DNA of 64,000 bases. Origin: Buxus sempervirens. Its lineage: Eukaryota > Streptophyta > Magnoliopsida > Buxales > Buxaceae. Shown in pieces: positions 1-64,000 of this stretch. The position numbers were made by a program, and so were the translations under genes. The stretch spans positions 42,768,392 to 42,832,391 of the forward strand of contig OX387190.1 in the NCBI GenBank assembly GCA_947561395.2, in the 5' to 3' direction. Below the pieces are notes generated by a model, which saw nothing but the letters and a program-made list of their open reading frames with translations, was not told the DNA's origin and searched no databases. Numbering within the stretch: the first letter of the stretch is position 1; each line of letters starts with the position of its first letter.

Positions 1-3000
1 AGGCAGTCCAGTCATTGACTGTCATGCCAGCCGCAATGACCTCACTACCACGGTTCACCGTCCCAGCCACCAGAGGGACCTGAAGAAGTGTCGATAATTC
101 ATCCAAGTCTTCGATGGATGTATGAGGATGAACCTGTTAAGATACAAATTTTTTGTGCCACTCAAAGTTACTACCAAATGTCTTTCAATGAATCAGAAGC
201 AGGATGTGACATTTTTCTTACCAATCCACCTCTGTTAGAAAAGGCACAGTAACTGCCCACAAGAATGTTACCAGCAATAGTCTGCCTGAACACTTCTACA
301 CCAAGAACATCAGCAATCATCTCTTCAGTTTCCTGAGAAACGATACAGAAATGGTATCAGTAAGCATCAGCTTGACAATGCAAGGGTTGTTTGCACTGAG
401 TTTCACTTACAAAGGCATCCCCAGACTTGCTTAACAGGTGGGATAGTAAGTTCCACATAAAATTTTGCTTAACCCAACATCAAAGCAATAGGATGAGCCT
501 AAACTAAATCTATCATTGTCTTTTTGGAAGTTCTGCAACCATGGTCAATGGTTTAAAGAAAAAACTCCACGATGTATGGCTTTCCAATCAGAAGAAGAAC
601 CATCAAAGAAAATAAACTTATTCCACCAGGCCCCTCCTTTTGTGGGTTAGGTATCTCCAGATGTAGGGCCCACCCAAATCACCAGTAATATGTTAAGGTA
701 GCATAGACAGATGCAGCATCACTAGGTTAGGAAGAGCTCCTCTTCTGGTTAGCTTCCAAGAGTATTAATAGTAACAGGCAAAATACAAGCTACCTGCCAG
801 AATATTGTGAGCAAAAAATACAATCTTGAAATTCCAACCCTATACGTCATACTGAAGATAAATAGTGACATGTTAACAAAGACGTGTGCCATCATGTATG
901 TAGGAACCAGAAAAACAAGCTATATACACAGAAACCAAAAGATGACAGACCCACTATAAAGTGACCACAGATCTCAATCCTATATGTCATATTGATGATC
1001 AATAGTGACGTGTTAACAAAGACGTGTGTGATGTATGTAGGAACCAGCAAAACAAGCTATCTACACAGAAACCAAAAGATGACAGACCCACTATAAAGTG
1101 ATCACAGATCTCAAAGGATCCACACCTGCTCCATTAAAACACTTTCAAGACATAAAAATTTCTTTGTTTTAGTTCTTTTATCTCCGATATTTTAATCCAA
1201 TCTCCACATTAACTTCAAACAATTGGTAAAAAAAAACAACCTTCAAAAAGCAAGAAAATTAGAACTTTGACTGAAAGGTATTTATGACTATACCTTGTCC
1301 AGATCAGTATGTGTCAAAGCTACATGGTCGTTGCATGCAATGCAATTGCCTAAGGCAGATAGTCTCTCCTCAATACGTTGAACAACAACTTGATCAGGCA
1401 GACTGTTCCTCAAATGCTGAAGCTCTACAATGAAAACAATAAAACCATAAGGATCTAGGAGTCCATCTGTTCATCATGCACATGCCATTCATCAATCACC
1501 ATATCTCCATAATACTGAGTTACAAGTGGAAAAAAAGACAGATATAACAAATATCAACCAAGTTAATGGTCTAAAAACATAAAACGTATTGCATCCCTTG
1601 AATACTAACCCAATTTCATCCCTAGAATACAACCCGACTGACCAGGGTGAAGAATCTTGCTATTGTTAATTGTTATATCCTTCACACCCCTATTTCACAA
1701 TACACTAAAATCTTGTTGATGCTTGCACGTGCTACTGTCAAATACTGCACCACGTTTTCTTGTAAAAAGTACCAATAAAGGTTCTAATGAAAACTGAGGA
1801 GCATGAATAACAACTTCCTTCAACCAACAACAACAGAATAAAGCTCGGATATTCAAACTTTACCAAAACAGCTTCGCTAAAAATGCATATACCATGTATG
1901 TGCATTTTTATCTGATCATTCGCACATACACCTCTGTACCTTGTACAATCACTTGGAGTCTCTGAATCTACTGCACCAATTTGTAACTCTCATCAATTTT
2001 CCTTCTTGCCAATATTGGTCTGTAATCTGTATCCTCTTACAGATTTCAAACATTTCGCTTGTCAAACTTCTTCAAGATATTTATTATGGACTGTACAATA
2101 AACAATCCTTTTAAGTGGTCCAGAAATATTATTATATGAAAAAAATTATCCCAATTTACAACTTAAACTGGCATAAGGAAAATCATCAACAAGAACAAAA
2201 ACAATGCCTTAATCTGGCATAATCCATTCATGTTCCTTTTGGCTTTCCAGGATGTCAAAAACAAAATAAACATTAAGGTGCATTCATTGGTAGCAAAAAT
2301 AACTACAGCCCTGATTCGTTCGCAGATTTGGAGGCAGAATTATAAGGAAGAATTTGAATTGGGCTCTCAGTTCAATTATTATGATTGGTTGAATATTTAA
2401 AATTTAGAATTATAACTCAGCCCAATCACATCATGATAGATGATAATTCGGACTCTTCTGCCCAATAACTCTGATGGAGAATTCAGATTCTTTTTTCTCA
2501 AAGGAAGGTTGTAGAGAGAGAACCTTAAAGATAGGGGAATGCTGTAGAAAGAAAAAATCCAAAGAAAGAGTAAGTTCTAGAGAGAGAAAACTCTAGAAAT
2601 AGAGGAGTTATTTAAAGAGAGAAAATTTAAAGAGAGAAGATTATGGAGAGAACTAACTCTATAAAGAGGGTAATGCTCTAGAAAAAAAATAAATCTAAAA
2701 AGAGAAGGTTCTAGAAAGAGAAAATATAAAGAGAGAAGGTTCTAAAGAGACAAAACTCTAGATAAAGGGGAATGAGAAAATCTCGAAAAAGAAGGTTCTC
2801 GAAAAAGGAGAATGCTCAAAGAGAAGATTCTTAACATAAAACTCTACAAAGAGGAAGGCGATCTAGAGAGAAAATTCTAAAGAGAGAATGAGAGTTTTTA
2901 TTATTATCAGTTCAATAATTAAGGAATTTGCATTGAATTTTATAAGCTTGTCTAATGAATGGAATTGGAATTAAACCTAATTCTTATAACATCAGACACA

Positions 3001-5161
3001 GAGATTTCATGAAAAGCTTGTAAGATCGATGCCCAAGAAGCTCAAGTTACTATGATAGAGTCACATAGACTATTTACCCATGATCTTTTCCTTCGAATAT
3101 TCTCAGATTTCGTTCCATCCTAATTACCCAAAGAGTGGCAAAGAAGATCAAATGATATAAGACCTTTCCTCTCTTGCCTAGACAAGGGAACCTCCACTGC
3201 CTCAATAAATCAAAAATGCTGGCTGGAAGCATCCATAAAGCTCCCGCCAATCTCAAAAAATGAGTCCAAATATGATGGCATACTCACAGTGCAGGAAGTT
3301 GTGATCTATCAATTCTCCAATTTCATACACATAACATATATATGTGGAAGCAAAGTGAAGTTTGGCCTTCTTCTTTGTAGCATGTCAAGGGTATCTATTC
3401 TGTTGAGGAGTGCAATCCAGAAAAAGGCCAAGGCCCTAACTCTTGGAGGAATGTATTATTTCCAAAGCAATGTAGGGTAACAATGAACAGAGGAGGGGGT
3501 TCAGCCTCGTGAAGAAGGTGGAAGAAACAAGAAAATTTTCCTGAGGAGGTTGGCATCCAAATGCGAGAAATACTAGAATGCAAAGATCACAAATTTTAGA
3601 TCCTTAAAGTATCATAAAAGATTGAAGAATTCCATTCCATCACCGTCTTGATACGTGAAAGTTGAAGTTTCTAGATTTTATGACTATGATCAGTTTGAAC
3701 ATAGGAAAAGGTCATTGTTTTTTTGTTTCGAAATATCTTAGAGCTCTGTGAAGTTAGAAATAGAAGCTTAAAACGTTTATCAAACATTTCCAAACTGTTG
3801 TCTACCACCCTTTGGATTGTAGCTTAAATCCCAGTTTTCATGGACCGGTTGGTGTGGACATGGAGAGGCTGCCAGGCTGGTATGGAGTCTATGGACACAT
3901 ACTGGTTGGTATTTACGTTAAAACCCAGTCTTGAACAGTATGGTACCAGCCAAGGCTGGTACATACCAGTATCAGCCAATATAAAAAGTCATGCTTCAGA
4001 TTCTAGAAGAACCTAGAATCCTTAATCAAGAATTAAAAACCGACTGTCACAGTCATATCACACAAAAGTAGAAAACCATTGAGTCAAAGAAACCAAATGA
4101 TTTAAGGTTTTATAGGGACTCCAGTATGTTAGATCCAAAACAAATTTTCAGATTGTTTTAAGGGCATGAAACTTCAACTTCTGTTAAAAGTCATATCTAT
4201 GACTCTCAAGGAGTCCATGTAAACAGCTACAACGGTTGGCCAGCACGATGGCAGTTTGAATAACTAGGTTGCAAATCCAAAAACCATATAAAATACTGAT
4301 ACCCAGCAAACAAGGGCAAAATTACAAGCAACATTATTAGCGAAAATGGAGTATCAACCATCATCAGAATTCTAAATGCTGTCTCTTCTTATTGGCGAAA
4401 CCCAGCCTGTGAACATTCAAATGAGTAGTTCATATACCATCTTGGCAGTGGATTAGTCACCTGGACGGCATCTACGGTTATCCTATGGAACTGACAATTA
4501 AAAACAACTAAAATGCAAATTCACCTTGGTCAGTGGTGTTGTGTGGTAAGAGAAGCCCATTCTTGTTTCCTGCCATGAAAAGCAAGAGGTAATACTGATT
4601 GAAAACGTTAAGGCATCTTCAATAGGTTTTGACCTGAGAATTGTAAAAATACTCACCAGCACATAGCCGTCCAATTATTCTAGTGCCTGCTATGGAGGTT
4701 TTAACTACTGGAATAACATCTGCTAGCTCAGCCTCAAAGGTGCTGTAAGGGTTTTAAAACCATCAGCTTCCTCTCAATGAACAAGAATAGTATAACAGTG
4801 CAGGGAGCTATGATATACTGACCTGTAGAAGCTTTCTGATCCTCCAATTGCTACCAAACAGTACGCATTAGTCAACTTGGAGAAAACACCAACATCACAT
4901 GAGTTCTCAAACTGAAGCCCTGTTTAAATATACCATTTTAAGAAAGAAATTAAATGAGATACGGCACACAAAAAATTAAGATAACGTGATTACAAGATAA
5001 CATGATTATGTCACCAAATTATATGAACTTCCCAATAACTAATCCAATTAAGAGGTAGATCAGAACTCGCAATTCAAAGAATAACCAAAACAAACTTCTG
5101 GATTCCTACTGCCCACCAGAAAGTTATATCAGAAAAATCTTGGAAACTTACGGGTTGCCAT
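1..5161 (-). CDS. eIF6: Eukaryotic translation initiation factor 6 (partial, 3' end outside window)
   Basis: eIF6 binds the 60S ribosomal subunit, is needed for its maturation, and keeps it apart from 40S until released. Seven coding exons read on the - strand: 5152-5161 (ATG at 5161), 4823-4919, 4657-4742, 4525-4569, 1294-1424, 222-332 and 133 down to 1. All junctions have GT/AG and the phases agree, giving about 204 of the usual ~245 residues. The protein reads [19 protein letters not shown], later [49 protein letters not shown] and [14 protein letters not shown], the hallmark strings of plant eIF6. About 40 C-terminal residues lie left of position 1. The 3.1-kb intron 1425-4524 holds repeats. 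A 5'UTR intron is likely (donor near 5553, acceptor near 5210). No stop or shift is seen in the exons, so the gene looks functional. Confidence 0.96.
836..1112. repeat. Direct tandem duplication, two copies of about 140 bp
   Basis: Copy 1 (about 836-975) and copy 2 (976-1112) share nearly all of their sequence, from CCTATA(C/T)GTCATA through ACAGACCCACTATAAAGTG to CACAGATCTC, with scattered substitutions and a 3-bp length difference. It lies in the eIF6 intron between exons 1294-1424 and 222-332, so it should not affect the protein. No sign of an element end. Confidence 0.85.
2490..2900. repeat. Degenerate purine-rich tandem array in an eIF6 intron
   Basis: A roughly 400-bp stretch on the + strand is almost all purine and repeats variants of GAGAGAAGGTTCTAGAGAGA and AAACTCTA every 25-35 bases. 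On the eIF6 coding strand this is a long CT-rich tract inside the 3.1-kb intron. It looks like decayed microsatellite/minisatellite DNA. I see no coding content. Confidence 0.55.
3070..3600 (-). mobile_element. Decayed LINE fragment (zinc-binding reverse-transcriptase C-terminal region)
   Basis: Read on the - strand in two frames, this stretch gives [19 protein letters not shown], then [19 protein letters not shown] and finally [14 protein letters not shown]. This is the pattern of the zf-RVT region found near the C-terminus of plant L1-like LINE ORF2 proteins: a WxAxxxRIxTxDxLxxR helix, a C..C..E..DH.xxHC zinc site and an ERNxRxFEG tail. Several stops and shifts show that it is old. It sits in the same orientation as eIF6, inside an intron. 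The limits are approximate and no poly-A tail or target duplication was found. Confidence 0.6.
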
Positions 5162-5549
5162 TGTAAGAGGACAGCGTCAAAGAAGATAACTACGAAGTAT
5201 AACGTCTGCATCCAACAGTTTGGGGTAATCGATGTTAGTAAACAAGTTAAGAACATGATATCACTATATAAATACACAGTACTGTGTGAATTTAATTGAA
5301 TAAATTATCCCTCTTTTCGATGCAGTGTAACAAAATCAAATTGAATAAACGTTCGTCTAAGATTGTATATAAGTCTAACAAAATCAAACTTTTCCCTTCA
5401 AATCCTAGATTCTAACCGACGGAAGCATGCAATCAAGATTGTACAAAACCTAACATGCTATTTCGATTCAAATCCTCAAACAATAAACTGAGATCTCATT
5501 TCCATCTTTTTATAATTATAAAGGTTGAAAACGTAGTAGGAAACGCAAG

Positions 5550-5760
5550 TACCTTGATAAGGCTTGTGGGAAACAGAGTCGTCAGAACTGCTTGTTCGCT
5601 CAAGTTCTCAGGTGGCGATGAAGAGTGTAAGTAGGGTTTCAGAACAGAAATACCCTTTCGATTCTCAGGTGGCGATCAAGTGTGTAATTAGGGTTTTCAA
5701 AATAAAAATACGGTACGCTTCCGGTGTAAATCCCTCGCGTTTGTATAGTATATAACCTCT
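5550..5760 (-). promoter_or_regulatory. eIF6 promoter/5'UTR with telo-box-like motifs in a tandem duplication
   Basis: A segment of about 50 bp (TTCTCAGGTGGCGAT...AAATAC) occurs twice, near 5602-5652 and 5660-5710. Each copy carries TAGGGTTT, read on the coding strand as AAACCCTA; the second copy gives the full telo-box AAACCCTAA. Telo-boxes are an established motif of plant genes for ribosome and translation components, which suits eIF6. The exact transcription start is not known; a donor-like AAG/GTACTT near 5553 suggests the first 5'UTR exon ends here. Confidence 0.5.
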
Positions 5761-6659
5761 TGGACTTCTGATATTTGAGAGCGTTGACGGTACGGACACA
5801 ACCCCAAACAGGTGCGATGCTCCGAAATGGGATGAGTGACCCGTCCAATGCCGCTCACATCATCTGCGATGCCTAACAGGACAAATTGGAGTGCAAAGTG
5901 CAAACCGTGCGACTTGCTTAAGTTAAAACCAGGAACCGACTGACAAAACCGATTTTGGTCCATTTTGGTCGGGTTTAAAAGCCTGTGATTCGTTTTTGGT
6001 TTTTAAAATCTGTAAATCGAATTAGTTTGGTTCAGTTTTGAGTTGACGCTTTGGATAAACCGATCTGAACAGAATTGAAACCTTACTTAAAAACTGTATC
6101 GAGCTGAAATGAATCGAGCCTGTATTTGCATATTAATAATATGTAACTGAAATGATCCTTTGGAAAGCATAAAGCCAGAATCTAGAGAATATTTCCCAAA
6201 ATTAGCTTCACTAGTAGTATAGATTTTATATTTTACAGTACGACCGGATCAACCAATTGTCGCTACCTAGTCAGGTTAGGAACAATATCGGTATGGTCTA
6301 AACCGTTATAAGAACCTGCTCGATTGCCATCCTTGTACTGTACCTATCCCTTTTAATCTCCTTATCACACATTTTATTTTCTACTATTCCCTTCTTTTTT
6401 TAATAATTACTAGCAAAGTGCACATGTAGTACTGCATGTCTATAGATTGGAATTGCTTGGGATCCATTTGCAACCATCTAAGTCTAAATCTCCTAACAAA
6501 CAAACAATATAGACACGCACAATATTAAAAAAAAAATTTAACAAATTGGATTCTACAATATAATGTAAAATAAAAAATTGAAAGTTAAAGATGAAATGGA
6601 AATATTGCTAACTTCTACTACATGGCTTTTTGGGGAAAAGGTTGAAATCATGTGCTCAC

Positions 6660-8424
6660 CTTCCAATGTATGCTTCCAAGGTGCCAATGGACCCTAAAAA
6701 AATACAGCAAATGACATATGAAGCCCCATTCTCAATCAATATGGTTCAAATACACAAAACAAAGATCAACACATACCTCAAGAGCTACCCTGTTGAGCAA
6801 TGTCTTAATGTCATCACGAATATCAGATGCATAATTCTCATTTATGGTCGAGAAGCACTGGTATGTGCACTGAAGATACGAAAAAATATATATAAAAGAA
6901 GAAGAATAATAGAGGGGAAAAAAGGACCTTAATTTCAAGAAAAATAATGTGTCCTATGATGGAGAGTGAAGAATTTAAGATAACTAAATTGGGCCACTCA
7001 CAGAAAAAATGAGCGAGACCACACTTCAATCTTGTCAAATCTTGCTCAATTTTCCAAAGTACCTAATTCAAAGATTATCAATCAATGAAGCAATCGAGTT
7101 GTTGAAAGAGTACCCGTAGAATAATCAAGCAACCCAAACTGGAAATAATCCTCATCTGTATTGTAACATTAACAAATTCTGAGACCTCACCATCAGAGCT
7201 CCTTTTTTTTGTTGTCTTAAACTCCTCAATGATAGGTTTTCTTTAAAAAAAATTTATCTACAAAGTTCTTGCTAATAAATAGCATATAAGGTTCATGTAT
7301 GCAAATCATTGATTCTAATAATACTGAATCTATTTAGGGTTTTCCTTCTTCTTTAAAGCATACATGTACTTCATTCCTTACTTGTAGAGCCGGCAAAAAT
7401 CGAACCGACCCGACGGGTCAACCCGACTAACCCGATTATAAACGGGTTGGGTTGACCCGTTTATTAATTGGGTCGGTGCGGGTTGGGGTTTTCCCAACCC
7501 GCATTCGATTATGACCCGATTAAAAAAAGTGAAAAAATTGCATGAATCAACCCGATTATGACCCAAACCCGACCCGATTATGACCCGATTACCCCATAAT
7601 CCTATTTTAATAATATTTTTGGAAAAAAATAAAATAAAAAAATATATAATCGGGTTGGCCGGTTGAACCCGTTTATTGGTGGGTTGGGTTCGGTTTGGGG
7701 GTTTCCCAACCCGCCCGTAATCAGGTCAACCCAAACCCGACCCGTTAACCTTGACCCGATTACGACCCGACCCGTTGCCAGCTCTACTTACTTGTAGCTG
7801 AATTCTCCTTTCTCCCCAACGTTTTCTTCTCCCTCTTATCTCTTTTACCTCCTCTTTGCTCCACTGTAGGTTAAAGAGAAAATAAAACACAATCTAGTGT
7901 ATCGTCCATACATTCAGTTATATGTGCTATCTAATCAGATGACTTCAAACCGCATACCAACCTATATGGGCATCAACCCAATCAATCAGAAATTTAGTTA
8001 TACAATATAAAAGAATATTTTTCCACTATATAGTTGAACCTCGTGATGCATGCGAAATTGAGGACATCTCGAACAATAAGCCACGTGAGGAATTCTTACC
8101 TGTTATAATATCTTAGTAATCCCACCCTCACATAAGCATTGTCTTTTTATTCACCGGTCTAATGGAAGAAAACTACAAACTCTTCGCCTGCATAAAGAAA
8201 ACAAAGCACATGTTTTCCCTATGATTCCTCAAAATAGGTTAAGCTATATACATTCTAATCCTCTTTTTGGTTTTAAAATACAATAAATTGGCATTCGGAA
8301 TCCTTTGATTCAAGAAAAACCATAAAAAGGCTAAAATAAGAGGTCCATTAATTATGAAGTTTTTCTCATTAACCTCGCCGATAACAGGTCCATTTGAAAG
8401 ATTGAAAGCCGCATCGTTCAGCAT
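6660..8424 (-). CDS. Unidentified - strand gene (exon-like segments only)
   Basis: I do not recognise this gene. Three segments look like coding exons on the - strand. The first is 8374-8424: ATG, preceded by an in-frame stop, giving MLNDAAFNLSNGPVIGE and then a GTTAAT donor. The second is 6777-6869, 31 codons ending INENYASDIRDDIK and LLNRVALE, flanked by CTTCAG and GTATGT. The third is 6660-6693, GPLAPWKHTLE, flanked by TTTTTAG and GTGAGC. The last two join in phase, which is better than chance. Exons between 6870 and 8374 are unresolved; an EDYFQFGLLDYSTG-like segment near 7110-7150 may be another. A hAT MITE lies in the intervening stretch. The product cannot be stated; the gene could also be a partial relic. 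Confidence 0.35.
7385..7786. mobile_element. Non-autonomous hAT MITE, 402 bp, with perfect 8-bp target duplication
   Basis: The element starts TAGAGCCGGCAA and ends TTGCCAGCTCTA, inverted ends matching at 11 of 12 bases. It is flanked on both sides by CTTACTTG (7377-7384 and 7787-7794). The 8-bp duplication and TAGAG-type ends are the signature of the hAT superfamily. Inside, the ends fold back through many copies of ACCCGA/TCGGGT (for example GACCCGATTATGACCCGATT), so most of the element is a loose palindrome. It has no coding capacity. The perfect target duplication suggests a fairly young insertion. Confidence 0.9.
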
Positions 8425-9773
8425 TGCAAAATCTCAACAACATTGCCGAAGTTCTATCTATCAAAGACTGTAAACTTGATCAAGTTAATTCGATGAGTAG
8501 TTGGATGAAACGGATTCCACTTACGTAAAGATGAAGATCTTGTGGGAGTTAGGCAAAATAGTCGAACTACTTGTGAACCTTTAGAAGAACTGTCTGAACA
8601 AAAAGAAAACAAATGGTTCTTAGACATTTACAACGGCGAAGACTGGTGAGTGGCATGGCAACTTTAGGCTGAGACCCCCAGTGGGAATTCTTAGAGGAAT
8701 ATAACAACATAATATCCTCGACTTGGAGCACCGACATATATTGTTTTTGGACACAACAATCGGACCTCAATTCAGCAAAACCAAAATCAAAGAAGAGATT
8801 TTGTGTAGAAGAGAATAAATTCAAACAATTTGAAAGGATTGTGTGCAATGATCTTCATCGAGAATAGAGCAATCCAACTGTGAGGGCTGTTAAAGGGATC
8901 CTCTCCTCTGTGAAAGGCTTTGCGTGACATTTGAAATGAATAAGGTTGTAGGGAATGGGAGGGAAAGAAGCTAAACGGAAGTTACAGAACCGTTTCCAAC
9001 TGCTTAGTTTAAAGTGCGTCGAAACAGAGAAGACAATTGTACCCATACAGTAACGAAGTTTAGCAGGGAATTGTAAGGGTATTCCGGGTAAAATTCATAT
9101 AATTACTCGGCACGATTCCTAAGGGGCGCCTCAATTTATAGTAGAGGTAGAGATTTTTAACCATTCAAAATTATGATACATTTAGAAAAAAATATTAATT
9201 AATACCAAAAGAAAAGGAGCGGAGAAAAGAAATCCGAAACCGCGTGATAAAACAGAAGCGGGCCAGCACTCTGAATTCCGCTCTTTCTCAACGGAGGCAG
9301 AAAGGAAGAAGGAACGAAAAAGCCGAAAGTAAATAAAATTATAAAAGGGATGGAATTGCCTCTCACGTAGTGACGTGATCGCGAAACAGCCATGAAGGAT
9401 ACTTTTCAACGATCGCTGACTTTAAATCCAAGCGTCGAATCTTCTGCTCCATTTCAACTGGTATGAGATCCATCTCTCAAGTTCATTCTTTTCTCCCGGT
9501 CTCAATCCTTTTCTTCTGTAATCAAATTTTTGTACATCAATCATTTTCATTTTTTAAATTTTCGAAATTTGGTGGTAGCAGGAGTTTCGTGGCTTCCATC
9601 TGAGATTAGAGTTATTTTCTTTCTAAATTTGTTAATCATATATTTTGGAGGAATCGTTGTGTTTTGTGCGTTTTTCTCTTGCTAGGGTTTTATTTATTTG
9701 ACTGTCAATTTTAGCTGACAAGATTTCCTTTGAATGAGAAAGACTGTACAGTCCGGTGTTTTGTGTTTGTTTC
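8425..9773. other. Intergenic stretch and CPK promoter / 5' leader
   Basis: No convincing complete gene. 8567-9046 on the - strand holds short open frames that look like nothing known to me; they could be leader of the unidentified - strand gene. The region just before 9774 should hold the promoter and 5' leader of the kinase gene. An AG-ending pyrimidine tract near 9580 and a donor-like GTAATC near 9518 hint at a 5'UTR intron, but this is weak. Confidence 0.4.
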
Positions 9774-17804
<8,031 letters not shown>

Positions 17805-20631
17805 CTTCTGATTATATACATCTTTTACAGGTATCGCACTGATTTCTGTATCTTCTATTTCTCTGTCTTTCAGCCCTTCTGAATGTAGATGAGTATGGTA
17901 GATATTGCTTTCTTGTAATCTATTGACATTTAAAGGGAAAATCCATAAAGATAGTTTCAACATAGTCTCTAAATTTATTTCTAATGGTTCAACTATGTGC
18001 CTACTAGATATTAGAACTCTGATAATTAGAGTAGTGATTCTGCAGCTTGTGAAGTTCTTTGTAGGAGTGCCCCTTCCAGCCATTTGGTCTGGACGACAAC
18101 AACCTGGATCAGAGAAGGGGTTTAAGATTAATGGTTGGAGCAACTGCCTTTATCCATTTCACTTTGTAAGTGGTTAATGAACTACCAAAAGTCTTAATTT
18201 CTAGTTCAAGTCCAGGTGGGCCAGGGCATGCTTCTTGATATTGGTGTCAACTCTAATGGCTGAAAAGGCATTCATGTAAGAACTAATCTGGATTGATTAA
18301 AAACATGAAAATTTATTTAATGAATAAATTAGAAAGATGTTCCTTAAATATCCTCTTTTCTCTTTCTTTTTTTCTTGAGAAAATTATTTTGAGAAGACGG
18401 TATGAGTGTGGACCTGGTGGATGGTGATGTGTTACGTACCCTGGTTAACCATGATTGCAGCAGTCGTCTATGCCCTTGGTTTTTGTGAGAAGTCCACATT
18501 GACCTTTAGAGTGATATGTCCCTGTCAAGTGAATGCCCATTATGAATGGTTTTTCTGTTTTTGGTAGGGGAAATGAAGCACCACCTTTGAATTTAAAGTT
18601 CCAACCACATCATCCAGGATTGAACTTTCCAAACTAGAAGTGGGAAGTTTTCGTGGGGAAGTTTTCCTTTATTTCCATCCTATGATGAGGTTGTCTACTT
18701 CTAGTAGTGTATCCCCTGTGTTTATACTTGCTTGTAGTGCAGTCATGTAAAACTTAATTAATGGCTATGTGAGCTTCAAGGATCTATGCCAGCAATTTGT
18801 GGCTCTCGATATGCAAGCTTGGTGGCTCTTGGAGGATAAGATGAGCTTTCAGTCTAAGCAGCTTCTTATATTTGAAAATAATCATCGTTTTGGAGCTTTA
18901 TTTTGTTTGTTTCTTGACTTTCTGGTGAAAGTGAATATATGCTCTTGCTCTCACAAGATATCCAAGCTTCATAGCTTCATAGTTTTGGAGCTTTATTTTG
19001 CTTGTTTCCTGAGTTTCTGGTTAAAGTACATAAAAGACTTGTTGGATTTGTGAATTGATGGTTGGACCATTCTGGTTGTGCTTCAAATTTATGACCCTAT
19101 GCGAATCCGTGGAAATTTACCATGTGTAATATAATATTATGGCTGTCTTACAGCTTGTATATCATAATTATTTACTTCTGTACACTTGATCTTCTATTTA
19201 ATTTCCATCCTGGAAATTAGCAGGTTGTCAGCGATGAAGACACAGTTGTGAGGGCCTTATGATGCAATTTGAGTTCCTACCGCCTGCGCACGCAGTTGAA
19301 GCTACAGAGACCGAGCTTTGTGGTTGTTGATTTATCCAGTTATGTGTTTTTCTTCAATTTGAAATTCCAAATTTTGTTTGCCGCATCTCATTCTGTGCTG
19401 TTTGTTTGGGTCCCGTGAACAAAGTTGCTTTAATGAAATATGGGAATAATTACCATGTTCTAACCTCAAACTAGCCAAAAAGCTGGTGGTCTCAGTGTGA
19501 TTACTTTGATGGTGGGGAGGGAGAAAGAGGAGGGGAGTCATTTCTTGATCATTTCCAAACTATTATTCTGGCTATTGCCACGCTATTAGGGTTTTGGAAT
19601 GTCTCTTTTAGGCTCATGATTTGGACACAATTCCATTTAATTATAAGATACCATAAATTAGTACCTTGCCTTTAAAATTGCCTTAAAACGGTACCAAATT
19701 ACAACTAATCCGGTGTTGAAGAGGGTTTAAGTACATTGACGGGATAAGAGCTCTCATCATCTCTCAGTGGAGGATAAGAGCTCTCATCATCTCTCAGTGG
19801 ACTACACTAGCATGGATGAGGTGTTGAAGAGGGTTTAAGTACATTGACGGGATAAGAGCTCTCATCATCTCTCAGTGGACTACACTAGCATGCATCTCAT
19901 CCATGCCACTTCCCCCTTGCCAGTGATCAGCTTATGATCGCTTGCGCCACTCTTATCGATTGCACATTTTATATAGTGCAGATTTTATTTAGGGTAAGAA
20001 ATATTGATATGGTAGATATTGATATTGTGGGTCTTATATAATTGTGTCTTGTTTTATATGTTGTAAAGTGAGTCTACACATGTAAAATTGTAAAGTGAAT
20101 CTGCTGTTCAGACTGTAATCACTCGCTTTTATCCCGTTACATTAACAGATGAATCCATCATGAAACGGTTGCTCATCATGTATTATCGGTACAATACATA
20201 AGCGTTCACGGAAAGTCCAGACAAACCTAGGATATATAGTCCAGACAAAACCTAGGATATATAGGTTGGATTCGGATCCACTCGGCTGTGCAAGGTGCAA
20301 GCATTATCTGCACTCCATCAATGATCAATGATCAATCATAAATAAGGTGACGTAAAATGATTACACTCACCCATCGATCATGTCACATCAACTCATTCAA
20401 ACCCCAACACCAAATTGTCCAAAATCTCAACTCAATCTTTCCACTGCAACTCTTAAACAGGAGAAAGTCATTAAAGTCACAACATACTTAGATACATGCA
20501 CGGGTACCGCTTAAGTAAGTTTACAGTAACAGCAGTCGAACAAATTTCATAGATTTTTATATAGAGATAAATTATGTTAGGTATGTTCAAGAAAAAAAAA
20601 AGTTTAGATTCTTCAGACTCCGACAGAGGAT
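17805..20631. other. CPK 3' flank and intergenic stretch
   Basis: Immediately after the kinase stop, ATCTTTTACAG/GTATCG and later CAG borders suggest that the 3'UTR may be spliced; this is not settled. No other gene is recognised. Open frames at 17905-18177 and 18769-19053 have no family likeness. The stretch contains the nested duplication at 19712-19892. Confidence 0.4.
19712..19892. repeat. Nested tandem duplication
   Basis: A 59-bp segment starting GGTGTTGAAGAGGGTTTAAG and ending CTCTCAGTGG is present at 19712-19770 and 19820-19878. Its last 30 bp are repeated once more at 19771-19800 and followed by ACTACACTAGCATG, which recurs at 19879-19892. The copies are essentially identical, so the duplications are recent. 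They look like two successive slippage or repair events. Confidence 0.85.
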
Positions 20632-22309
20632 CTACTGGTTCTGTTGATAGTTGAAACCAATCGAAGAGGACACGTCATTCCCAAACTCTGCAGCTGCGGA
20701 GAATCCCCAGATCTCGCAGTCCATCTCTAGAAACAAGGGGTTTTGGTGAAGATTTTCCATCCACCGGTGCAAGTTTGCATCAGTTGATCCAAAATGGTAA
20801 GGCTTGGTCTCTGTGTTGCACTGTTTGGGCACAGAAGGCTCGTTCAAAGAGCAACCCTGATGTGACGACAGAGACTTGTTGAGGATCGATGGCGTGGTGT
20901 TGATGTTGCTAGTGTTACTAGTGGTGGATGGTGAAAAGGTAGCTACAAAAGTATTTGTTGGTAATAGATGAGGTCGGGAGATAACGGGGTTTATTCGGGT
21001 TTTGGGGTCAGTTGCTGGGTGGATGAAATTAGAGTTTTGGAGGGCGTATATCTGGGCTTGAGAATCTATTATGCTCGCTGGTGTTTCTACCAGAGGAAGC
21101 AAGGAAATGAAGTTGGAGGAAGAAGCTTCTTCAAGGTAGCTATGAGCTTGTAAAACCGGGTTCTTCTTCTCAACTGACTTGTGATATATTCTGCAAATCA
21201 CCCATTCCTCCTGCAAGATATCCAACATGTTATTGACACGTTTTAATTGAAGTAACAATTAAAACGTTCCCACGCACAAAAACAAATCAATCCACATATT
21301 AAATTAATTAAAGAAAACTGAAAGAGAGACAAAAAGAGTTTCAGGCGGGAAGGGTAAGAAACAGTTTGGTCTATATACCTTGTACGTGTGACGATAGGAG
21401 AAGTCACCGTCGAGACGATACTCGTGCATGACCCACTTGGTCTTCTCACCTCGTGGAGCTCTGCCTTTGTAGAAGACTAGGGTTTTCTTCATCCCCAATA
21501 AGGCGCCAGTGGAAGCTGAGTAGACCTCCCTGTCTTTTCCTGTGGCTTTCCAATACCCTGCTTCGGTTGCTCGGTTTGTTCTCAACCCAGTTGGGTACTT
21601 TCTGTCTCTCAAGCTGAAACAATACCACACTCTCTCTCCCATCTTAGCGATATCTGTTCCCATGCATGACACAGAAGATGGTGATTAATTAGTATCAAGG
21701 AGAAGGCAAGACCTACAAGTCAATCCATGCATCGTTAATTTTCTCCGTTTTGTGTCAGTGAATTTTTTTGTTAAAAGTGATTTATGATTTGAGGGGCAAT
21801 TTAATTAACTCGTATGCCTTTGGATTCTTTCACTGTACCGACGCAAGTATAAAGAACTGAAAGTCAAGAAAATTAAAGAAGTGAGCTACTAAAGGGAAGG
21901 AAAAGTAAAACGAGAGGAGAGTAAAAAAAGAAGGCAAGAATATTCAGACGGGAGTGAAATATTGAAGGTGATAAAGCATCAGAAGAGACTTGGACAAAAC
22001 TCTGCTAAGGGAAAAGAAGTGATCAGATCTCTGTTGATCGTTTGAGTTGTTTCCTTCCCCTTGACCTCCGTTTTTGGTTTTACTTCTTTTATGCCAAGCA
22101 AAAGCAAGCATACCTGGAAGTTCCCAAGGTTCACATCTATTGAGGTCAAGCTCAGCAATCTGCACACCACAAAAGCTTCCATTGAACACCTTCGAAGCCA
22201 AATAAAAGGTTACAAGCTCTTCGTCAGTTGGGTGAAACCTAAACCCAGGGGGCAACCCTTGTTCGTTTCTTTCTTCCTGCAATTCATATAGCACTTCTTC
22301 CATTGCCAA
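20632..22309 (-). CDS. CUC3: NAC-domain transcription factor, CUP-SHAPED COTYLEDON3-like
   Basis: Plant-specific DNA-binding regulator; CUC3 marks organ boundaries and helps start axillary meristems. Exons on the - strand: 22114-22309, 21379-21653, 20632-21210; phases agree; 349 aa (Arabidopsis CUC3 334). The N-terminus [18 protein letters not shown] runs into [20 protein letters not shown], and then [70 protein letters not shown] and [11 protein letters not shown], which are NAC subdomains A-E in order (about residues 18-170). The stretch before subdomain A and [10 protein letters not shown] fit CUC3 better than CUC1/2; like CUC3, no miR164 site was noticed. The C-terminal half is low-complexity Ser/Thr/Asn with an [15 protein letters not shown] activation-type tail. 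A close CUC3 paralogue is the main alternative. Confidence 0.94.
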
Positions 22310-22512
22310 AAATATATGACACTCGCTAGTCTATAATTGAAAGAGTGTGTGTGTGTGTGTGTTTCAGGGATGAAAAGCGTTTATAAATTAACGAAAGCAA
22401 ACCGTCTTGACTGGGTTGTACATATACAGAGAAGAGCATTCAAAGCGAAGAACGAGAATAGGCGTGACGAAGGCAGGTCACCTTTGGGTTCATTAAAGGC
22501 TAGGAGAGGCCT

Positions 22513-22522
22513 ACATATATAG
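22513..22522 (-). promoter_or_regulatory. Candidate TATA box of the CUC3-like gene
   Basis: CTATATATG on the - strand lies about 205 bp upstream of the ATG at 22309, a normal distance for a plant leader of about 170 bases. Between them is a GT microsatellite (22344-22361). No other TATA-like run closer to the ATG is as good. Confidence 0.45.
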
Positions 22523-22529
22523 CCCACCT

Positions 22530-23680
22530 GGAAGGGTCTCTCCCAAGGAAGGCTAATAAACTAACAGATTTTTGGGGGTAAATGCAAGGTTTGGCTGCAG
22601 AGATTATGCGTGCGTGTGTGAGTATGTTAAATGTTTAGATTAGTCAGGTTTTCAGAGACAACACGAGGGCTGCTCCAATTAGGTAAGATAATCATTTCCT
22701 AAATTTATTCTTTCTTATGTAACAATAAGAATAATAATGCTGGAAAGCTAAATATTAATTACCTTTTAAAAACCTGGTCCGAGGTGAAACTGACTTGGAC
22801 TGAGCAATCGCTTTTACTTGCGGTTCAAACCGGGACTAATTGAAAGCGAGCCCTCAACATAATAAAATATGAATAACCGAAACTGAAGCGATTCTTCTAT
22901 CTACAGACAAGAAACCGGCCAAATTGTTGGTTCGAACTTCGAACTCTTCAATGCCCTTTGGAACTGGTTTTTTTTTGGTTTTGTTGGGTGACCATTGCTA
23001 GTGGTCGAACTCATAAGGAATTGACTAACAATTGTATCGGTTCTGATGATTTTTCTGGGTTTAAGGTTTTGGCTTTAGCACCTGGAAGGAGGAAGGAGAA
23101 GCGCTACGGACAAGAGAAAGAAACAATAAATGATACGGGACAGTGAATCGTATGATAAGAAATTCCGATCAGATGCTGAAGCCAGTGTCAGGTCTTCGGT
23201 TACGAATTTAAATCACAAACGAATTGAATTTAATCAAAGAAAGTTGCGGGTAGAGAAATCCCATGCGCAATTTTTCGAAAGTATCATCTTTTTTCCAAAC
23301 TTACGCCAACAGAGAGCGTCGTCGGAAGCAACTGAGCAGCATTTATTGATCGCACGAGGCTTTCTGAAGAATGCGGTCGGTGGATATCTGGCATTTAAAG
23401 TTCGTCTTACACGCGTACTTGTTTGGTAGCTGAAACGACCCTCGGGCGCTTCTTATGGCTTTCCATTATGTCTTTCGGCCATGACCGTATATTTGAATTT
23501 GCTTTTATTTGGTGCAAGTGCCAATATTATTGTTTGCGTCAGTGTCTTTGGTAATTTAGACCTGAGTATGACGTCTGTTTTTTATTTTTTCATGTGACCA
23601 ATGGTGAATGCAGTTTTTTATTATGTGCTGTTACTTTTTTTAATGAAATGGCCTGGTTATGCCTTTCTACAAAAAAGAAA
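22530..23680. other. Intergenic stretch upstream of CUC3-like gene
   Basis: No gene is recognised. An open frame at 23130-23429 has no family likeness and no splice context. Much of the regulatory DNA of the boundary gene could lie here, but I cannot point to particular sites. Confidence 0.35.
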
Positions 23681-23689
23681 AAGAAAAAA

Positions 23690-24220
23690 TGATAGTTGAA
23701 ACGACTGAAAGTTATGCTACCAGTTGGTGGTACCATCGTTAAATGCATGGACACATGCCCGGCCGTTTCCTCTTGTATGGGAATCGCTACAAAAGTTGAT
23801 GGAGCAACATCTTATACAATGGCACTTATACAAAAGTGTCGTTACAAATGGTTTAATACAATATTTCATTTGCAGAAATAATTTATTATGATATTTTATA
23901 AGAAATGCTGTTATTAAACAAATTATTATAACATTTTATCCCAAAATGTTATTATAAAATAATTTATTACGGCATTTTATAGACAAATGGCGTTATAAAT
24001 TTTTTTATAGAAATATTTATTACGACATTTTAGAGAAAAGTATCATTATAAAATAATTTATTATGGCATGCATTTTATAAAAAAATGCCACTATAAAATA
24101 ATTTATTACAATATTTTATAAAAAAAATACTGCTATAAAAAATTTTATTGAAATGCTGTATTAAGACATTTGTAACGGCATCTTTTTATTAAATGCCATT
24201 ATATTAGGTGTTACTACATC
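23690..24220. repeat. AT-rich subterminal-type tandem repeat, about 50-60-bp units
   Basis: Variants of AATTTATTA.GGCATTTTAT followed by AAAATGCC.TTATAAAAT recur about eight times. Each unit is an inverted repeat (GGCATTTTATA..AAAATGCC). Such arrays of short palindromic units are typical of subterminal regions of plant DNA transposons such as CACTA. No CACTA-type end with a 3-bp target duplication could be fixed, so the class is open. Confidence 0.5.
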
Positions 24221-24229
24221 ACCTCTTTT

Positions 24230-26460
24230 TTTTTTTAATAGTGAATAACTAGAAATGTGCAAGGTAAATACAACAAACTTCTTATTGGCTTTTTTTTTTC
24301 CAAAAAATAATTTTTAATGATGCACAAATTGTGGAAAAGGATTTCCATCCCCACGAATCCTCAACAACGAATTGTTTTTAACGGGGGCTAGTTTTATGGC
24401 ACGTGCTTTGCACGTGGCCATGTTATGTCTTCGGTGAGAAGGGTATTTACAAATTTCAAAATTTTAAAATAAATGTAACCTTATCCAAAATTTCTAATAA
24501 AATTTTAGTGATTGAATGACAAAAGAAATGAAAATTTAGAATTTAGAATTCGTATAATTTAAATTCAAGTTCCATGGATTGGGTGAGCTTATATTCAATT
24601 ATAATTCATTAGGATTGCATGAGCTTATAATTCAACTATATCTCATTAATATTTTTAATAAGTATTGTATTTTTTGTTAAGTCGTGATACTTATCTTTAT
24701 ATTAATCCCATGTTAATAACATTCCTATTAAATAACTCCATAGCTTTATAGCAGTTGGTGGGAATTATCTCTAGAGGAAAGCCCGTATTGTGAAGATTGA
24801 ATAATAGGAACTGTCTCATCAACCCAATGACGATGTTGGTAGATTCTCCTGTTAAAGTGAATAAATTGATTTTTTAGTGTTACGTTTTAAAACAACGTAG
24901 ATTCAATCACTAATTAGATAACAGTAATGCTTTTTAAAAATAATTGGGAAAAAGTTTCAAATAACTGTTCTTGACCTACTTCAAAAAATGCTCTCAAAAC
25001 ACTTTAAAAAATTTTTTTCTTATAAAATAGATTAAGAAGTCTTTTAATGGTATTTTTGGAATAACTCTTTCGTGAATAATAGCACTTATTCTCGATTATT
25101 TTTAAATTTTTTTTTTGCAAAAGCTATAATCATTTTAATATGCATTTTATAATTTATGTATATCTAGAGAAATTTGATTAAAATGTTAATAATCGAAAAA
25201 AAATGCATGTTATTATCGTTTTTTGAATTGCAATTTCTGATTTAAAAGAATTTGATCTCCTTATATGCAAACTAATATAGATATCATTTTAAACAATGAA
25301 ATACAAAACTTATCATTGAGGATTATAGTCATGAATATATCGATCCAAACTTTTGGAGAAGAATTACATTTAATATTTGTTACGGTAAAATTGAGAATGA
25401 GTGTCATTTTATTTATGTCTTATTACTTTATAATTACCAAGTTTTATAGTCATTTAATTTGTAAATGACTATAAAACATATTGTTTTAAAAAATATCTCA
25501 ATTAATATTTTATGCATGTTTTATAGTCATTTAATTTGTAACTATTGTGACATTACATTTTTTAAATATAATTAGTCATTTTTTCAATTATATATAATTA
25601 TATTTATAATACAAGTAAATTAATACATTAAAATCTTTCTAACTATAAAATAGTAATACTTAAATAAGGAACATTATAAAATTTTAAATAAGGTAAATTA
25701 TACTTAACATTTAGTTAAAACATATAATTCATAATTCATTTAAGTCATGACTATATGTATAATTTTTTCAATAATGTACATTATGAATAATATAGAATTA
25801 TAATTCATTTACTCTTAAAAAAATTGTACTTTTTAAATGCATTTATATTTTACAATTATTTAAGTGGTATTTTTGGAATGAATCTTTTGTGAATAATGAC
25901 ACTTATTTTTAATTATTTTTAAAAAAATTGTGAAATACAATGGAATTTGTTTTAAAATATAACACTAAAAACAATTTTTTGGGAAATTTGAATGAGTTTT
26001 ATTTAATAGTTCAGAGATGTTTCTACCTAAAATTTCATTTAAAAGGCTTTATAAACCTTATGTTGGGCTTATTTGGAAGAAATGTTTTGTAAGCATTAAT
26101 ATAACCTTCAGTCTCAATATATTTATTTTAAATCATTATTTTATAATTATATCAAGAACTATGTGACCGAATCTGACTTATGTTTTAAGAAGCATCACCT
26201 AAAACTAAAACTAATTCTCAGCACCAACAGAGCATTAAATTTTTTTTTTTGCCAACAGAGCATTAAATGCTTTTTTTTTTTATACCAAAATTGGTTTTTA
26301 GTTTAAGCTTTTATAAATAACTATGATTCAGTCACCAAATTTTGATAATTAAAAATCAGTGGTGCTTTTTACAAATCCTTTGTAATAGTAGAATGCACTG
26401 ATTGATAATTATTTTCAAAAATATTAATTATTTTAAATTATTAATTATGTGATGACTAAA
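24230..26460. other. AT-rich intergenic DNA with decayed MITE-like repeats
   Basis: No gene seen. Segments such as 24960-25090, 25860-25990 and 26320-26470 resemble parts of the foldback MITE at 60098-60397 (GGTATTTTTGGAAT.A.TCTTT and GATT.AGTCA.C), so this stretch is probably built of several old copies of one MITE family. Confidence 0.4.
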
Positions 26461-26466
26461 TCAGAA

Positions 26467-26725
26467 TTATAATTAAAAAATATAACTTAAAACCCAAATT
26501 TCTTTCGGTTAAGCGGTCATTATGTTAGGCGGTGGGGTCGATGAAGCAGCTCGATAGAAGAGCTGCTTTTCGACCCAAACTTTCTTTTTATATAGGGTTA
26601 TAATTAAAAAATATAACTTAACCCAAATTTCTTTCGGTTTAGCGGTCATTATGTTAGGCGGTGGGGTCGATGAAGCAGCTGGATAGAATAGCTGCTTCTC
26701 GACTCAAACTTTCTTTTTATATAGG
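26467..26725. repeat. Tandem duplication, two copies of about 130 bp, each with a hairpin
   Basis: Copy 1 is 26467-26597 and copy 2 26598-26725, about 95 percent alike. Both run from TTATAATTAAAAAATATAAC through GCGGTCATTATGTTAGGCGG to TTTCTTTTTATATAGG. Each contains GCAGCT(C/G)GATAGAA(G/T)AGCTGC, a perfect six-base stem in copy 1 and slightly changed in copy 2. The inner part is GC-richer than its surroundings. Origin unknown. Confidence 0.85.
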
Positions 26726-27059
26726 TATAGGATATAATGCCTCTTATACTTACAGAAAAAAAAACTAGTTGATCAGTCACAATCCCCTACATATATACGA
26801 TAATTGTAGTGGATTTCCATACGATGAGTCGTGTGGCCCATGACGACAACGCTTTAAGTTTGAATAATGACAGCCTTGCGTCTTAAACGCTTTTTGTCTA
26901 CTGTTGATGGTCCTTTTTTGCATATTATGCCACTTTATTAAATTTAGCTTCATAAAACCAGAGATTAAAAAAGCAAAAATTGGCATTAATTGTTGGGGTG
27001 TTGTGCAAACGTCAATATTCGTTAAAGCCCAATGGTTAAAGAACATAAGAAGGCCTGGA

Positions 27060-28058
27060 AAAGCTTACATAGAAAAATTCCTACTGCTGAGCTTGTTTGC
27101 CAAAGATTGCAAAAGGAGAACGATACCTGTCCATTATGCAGTGAAGCTCCAGAATCGGTGGAGCACTTCTGGTTGAGATGTCCATTTTCCCGGGCAGTTT
27201 GGCTCCATACAATAGGAGGTTCAACCCAATCAGTAGGCTGTTGCAATTCTTTTGTTAATTGGTTCAAATCTCTATCTCAGTTGAAATCTTTTGATCCAAA
27301 GTTTGATTTAACTATCTTCCTGACTTATGTTTCCATTTTTGGGTGGGTTCTTTGGAATCATAGAAATAAGGTGTTATTCGAAGCTAAGAAACCTGATGTT
27401 TTTGCTGTTATCAAGCACTTCAAATCTCTATTATCGGAAATGGATTCAATGAAGCAAGAGGCAGATGACTCCAACTCAAACAATAAGTGCATTCAGGTTC
27501 ATTGGTCTCCTCCCCCTGACGATTATGTCAAAGTTAATTTCGATGGAGCTTTTAGAAGATCAACAGGAGAGGGCCCTATTGGAGTCATTATGAGAAGTTG
27601 TACAGGCATGTTTCTGGGAGCAACAGCAACCAAGTGTAAGGCCAGCAAAACCATCTATACTGAAGCATTTGCAGCTCTAGCTAGAAGCCTTGAAGTTAGC
27701 AGCGGCTAGGGGATTCCAGAACATAATTCTCGAGGGCGACTCATTGGTGCTGATCAACATACTGAATGGAACTTATACACACCATCCATGGCAAATATCT
27801 CCTATTCTCGATCAGATAAAATCAATATGGTCAGTCTTTGCCAATATTCGGGGTGGTCCACATACCCAGGGAAGGAAATAGATTGGCAGATATGTTAGCT
27901 AACTATGCGCTTGATCATTTCTCTTGTCCCTGGGTTTCGAAACCCCCTCCTTTTTTGTATTTGCCTCTTTTAGACGAAGCAAGAGGCCAGCTTCATGTAC
28001 GGAAAGTTAAGAAATAAAGCTCCTTTTCATGGTTTTCTCACCCAAAAAAAAAAAAAAA
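27060..28058 (+). mobile_element. 5'-truncated LINE (zf-RVT plus RNase H) with poly-A tail and target duplication
   Basis: The 3' end of an L1-like element. The frame opening at 27032 gives CPLCSEAPESVEHFWLRCPF (zinc-binding zf-RVT region), IFGWVLWNHRNKVLFEAKKP, then an RNase H domain beginning VKVNFDGAFR. The RNase H then continues in a second frame from about 27690 (AAARGFQNIILEGDSLVLIN) and in a third near 27860 (REGNRLADMLANYAL), so at least two frameshifts are present. The element ends in about 18 A at 28044-28060. AACATAAGAAGGCCTGGA stands before it at 27042-27059 and again after the tail at 28059-28076, an 18-bp target duplication that fixes both ends. The truncation is the common LINE outcome of incomplete reverse transcription. 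Confidence 0.92.
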
Positions 28059-28076
28059 AACATAAGAAGGCCTGGA

Positions 28077-29016
28077 TCATCATATATGTGACCGAGTTCA
28101 ACTCAGTCAACGCAAAACAAAAGTCAAGATCCCAAAAACAGGCCATAGATGCTTGGTGCTCTTACCTTCCACTTGTCTCTTTTCATCTTTTATTTATATA
28201 TTGAAGAAAGCATGGATGCACGATGGCATCTGAAGCGGTTATTTTTAATTCCCATTAAAATAAAATAGGGATGTCGGTGGGGGTACAAAGGGATTTAATC
28301 TCTCAGCCGAGAAGAGTGAACTGTTCAATCAACTTGGTTGCTGGTTGCTTGTTTGTGGTGACGGCACGCTTTGTCTTTACTCATTCGGAGACATATAAGA
28401 TGCGGATTGCAATCAGAAACAACCACAGATATCAGTTTTTAACAATGTCATTTTGTTATAGTAATCTCAAAAATTTTGTAATATGCCGATGTTCTACGCA
28501 TTGATAAAACTTTTTCTTAAAAAAAAAAAACAAGAAATCTCATCCCCTAAATAACTGATCTTTAATTAATTAGTACAGTCGATCTCACAAGTAGCTGAAA
28601 ATTTAATTTATGGGCATTACATACAAGTAATAAACAGAAAAAAGAATCTCTTAATGAACCGCTCATGAAAAATACATAAGAACATCATGCTTAAAACGAT
28701 TAGAAAAATCAAGGAAGACCCATGTATGTAGCTGCCATTAATGCCATCAAATCTGCCTTCACACACTCGTAACCTTGCTAATCAATTATGGATCTGCTAT
28801 TAATTGTTCCCAAACCCCAGAGATTTTAAGATCATTTATTCAAGTATTTTTAGCATTTTAATTTGTTGGATTTCTCCATGCCCCCGAAGCTTGATCCTTC
28901 TTCAAAGTCAAGTACCCCTTACCAATCGGAATTCGTAAGGAATAAAGTTTAACATAATGACAACCCATCGTTAATTTATCCATTCACCAAGTGCGAGACC
29001 AGATCTATTGCATGGA
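28077..29016. other. Intergenic stretch, 3' flank of the 29-kb small gene
   Basis: Nothing coding is recognised. The part next to 29016 should hold the 3'UTR of the - strand gene. A short A-run at 28519-28530 is not matched by any element. Confidence 0.35.
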
Positions 29017-29502
29017 TCAATGACACATGTTGCCGTTATCGAAATTCTGAGCGTAGCTGAAGGAGTCGTACCTGTAAGTCTGAGGCAGTCCCACGCGGTC
29101 TGAGCCCATGAGCTTTCTGAACTCCGATCTCGCCTTGTAGAAGACATGCCTCCAGCTGCCTTTGTTCTGCCTCCCCAGCATTGCAGTACTTTCTCCCTCG
29201 TTCATCTCTACATCTTTACCTAATGTGAGCTTCCTTGATAAGATCCAACCCAATCCCCACGCCCACCATTTCTTTATCGAGCTCCCGGCTGCTTCTCCCA
29301 CAGAAGACATGGATTTGGATCGACGAAAGGCCCATGAAGACGCACGAGACGGTATTGGTCGAATTCTGACGGAGAGAGCTGACAGTCTTCGGCGTAAGCT
29401 TTTTTGTTCAATTGGGTTGGTTTGAGTGAGAGGGATGGCGGCGTCGGTGGGCATGGAAGGAAAGAAGCTTCCCTTCCGAAAGCTCTCGAGAGTTGAGCTC
29501 AT
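29017..29502 (-). CDS. Plant-specific uncharacterised small protein, single exon
   Basis: 161 residues, no intron. The sequence is basic and Ser-rich at the start (LRRRLSALSVRIRPI, ASSWAFRRSKSMSSVGE), with a central AAGSSIKKWWAWGLGWILSR segment that is Trp-rich and weakly hydrophobic, then MNEGESTAMLGRQNKGSWRH, VFYKARSEFRKLMGSD, and a conserved end YRYDSFSYAQNFDNG. From memory, proteins of this layout exist as small single-exon genes in many flowering plants with no assigned function. ATG at 29502 gives the whole layout. The amphipathic Trp-rich part could touch a membrane, but this is a guess. The end motif recurs in the small protein at 59201-59446. Confidence 0.82.
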   Translation of the reverse strand: MSSTLESFRKGSFFPSMPTDAAIPLTQTNPIEQKSLRRRLSALSVRIRPIPSRASSWAFRRSKSMSSVGEAAGSSIKKWWAWGLGWILSRKLTLGKDVEMNEGESTAMLGRQNKGSWRHVFYKARSEFRKLMGSDRVGLPQTYRYDSFSYAQNFDNGNMCH

Positions 29503-30109
29503 GGTGTCCGCAGGAGAACTCTGAAGTTCTGAACCGGGAAGCGTTTAGTTGCCGCTGTCTCTTTGTCTCGAAAGAAGGGATCTTGAATCTTGATAAAGAA
29601 GATAAACTGAAGAAAGAAGAGGAGATGTCTTACAGGCTGTTTGATTCATTCGTTTTGGCCTGTTGGGGGGTTTTGATGATGGCGCTGCCGACTGAGGGGT
29701 CCCATTCGGGGTGCGTGTGAAGCCTCTTTCGTTTCGATCTTTATGACGCAATCTTCAGCTGGCAGATGAAGCCACGTGGATTGTGATCTAAAGGTCGGTG
29801 CTTCCGCGCCGCGTACCTGGATGGCCGGATAACTTGCTTTTGGCAAGATTAGACATGAGGGTTACTTTATTGCAATATTTAGGGGAGAGTGAGGCCTTAA
29901 GAAACTTTTATATCGAAGTTAAACTTTTAGGATTGAATGGTAGTTTACAGTTTAAAGATGTATTTGTACTGAAAAGCCCTTACTCCTTAAACTAATTTTC
30001 AAAATATGCCCTTCTCTTTCAACTGAGAGAGCTCTTTCGATTAGAGAGAGAAAGGGACACGACCAAGCAAAAAGGACACGGCCCTTTGCAGCAAGACAGT
30101 GTAACAGAA
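29503..30109. other. Upstream region of the 29-kb small gene
   Basis: Should contain the promoter of the - strand gene. No TATA box or known element stands out. Short open frames on both strands here look like chance. Confidence 0.35.
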
Positions 30110-30650
30110 TCAAGACCGCATGATTGAAGGCATTCGGGGAAATACCATTATTTTGTATTTTCTTGAAAGTTCTTTTAGCATCATCAAGCTTCTAAGTTTT
30201 GCAGAACCCTTCAACTACGGCAGTGAAAATTACGATCTCTGGGATTGTACCCTTTTCACGCATCAGACCAAAGAGTCTAATGGCTTCTTGAACCAGCCCC
30301 ATAGACCATCAAGCGTCGCTACCGCATCAGCCCAAAGAGTTTTCATGACTTCTTGAACCAGCCCAATAGACCATCACGCATCGCTACCGCATTGGGGATA
30401 ACACCATTTTCCTTCATTTTTCTAAAAATCTGATCTGCATCTTGTGGGGGTGATTCTGGTGCTACTTTAGCTTCCGTCTCAGAATTTTGAGCGTGAAAAT
30501 TTTGGTTGAATTTTTCTTTTTCTTCCCCAGTCTTAAACTTTTCAAGAAAACTATCTTCTAATTTGTCATCTCTATTTCTCCTCTCAAAGATCTGTTGGAT
30601 AAAGGTCTACTTGTGGTGTCTGTGAGCTCACAGAGTCTTGCCCATGGTGA
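30110..30650 (-). pseudogene. PPR-repeat protein pseudogene fragment (At4g38150-like)
   Basis: Read on the - strand: ETEAKVAPESPPQDADQIFR, KMKENGVIPNAVA, then GLVQEAIRLFGLMREKGTIP, EIVIFTAVVEGFCK and KLDDAKRTFKKIQNNGISPN. These are consecutive pentatricopeptide repeats and the short acidic stretch before them, as in the small mitochondrial PPR protein family represented by At4g38150. The copy is dead: there is an in-frame stop after GFCKT, and a 64/65-bp tandem duplication (30264-30327 and 30328-30392) breaks the frame between repeats. The rest of the gene is absent. No intron or poly-A tail is seen, so its origin as gene fragment or retrocopy stays open. Confidence 0.8.
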
Positions 30651-31260
30651 GCTGGTGAAGTTTTGCTCGTGGAAGAGAAGGGCATTTGAGTCCAAAAACA
30701 TAAGTGAACAGTAAATTAATTACCATTGAAATGAAAAAAGTTTAACCTCCCTCTAAACGGTTTTAAAACCATGTCTGTCCTCTCAATAAAATTATAAAGT
30801 ATCCGTGATATCTAATTTTGCCCTTACTTTTCACCTTTCGATGCTGCCACTTGAGCATCTAACGTTATCTGATTTTCATATTTCTAGTGGGGCCCATATG
30901 AAATTACAGCGACCCTAAGATTGCATCGTAGCATCTCATGGCGACAGCACGTAGGTGAAGATTTCAACCATTGACGAGCTGCATTTTATTATCACAATTT
31001 TTATTCTTTTTCATTATTCAATTTTAGGTAATATTTTCTGTCGGTAGTCGGTGCCATAGATGAGGAGAAAATGCGGCATTAATGAGGCAAGTGGGGGGTT
31101 TTGTGTAGGTAGGGTTCGACAGGCAAAGCAGTTAGTTGCAACGTCTGGATCCTCGGATCTGGTCTGCTTCTTTCTGGTTTTACTTGAGCCTGCCGACTTG
31201 GTAAATGAATTAAAATACAAGCAATTTTAGCATTTAAAGATCTAAATTTGGGTATATTGG

Positions 31261-33727
31261 TGTAAGGACTTGGTCAAACATACTAAATTAATGCTACTAA
31301 GACTTTGACCAAGACTATGAGTCCTCAATATTACAAATTTCTATTGGTTGTGTATAGTTGTATTTGTAGATGCACACACACCGTATCATATTTATCATAT
31401 TGAGATTGAAAGGAAATCAATGGCTAAGATCTATTCTTTTTTAATGAAAGGAATTAGGGTTGAATTAAGAAGAGGAAGAGTCCCAATAACATATTTTCGT
31501 TTTTTGGAGAAACCAGCCATTTTGGGGAAGGGTTTGAGAAGAAAAGTGCTGAAAAACCTTGGATTTGTTGATTTTGATCAAAGCTTGATTGAAGGTAAGT
31601 GGTTTTAATTTTTTCTTTATGCTTATAATGCTTAATCTCTCTTATTATCATTGTTGATTTGTTTTTGTATGAATCTGGATTTTTTTGGAAAAGCTCTTGA
31701 TGTGTTAATATGAATCTAAGAGAGGAATATTATATTTTATGAATTATAAACAGGGTAGTAATTAACATCATGTATAAAGAGGAATCTGAAGTTTTTCTTT
31801 TATTATATGATTGAATGTATGTTATTGCTAATTGACGTTTTGTGAATTGAAAAACCGTGGAAACATGATAGAAGTGGGGTTTTCATTGACCGTGCCATAC
31901 TTCATATTATAATACCTGAAATTTTTAATTCAAATATATAGTCCATTCGGTTGATGAAAGAACGATGATTGGTCAAGAATGGGGCACTGTAGTTGTTTCG
32001 GATGATTGGTAAAACATGAACGATTTAGAGAGGGACTAAAATTCAATTAGTTTTGTTTTAAAGAATCGAAAGAATGAACTAGATTTCAGATTTCAATTAG
32101 TCCTGTTAACATTGGGTTGAACTAGATTTCAATTAGTTTTATGGTAAACAGTCAATTTTTGAGTTGAAATCATTGTCTTTATTCTGGTTATTCTTTTGAA
32201 GTTAAACCTTATTGTAATTACTTTATACTTTTTGATTGAACCTAAAATTTGGTCACTTTACTTTTCATTCGTGTGTAAATTTTGGATGAACCTGATTTTT
32301 AATTTAATTTACTTTTCATTCCTGGGCAGCTTTTTGGTTGAACCTCATTTTTAATTATCTTACTTTCATCCGTGTGTTATGAGTTATTGTGAGATTTCCG
32401 TGAGATTACGGAATGACATGGAAATACTCTGTTGTGAACTTTGTGATATTTTATTTTGAAATCTGTTTCTTGAGATGGGTGTACTGCTAGAGGGAAAAAC
32501 TGCAAGTTCAATACCCAGTAAGAGTATTGCTGGGATGATTTTGTACTGCTAGTTAATACACTAGTTCAGTACCCACCGTGAATAAACGTTGGGGGATTTA
32601 TGAATTTGTACTGCTAGTTAAAACACTAGTACAGTACCCACCGTAAATAAACGTTGGGAGATTTATTATGATTGTACTGCTAGTTGAGATACTAGTTCAG
32701 TACCCAATTGGGAACACTTGTGGGATGGTATTTGATGTACTTCTAGTATTTGCCACATACTAGTTAAGTACCCACAAGGATTACCGATTGGAGGATCGTA
32801 CTCCTAGTGCATTACCTAGTTGAGTACCCAGTGAAGGACGCCTACTGGGATATAAATATTGATGAGTACTCCTGGCTTATAGTGCTGGTATGAGTACCCG
32901 GTGTGACTTCGGGTCTACTGGGAAATGTGGCTATGTGATACTCCTAGTGTAAATAACTAGTCAGAGTACCCAGTGATCGAATGGTCTATTGGGAAGTTAA
33001 GATATGGTATTCTGATCTTATTGTGGACTTGATTTAATTAATCATTTAAATTTTTATTTGTTTATTGTTATTGTTATTATTGGTTATTAGGTAAATGGTT
33101 CATTTCATGGTGAAGTTCATTCTTAACATATTCAGTTAATTTCTTTTGATGTAAATTATTAAATTAATAGTTGATTTGATAGAGAGCATGATCCCTTGTA
33201 TTTAAGATTTATGTATATGGTATATATATTGACTATAAATGAACATAGGAAACACATGCATGAGTACAGTTTATTATATATATACATATATAATATTGAT
33301 TGTATTTATATTAAGTAAAGTGGAAATTTAGCATGTAATCATATGGAGTGCATTAACTCCACTTACTGAGTTTTATGTAAACTCACCCCTTATTATTTTA
33401 CAGGAAACTATCATAACCGTGGAGACGAGAAGAAATGAGAAGTTATTGAATTTATGATGTTTAGTGAATCTTATGAACAAGTACTATTTAGGATTTGAAC
33501 TTTTGGTGTTATGTTTGGCTTCGTGTAATAGCTAGGTGGTTTAAGCTTGGTTTGGATTGATATTTTATTTATGAAATTCCGCTATAACTCTGATCATTTA
33601 GTTTATTAATGAGAATTTCATGTTTTGAGACAAAATTAATTCATAGGTTGAATTTGCTTACGAGCAAGGTTACGTCCGGACCCACGTGCGTATAGTTATA
33701 CGCGATGTGTGGTTTCAGGGCGTGACA
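31261..33727. mobile_element. Solo LTR of a Ty3/gypsy-type element, 2,467 bp
   Basis: Starts TGTAAGGACTTGG and ends GGGCGTGACA, with the 5-bp duplication ATTGG on both sides (31256-31260 and 33728-33732). No gag or pol sequence lies inside or beside it, so it is a solo LTR left by recombination between two LTRs. Length and the GCGTGACA end resemble long-LTR gypsy chromoviruses of the Tekay/Del type; this assignment is from memory and is tentative. The intact duplication suggests moderate age. It carries an unusual hairpin array (separate entry). Confidence 0.82.
32478..33000. repeat. Array of about eight paired-hairpin units inside the solo LTR
   Basis: Units of about 60-70 bp each contain GTACTNCTAGT, a short loop, ACTAGTNNAGTAC, and then a second pair CCCA(GT)..(AC)TGGG. 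Eight such units can be counted by eye; the middle ones are the most alike. Each could fold into two adjacent stems on either strand. The array occupies the centre of the LTR. Confidence 0.75.
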
Positions 33728-33732
33728 ATTGG

Positions 33733-34439
33733 TACATGAAGAGATCACATATACATTACCGAATGAGCATAACTATTTAAATCCGTGTGAAAGGCTAGTC
33801 CAATAGGTAGCCCTCAATCGTTCGTTTTGAATACTTTATGGAGGATCACAACTTATATATATATATATGTTTTTAATAATTAATGCCCAGTACTGACGTC
33901 TGTAAAATTATAAAAATCAAACAACTGGCCATAACTTTCAAGCGGGAATCTATCATGTATACGATGATTCATATATAATCACTTTTAAGAGGAAAGATAC
34001 GTTTGTGTTGGTGGAAGCGAGACCCCATTTTTCTTGGTATAAGGAAGGAAATGAATAGAACCGTTTGGTCAAGATGATGCCTTAAAATGTGTTTGTGTAC
34101 GCGTTTATATGAATACACAACACGCACGTCAGAGTCTAGTGATTCGTAGAGCGGAGGGCCGGACACCTTTTTTCTCTTAGACAAATGGTTATGGAGAGAT
34201 CATAAGAGCTAGCAAGGCATCACTCATCACTCATGGGTCTGGAATGTTGAGTGGACATCAGTTGGAGCGGCTAGCTTATATGTTTCAGTGAATCACTTGC
34301 ACCTTAAAACCTCCTGGAGTTCCTATAAAAAGCGATTCTCAGATATTAGTAGATTGCATTTTGGAGAAAACCCACACCATGACAAGTAGCAGACATTGTT
34401 TGAGGTTAATGAGTGTTTGAGAAGTAATTTTCTAGGCTA
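33733..34439. other. Intergenic stretch between solo LTR and MULE
   Basis: No gene is recognised. This is the left flank of the Mutator-like insertion; the empty site can be inferred as GGCTA/TTCCAACGC/TATTAG by removing the element and one target copy. Confidence 0.5.
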
Positions 34440-34448
34440 TTCCAACGC

Positions 34449-34590
34449 CGGTTCGGTTCCCATAGAGGCTCTATCTACAGCCTTATCTAAAGCCTTTACA
34501 GGATCCGAACACGCGTCCTAAAAGGCTCTCTTCCTTTTACACCAAAACTAACGTACAGATGCAAACCGACGTTAATGTTAACTCGCGCGC
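34449..34590 (+). repeat. MULE left terminal inverted repeat
   Basis: Pairs with the right end at 58770-58909. The first 20 bases match at 12 positions without any gap, the next 26 are identical, and patches of identity continue (GAACACG(C/T)GTCC, CGTTAATGTTA). The perfect core is also partly self-complementary. Confidence 0.85.
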
Positions 34591-34738
34591 CAAAATCAGA
34601 TGCCGCCGTTCGCAGTTTTCAAATTTTGAATCCCTTCTTCCGAGACGAGTTTTCATTTTCATTATTGTCAAACCAATAAGACATCACTTTCGTTTTCCCC
34701 AGATCCACACTTGTTTTAAATTTTCATCTTCCCCAGAT

Positions 34739-35254
34739 GTCGTCGTTCGCGAAAATGCCACTCTCACCTTTGGCTGGAACGGGAACTTCATCCTCGCCGT
34801 CATAGATGGTCGTGTAGTTTGGCGAACAAACACGGCCGGTCAACAAGGGTGTCACCGGAATCCAGTTGCTCGCAAATGGGAACATAGTCCTCCTCCTCCA
34901 TGATAATAACGGGAGGTTTCTGTGGCAAAGCTTGGACCACCCAACTGATACTCTCCTGGCAAGCCTGTCTGTTGCTCTAAATGGTCATGACAAACTCATT
35001 AACAGACTTCCGACGTCGACGGTTCCAACGGTCCTTACAGCATTGTTTTGGAGCCTAAAGGGGGCTTCAACATGTATATTAGTAACTCAAGAAAGCTTCT
35101 CATCTATGGAGGTTGCACGGGTTTGGACCCGGTGGAGTTGATAACCTTTGATGTAGTCCCCATGGATGAACACCCCCAAGCTTACGAGTTAGTCTCAATC
35201 TCAAAAAGCACAATACATCATCATCGCCTACCTCAAGGCATCTTCTGCAAGTGA
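34739..35254 (+). pseudogene. Captured fragment of an EP1-like (bulb-type lectin) secreted glycoprotein gene
   Basis: Frame 1 gives VVRENATLTFGWNGNFILAV then DGRVVWRTNTA; after a frameshift near 34845 a second frame gives GIQLLANGNIVLLLHDNNGR then FLWQSLDHPTDTLLASLS; a third frame from about 35030 gives NGPYSIVLEPKGGFNMYISN then SRKLLIYGGC. The pattern (WNGN..L, DGR.VW.TNTA, LL.NGN.VL.D..GRF.WQS.D.PTDTLL, NGPYS) is the B-lectin domain of the carrot EP1-like secreted glycoproteins, kin of the extracellular part of S-domain receptor kinases. The true N-terminus and the PAN-like end are absent. It lies inside the Pack-MULE and is not a working gene. Confidence 0.82.
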
Positions 35255-36694
35255 GTCCTATAGGAAGTGCAAGTCAACTCAACCTTAACGAGGCAAATTA
35301 TAATGCTACCTACTCATTTCTGAGGTTGGGATTGGCCGGATTTGAATGATTGACTGGGAAGCAACATTAGTATCATTACTAGGAAGAGCTGGCCGGAATC
35401 CATGCCGGCAACCTAGAAGTTCTTCCAACCGCGATTTCTTGATTTCTCTTTCCGGTATGTCGCAAGATTCAAAAGCACGGCTAAGAAATTCTTCCAACCA
35501 TGAAAAAGTTTCAGTTTTTGAGTAATTTCCCTTTAGAGAAGCAGTGCTAAGAAAAATACAACCGACATCACCGACAGCTCTTGAAATAGGACCATTATCA
35601 TTCTTCCTTGCAAACTTAATAACCCCATAATGTTATGAATATTAAGCTTTTGTATCAACGTACACTATAGTTAGTGAAAGTGCGGTAAACCAAGCTTTGA
35701 GTTGCAACTAATGCTAAGCTCATCTGTATGCTTTCTTTGCTCTTCAACTTAAACCGATCAATATGTTGATCACTTGAAAATAGAAAGGACTTGATCATTG
35801 TTCTAAAAGTGTAATGTACATTGAACTCAATCACTAAATCCAAGGATGTTGAAAAGAAGTAAATGCTAAAAATTGTAAAGGTACGGATCAACAAATTCAA
35901 GGGTTGTATATGTAGCTCCTTTACTGGAGGTATAGATTAAAAGAATCCAAAGATACTGAGCTTATAAAACTGTCTTAAACTGATTTAGTTACCCCAAAGG
36001 AGGTAGTTTAGAGATGATTTCTGCCAAATCTCAAGAGAAGAACAAATCTTTTATTTCTAATGAACCAGTTAACGCCATGTAATTTGGCTCAATTTGGTTT
36101 GGTATAGAATATACGGATGTTATGCCGTTACATGGCCTTCTTTCTTTCTTTTTGACCTTTGTTCTGATAAAAACGCCATTGAACACTCTCTCTGCTCTCC
36201 ACTCCACAAATTTGACTTTCAGAGAAGCTTTCACGTATTTGGCAAAAAATGATACAAAGAAGGATAAATCACACAATGGCGGTTTCATTCAGCTATTCAA
36301 GCGACTGAAACACTCAGTACCAAGTGATACATATTGAACACAAAAAAATATGATGAGAAAGAAGCTCCCCTTTGTCTTTATAGTTACAATCCATATCTGT
36401 AAGAAGAGATCACCATCACTTATATCATCAACTGATGCAACCCAGATCAACCCAAGAATAAAAAAACCAGTTAAAGAAAAACAAATTACAAGAAAATCAG
36501 AATAGCAAATTAAGTCGGCATTCTCTCGACGTCTTTTGACACCCTTTTCAAGCTTCTCTACACAACCTCTTCTTTTTATTTACAGTTCCCTTCGACAACC
36601 AATACAAATTTTCCAAGAAATAGTTCCAAAAAAAACAGGGGAAAACAGAGTAAAGAATCCTTGACATTTTAGCTTCTATTTATGATTCTCTTTC
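35255..36694. other. MULE interior of unknown origin
   Basis: No family is recognised between the lectin and YUCCA pieces. An open frame at 35306-35497 (-) and AT-rich DNA at 35640-35930 have no likeness known to me. The last 300 bases before 36695 look like promoter and leader and may be the captured 5' region of the YUCCA gene, since the YUCCA ATG follows directly. Confidence 0.4.
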
Positions 36695-37306
36695 ATGGGT
36701 TCTTGCAAAGAAGATGAGACACTGCCGAAATGCGTGTGCCTGGATGGACCTATTGTCGTGGGTGCATGTCCATCGAGTTTAGCACTTGCTGCTTACCTTA
36801 AGGAGAAGGGCGTCCTTGTAGTCGTTCTTGATAAAAGCAACTGTATAGCCTCTCTATGGCAATGCAAAACCTATGACTGATTAAAACTCCATCTTCCCAA
36901 ACCGAGAGGAGTAGAAGGCCAAGAAAGCAGTGAGCCAAGGCCCAAGGAAGCAAGGGGACAAAGGGTTGGTAGCACGCTTACGGTCTCATTCCAATCATTC
37001 TGGGCAAGACAATCGAAAGCGAGGCAAAGGGTCGGCCTTCTTTCTCCTCTTAGGAAGAAGGAGCTGCTACTGTGATCATATCTGCTGTTCCGCTCAAGCA
37101 AACCTGTCCCAAGCAGTTGCTTTGAATCAGATGTAGGGATTGAATGACTTCCGATTCCAGCAGTCAGTGAAGAGCGCCGAGTTGGATTCAAGTTGTGTAT
37201 TCTAGAAGGTCAGAATCCAACATGTCGTATACACTAGCAGGTGGCTCATTGTTGCCATCGGAGATAATGCCGAGCCGGTCATTGCTGAGATTTCAGGGAG
37301 GGAGGT
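36695..37306 (+). pseudogene. Captured YUCCA flavin monooxygenase fragment (two pieces with foreign filler)
   Basis: YUCCA enzymes turn indole-3-pyruvate into auxin. Piece 1 (36695-36905) reads MGSCKEDETLPKCVCLDGPI, then VVGACPSSLALAAYLKEKGV and ASLWQCKTYD, a stop, and LKLHLPKPR. The FAD-binding GxGxxG reads GACPSS, and the stop stands where YUCCAs have Arg (YDRLKLHLPK), so CGA to TGA is likely. Piece 2 (about 37140-37306) reads QSVKSAELDSS, a stop, then HVVYTSRWLIVAIGDNAEPV and ISGREV, the later Rossmann-type ATG motif region. The 230 bases between replace the expected CELP...FN segment with sequence I cannot place. The Ogre-type element interrupts the locus right after GREV. Confidence 0.85.
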
Positions 37307-39120
37307 TGTGAGACATGGGAAAAAATCAAATCTAATGATTTCCTCTATCATCACACGGGATCATATTAAACAAAGAGTCGCCACCATTCAATCTAGGTGT
37401 GAATGGACACCAAAATATTAAATAAGCACAAAAGGCAATTTTTAGGGCAAAATATCCCTCCTAAGAAAAACAACCAGAGATGGGTAAGGGGATTAAGTTA
37501 TGAACAGGGGAAGGTGTTAGGCACCCCTATTCATCCACACAAGGTGGTTGCCAGGTATTTGTTCATGTTAAAATAAAGAAAAAAACTTGCTATAAAAATC
37601 AGGAAAAATCACAAAAAAGACAAAAATTGTATGGTTTTTTCATATGAATAGTCTGATTGATCCAGAACTTTCAAATATGATCATAACATTCCTAGGGTTT
37701 CATGATTAAAATAAAATTGAGATAAAATCAAATAAAATCAATTTAAAGTGAAAAATCCAAAAATCTGGCTTCAAGTTAAATTCTAGAAATCTGGAAAAAT
37801 ATGATTGTTATAAAATATTTCAAAATTGAACTTGAATAGTCCAGGATATAGATAAAGCCCAAATTTCACATTAAATCAGAAAATCAAAACCAAAAATACC
37901 CACATTGATGAAAAACACCAAAAGGGGAGAATTTAGACCGTAGGGTCTTCTCTCAATAATGAAAAACAATTTAAAAACCACATCATGAAACCCTAGAATT
38001 TATTTTTAGGCTTCTGGATTCAGATCTATCATATTGATCATGATAAATCCAGGATCTTAGCCTACAATCGCAAAAATCACGAAAACAGTGCTGTAGGTGC
38101 AAAAGTGGCAAAAATCCAAATTTTGGCAAAAATAGGGGATCTCATGCTATAAACATCATGGATTCATGTTATTCATTCAAATATATCATAAAAAGCATTA
38201 AAACATGATCAGGATATTTAAAACAGCCACATCTCACAGATTTAGAGCATATGGGGGTCTACCCTACGGATCCACCTATTCTCTTTTCCCCTAGTTCTCT
38301 CTTCACGTTTTACGGCTAAAGAGACTCTTGAGGTACTTAGAGATAGGTTTGGATACACAAACACAATCACAGGCCTTATTCTATGAAAAAAAGGAAAAAA
38401 ACAGATATGGGGTTCTATTCTAGGGATCCACCTGTTCCCCTTTCCCCTAGTTCTCTCTTCACGTTTTACGGCTAGAGAGACCCTTGAGGTACTTAGAGAC
38501 AAGTTTAGGAATACAAAAACAGATATGGCCTTATTCTACAGCAATAGAGATGATCCTATTACTTCTAGAATTTAAAGACAGAAAATAAAAAGGGATAGGG
38601 GACTTACCTGGATTGAGCAGGCAGGCAGCAGGGATTCCTTTCCTTCTCTTGGAGCTTCTTTGGAGTTCCTTAGACTTCAAAATTTCGTGGCCCTTAGCTA
38701 GAGGAGAGAGCCTCTATTTATAGACACACCCAGGGGCATGGTTGGTCCAGAAGGATATAGCCTGATTCTCAGGATAGAGTGAAATACAGAGATAATGCCC
38801 ATCCATAGTGGCTTCAGCGAATAAAATACTTAATTCGCTCGTTTAAAGATATATTGGACTTCAAATAAAGCTCGGAAATCGAGAGAAGGACCAAACTTGC
38901 ACGTGTCTTTAATGCCCGTAAATGATTTACGGTCCAATGGTGACCGTATTGGTATTACGGGCGCGCCTGCCCGTAGTTATTTTGCGGGCGAGATAGGCCC
39001 GTGAAGCCAATACGGGCAAAGCCTGTTCATTCTATTTTTAGACCTTTTTGACCTGTTTTAAGCTCTAATTACAGGTTTTTATTATTTTCTCATTTGGCAG
39101 TGCAATTTGGGGTGTCTACA
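37307..39120 (-). repeat. Left (3') LTR of the Ogre-type element
   Basis: 1,814 bp, TGTGAGACATGGG at the left edge and GGTGTCTACA at the right (TG..CA on either strand). Nearly identical to the other LTR. It holds a TATAAATA box (complement of 38715-38722), a copy of the palindromic module (38913-39023) and an internal duplication of about 150 bp (near 38246-38398 and 38399-38540) around a TTCACGTTTTACGGCTA core. Confidence 0.95.
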
Positions 39121-39136
39121 GCTGCCCCCTCTTTGC
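39121..39136 (-). other. Polypurine tract of the Ogre-type element
   Basis: On the - strand AAAGAGGGGGCAGC ends directly at the 3' LTR (TGTAGACACC). Position and composition fit the primer for second-strand synthesis. Confidence 0.75.
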
Positions 39137-39468
39137 TGGTAATTGGAACCAATTACAAGCAGAGAGCAAAAAGACCCGCCAATTGCACTTTCTGAGATTC
39201 TTGTATAATCAATTGCACTTTGCAAGGATTAAAGAGATGATTTTTGAAAAAAGAATTGATTGTGGAAGATTTGCTAAGAAATCCCTCAGCTTAAGGGCCA
39301 AATCTTCCTCTCTCCTCTCACTGAGCACTTGTGGGCTATGAAGTGAGATTTGAGACAAAATTTTTAAACAAAAGTGGGTAAGGTGGAAATCCTTGCAACT
39401 TGCAACTAATACAAACATTAATCTCCTAAAAATTGTGAGAAAATGACAAAATAGGTAATTTTTGGCTT

Positions 39469-39570
39469 CGCCCGCATTATGCTTACGGACAGACCTGCCC
39501 GTAGAGGATTCACGGGCGACCGGGACCGTATGGATTTCACGGGTACCTGAAGCCCGTACTGAGTTTACGG
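39469..39570. promoter_or_regulatory. GC-rich palindromic module, copy before antisense gene 1
   Basis: Same unit type as at 43981-44110 (CTTACGGACAGACCTGCCCG, CACGGGCGACCGGGACCGTA). It stands directly before the likely leader exon of antisense gene 1. Confidence 0.7.
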
Positions 39571-40932
39571 ATTTTACTCTCTTCTTAAGGCCGCGAACGC
39601 GAACTTTTCCTTCTCTGCTCGCACTTCTGCCCTAGTTTCTCTGCGCCCGTATTCTCTTCTCCGGACGTCTTTCTTCTTCTTCAACAATCCTCCGACGACC
39701 ACTGTTCTCCGGCCATTCTCTCTTCTCCGGCAGCTCAAATTTCCGGCGACTGTTCCCATTTCCTCTGGTGATTTCCAAGTTCTCCGGCGACCACTGTATT
39801 CTTCAGCAACCATCGACCGTATCTCTAGTGACTTGCTCAAATTCGTTGGATCCCTTTTTTTTTTTTTCCAAGAGCTTGGTGGAGCAAAGGTTCGGCTACT
39901 GCTTACTTGCATTTTTTTTTTCGATCATTCCTGGTAAGTGGCCGAAACTCATTCCTATTGCCAACAGTATATCGCAAGCGACCATATGATTGAACTTGCT
40001 TGACTCATGCATGAATTTTGCTTTTGCTCGAAAAAAATAATCTCTAATACACATGTTACATATATTCCAGGATCATTCATTTGTTCCCAAATTTCTGAAT
40101 TCTTCATAGCTTGACATTTGATTTGTATTCTGATAACTTCCACTTCATGTTTGATCCATGGTTGCATCTTTCAGCCTTTGAGATGATAAATGCTTAGTCT
40201 GTGATGTTTGCTAAATTATTGACTTTGGTTTATCACTTGTATGCTTGCATCAGATTTGTGATTCCTCTTTACCACTGTTAAATTGAGCTCTTTTATGACT
40301 TATGTTGCTCCAATTTTTCTGCCAATGCTCCATTGGAAGTTAGACCTTTGAATCCTCAAATTTTCACTGCCTTGTTGACCTGGAGCAATCATATTTTTAT
40401 TGGTGCTGTATTTGGCATGCTAGCAGACTTTTGTATGTTCAAGTTCCACTTATAGGTTATTGCTTGAAACTTTGCCTTGACCATGAACTGCTAGATAATT
40501 GCCCATTCCTGCTTTTTAGAAAATTGGTCTTGCTTTCATCTAATTCGATCCTTCCTCCAATTGATAACCATGATAGATTTCTGAATCTATAACTGAATAA
40601 GCCTAAACTTAAAGAGTATTGATATTATCACGATCTCAACTTAAATAGGCTTGAAATTTTAGCCTGAAACCAAACAAAAAAGAGATGATTAAAATCAACC
40701 TTTAGCACATTCATATAAGAAGCCTACACTTCATATATATAAATTTTATATATTTTCTTGATTAAAGCAAAGACTAAATAAATATCACAATAAGCCTTAT
40801 TCAAACAGAAAATTAAAATTTTTTTCTTCCGTCCTCCATTTTCTTTCCTGCAAATCAATTAATCTTGGTTAAAATTAAGCAATAAAAATTTGCACAAGAA
40901 ATAATTAACCAACTCCCTGCTTTGAACCATAG

Positions 40933-43777
40933 ATGGCCCGTCTTCGATCAGCTTCTAGGGATCCAGCAGATGAGCCTTCCTCTTCTAGGGTTAGGCGAGA
41001 TCCTGCTGATGTGGCCACTTCTTCGAGGGCTGAGAGGGATTCTGATTCTGATATCCCAGATTTCCCTTCTGGGGATTCGCGTGAGGCGACCCCAGAGGTA
41101 TACTCTAACCTTTCTGCAATTTCCTATCCTTTCCCAAAATACATCTTCCTGATTCTTCAATTATTTTCTTTTAGCCGGCTGTTGAGGCTTCTGGCAGAGA
41201 TAGAAGCCGTAGCAGACGCAGAGCTGGAGGCAGAGATGGAGGCCATGATGAGGGCCATAGGGGAGGCCGCAGAGGGGGCCGTGGCAGAGATGAGGTCAGG
41301 ACCAGGGTTGAGATCCCTGAGGAGGTGGCTGCCCAGATTAGGGACACCGATCTTCTGCATGGTTTGAGGACTCATCCCTCGGCGTGCGTTAGGGCGGATA
41401 TCCCTTTGGAGTATCCGATGTCCCACTATAGAGGGAGCTGGGCCAGCTTTACTAAATTTTTGAGAGCTTGCAGTTCGGCCTATCGTCGGGAGCTAGGATT
41501 GTACGGTTTCGGCATGTTTATCACTATCCCGGACGTACGCTTAGATCGAGCCCTCATTGCAGCATTATTGGAGAGGTTTTTCCCAGAGACCTTGAGCTTC
41601 CACTTTCCAGATATTGAGATTGGGATCCGGCCTTCTGATTTCACGCTCATCACCGGGATTAGGATGATCGGTGATGTTATTACTGAGATGGCGATGCCAG
41701 AGGCTGAGGAGATCGCTGGTTATCTTGGATACATTGTGCTGCCTCCTGAGGCATGGGATCGGGGGAGAGCTAGATTGTCTCTGACATGGTTGAGAGAGAC
41801 TTTCAGGAGGAGGCAGTTTGGCCAGCTTGCTGCCGGTGACCATGTTTTCCCATTTGCCTTCCGATTCCTCTTTCTATATATGATGGGATCCTGCTTCTTC
41901 CCAGAGGACACGACTTCAGTTAGTCCTTACTTCTTGAGTCTTCTGGGAGATCTGCAGCGGGCGAGGAGGTATGCCTGGGGCCCGCTCATATTTGGTACTA
42001 TTCTGGCTGGCCTGCGCCGATCAGTGAGCGGCCTCTCTACATCCAGAGGGGCTGGAGTTGGGTGTAGGTTCTTCTGGCCCTTCTTGCAGGTGAACCTTAT
42101 TCCTCTTCTTTCTCTTTCTTTTTATCACTTATTTTATATTCTTCTGACTATTTTCTTCTTTCTTGCAGTTTTTTGCTAGGGTTTATATACCCTATTTCCG
42201 CCCTACCTCTACGATGCCTGAGGAGACGTATCCCATGGCACTTAGATGGTGTCATGTAGAGCATGACTCTGAAAAGAGTCGTCCCAGGTCCGCCCGGGCC
42301 CACTTAGACAGGTTATACCGGTCTGAGGTAATCTTCTTTAATTTCTCTACTTTCTTCTTTTCTTTTCTTCCTGGATCGCATATCTGATGTCTTGTTCTGT
42401 TTTTCAGCTATTTGTCCCCAGGATGGAGGACATTCATGAGGTGCTAGCCCTGCAGGCAGCCAGAGATGATGCATTTGTCCCTGACCAGAGACGACAGAGA
42501 TACCAGTTCTTTATTGGTCAGTTGGGCAGCATCTGGTATTGTGGCGAGCGCTTCTTCTTTCAGCATGTGGGAGAGCCACGGATTCCTGCCATCCCGCCAG
42601 ATACTACTCCTCTCTATCCTCCTATGCCTGTTGATCCTGCCCAGTTCTTAGATTGGACTGAGGCAGAGACATTATTGGAGGAGGGTGACTATGATGCATG
42701 GTTCAGGCGATCTTCTGTTGGGTGCCTCATGTCACCCATGCCTGTCCGTGGCGGAGTTACGGAGATAGGAGGGGTAGTGATTAGGGCCTACGACACCACG
42801 GTATGCTTTCTTCTTTTGTGATCTTCTATTTCTATTTCATCTGCTTTTAGCATTTTTCTGACTTCTTTCTTCTCTATTTCAGGAGGCTCAGTTGGCAGAG
42901 ATCAGGTCTCGCTATGCTGATCTAGAGCGCCAGCATGATGCAGCAATCGCGGAGCGGGACGCCCTCTATATCACTATTTCCGATCTCCGGGGGCAGCTAG
43001 CCAGAGCCCAGGGCCAGGAGGGTCCATCTGATGCACAGGACTAGGCGGGTCCGTCTGATACTCAGGTTAATTTCTTCTTTTATTTCCATTCCTGCTTTTG
43101 TATTTGTTTGTCTTGTTCTGACTGAATTTTTCTCTTAGTTTCAGGAGTACATGGCTGGTCCCTCTTCACTTGCTTCACCCGTGCCTATGCATTTCCGGGA
43201 TGAGGTGTTTTCTGTGGCACGGGTGGAGTTCGTGACATCTCCTAGTCCAGTGGAGGTTCCTGTAGCAGAGCCTGAGGTCGAGGCTGATATCGTACCTGCT
43301 GCTGCTGATGTGCCAGAGTCTACCCCAGTAGCTGAGACGGCTCCTGCTGCATCTACTGATGTTGATATGGATTCGGCTATGGACGCCGCTGTGGTAGAGC
43401 CTACCGTGGAGACTGCGGTGATGGCGGAGGCTACAGCTGATCCTGTAGAGCCTGGGGTTGATGCTGATGTACCTGAGACCTCTGCCCCTGCTAGTCCTAC
43501 TATGGAGGATATCGAGGAGACGCATGCTGCTGTGGATACGTCCGAGGAGTCTTCCCGTACTGATTCTGATGTAGATACTTCAGGGTATGTCCCTCCTGAT
43601 CATCCCACTGCTGGCCTTGTACCTTTATATATGTGGCATGATGTTCAATCTGTTTTGAGCAGGATGCCGCGTAGCACAGCCCGCAATGTGGTGCGGCATG
43701 TCTTTGAGCGCAGGCGATCTTCAGGCAGAGGACGAAGCCGTGGCCGTAGGAGCGGACCTGCATGGCCATTAGATTAG
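40933..43777 (+). CDS. Antisense gene 1 of the Ogre-type element: plant-mobile-domain-like protein
   Basis: Runs opposite to gag-pol. Open segments separated by short T-rich intron-like gaps with GT..AG borders. It starts MARLRSASRDPADEPSSSR (Arg/Ser-rich), then a large segment with GLYGFGMFITIPDVRLDRAL, IAALLERFFPETLSFHFPD and IGIRPSDFTLITGIRMIG, which is the helical plant mobile domain pattern (PMD, as in MAIL/MAIN proteins). The end is acidic, with many Ala/Val/Glu/Pro, and then Arg-rich (RRRSSGRGRSRGRRSG). A leader exon (about 39571-39932) with a 1-kb intron is likely. Antisense extra genes of this kind are known in Tat-lineage elements; their role is unknown. Confidence 0.72.
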
Positions 43778-43980
43778 GATTCTTCCATGTACCTTTGTAT
43801 TTTTTGGCAAAAGTGATGTAAACATTCATGTATATAAAAGAAGTTTGATTTATTTCCATTTGTGTTCTTTCTTCTTTATTTATAGTATTTATTACCTCAT
43901 GAATGTTAAACAGGGACATGTGAAGCTTAGGGAAACAAAGGAAATTAAAAGTTCCCATTTTTTTGCATTTTTTCGAAGGA

Positions 43981-44110
43981 ACCGTATTTATACTACGAGC
44001 AAGCCGTGCCCGTAAAATTACTACGGGCGTACCTTGCCCGTGAATTTTCTACGGTCAGGCGTGTCCGTAATGTCTATACGGGCGAGCCTTGCCCGTAATA
44101 TAATTACGGA
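43981..44110. promoter_or_regulatory. GC-rich palindromic module, copy before antisense gene 2
   Basis: Repeated TACGGGC(A/G)(A/T)(A/G)CC(T)TGCCCGTA-like units, four to five in about 130 bp, each an inverted repeat of ACGGGC and GCCCGT. Four related copies lie at 38913-39023 and 58423-58533 (LTRs), 39469-39570 (before the leader of antisense gene 1) and 55420-55560 (gag-pol leader). Confidence 0.75.
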
Positions 44111-44133
44111 ATTTACTGCCTTGCGATTTTTTC

Positions 44134-44141
44134 TATATAAA
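44134..44141 (+). promoter_or_regulatory. TATA box of antisense gene 2
   Basis: TATATAAA lies 35-92 bp before the two possible start codons and about 25 bp after the palindromic module at 43981-44110. Module, TATA and ATG in this order look like a compact promoter. Confidence 0.6.
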
Positions 44142-44175
44142 CTCCTAGGGAACGTCATTGTGACACTTTTATTGA

Positions 44176-46033
44176 TTGGAAAACTCCCTGAGCACGTCTT
44201 TTCTCGCTTTCCTTGGCTTCTTTGGCGCTTCCATGGCTTCCCCTACGCCGCTTTCTCCTGCCGTTGAATCTCCTCCTGCAAGACAACCTGTTAGATCAAA
44301 ACCTCCTAATCTTACCAGGTACAATCTTGTGGATTCCTTTTATGATAGATGGGTTAACTCCATGACCCTTGATGAGGAGATTCGTTGGGGTTCCATCCAC
44401 TTAGGGCACATCCTACACCTCCCTAAAATTCCCTTTAAGTGGGAAATCATTGAAGCTTTGATAGGCCATTGGGTACCTGAGCTGAATCTCTTCCGTTTTG
44501 ATGATAAAGAGATGACTCCTACCATAGAAGAGATTGAAACCATCCTTGGCCTTAGATTTTCTGAAAAAGTTGTGAACCCACCCCTAAAGCTTAGTTATAA
44601 AAAGGAGGCTTCCACTTTCTTGGGTATAGGGAAGAAGGACTTAGGAAATTCTGATGCACTATTGACCTTGTCCAAGACCTTTTTGACCGAAAAACTTCTG
44701 AGGAGTAATGACAAGGACTCTAGGTTTAATGCATTGACCCTAATAGTGGTCAATCAGCTGTTTTTTCCACGGGGTGATGACCAGGTTGACTTGGCTCTCA
44801 TCTCAGTTATCTGTCAGGTTAGGGAACGCGAGAGGCTGGCCCCTATGATCCTAGCAGAGATATATCAGGCTCTTACTGATTGTTATTTCAGGAAGAAGAA
44901 ACGCTTCCTTGCCTGCGCCCCTATCCTACAGGTAAAATATGCATGTATTTTTTTTTTTTTCTATTTTTTTTTCTATTCTTCCTTTCCTTTCTTTCTTCTC
45001 TTTTTTTTTTTCTTTTCTTCTTCTTCTCTTTTTTCTTTCTTCTTTTTTTTTTTTTTTTTTTTTCCTTTTTTTTTTTTTTTTTCTTCTTTTTTTTTTTTTT
45101 CTTTTTGGAAATAAATTGAAATACTCCCTTTTCCTGCAGCTTTGGTTGCTTGACCATCTTAGCCAGGTTGAAGAAATAACTCGCCGCTTCTTTCCAAGAT
45201 TGAAAGTTCCTGTTCTGATGAGCAATAGGGGATGTCCTAACATCCAAGGTGGTAAGCAAGGCTGGTTCACTTTCTTGGGTACTCTCCAGGATGATCAAGT
45301 GAGATGGCCTGGCACTTATCAGCCCACTCCAGAGACAGTGATCAGCTTTAGAGATAAAAACTTTCTGGTCCTAGCAGGCTTGAAATCTGCTGTTCTCTAT
45401 CTTCCTTTGAGGGTTCTTCGGCAATTTGGAGCGACCCAGGGAATCATGATTCCCACAGGTTATGAGAGCTTTATAGGGCCACTTACTTCAGCCACCATGG
45501 GGCTAAATGCTCAATTAATGAAAGAGTGGTCCTATGTTTGCTTTCTGCGGGGTCCAGTCTTTGCTGAGTCCTATGTGAAGGACTATCACTTCTGGATCAA
45601 GGAACAGGTGCAGAGTCATGCCCCAGTACCAGAGGATCCTCCTGCAGTTCTTCCTCCTACTTATGAGGACATTCTGGAGTTAGAAAGGGCAACCCATAAA
45701 CGGCTTCAACAAATATGGGTACGGGAGGCTCAAGAACTTAGGATAAAAGTTCTTTTTCTGGAGAGGCAGCTTGAAGAGCAGAAGTCTGGCCGCATTGCCA
45801 TAGAGAAGAAACTTGAAGAACAAAGGCTAGCTCGTCGCTTTGAAGTCCGAGTGATGCGGAAGAAGTATCAGGATTCCTTGGCTGACCTTAGGGCGTTAAA
45901 GATCAAGCTTTCCTTTTCAGATGAGGTCATCTCCTTTTTGAGTGATCCTGATGCAGAGGGTGCTTCTGGAATCATTGCAACTCAGGCAGCTAGGATTAGG
46001 GAACTTGAGGAGCAGTTAGGGAGTAGGGATTAG
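44176..46033 (+). CDS. Antisense gene 2 of the Ogre-type element: second PMD-like protein with coiled coil
   Basis: Two open segments, about 44176-44932 and 45140-46033, separated by a very T-rich intron. The first holds YNLVDSFYDRWVNSMTLDEE, IRWGSIHLGHILHLPKIPF, EIIEALIGHWVPELNLFRF and MTPTIEEIETILGLRF. This is the fold pattern of the domain labelled DUF7745 in plant retroelement proteins, related in layout to the PMD of antisense gene 1. The second segment ends in a long charged coiled coil (LEEQKSGRIAIEKKLEEQR). The start could be 44176 or MASPTPL at 44233. A TATA box stands at 44134. Confidence 0.72.
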
Positions 46034-47035
46034 ATTCTTTCATCATTTTTTTTTTCTTTCATTTTTTTTTTCCATACTTTTTTACAAAAGCAAACTCCAT
46101 TAGTGGAAAGATATTAGATTTAATTCAAAAATAGGTTTTATATTATTGGCCTCAGAATTCTCAGATGCTTATAAAAACAGAAGTTTTATGAAAAAGTATT
46201 TGATTTCTCATCATTGGCCAAAGTATAGTTTTTTTTTTTTTTTGAAAGCTGATCCAAAACACTTAATCACATATAATTAAAGGAATTAAAATCAGGTTGA
46301 ATAATGAAAAGGGTAGTCCAAGCAATAGGGAGAGACCAAATTTGTCTACCCTGTGACCTTTAGAATCATCCCCTAATGATTTTTCCTTCCTGATTGGTCT
46401 TGCTAATCTGCTCAGTTTCCAGTGCTCATGCTGATTTGAAACTTAGACCCCATGATCAACTCATCCCTTGATTCTTTTCTTCTTTTTTTTTTTTTTTCTT
46501 TTTTTCTTTTTTTTTTCTTTTTTTCTTTTTGCCCTTCTTGCCCCTAGTGCCAATTACGGTTTTCACTAGGGTTGGCCTCTGCATTCCATCATCACCAATC
46601 TTACTCTGAAAGTTGAATGAATATACTAAAATCACCGAGGTCTTAATAATAGGACGAAACAAAGGCTAGGTTCGGTTTATGAAAGAAAAGGTATTAAAGG
46701 CTCAAAATTTTCTAAGTGTGAAAATGGGTCAACTGGACTTACAGTCATGGTGAATTCAATCCCATTCCTCTTCTTTTGTATTTGGCATTTATTTGCCCCT
46801 ATTTTTTCCTTTTTTTTTTTTTTTTTTTTCAAATTTTTTTTCAAATTTTTTTCTTTTTTTTTTTCTTTTTGCCCCTATTGGCCTTGCCCTTATTGGCTTT
46901 GCCCCAGTATAAGGCTGTAAGTCCAGTTTGGGTTTAACAAAAAAAATACGAACAGGCTCAAATTGGTTTGACTAGGGATTCAAATTTTGGGATATAAAGA
47001 ACAATGGCCTCAGATCATTTCCTAGTAATATTCAT
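46034..47035. other. Space between the convergent sense and antisense genes of the Ogre-type element
   Basis: About 1 kb with several long T-runs (near 46230, 46480-46530 and 46806-46862) and no coding content. It must hold the 3' ends of antisense gene 2 on the + strand and the downstream part of gag-pol on the - strand. Confidence 0.5.
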
Positions 47036-50000
47036 TCATGGAAAATATCTCTTTACTGCATCAGAGTTAATTGGCTCAGGAAAATCCTTTCCATCCATTT
47101 CTGTTAAGATGAGAGCACCCCCTGATAGAACTTTCTTGACCACATAAGGTCCTTCCCAATTTGGTTTAAACTTTCCACGAGGATCTTCCAAAAAGGGTAA
47201 AATCTTCTTTAATACCAAATTTCCTTCTTGGAAAGTTCTGGGCTTCACCTTTTTATTGTAAGCCCTAGCCATCCTCTTCCGATATATTTGGCCATGACTA
47301 AGTGCCTTCAAACGCTTTTCTTCAATTAAATTGAGTTGATCATGTCTAGACTGTATCCATTCAGCTTCTTCTAATTCTGCTTCCATTAGCACTCTTAGTG
47401 AAGGTATTTCCACTTCCACTGGTAAAACTGCTTCCATTCCATAGACTAAGGAGTATGGGGTCGCTCCTGTAGAAGTCCGAATTGAGGTTCTGTAAGCATG
47501 TAGAGCAAGTGGCAGCATTTCATGCCAATCTTTAAAACTCACTACCATCTTTTGAATAATCTTCTTTATATTCTTATTGGCTGCTTCCACTGCCCCATTC
47601 ATCTTTGGTCTGTAAGGCGCTGACTTGTGGTGGGTAATCTGAAATTGTTCACACATCTTCCTCATGTCTTTGTTCTTAAGGTTTGAAGCATTGTCTGTTA
47701 CTATGGCACTTGGCAAACCATAGCGGCAAATGATGTTATGCTTCAAAAACTTAAGAACATGGCTACTTGTAATGTTTGCATAAGAAGCCGCTTCTACCCA
47801 CTTGGTAAAGTAATCAATTGCTACGAGTATAAATCTATGTCCATTTGATGCCTTTGGAGAGATCATTCCAATGACATCTATACCCCACATAGAAAAAGGC
47901 CACGGAGATGTCATACTGTGTAATTCACTTGGGGGTGCATGCTTGTTATCCGCGTACACTTGGCATAAATGACACCTTTTAACGTGCATATAGCAATCAT
48001 GCTCCATAGTCGACCAGTAATATCCCAATCGCAGAATCTTCTTGGCAAGCATATGCCCATTCATATGGGGTCCACACACTCCTCCATGTACGGTTTCAAC
48101 TATCCTTTCTGACTCAGTTTTTGCAACACATCTAAGTAGTATATCATTGTGTGATCTTTTGTACAACTGCCCACCACTTAGTAAGAACTGTCCTGCCAGC
48201 CTCTGTATTGTTCTTTTCTCTGTAGAGGTGACATTTTCTGGTAAGCTCCGATCATTTAGGAAGTTCTTAATGTTTTGAAACCATGGTACTTCTTCTTCTG
48301 GGGTTTCTTCTAAAACAAGGCAGTAAGCTGGTTCGTCTCTGACTTCAATTTCCAATGGTCTAATATCAACCCCTTCTGGCATATTGACCATTGAAGCCAA
48401 TGTTGCTAGAGCATCTGCAAACTGGTTTTTGGCCCTTGGCATATAATTGAAGGAAATTCGAGTAAATTTATTGCTTATTTCTTCCAAATACTGGTGATAG
48501 GGGATCAATTTGTGATCCTTGGTTTTCCATTCACCAGTTGTTTGGAAGATGATAAGACTCGAATCTCCATATACGTCAAGTTCCTCTACTTCATGATCTA
48601 AGGCTGCTTGTAACCCAATTATGCATGCTTCATACTCTGCTATATTGTTCGTGCATTGGAACCTTAACTTCACTGCGATTGGGATATGTGCCCCATCTGG
48701 CTTGATCAGAACAGCCCCTATTCCATTTCCATTCATATTGGCGGCCCCATCAAAAAACATCTGCCATGAGCTCTCACCTTCTTCCTCTTCAGCAAACAGG
48801 ATTGCCTCATCAGGGAAGTTGGTCTTTAAGGGTTGGTATTCTGGTAAAGGGTGTGCGGCTAAGTGATCTGCAATAGCTTGACCCTTAATGGCCTTCTGTG
48901 TGATATAGGTGAGGTCAAATTCAGAGAGTAACAACTGCCACTTTGCTGTTCTGCCAGTTAAAGCTGGTTTCTCAAATAGATACTTCAAAGGGTCCATGCG
49001 GGATATCAATAAGGTGGAATGACTAAGGAAATAGTGCCTTAGTCTCTGAGTTGCCCATACTAAAGCACAACAAGTCTTTTCCAAAGGTGAATACTTTGCT
49101 TCATATTCTGTAAATTTCTTACTCAGGTAGTAAATCGCCCTCTCCTTTCTGCCTGTATCGTCATGCTGTCCTAAGACACACCCCATTGATGTCTCCAAAA
49201 CAGACAAGTATAGGATTAGTGGCCTTCCTGGAGTTGGTGGTACTAGCACAGGTGGGTTTAATAAGTATTCCTTTATTGTGTCAAAGGCTTCTTGGCACTC
49301 ATCATTCCAGACTGTCGGGTTATTCTTTCTTAAAAGTTTGAAAATTGGTTCACAGATAGCGGTGAGCTGTGCTATGAACCGGCTTATGTACTGAATCCTT
49401 CCAAGAAAGCCCCGAACCTCTCTCTCGGTTCTAGGTGATGGCATTTCAATGATGGCTTTAGCTTTAGCTGGGTCAATCTCAATTCCTCTTCTGCTTACTA
49501 TAAAACCCAATAATTTTCCTGATGTAGCCCCAAAGACACACTTAGCAGGGTTCAGCCTTAGACTGTATTTCCTAAGCCGATCAAATACCTTCTTCAAGTT
49601 GATCAAGTGGTCTTCTTCTTCGCATGATTTGGCTATCATATCATCCACATAAACCTCCATCTCCTTATGGATCATATCATGGAATAAGGCTGTCATGGCC
49701 CTCTGGTAGGTTGCCCCAGCATTCTTAAGTCCAAATGGCATGACAGTGTAGTGGAAGGTACCCCAAGGGGTGATAAAGGCTGTCTTCTCTTGGTCTTCCT
49801 TAGCCATCTTAATCTGATTATACCCAGAAAACCCATCCATGAATGAGAATAGACTATGTACAGCGGTGTTATCCACCAGGATGTCTACGTGTGGAAGTGG
49901 AAAATCATCCTTTGGACTTGCCTTATTCAAATCTCTATAATCTACGCACATTCTGACTTTCCCATCCTTCTTTGGCACTGGCACTATATTTGCAAGCCAT

Positions 50001-50662
50001 TCGGGGTATGTGGAAACTGCTAAGAATCCGGCTTGGAATTGTTTAACCACTTCATCTTTAACCTTCAATGTCCACTCAGGTTTTAACCTTCTCAGTTTCT
50101 GCTTAACTGGCTTAGAGTCTGGTAGAATGGGTAGCCTGTGCACCACCATATCTGTGTCTAACCCCGGCATATCCCGATACGACCATGCAAACACATCTTC
50201 ATAATCAGCCAAAAATCGTATCATTTCATCTCGCTGTACCTCAGATAGACATACCCCAATCTTTACTATTTTTGGGTCCTCTTCGGTCCCTAGGTTGATT
50301 GATATGGTCTCTTCAATATTGGGTTGGACCCCCTTTTCATGACGCTCTAATTGATATGTGATTTCTTTTGGAACGTCGTCTTCTTCGTCCTCGGTCTCTT
50401 CTTCAACCCCCATTAGGTCAAAGTCGAGCTCAAGGTCGAAGTCATACTCATCCTGATCCAATTCCGTTTGCTTATATGGTTCATAAATGGTTTGGACCTT
50501 TTTGAAAAATTTATCTTTTCTAGAAAAAACTGAAAACTCTTTTTGTGTTTTTTGAGAGCCTTCTACAAAATCTTTCCCTGAAGACGAAGGCTCCTTAAAA
50601 CCTTCAGGAAAAGGGCATTCCACTAATGGAGTTTTTTTTTGGAAGCCATGTCTGTTTGCCAA
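47036..50662 (-). CDS. Reverse transcriptase-RNase H-integrase frame of the Ogre-type element
   Basis: One open frame of 1,208 codons. In order: an acidic linker, reverse transcriptase with the YVDD catalytic box near residue 340, the gypsy RNase H, a second archaeal-type RNase H (MFFDGAANMNGNGIGAV near 635), and integrase with the HHCC zinc finger and DDE core (GIDVIGMISPK onwards). The second RNase H is a mark of the Tat lineage. The frame looks whole. It ends tail to tail with the antisense genes. Confidence 0.93.
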   Translation of the reverse strand: MANRHGFQKKTPLVECPFPEGFKEPSSSGKDFVEGSQKTQKEFSVFSRKDKFFKKVQTIYEPYKQTELDQDEYDFDLELDFDLMGVEEETEDEEDDVPKEITYQLERHEKGVQPNIEETISINLGTEEDPKIVKIGVCLSEVQRDEMIRFLADYEDVFAWSYRDMPGLDTDMVVHRLPILPDSKPVKQKLRRLKPEWTLKVKDEVVKQFQAGFLAVSTYPEWLANIVPVPKKDGKVRMCVDYRDLNKASPKDDFPLPHVDILVDNTAVHSLFSFMDGFSGYNQIKMAKEDQEKTAFITPWGTFHYTVMPFGLKNAGATYQRAMTALFHDMIHKEMEVYVDDMIAKSCEEEDHLINLKKVFDRLRKYSLRLNPAKCVFGATSGKLLGFIVSRRGIEIDPAKAKAIIEMPSPRTEREVRGFLGRIQYISRFIAQLTAICEPIFKLLRKNNPTVWNDECQEAFDTIKEYLLNPPVLVPPTPGRPLILYLSVLETSMGCVLGQHDDTGRKERAIYYLSKKFTEYEAKYSPLEKTCCALVWATQRLRHYFLSHSTLLISRMDPLKYLFEKPALTGRTAKWQLLLSEFDLTYITQKAIKGQAIADHLAAHPLPEYQPLKTNFPDEAILFAEEEEGESSWQMFFDGAANMNGNGIGAVLIKPDGAHIPIAVKLRFQCTNNIAEYEACIIGLQAALDHEVEELDVYGDSSLIIFQTTGEWKTKDHKLIPYHQYLEEISNKFTRISFNYMPRAKNQFADALATLASMVNMPEGVDIRPLEIEVRDEPAYCLVLEETPEEEVPWFQNIKNFLNDRSLPENVTSTEKRTIQRLAGQFLLSGGQLYKRSHNDILLRCVAKTESERIVETVHGGVCGPHMNGHMLAKKILRLGYYWSTMEHDCYMHVKRCHLCQVYADNKHAPPSELHSMTSPWPFSMWGIDVIGMISPKASNGHRFILVAIDYFTKWVEAASYANITSSHVLKFLKHNIICRYGLPSAIVTDNASNLKNKDMRKMCEQFQITHHKSAPYRPKMNGAVEAANKNIKKIIQKMVVSFKDWHEMLPLALHAYRTSIRTSTGATPYSLVYGMEAVLPVEVEIPSLRVLMEAELEEAEWIQSRHDQLNLIEEKRLKALSHGQIYRKRMARAYNKKVKPRTFQEGNLVLKKILPFLEDPRGKFKPNWEGPYVVKKVLSGGALILTEMDGKDFPEPINSDAVKRYFP

Positions 50663-53600
50663 ACAAACGCGGCTTCAAAAGTAAGGGGAGTTTCCTCCCA
50701 ATTATTCAGAATAAAAGAATCTGGGGCAGGGATACAAGCCTGCTCCTCAAGCTCAGGGTCTGCATCAGAGATCACCAGTACTGGGTGCGTTGCATCGCCT
50801 GTTTCTTCGGTAGGGCTAGTTCCAGATGGAACTTCTACTGCAGCCCAGTCAATAAAAGGTAGCTCCTCTGCTACTTTTTCTTGGTTGCCTTCTGTCATGG
50901 CAAAGAATGCCCCTACTTCCTCATAAGAGTCCTGCTCCTGTTTGGCTTGTGGCCCAGGCCCACCAGATGCTTGTGGAGGTGGAACACATGGCTGTATTGT
51001 GGAGGGTTTAGGTTTCTGGAATGGGTTGACATTGTAGTATGGGGGTTTGGCCTGATCCTCAGGAGGAGACAGCTGAATCATGTGAGACAGCTTAGGAAAA
51101 GTTTCCCTGATGTGCGGGAATTTCATAGCTTCTGTCTGCCCCTGTCTTCTCCATTTCCTTGGCTTGGACCCCAATCCTGCTCTATGAACCATCTTCTTAA
51201 CCTGAACTGGTTCTATCCTTCCTTGTAGGTTAATCCCCAGACCTTTTCCAGGGTGAAAATGGTACTTTTCTAATACATTTTTGACCATTTTTTCAGCACA
51301 GGTCAATTTTCCTTCTTTTTGTTGATACCCCCCAGGTATATAATTCACAGCTTCAAACTGAAAAGAGTGAAATGCCATCTTATCTGCTGTCATTTCCGTG
51401 TTAATACAGGGTACATCAGGGGACCACATGGGGGGAACCAAATTTTCGGCCAGGACGGTAATCACCTTTTGCCCTCTAATATACTTGACTCTTTGGTGGA
51501 GGGTAGATGGTATGGCCCTAGCTGTATGAATCCACGGCCTTCCTAGGAGTAGGTTGAAAGCCGCAGGTATATCCATCACTTCAAATGTGATGTTGAAAAT
51601 ATACGGTCCAATTGTGACCGGCAGTTCAACCTCCCCTAGGGAGTGTGTCTTAGAGCTGTCAAATGCTCTTATAATTCTTCCATTTTGTTTTATTTTGTTT
51701 CGCTCCAGATTGAGCTTAACAAAGGTTACTAAAGGGCAGACATTGAGGGCTGACCCATTATCAATCAAGACCCGGGCTATCATGCAGCCCTTACTGAGCA
51801 CAGCAATGTGCAATGGATCCACATGATGGTATCCTGCTGGACTAATTTCAGTTTCAGAAAAGGTTATGACATTATGGGATAATATTTGACCAACCATCCG
51901 GCCTAGTTGGTCTGGTTCAATGTTTTTAGGCACATGGGCCCCCTGAAGTATCCTTAACAAGGAGTCCCTATGTTTTTCTGAATTTAACAATAATCCCAGA
52001 ATTGAGATCTGGGCAGGGACCTTGTTCAACTGCTCAATGACATTGAACTCACTCTTTTTTATTACCTTAATGAGGTCAGCAGCCTCACTGTTAGTTACCT
52101 GAGGGGCCTCTTCCCCTACTTTGGCCTTGCCTTTATTTCTTTCTTCTTCTTTATCCTTCTCTGTTTCTTTCTGTTTTTCTTCCACCCCTACACACTTTCT
52201 TGACCTCATCATGAGATTTACTTCTTCCTTGCTTTCAACTGCAGGGCATGTAGTGGTAAATGCCTCACTGTAGTTCCATGGTACAGCCGATTCAGAGTAG
52301 GAAGGCTTGGGGACATTCACCACCAATGGGGGAAGTTTGGGCTTGGCGATGGAAGTCTGAGTAATAGGAACATTAACAACCAATGGAGGTAGTTGTTTTG
52401 GTTGAGGGGTTGCAAAAGGGACTGATGCACAATTTATGACCAATGGTGGCTTAGACTGAATGGGTGGAGTGAAAGTGGATGGATTATAATTAATGACCAA
52501 AGGTGGCTTGGCGATGTTCATTTGGGCCATGAGGGATGAGACCCGGTCCAAAGATGAGCTAATGTTCTTTGCAGCACTATCATTCCCCTTTGAAATCATG
52601 TTTATTTCTTTGCCTTCACTTCTCCTGTCAAAATATACTTTGACCGTTGTCCCTATGGGAGCAATTAATTGAGATGGGTCAAAGGTTATTTTGTCAGAAG
52701 AGATGACTCCTATGACATTAGATGGGCCTGCCCCGTGATGTTGGGGCAGTGGGTTTTGTCCAATATCTGTTCTTGGAGGATTGGAAGCCCCTGTATTGAA
52801 AGACAGGGTATTCTGGTCTAGTAAATCCTGAATGGCATGTTTCAAAGGCCAGCACTTGTCTGTAGGGTGCCCAGGTGCACCCATATGGTAATCACAAGTG
52901 GTGGAGGGGTCAAAATTTCTCCCCTTAGATGCATTCGGATTAGGTTCTCTTAAGGTGATATACCCTCCTTGCAATAAAGTGGGCAGCAATTGAGAGGGAG
53001 TCATTGGAATAGGGGTGAAAACCCTATTTCTCCTTGCTGCAAAATAGGCGTCCTTTTCCTCCTTGGTAAAAACCCTTTTTTGGTCTGAAGATGCTGCTGG
53101 AACATTAACCCTCATAGGGGCCTGGGTAGGTGGAGATGGAGTAGGAAAATGAGCAGGTACGTTGATTTGTATGGGCTTGTTAGGGCCGGATGGTGGCTGT
53201 ACCATGTTTACCTCACCCTCCTTCTTGTTCCCATTCTTTTTTGTCCCGCTTCCTTTCTTTAGGTTGGGGTCCTGCTGGCTAACCATGGCAGAGTGGTCAA
53301 TTATCTTACCTGACCTTATTCCATCCTCAATTCGGTCAGCCACCTGAACCAAAGCTGCAAAATTAGTGGTGGTCTGACCCACCAAGTGACTGTAGAATGG
53401 TTGACCCAAAGTGCTTATGAAAGTAGAAATCATTTCCTGTTCTAGCATGGGTGGCCTGACCTGAGAAGCTGTCTCCCTCCACCTCTTGGCATATTGCCTT
53501 ACAGTCTCTTCCCTTCCTTTGCTCATTCTCATGACGTCGTACCTATCTGGCATGATCTCTGAATTGAACCGGTATTGAGCCAGGAAGGCATCGGCTAGGT

Positions 53601-54363
53601 CCTTCCATCTTTTGATCTTTCCATGGTCCAGAGTGGCGAACCATCTTAATGCGGTTCCAGTCAGGCTCCTTTGGAAAAGTTGGATTAGAACACCTTCATC
53701 CTGCCCAAACTGGCATAGGGCACCACAGTATAACTTTAGATGGCTCATGGGGCAACCAGTGCCATCATACTTGTCCAAGTCTGGGCACTTAAACTTAGCC
53801 GGCAGGTTAACATTGGGGTATAGGCACAGGTCTTCAAAATTGGTGCCTCCAAAGTTGTTTACCCCTTTGACTGCCCTAAGTTCATCTTGGATCAATTCTA
53901 GCTTATGCATGAACTTTCTTTCAACCTCTTCCCTTATCCTTTCCTTTTCCTTAGCCTTGTTTGATTCAGCTGTCTCATCTCTGGTCAGTATAGGTTCAGG
54001 GGTGGGTTCATAGACGGGTTCAGGAGTTGGTTGCACTGGAGGTGGAACATTGACTTGGGGTGGAGGTGCAGGGTTGGATGCGGATGCCTGGTTCTGGGCC
54101 TGCATTTGTTGGGCCTGCACTTGTTGGGCCTGTACTGACAGTATGTTTTCTAGCATTCGGGCTAGTCCTGCCACTTGTTCTTGGAGTAGAACGACATCTG
54201 GATGAGGAGCATCAACTTCATCTTCAATGGGGTTCATGGCTCGAGCTCTTGATCTGGTTACAGGAGCTATGATTGCAAGTGTGTTAGTACCTGGCGAGAA
54301 ATAAAGATAAAATATCAGTGCCAATTTAATCTCCTTCACATGCCTAAGAATGCCTATGTGCAA
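50623..54363 (-). CDS. Gag-protease frame of the Ogre-type element
   Basis: One open frame of 1,246 codons. In order: a short basic start, a Gln/Pro-rich part, the retrotransposon gag domain (about residues 180-350), a zinc-knuckle-like CDYHMGAPGHPTDKC region near 490, a long Pro-rich linker, the aspartic protease with DNGSALNV near 870, and a G-patch-like stretch (HPGKGLGINL) near 1,060. The real start may be a later Met. It overlaps the next frame by about 40 bases in another phase; Ogre-type elements are known to join these parts by splicing. The frame looks whole. Confidence 0.92.
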   Translation of the reverse strand: MHIGILRHVKEIKLALIFYLYFSPGTNTLAIIAPVTRSRARAMNPIEDEVDAPHPDVVLLQEQVAGLARMLENILSVQAQQVQAQQMQAQNQASASNPAPPPQVNVPPPVQPTPEPVYEPTPEPILTRDETAESNKAKEKERIREEVERKFMHKLELIQDELRAVKGVNNFGGTNFEDLCLYPNVNLPAKFKCPDLDKYDGTGCPMSHLKLYCGALCQFGQDEGVLIQLFQRSLTGTALRWFATLDHGKIKRWKDLADAFLAQYRFNSEIMPDRYDVMRMSKGREETVRQYAKRWRETASQVRPPMLEQEMISTFISTLGQPFYSHLVGQTTTNFAALVQVADRIEDGIRSGKIIDHSAMVSQQDPNLKKGSGTKKNGNKKEGEVNMVQPPSGPNKPIQINVPAHFPTPSPPTQAPMRVNVPAASSDQKRVFTKEEKDAYFAARRNRVFTPIPMTPSQLLPTLLQGGYITLREPNPNASKGRNFDPSTTCDYHMGAPGHPTDKCWPLKHAIQDLLDQNTLSFNTGASNPPRTDIGQNPLPQHHGAGPSNVIGVISSDKITFDPSQLIAPIGTTVKVYFDRRSEGKEINMISKGNDSAAKNISSSLDRVSSLMAQMNIAKPPLVINYNPSTFTPPIQSKPPLVINCASVPFATPQPKQLPPLVVNVPITQTSIAKPKLPPLVVNVPKPSYSESAVPWNYSEAFTTTCPAVESKEEVNLMMRSRKCVGVEEKQKETEKDKEEERNKGKAKVGEEAPQVTNSEAADLIKVIKKSEFNVIEQLNKVPAQISILGLLLNSEKHRDSLLRILQGAHVPKNIEPDQLGRMVGQILSHNVITFSETEISPAGYHHVDPLHIAVLSKGCMIARVLIDNGSALNVCPLVTFVKLNLERNKIKQNGRIIRAFDSSKTHSLGEVELPVTIGPYIFNITFEVMDIPAAFNLLLGRPWIHTARAIPSTLHQRVKYIRGQKVITVLAENLVPPMWSPDVPCINTEMTADKMAFHSFQFEAVNYIPGGYQQKEGKLTCAEKMVKNVLEKYHFHPGKGLGINLQGRIEPVQVKKMVHRAGLGSKPRKWRRQGQTEAMKFPHIRETFPKLSHMIQLSPPEDQAKPPYYNVNPFQKPKPSTIQPCVPPPQASGGPGPQAKQEQDSYEEVGAFFAMTEGNQEKVAEELPFIDWAAVEVPSGTSPTEETGDATHPVLVISDADPELEEQACIPAPDSFILNNWEETPLTFEAAFVWQTDMASKKKLH

Positions 54364-54510
54364 GCTGGGTGAACACGAGTTTGGATATTTTTTTTATTTG
54401 CTTCTTTTTTTTTTTTTTTTTTTTATTTTTTATTTATTTATTTATTTATTTTGAATTGAATTGTTGGAATATTCTAGGGCTTCCAACAGGTCCCACAAAA
54501 GAGAGAAAGG

Positions 54511-54596
54511 TCTGAAATTCAAAGGCTTTCAGAGGTCCGGGGGGTTTTTTTTTTTTTTTTTGAAAAAGGTCTGAAATTCAAAGGCTTTCAGAGGCC

Positions 54597-54631
<35 letters not shown>

Positions 54632-55260
54632 TCTGAAATTCAAAGGCTTTCAGAGGCCCAAAAGTTCTGAAATTCAAAGGCTTTCAGAGGCCCAGAAGGA
54701 AAAGGTCTGAAATTCAAAGGCTTTCAGAGGCCCAAAAGTTCTGAAATTCAAAGGCTTTCAGAGGCCCAAAAGAAAAAGGACTGAAATTCAAAGGCTTTCA
54801 GAGGCCCAAAAGTTCTGAAATTCAAAGGCTTTCAGAGGCCCAAAAGGAAAAGGTCTGAAATTCAAAGGCTTTCAGAGGCCCAAAAGTTCTGAAATTCAAA
54901 GGCTTTCAGAGGCCTAAAAGAAAAAGGTCTGAAATTCAAAGGCTTTCAGAGGCCCAAAAGAAAAAGGTCTGAAATTCAAAGGCTTTCAGAGGCCCAAAAG
55001 TTCTGAAATTCAAAGGCTTTCAGAGGCCCAGGGATTTTTGAGAAAAAGTCTGAAATTCAAAGGCTTTCAGAGGCCCAGGGATTTTTTTGAGAAAAAGTCT
55101 GAAATTCAAAGGCTTTCAGAGGCCCAGGTATTTTTGAGAAAAAGTCTGAAATTCAAAGGCTTTCAGAGGCCCAGGGATTTTTGAGAAAAAGTCTGAAATT
55201 CAAAGGCTTTCAGAGGCCCAAGAGTTTTGAAAAAGTCTGAAATTCAAAGGCTTTCAGAAG
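54511..55260. repeat. Tandem array in the Ogre leader, about 18 copies
   Basis: The core TCTGAAATTCAAAGGCTTTC followed by AGAGGCCCA is repeated about 18 times with spacers of 6-25 bases, T-rich in the first copies and AAAAG or GATTTTTGAGAAAAAG in later ones. Each core holds the stem CTGAAA..TTTCAG. It lies between the primer site and gag on the 5' side. Tandem arrays in untranslated parts are known in Ogre elements and can seed satellites. Confidence 0.92.
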
Positions 55261-55419
55261 CCTTTCTCTCACATTTTTTTCTTTTAAATATTTTTTTTTT
55301 GTTTTCTTTTTTTTTTTTTTTTGAAGCATTTTATTCAAACTTGTTTCCCTTTATCATTATTTAAAGGTTAAAAGAATATTTTAGTGGGAAAAACTGATTA
55401 AAGTTGAATATTCCGAGAA

Positions 55420-55560
55420 AACCGTATATACAGTACGGTCCAGCCTTGCCCGTATTTAAATTACGAGCCTGCCGTGACCGTAGGCAGTCCACGGGGGAGC
55501 CTAGCCCGTATAAACAATACGGGCAAGCCCAGCCCGTGTATTAAATGCGGTTTTACGGAA
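55420..55560. promoter_or_regulatory. GC-rich palindromic module, copy in the gag-pol leader
   Basis: Units such as AATACGGGCAAGCCCAGCCC and GTACGGTCCAGCCTTGCCCG, of the same type as the other four copies. It lies between the primer-binding site and the tandem array. Confidence 0.7.
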
Positions 55561-56796
55561 CCCTGTTATATTTTTCCAGTTTTTATATGGTTTGATCACT
55601 TTCATTGTTCATCCAAACGTACGGTTCACCCAGTACAGAGCTTCTAAACTGTCCCAAAGTGGACTTTGGCCTATTTGTAAAACACATGCTAGGGAGGGCA
55701 CATGTACCCTCCAAATTGACATCATACTCAAGAATTTGATATCCTTTTGTTGCCTCTTGTGTGTACATAGGGTAGGATTGATTTTAAACAGAGTTAGAAA
55801 CTCTTCCTATGGGCTGCACCACTTTTTAACAAATATGCATATTTTGGGACCAATTTTATCCCAAACCCATGGGTACCATGACACCCCTATGACATGAAAA
55901 TAATGCAAAACAATGGGATTACCTTGTTACCTTGTTTACCTTGAATATAGCATCCGCATTATGCCCTGGTTTGTAAGCCATGCATACGGCCTTCCCACAA
56001 TCATACAAACCCCATATTCCCACGTAATTGTGTAATTTAGCCAAAAACGTGTAACTCCACCTTCAAGCGTAGGGGTTTTGGGTTTTGGCTTAATGGCAAC
56101 TTAGCACTCAAGCCTAGTGATGACCAGAATCCCAGATCCACATTATCATCACATCATTAGCTCAAAGTTCTACGGTGAATGTTTTCACTTTCGCTTTCCG
56201 AAGTATCGACCTCGGTGCGCCAAGCTACACACATTCTTGTTCAACTTCCTATAGGTGATAGGTAGGCCGTGTAAAAAAAATAAAAGGTGCACAGTGCATT
56301 GTAAACATAGGTCACATTCACAACGTCCCAAACCCTTGCCACTCTTTTCGCAGCCATGCATAAACAAACCAAGGCATAATAGGAAAGCATATTTTAAATA
56401 AACAAGTAAATAAAGCAATCCTATAGCACCCAAAACATGCTCATAAAAAATCATCCAAATCATGTCAACATATGCTCATATTATATATCCAAAATACACC
56501 ATAGAAAGCATGCTGAAAATTAGAATATGCATATTAAAATACAGCAAGAAATAAGCATGGTTTATCAAAATAAACCTCCCCTATGCATGTTTCTAGAAAC
56601 AATCCTATGAATCAGAATTAAGCATGTTTCTACCCCCATGAATTCCTAAGCAATAATTCAGATTTAAAACATACTCAACATGCTTAAGAACACCAAACAG
56701 CAAGCAAAACAAAGACATGCTAAAAACACAAAATAGCAAGCAAATCAAAAAAGATCAAAAACATGAACAAACACCGAAAAGGCTCAAATCCACAGG

Positions 56797-56814
56797 TCCC
56801 CAGCAGAGTCGCCA
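56797..56814 (-). other. Primer-binding site of the Ogre-type element
   Basis: Two bases inside the 5' LTR, the - strand reads TGGCGACTCTGCTGGGGA, complementary to a tRNA 3' end (..CGCCA). Ogre elements are known to use a tRNA-Arg primer; the match here was not checked against a tRNA set. Confidence 0.8.
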
Positions 56815-56816
56815 GT

Positions 56817-58630
56817 TGTGAGACATGGGAAAAAATCAAATCTAATGATTTCCTCTATCATCACACGGGATCATATTAAACAAAGAGTCGCCACCATTCA
56901 ATCTAGGTGTGAATGGACACCAAAATATTAAATAAGCACAAAAGGCAATTTTTAGGGCAAAATATCCCTCCTAAGAAAAACAACCAGAGATGGGTAAGGG
57001 GATTAAGTTATGAACAGGGGAAGGTGTTAGGCACCCCTATTCATCCACACAAGGTGGTTGCCAGGTATTTGTTCATGTTAAAATAAAGAAAAAAACTTGC
57101 TATAAAAATCAGGAAAAATCACAAAAAAGACAAAAATTGTATGGTTTTTTCATATGAATAGTCTGATTGATCCAGAACTTTCAAATATGATCATACCATT
57201 CCTAGGGTTTCATGATTAAAATAAAATTGAGATAAAATCAAATAAAATCAATTTAAAGTGAAAAATCCAAAAATCTGGCTTCAAGTTAAATTCTAGAAAT
57301 CTGGAAAAATATGATTGTTATAAAATATTTCAAAATTGAACTTGAATAGTCCGGGATATAGATAAAGCCCAAATTTCACATTAAATCAGAAAATCAAAAC
57401 CAAAAATACCCACATTGATGAAAAACACCAAAAGGGGAGAATTTAGACCGTAGGGTCTTCTCTCAATAATGAAAAACAATTTAAAAACCACATCATGAAA
57501 CCCTAGAATTTATTTTTAGGCTTCTGGATTCAGATCTATCATATTGATCATGATAAATCCAGGATCTTAGCCTACAATCGCAAAAATCACGAAAACAGTG
57601 CTGTAGGTGCAAAAGTGGCAAAAATCCAAATTTTGGCAAAAATAGGGGATCTCATGCTATAAACATCATGGATTCATGTTATTCATTCAAATATATCATA
57701 AAAAGCATTAAAACATGATCAGGATATTTAAAACAGCCACATCTCACAGATTTAGAGCATATGGGGGTCTACCCTACGGATCCACCTATTCTCTTTTCCC
57801 CTAGTTCTCTCTTCACGTTTTACGGCTAAAGAGACTCTTGAGGTACTTAGAGATAGGTTTGGATACACAAACACAATCACAGGCCTTATTCTATGAAAAA
57901 AAGGAAAAAAACAGATATGGGGTTCTATTCTAGGGATCCACCTGTTCCCCTTTCCCCTAGTTCTCTCTTCACGTTTTACGGCTAGAGAGACCCTTGAGGT
58001 ACTTAGAGACAAGTTTAGGAATACAAAAACAGATATGGCCTTATTCTACAGCAATAGAGATGATCCTATTACTTCTAGAATTTAAAGACAGAAAATAAAA
58101 AGGGATAGGGGACTTACCTGGATTGAGCAGGCAGGCAGCAGGGATTCCTTTCCTTCTCTTGGAGCTTCTTTGGAGTTCCTTAGACTTCAAAATTTCGTGG
58201 CCCTTAGCTAGAGGAGAGAGCCTCTATTTATAGACACACCCAGGGGCATGGTTGGTCCAGAAGGATATAGCCTGATTCTCAGGATAGAGTGAAATACAGA
58301 GATAATGCCCATCCATAGTGGCTTCAGCGAATAAAATACTTAATTCGCTCGTTTAAAGATATATTGGACTTCAAATAAAGCTCGGAAATCGAGAGAAGGA
58401 CCAAACTTGCACGTGTCTTTAATGCCCGTAAATGATTTACGGTCCAATGGTGACCGTATTGGTATTACGGGCGCGCCTGCCCGTAGATATTTTGCGGGCG
58501 AGATAGGCCCGTGAAGCCAATACGGGCAAAGCCTGTTCATTCTATTTTTAGACCTTTTTGACCTGTTTTAAGCTCTAATTACAGGTTTTTATTATTTTCT
58601 CATTTGGCAGTGCAATTTGGGGTGTCTACA
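56817..58630 (-). repeat. Right (5') LTR of the Ogre-type element
   Basis: 1,814 bp, the same length as the left LTR and different from it at only about three places by eye. The likely promoter is TATAAATA (complement of 58225-58232), about 400 bp from the outer edge, with the palindromic module (58423-58533) roughly 200 bp upstream of it. Confidence 0.95.
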
Positions 58631-58769
58631 GAGGTCATCGCTCGACCATGAATCTCTCAATTCCTGATATCTCAAGAATGATCGAACGTTGCCACTTTTG
58701 TTTATCAAGAATCACTTTCAGAATTTTTGGAGGGAAATTTTCCCCCTCAGTTGAAATTTTCATGTGTAA

Positions 58770-58909
58770 CATTAACGTTAACGTGGAATTCATTTTGGGT
58801 TTCCGTTGGTTGGTTTGAAAACAAAGAGAAGAGCTCACGGGACACGTGTTCCCTTCCTGTAGAGGCTTTAGATAAGGCTGTAGATAGAGCCTCTACAGGA
58901 TCTCAATTG
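58770..58909 (-). repeat. MULE right terminal inverted repeat
   Basis: Inverted partner of 34449-34590; the perfect 32-bp core is 58864-58895 and lies 14 bases from the end, just as on the left. The 9-bp target copy follows at 58910-58918. Confidence 0.85.
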
Positions 58910-58918
58910 TTCCAACGC

Positions 58919-59200
58919 TATTAGTGATGGCAATGACAAAGGTTAAATGTGGGGTCTACTCTGGACTCGGGATGGCCGACATCGATTCCGTTTTGTCACG
59001 GCAAAGAAAAGGAAAGACAATATCGATTATCATGATTTGTCAGAAAACAAAAAAAGAAGAAATTAAGGAGAAGAATTAAAGTTCATCTTCAGTTTACTAA
59101 AAAAAAAGAAAAAACTTTGTATGAACTGTTTATAGAAACAAATTACAAACCGGTGGATTAATTCCCCGACCTGTAAGCAAAAGGATGGACTTCTTCGAAT
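58919..59200. other. Right flank of the MULE
   Basis: Ordinary AT-rich DNA following the 9-bp target copy; probably the 3'UTR side of the small - strand gene that ends at 59201. Nothing else is seen. Confidence 0.35.
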
Positions 59201-59446
59201 TCAAACCTCCTCTTGCAGTGCTCTTCCATCATCAAAATTCTTGGAGTAACTCAACAAATCGTAGTTGAGGTACGACTGCCTCCTGGAAGCCGCCCTCCCC
59301 AGAGATCCACACGCAGCCTTCCTCACCAGCTCCGCTACTAACCGGCGTCGCCCTCTCCTCAATCTGACTGCCACCCTTTTAACCGACACACGTATCCTCT
59401 CCCGATACTTGGTCGCATCGCAAGCTGTAATCTCCATTTCCGTCAT
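59201..59446 (-). CDS. Small basic uncharacterised protein, single exon
   Basis: 81 residues from the ATG at 59446: MTEMEITACDATKYRERIRV, then an Arg-rich helix (SVKRVAVRLRRGRRRLVAEL), and an end LNYDLLSYSKNFDDG followed by a charged tail. The open frame reaches back to 59668, but the extra 74 residues are unlike the rest and include a hydrophobic run; the later Met is preferred because the basic helix and end motif form a compact unit. I know small single-exon plant genes with this YD..SY..NFDDG end but no function. The 29-kb protein ends with the same motif. Confidence 0.6.
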   Translation of the reverse strand: MTEMEITACDATKYRERIRVSVKRVAVRLRRGRRRLVAELVRKAACGSLGRAASRRQSYLNYDLLSYSKNFDDGRALQEEV

Positions 59447-60090
59447 CGTCCATGCTTTCTTGTTTGGGTTTTGTTTCTCATATATATATTGGATTTGGCT
59501 CTGCTTGCCTGGTTTCAGTCTCCTAAATCGCATCAGAAAGTAGCGAATCACGTTCCACTCTCCAAGAGAAAAAGATAAAAATACAAGAGAAACTAGCGAG
59601 ATAAACCAAGAATTTTCTAACGAAATGTTAGCGATTATCGCCTGCAAATATTGGATTTGTATTTGCATGCGAAGGAATCAAAGTCGGGAACTCGCCTGGC
59701 AATAACGAAATAGATAAATTTACACTTATGCCCCTTACATTTCATACCAGAGCATATCTGTTGATCGTCCACATTGGCACTCTTTCAAAAACCTCTTAGA
59801 ACTTACAAGTTATTTACCTCATTGGTTCAACGTCATTTAGCCAAGGTTTTGATGGAGAGATAAGTGCACATCTATACTATTTTATTAAGGGAATCCACAA
59901 ATTCTTCATTGAAATCTGCTATCAAAAGAGCCCGTCCATTTTTTTCATATTGACTTTTAAGTTACGGTTAGATTTTTTTTATAAAAACACGTAACTTACT
60001 CACAACTATTTGTATAATCAGATAGTATAACTGAGACATACCTATGTGCATGTGTACATGCCAACCACTAGTATGTTAAAAGTAGAAGAA
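59447..60090. other. Upstream region of the small basic gene
   Basis: Expected promoter of the - strand gene. No clear TATA box or element is seen; AT-rich and without coding signals. Confidence 0.3.
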
Positions 60091-60097
60091 ATTGGTT

Positions 60098-60397
60098 ATA
60101 ATTCAGATTTAGTCGTCCAATTTTTGGTAATTTGGTTTTTAGTGATACTTTTTTAATATAATTGAGAATTGGTATTATTTTACTGTTCATTAAGAGTTTC
60201 TTTCGAAAATACCCTCAAAATACTTTGAAAACCTTTTCACTCATTTTGTTACAAGTGAAGTTTGCAAGTCTTTTAGAGGGCATTTTTGGAAGAAACTCTT
60301 TAATAAATAATAAAATGACACCAATTCTCAATTATGTTAGCAAAGCATCACTAAAAAACACCAATTACCAAGAATTAGTCGATTGAATCTGAATTAT
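60098..60397. mobile_element. Foldback MITE, about 300 bp
   Basis: The left arm (60098-60225) and the complement of the right arm (about 60265-60397) match over about 130 bp: ATAATTCAGATT..AGTCG, then TTTTTAGTGAT.CTTT, then ATAATTGAGAATTGGT and CATTAA.GAGTTTCTT. Only a short loop parts them. No clean target duplication is seen, so the superfamily is open. Pieces of the same family seem to occur in 24.9-26.5 kb. Confidence 0.7.
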
Positions 60398-60726
60398 TTT
60401 GAAAAGCATCACTAAAAACCAATTTTCCATTATTAAAATGTCCTTTTTTTTTCAAATATAAGAGAGTTCAACCTTTTTTTATCGTAAGTGTGAAGAGATA
60501 TAATTGTAAATTTCTCTAATAAAAAAGGACAAGCATTGCTATGTACTTGGCAAATGGGCTTTCAGTGGCCAAATTAAGGAAGAATTTAACATAAATTTGT
60601 TCTTTTACCATGTTAAGCACATGAACGTTTTTTTTTTAAATGACAAAATTTTCCAATCTTGTTCATATATCTTTAAAATTATAATTCTTTTAAATTTTTT
60701 TGTATATTTTTTGCGTCTCATACAAC

Positions 60727-60920
60727 AGAAAGAACAGCTCCTCACGATCGGGGACTCCTTCTCTGCCTTGAGATTGCATCTAATCTCATTTGATCTTCCT
60801 TTTGGACACGCTTGATCAAACCCTTGGCAGCTTCAACCTCCTTAATGTCAGGTCTAGTGGGCAGAGATCTACGAACTTTCACGATCTCTTCAACAACTTC
60901 GTGAATGGATTGTAAAGTTT
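60727..60920 (-). pseudogene. PIRL-type (plant intracellular Ras-group LRR) gene fragment
   Basis: Read on the - strand: TLQSIHEVVEEIVKVRRSLP, TRPDIKEVEAAKGLIKRVQK, EDQMRLDAISRQRR, and then in another frame GVPDREELFFL. The string (S)LP.RP....EV.AA..L...V..E...RL..I..Q....GVP.ELF is the region just before the leucine-rich repeats of PIRL proteins. No repeats follow and the frame shifts, so it is a dead fragment. Confidence 0.7.
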
Positions 60921-61730
60921 AAAACGAAATGCCCAGACCAGAAAGAAGAAAGAATATCAATCAATCCAAAGTCTTCTCAGAACAAAATCCACTCAACAAA
61001 GCAACAGTTCACCATCCGAGAGGATGCAAATGCAGATTTCAATATTCAGAAATAAAGCGAGAAAAACCGCTGCAAAATTTCTACGTGCAGGATGAATTCC
61101 TCTTCTTCTTGCAGACAATTGTGGTACCTTCACACCAGCTTTCTACAGCTCCCAGATCAAAATCCTCCCCTTTCTGAAAATTCCAGCTAGCTCCACATCT
61201 TCTTCCTATATTGCATCTGCATCCTTATACTTTTCTTTTAATTAAATCCCTGAGCAATATGTGTGGGGAACCTTATTTTAGTATTTATATTATGAACAAA
61301 ATATATGTATTTACAAAAGATTAATATATTTAATAAAAATATCGTTATATATTTGAACATTATTCTTATAGACTGTTGATTTTGCAGGTGAGGTCCAAAT
61401 TCATTATGTCTACATATATGTTCTTTCATAATTAGTTGTTAAAAGCTTAAAAATACATTTGGGAGTATAACTAAAAAATTCAAAACCTCGTACTATTTTC
61501 CTTAAATATTAACTAAACATTCTAGATTTTTATTTTAAAATGCGAGAAAAATGAAGTTTGTAGAGCTATGCGCAGTCAAGCCAATGTCCTTACAGACTCC
61601 CCGGGAGGACGACCGAAGGAAATGCTTGGAGTGAAAGCCTCTAAGAAGAACCAAGCTTAAAGACTCAGCATTCCATAAACTATTACGACCAACTTTCCTT
61701 GAAACTTGAAAGCTGCACCCTAAACACAAT
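60921..61730. other. Intergenic stretch upstream of the XCP-type protease
   Basis: 61040-61190 on the - strand reads ASWNFQKGEDFDLGAVESWC then EGTTIVCKKKRNSS, which looks protein-like but is not recognised; it could be a second gene scrap next to the PIRL fragment. The part 61430-61730 should be promoter of the protease. Confidence 0.35.
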
Positions 61731-61731
61731 C

Positions 61732-61738
61732 TATAAAT
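61732..61738 (+). promoter_or_regulatory. TATA box of the XCP-type protease gene
   Basis: TATAAAT stands 53 bp before the ATG at 61791. With transcription starting about 30 bp downstream (near 61765), the in-frame ATG at 61737 would lie before the transcript, which decides for 61791 as start codon. Confidence 0.7.
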
Positions 61739-61790
61739 GACCGCCCCATTGCCTCCCAGTCCTTCATCATCCTTTCTCCTTTCAGCACAA

Positions 61791-63272
<1,482 letters not shown>

Positions 63273-63711
63273 CATGCCCTAGCATTTATTTATTTCTCAA
63301 CTTCACTTCATATTTTCATGCTTTCATCTTGGACTCGCTTAAGCTCAAATGATGTAAGCCTTGGTGTTTCTCTCTCATAAACAAAATAAAAATTGACAAC
63401 TAAAAATGCAGGGGGAGGACAGAGGCACATTACCAACTTCTTGATTTCGAATGAATACAAGTGACAAACCCCACAAAAGTGGATAACATAAAACCACATT
63501 TGGCCAAAAACAAATGGTTGCCAGCAAATTGTCTTAAAATACATATCATGTTCGGTGTAGCATTATATTGGTAAAAGCACCAACATTTCCGAAGTGGTTC
63601 AAAGATTAAGTGGCCATGACATGAAACCACGTACAAAAATACTATCTATGTTAGATGCTTACCTTTAAAGTGAGATCACATACAGTTGAACACTGATTCT
63701 TAGCTGCATCA
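63273..63711. other. Space between the convergent XCP-type gene and the - strand gene
   Basis: 3'UTRs of both genes are expected here. No coding signal or repeat is seen. Confidence 0.35.
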
Positions 63712-64000
63712 TCAACCCAAAACTTCATTGTATTTGAAGACACAATCGTATAGCCTCCCTCCCAAGAACTGTGCGACCTCTGGATGCTTCACCTGTAAAT
63801 AGGAAATCAAAGAATGGCAGAACACCCAATCAAACCTACTGATTACTGCCTTAAAACACTAATTAGATTCAGGGATTGGGAGCGGAAGTAGCAATAATTG
63901 CACTGCAATAGTTTTATGAATGATTACCATCCCGATTTTGAGGGAATCACATTTAAATTGAGCATAAAGGTTTGTCTCTATCCCACGACCCTGCATGCAG
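63712..64000 (-). CDS. Unidentified gene, last two exons (5' part outside window)
   Basis: Not recognised. Exon 63928 to beyond 64000 reads MQGRGIETNLYAQFKCDSLK then IGM and a GTAATC donor. Exon 63712-63792, after an ATTTACAG acceptor, reads VKHPEVAQFLGGRLYDCVFK then YNEVLG and a stop. The two join in phase as KIGMVKHPEVAQFLGG, giving at least 50 residues of a soluble, folded-looking C-terminus. The gene is transcribed toward the XCP-type gene. Its product cannot be named from this piece. Confidence 0.6.

Follow-up and report, generated by a model that had tools for sequence, protein, structure and literature searches.

Host DNA stitched together between Mutator-like ends in Buxus sempervirens, and split by a 21-kb retrotransposon

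The window is the whole stretch of DNA that was analysed, 64,000 nucleotides of Buxus sempervirens on contig C12. Positions 34449-58909 are almost certainly occupied by a non-autonomous Mutator-like element (Pack-MULE) whose terminal inverted repeats are composite and whose interior is a mosaic of host DNA. The element's own DNA comes to 3,132 bp, where a preliminary description of the sequence had given about 3.1 kb. A further 21,324 bp belong to an inserted LTR retrotransposon. This is a clear instance of an already known kind, a jumping element with stitched scraps of host genes. The host genome (676.5 Mb) was searched for copies, related ends and donors.

The element is bordered by the 9-bp target site duplication TTCCAACGC, at 34440-34448 on the left and 58910-58918 on the right, as the preliminary description had noted. 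In 200,000 trials with random pairs of points, an exact 9-mer placed symmetrically and at most 14 bases from the points turned up 66 times. The left terminal inverted repeat (34449-34582, plus strand) has a core with an inverted repeat of its own. Right subterminal DNA and the right terminal inverted repeat occupy 58636-58909 (plus strand). When the ends are aligned as inverted repeats, the 14 outermost positions contain 7 matches, and 33 perfect bases follow; the perfect core described earlier is thus indeed 14 bases inward, with a length of 33 and not 32. Over the alignable part, 96 of 126 columns are identical.

The retrotransposon lies on the minus strand at 37307-58630, between GAGGT duplications of 5 bp at 37302-37306 and 58631-58635. 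Its LTRs (37307-39120 and 56817-58630) show 3 differences in 1,814 positions, and the insert contains a reverse transcriptase and an integrase. From the domain order we take it to be of the Ty3/gypsy type. It is young and is absent from the copies of the element on C4, where GAGGT is found once at this place, as an empty site.

The first gene piece in the element is an EP1-like (bulb-lectin) coding fragment at 34746-35332 (plus strand), with broken frames. A frame within it, 34818-35138, matches Pfam B_lectin with E 2.8e-10. The best genomic match is C8:8088817-8089399, with 48 substitutions in 577 (8.3%). The GC content of this piece is 0.475, against 0.355 for the low-GC non-coding cargo.

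The second gene piece comes from a YUCCA gene and has the same orientation. It starts with 36519-36694 (plus strand), 176 bp from upstream of the YUCCA ATG that were taken along from C11; the 5' region that had been thought possible is real. Part 1 of a first-exon fragment follows at 36695-36902 (plus), with an in-frame TGA at 36878-36880. Next is a filler of 252 bp (36903-37154, plus), which replaces 116 bp of the donor, and then part 2 of the exon fragment (37155-37304, plus), which is 89% identical to the C11 locus. Pfam alone gives weak Rossmann matches (best E 0.00036, its 21.2 bits falling short of the 21.9 cut-off), and a search of solved structures lists chance matches to repeat proteins first, with weak matches to flavin enzymes below. 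The best genomic match is clear: C11:39635386-39636059, at 84% and 89% in two parts. The exon at that locus matches FMO-like with E 2.4e-21. Within the filler, 36995-37126 is 80% like C3:11111482-11111629 (132 bp), the sole match in a wider genome query besides the element's own copies. A mitochondrial origin, which the look of the filler suggested at first, is no more than a guess.

The preliminary description had the interior hold these two pieces, from two donor genes. Both are there; the roughly 1.15 kb between them matches other loci, and the filler is not YUCCA. A non-coding piece resembling C21:4071904-4072488 begins at 35363-35540 (plus, 78%), beside an acid-phosphatase frame. It continues at 36103-36519 (plus, 86%), on the side of a DUF1005 frame, with similar stretches on C3 and C6. 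Between these two parts is a patch on the minus strand (35554-36103) similar to C1:18262352-18262912 at 80%. The donor loci with good support thus number at least three (C8, C21 and C11), next to two weaker sources, C1 at 80% and C3 at 80% over 132 bp of filler. The assignment covers the cargo outside 34664-34745, 35333-35362 and most of 58636-58725. A third coding fragment was considered in the reverse frame 35309-35632, which gave two weak matches in the solved-structure search. It was rejected, since most of that frame is accounted for by the matches to C21 and C1.

The finished mosaic, drawn from at least three unlinked loci, is present at three loci, on C12, C4 and C3. C4 has two identical copies within a tandem duplication, with ends exactly as in the window. 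Their own 9-bp duplication, CCCCATCTC, is exact, lies at zero offset and differs from TTCCAACGC. Each is a 3,169-bp unit that lacks the retrotransposon and has one more 34-bp unit of the end core, repeated in tandem. The element has thus moved as a unit. The C3 copy is older and truncated, and the comparison of duplications is between C12 and C4, where the boundaries of the element are identical. All six internal joins tested (6/6) are found in C4 and in C3, which means that the mosaic was assembled before the loci separated. The earlier reading of a Pack-MULE split by a retrotransposon is borne out by the host genome, above all by the uninterrupted C4 copies.

The 176 bp of YUCCA upstream region could suggest a functional chimeric gene, or a selected regulator of auxin synthesis. 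This is improbable. The frame changes in the EP1-like piece are common to the window and C4, the in-frame TGA and the filler are found in the YUCCA piece at all three loci, and the copy in the window is interrupted by 21 kb. In addition, all three codon positions have changed relative to the donors, the third somewhat more often, a bias that could come from constraint on the donors alone. Given that both coding pieces are broken, a protein from the element is unlikely, and most likely there is none. The element might still be transcribed from its ends, or give rise to small RNAs directed at EP1-like or YUCCA genes.

It is more improbable still that the EP1-like and YUCCA genes were once neighbours, captured in one event with the DNA between them. 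The pieces do face the same way, and their distances to their best matches are similar, 8.3% for EP1 and about 10% for YUCCA. These matches are nevertheless on different contigs (C8 for EP1, C21 and C1 for the intervening DNA, C11 for YUCCA), and upstream of YUCCA the match to C11 ends at 36519. That old pseudogenes merely happen to lie between MULE ends unrelated to each other, with a 9-mer repeated by chance, an idea to which the diverged (96/126) and dispersed ends lend some colour, has next to no chance of being true and is refuted by C4, where the same two ends enclose the same cargo within a different 9-bp duplication.

The Pack-MULE reading draws on several observations. There are two different exact 9-mers as target site duplications, in the window and on C4, terminal inverted repeats in common with a MULE family, and host-gene pieces with donors elsewhere in the genome. 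Movement followed capture, given the same mosaic at C12, C4 and C3 and independent duplications at C12 and C4. Ten frames from 34449-37305, the part left of the insert (274 bp of the element lie to its right), gave no transposase match against Pfam. The longest stop-to-stop frame touching this region is 145 aa (82 frames of at least 24 aa). A Helitron was rejected, since a target duplication and terminal inverted repeats are both present. An Rfam scan of the window gave no match at gathering scores.

A genome search with the left end gave 29 matches, 2 of which are the window's own ends. Ends that turn out to be unrelated dispersed repeats were what the preliminary description had named as grounds for refuting it. 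They are dispersed, yet as paired ends of a MULE family, so the reading is not refuted: a pair could be set up at seven places outside the window, counting the C4 tandem pair once, and at all seven 8 or 9 of the 9 flanking bases are alike at the predicted position, with zero offset.

A plausible source of transposase exists in a 6.4 kb element on C11, with related ends, a perfect 9-bp duplication (9/9) and an 841-aa open frame that matches MULE (6.5e-29) and FAR1 (1.6e-20). A FAR1/MULE-type transposase of this sort would have mobilised the window element in trans. The C11 element may not be the actual source, because its ends match those of the window element at only 71-74%. Window-type ends were not found within 1.5 kb on each side of its three next-best relatives. 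A wider stretch around a C14 relative (78% protein identity) had neither window-type ends nor a clear framing inverted repeat.

Divergence values give the order of events. The EP1 and YUCCA donors are at 8-11%, the C3 copy at 5.9%, the C4 copy at 0.9% and the LTRs at 0.17%. This means that donor capture came first, then the C3 copy, the C4 copy and finally the retrotransposon. Gaps inside the element may have been filled with sequence copied from elsewhere on the chromosomes, the repair switching templates along the way and so leading to a mosaic. Such repair would account for patches within patches, like the C1-like DNA in the C21 piece and the filler in the YUCCA piece. A more doubtful suggestion is that the ends of this family are foldback-like, with a palindromic core in many members, asymmetric outer motifs in some and a core unit that can be duplicated in tandem; such hairpins may promote broken or stalled repair, and hence multi-donor mosaics of patches within patches. 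Of 15 listed ends, 7 lie above the 95th percentile for hairpins set by 300 random 75-mers, and the left end in the window is not one of them; the hairpin is thus intact in only some of the members.

Pack-MULEs of rice and other plants similarly have MULE ends and 9-bp duplications, lack a transposase of their own, and have multiplied after capturing pieces of genes. Here, by comparison, one 3.1-kb element has at least three unlinked donors and two nested patches, joins common to three loci, and low-GC non-coding cargo. The tandem 34-bp core unit of the C4 copies recalls MULEs with multiple terminal inverted repeats (PMC3310237), which have a whole extra terminal inverted repeat, where here one end has gained just a 34-bp unit. 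In root-knot nematodes, Tm1 Mutator/foldback elements (PMC3169594) also have composite ends, asymmetric outermost motifs, 9-bp duplications, and both MITE-like and transposase-bearing members. This family differs in being from a plant, with a FAR1-type transposase candidate, and in having a core of one hairpin instead of many 14-bp repeats.

No paper naming both Pack-MULE and YUCCA was found in a literature search that mostly lay outside subscription journals. For the plant the consequences are probably nil. Even with 21 kb of inserted DNA between its two parts, an element can be traced by way of its ends and copies. It offers a single ordered chain, from located donors through an assembled mosaic and its spread to other loci to interruption by a retrotransposon. 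The internal joins, preserved in three loci, make it possible to examine the uptake of host DNA by MULEs. If the foldback idea were true, one could read off from the element a series of template switches between several chromosomes.

The element at 34449-58909, a Pack-MULE (non-autonomous Mutator-like element) with 3,132 bp of its own DNA, is bordered on both sides by the 9-bp duplication TTCCAACGC. The repeat is exact, as the preliminary description had it. For comparison, a symmetric 9-mer within ±14 bases turned up in 66 of 200,000 random point pairs. The ends are inverted repeats, where 7 of the 14 outer bases match and a perfect core follows; this core had been put at 32 bp and is in fact 33 bp long. 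When the two ends are aligned as inverted repeats, 96 of 126 columns are identical. The core also folds back on itself (z -4.73 at the right end, -2.47 at the left), and 34567-34663 is partially similar to DNA on contigs C9 and C6. The stretches 34664-34745 and 35333-35362, and the greater part of 58636-58725, were traced to no donor. Comparing the window with itself (E 1e-3) yielded no further copies of the ends.

A search of the genome (676.5 Mb) with the left end gave 29 matches, including the window's own two ends. On contig C4 there are two copies of the Pack-MULE, at 305047-308215 and 316797-319965, each 3,169 bp long. Their first and last bases are identical to those of the window element, and they carry an exact 9-bp duplication, CCCCATCTC, which differs from the window's. 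This independently proves the boundaries of the window element. The two units are identical to each other and lie within near-identical tandem repeats (spacing 11,750 bp, 100% identity over 9.5 kb and 99.8% over another 1.5 kb), and therefore count as one insertion. The tandem repeats themselves (C4:300000-324500), about 300 kb from a contig end, arose very recently unless they are an assembly artefact. Between window and C4 copy there are 28 substitutions over about 3,131 bases and, at two sites, three gapped bases. Only C4 carries a further 34 bp, a tandem unit of the end core that the window copy lacks.

The proposed split by a 21-kb retrotransposon is borne out. The insert (37307-58630, minus strand) has two LTRs, 37307-39120 and 56817-58630, which differ at 3 of 1,814 positions. 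It is flanked on both sides by GAGGT, and C4 has a single GAGGT at the same place. The 21.3-kb insert is a young LTR retrotransposon. Its gag frame has a G-patch domain towards the frame end, its pol frame encodes reverse transcriptase, RNase H and integrase, and PMD and DUF7745 domains lie downstream of pol on plus-strand frames. A survey of plant Gypsy-type elements places PMD and G-patch among the commonest extra domains (PMC9289625), which makes this an ordinary insert. It also holds a tandem array at about 54506-55262.

Elsewhere in the window, 60098-60397 is a 300-bp near-palindrome (79% self-alignment), possibly a MITE, 1.2 kb to the right of the element. There is a palindromic AT-rich stretch at 23791-24227, whose tandem units measure about 41-53 bp. 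The zf-RVT and RNase H-like domains in one frame at 27026-27706 are presumably from a non-LTR retrotransposon fragment.

The cargo was described as pieces of two genes, EP1-like and YUCCA. Both were matched, but there are more donors than that. The EP1-like piece (34746-35332) best matches C8:8088817-8089399, with 48 substitutions in 577 aligned bases, and the frame is interrupted there too. It is 10.7% different from a paralogue at C8:8078359, which has 468 open amino acids with B_lectin and PAN_2 over their cut-offs. Relative to the C8 genes, window and C4 have changes of +4, +6 and -1 bp in common; an additional -1 at 35002 is found in the window copy only. The middle cargo (35363-36519) matches C21:4071904-4072488, one part at 78% and the other at 86%; on C21 this stretch has an acid-phosphatase frame on one side and a DUF1005 frame on the other. 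This C21-like middle is broken up by 550 bp that are 80% similar to C1:18262352-18262912. The YUCCA piece (36519-37304) matches C11:39635386-39636059, and takes in 176 bp upstream of the ATG. In its first part 38 of 381 bases differ from C11, versus 100 of 364 from a C21 paralogue. Within it, a 252-bp filler stands in for 116 bp of donor, and 132 bp of this filler are 80% similar to C3:11111482-11111629. The YUCCA frame is disrupted by an in-frame TGA at 36878-36880, which the window shares with C4 and C3.

That last locus is an older copy, C3:4601849-4618679 (minus strand), which matches window 35282-37305 and 58631-58900. It has lost its left part, two inserts that show short direct repeats interrupt it, and the outer bases of its right end are unlike the window's. 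Around it are stretches 67-81% like the LTR of the window retrotransposon, plus one 31-bp match at 90%. Six internal joins were tested, and C4 and C3 each have all of them (in C3, one over 76/81 bases), so the mosaic had been fully assembled by the time the three loci parted. Divergence from the donors is 8.3% for EP1 and 10-11% for the two parts of YUCCA; the non-coding C21 and C1 matches have lower identity, 78-86%. The C3 copy diverges by 5.9% (134/2,289) and the C4 copy by 0.9% (28/3,131), and the two LTRs differ by 0.17% (3/1,814). Presupposing similar rates, the order of events would be donors, C3 copy, C4 copy, LTRs. Gaps inside the element may have been repaired with template switching, which we propose because it would fit both the nesting of patches and the filler that took the place of donor DNA. 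PMC8277862 discusses gap filling and fork-switching models. The observation and interpretation made initially hold, and the Pack-MULE is ordinary in kind.

Further elements with these ends do exist. Most of the 29 matches were viewed with 1.5 kb per side. In the loci covered, 14 pairings could be made of ends lying 100-9,000 bp apart, and they fall into seven separate places beyond the window. These are C4 (the window-type element, two tandem loci), C11, C3:40.84 Mb, C4:41.68 Mb (180 bp, in three loci), C21:8.59 Mb, C8:35.47 Mb and C21:6.73 Mb (194 bp). For the best pairing per place, flanks at zero offset agree in 8 of 9 bases at four places and in 9 of 9 at three. The remaining four pairings, inner or in a shifted register, agree in 2-3 of 9. 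Random pairs at a fixed offset gave 9/9 in 11 of 500,000 cases; at least 8 bases agreed in 128 cases.

The C11 element (6,421 bp, duplication CTTTAGGAA) contains a frame of 841 aa that encodes MULE, FAR1 and SWIM domains and is a candidate transposase. In a search for relatives, 54 of 1,354 first-look candidates were scored, leading to 56 matches, of which 15 have no stop inside the match. Around relatives on C14, C6 and C21, no ends of the element type were found within 1.5 kb per side, or in a wider stretch on C14.

The 194-bp member on C21 (L046:5929-6122, duplication GGTTTGGAG) adjoins the YUCCA paralogue there, at about 1.5 kb. One of its ends repeats, without a mismatch, the outermost 14 bases at the right end of the window element, and its other end is similar to that element's left end. 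In the C11 element, the outer motifs are equal. Judging from the recurrence of this 14-mer, the sequences suggest that unequal outer motifs are present in this MULE family, and do not reflect mere decay.
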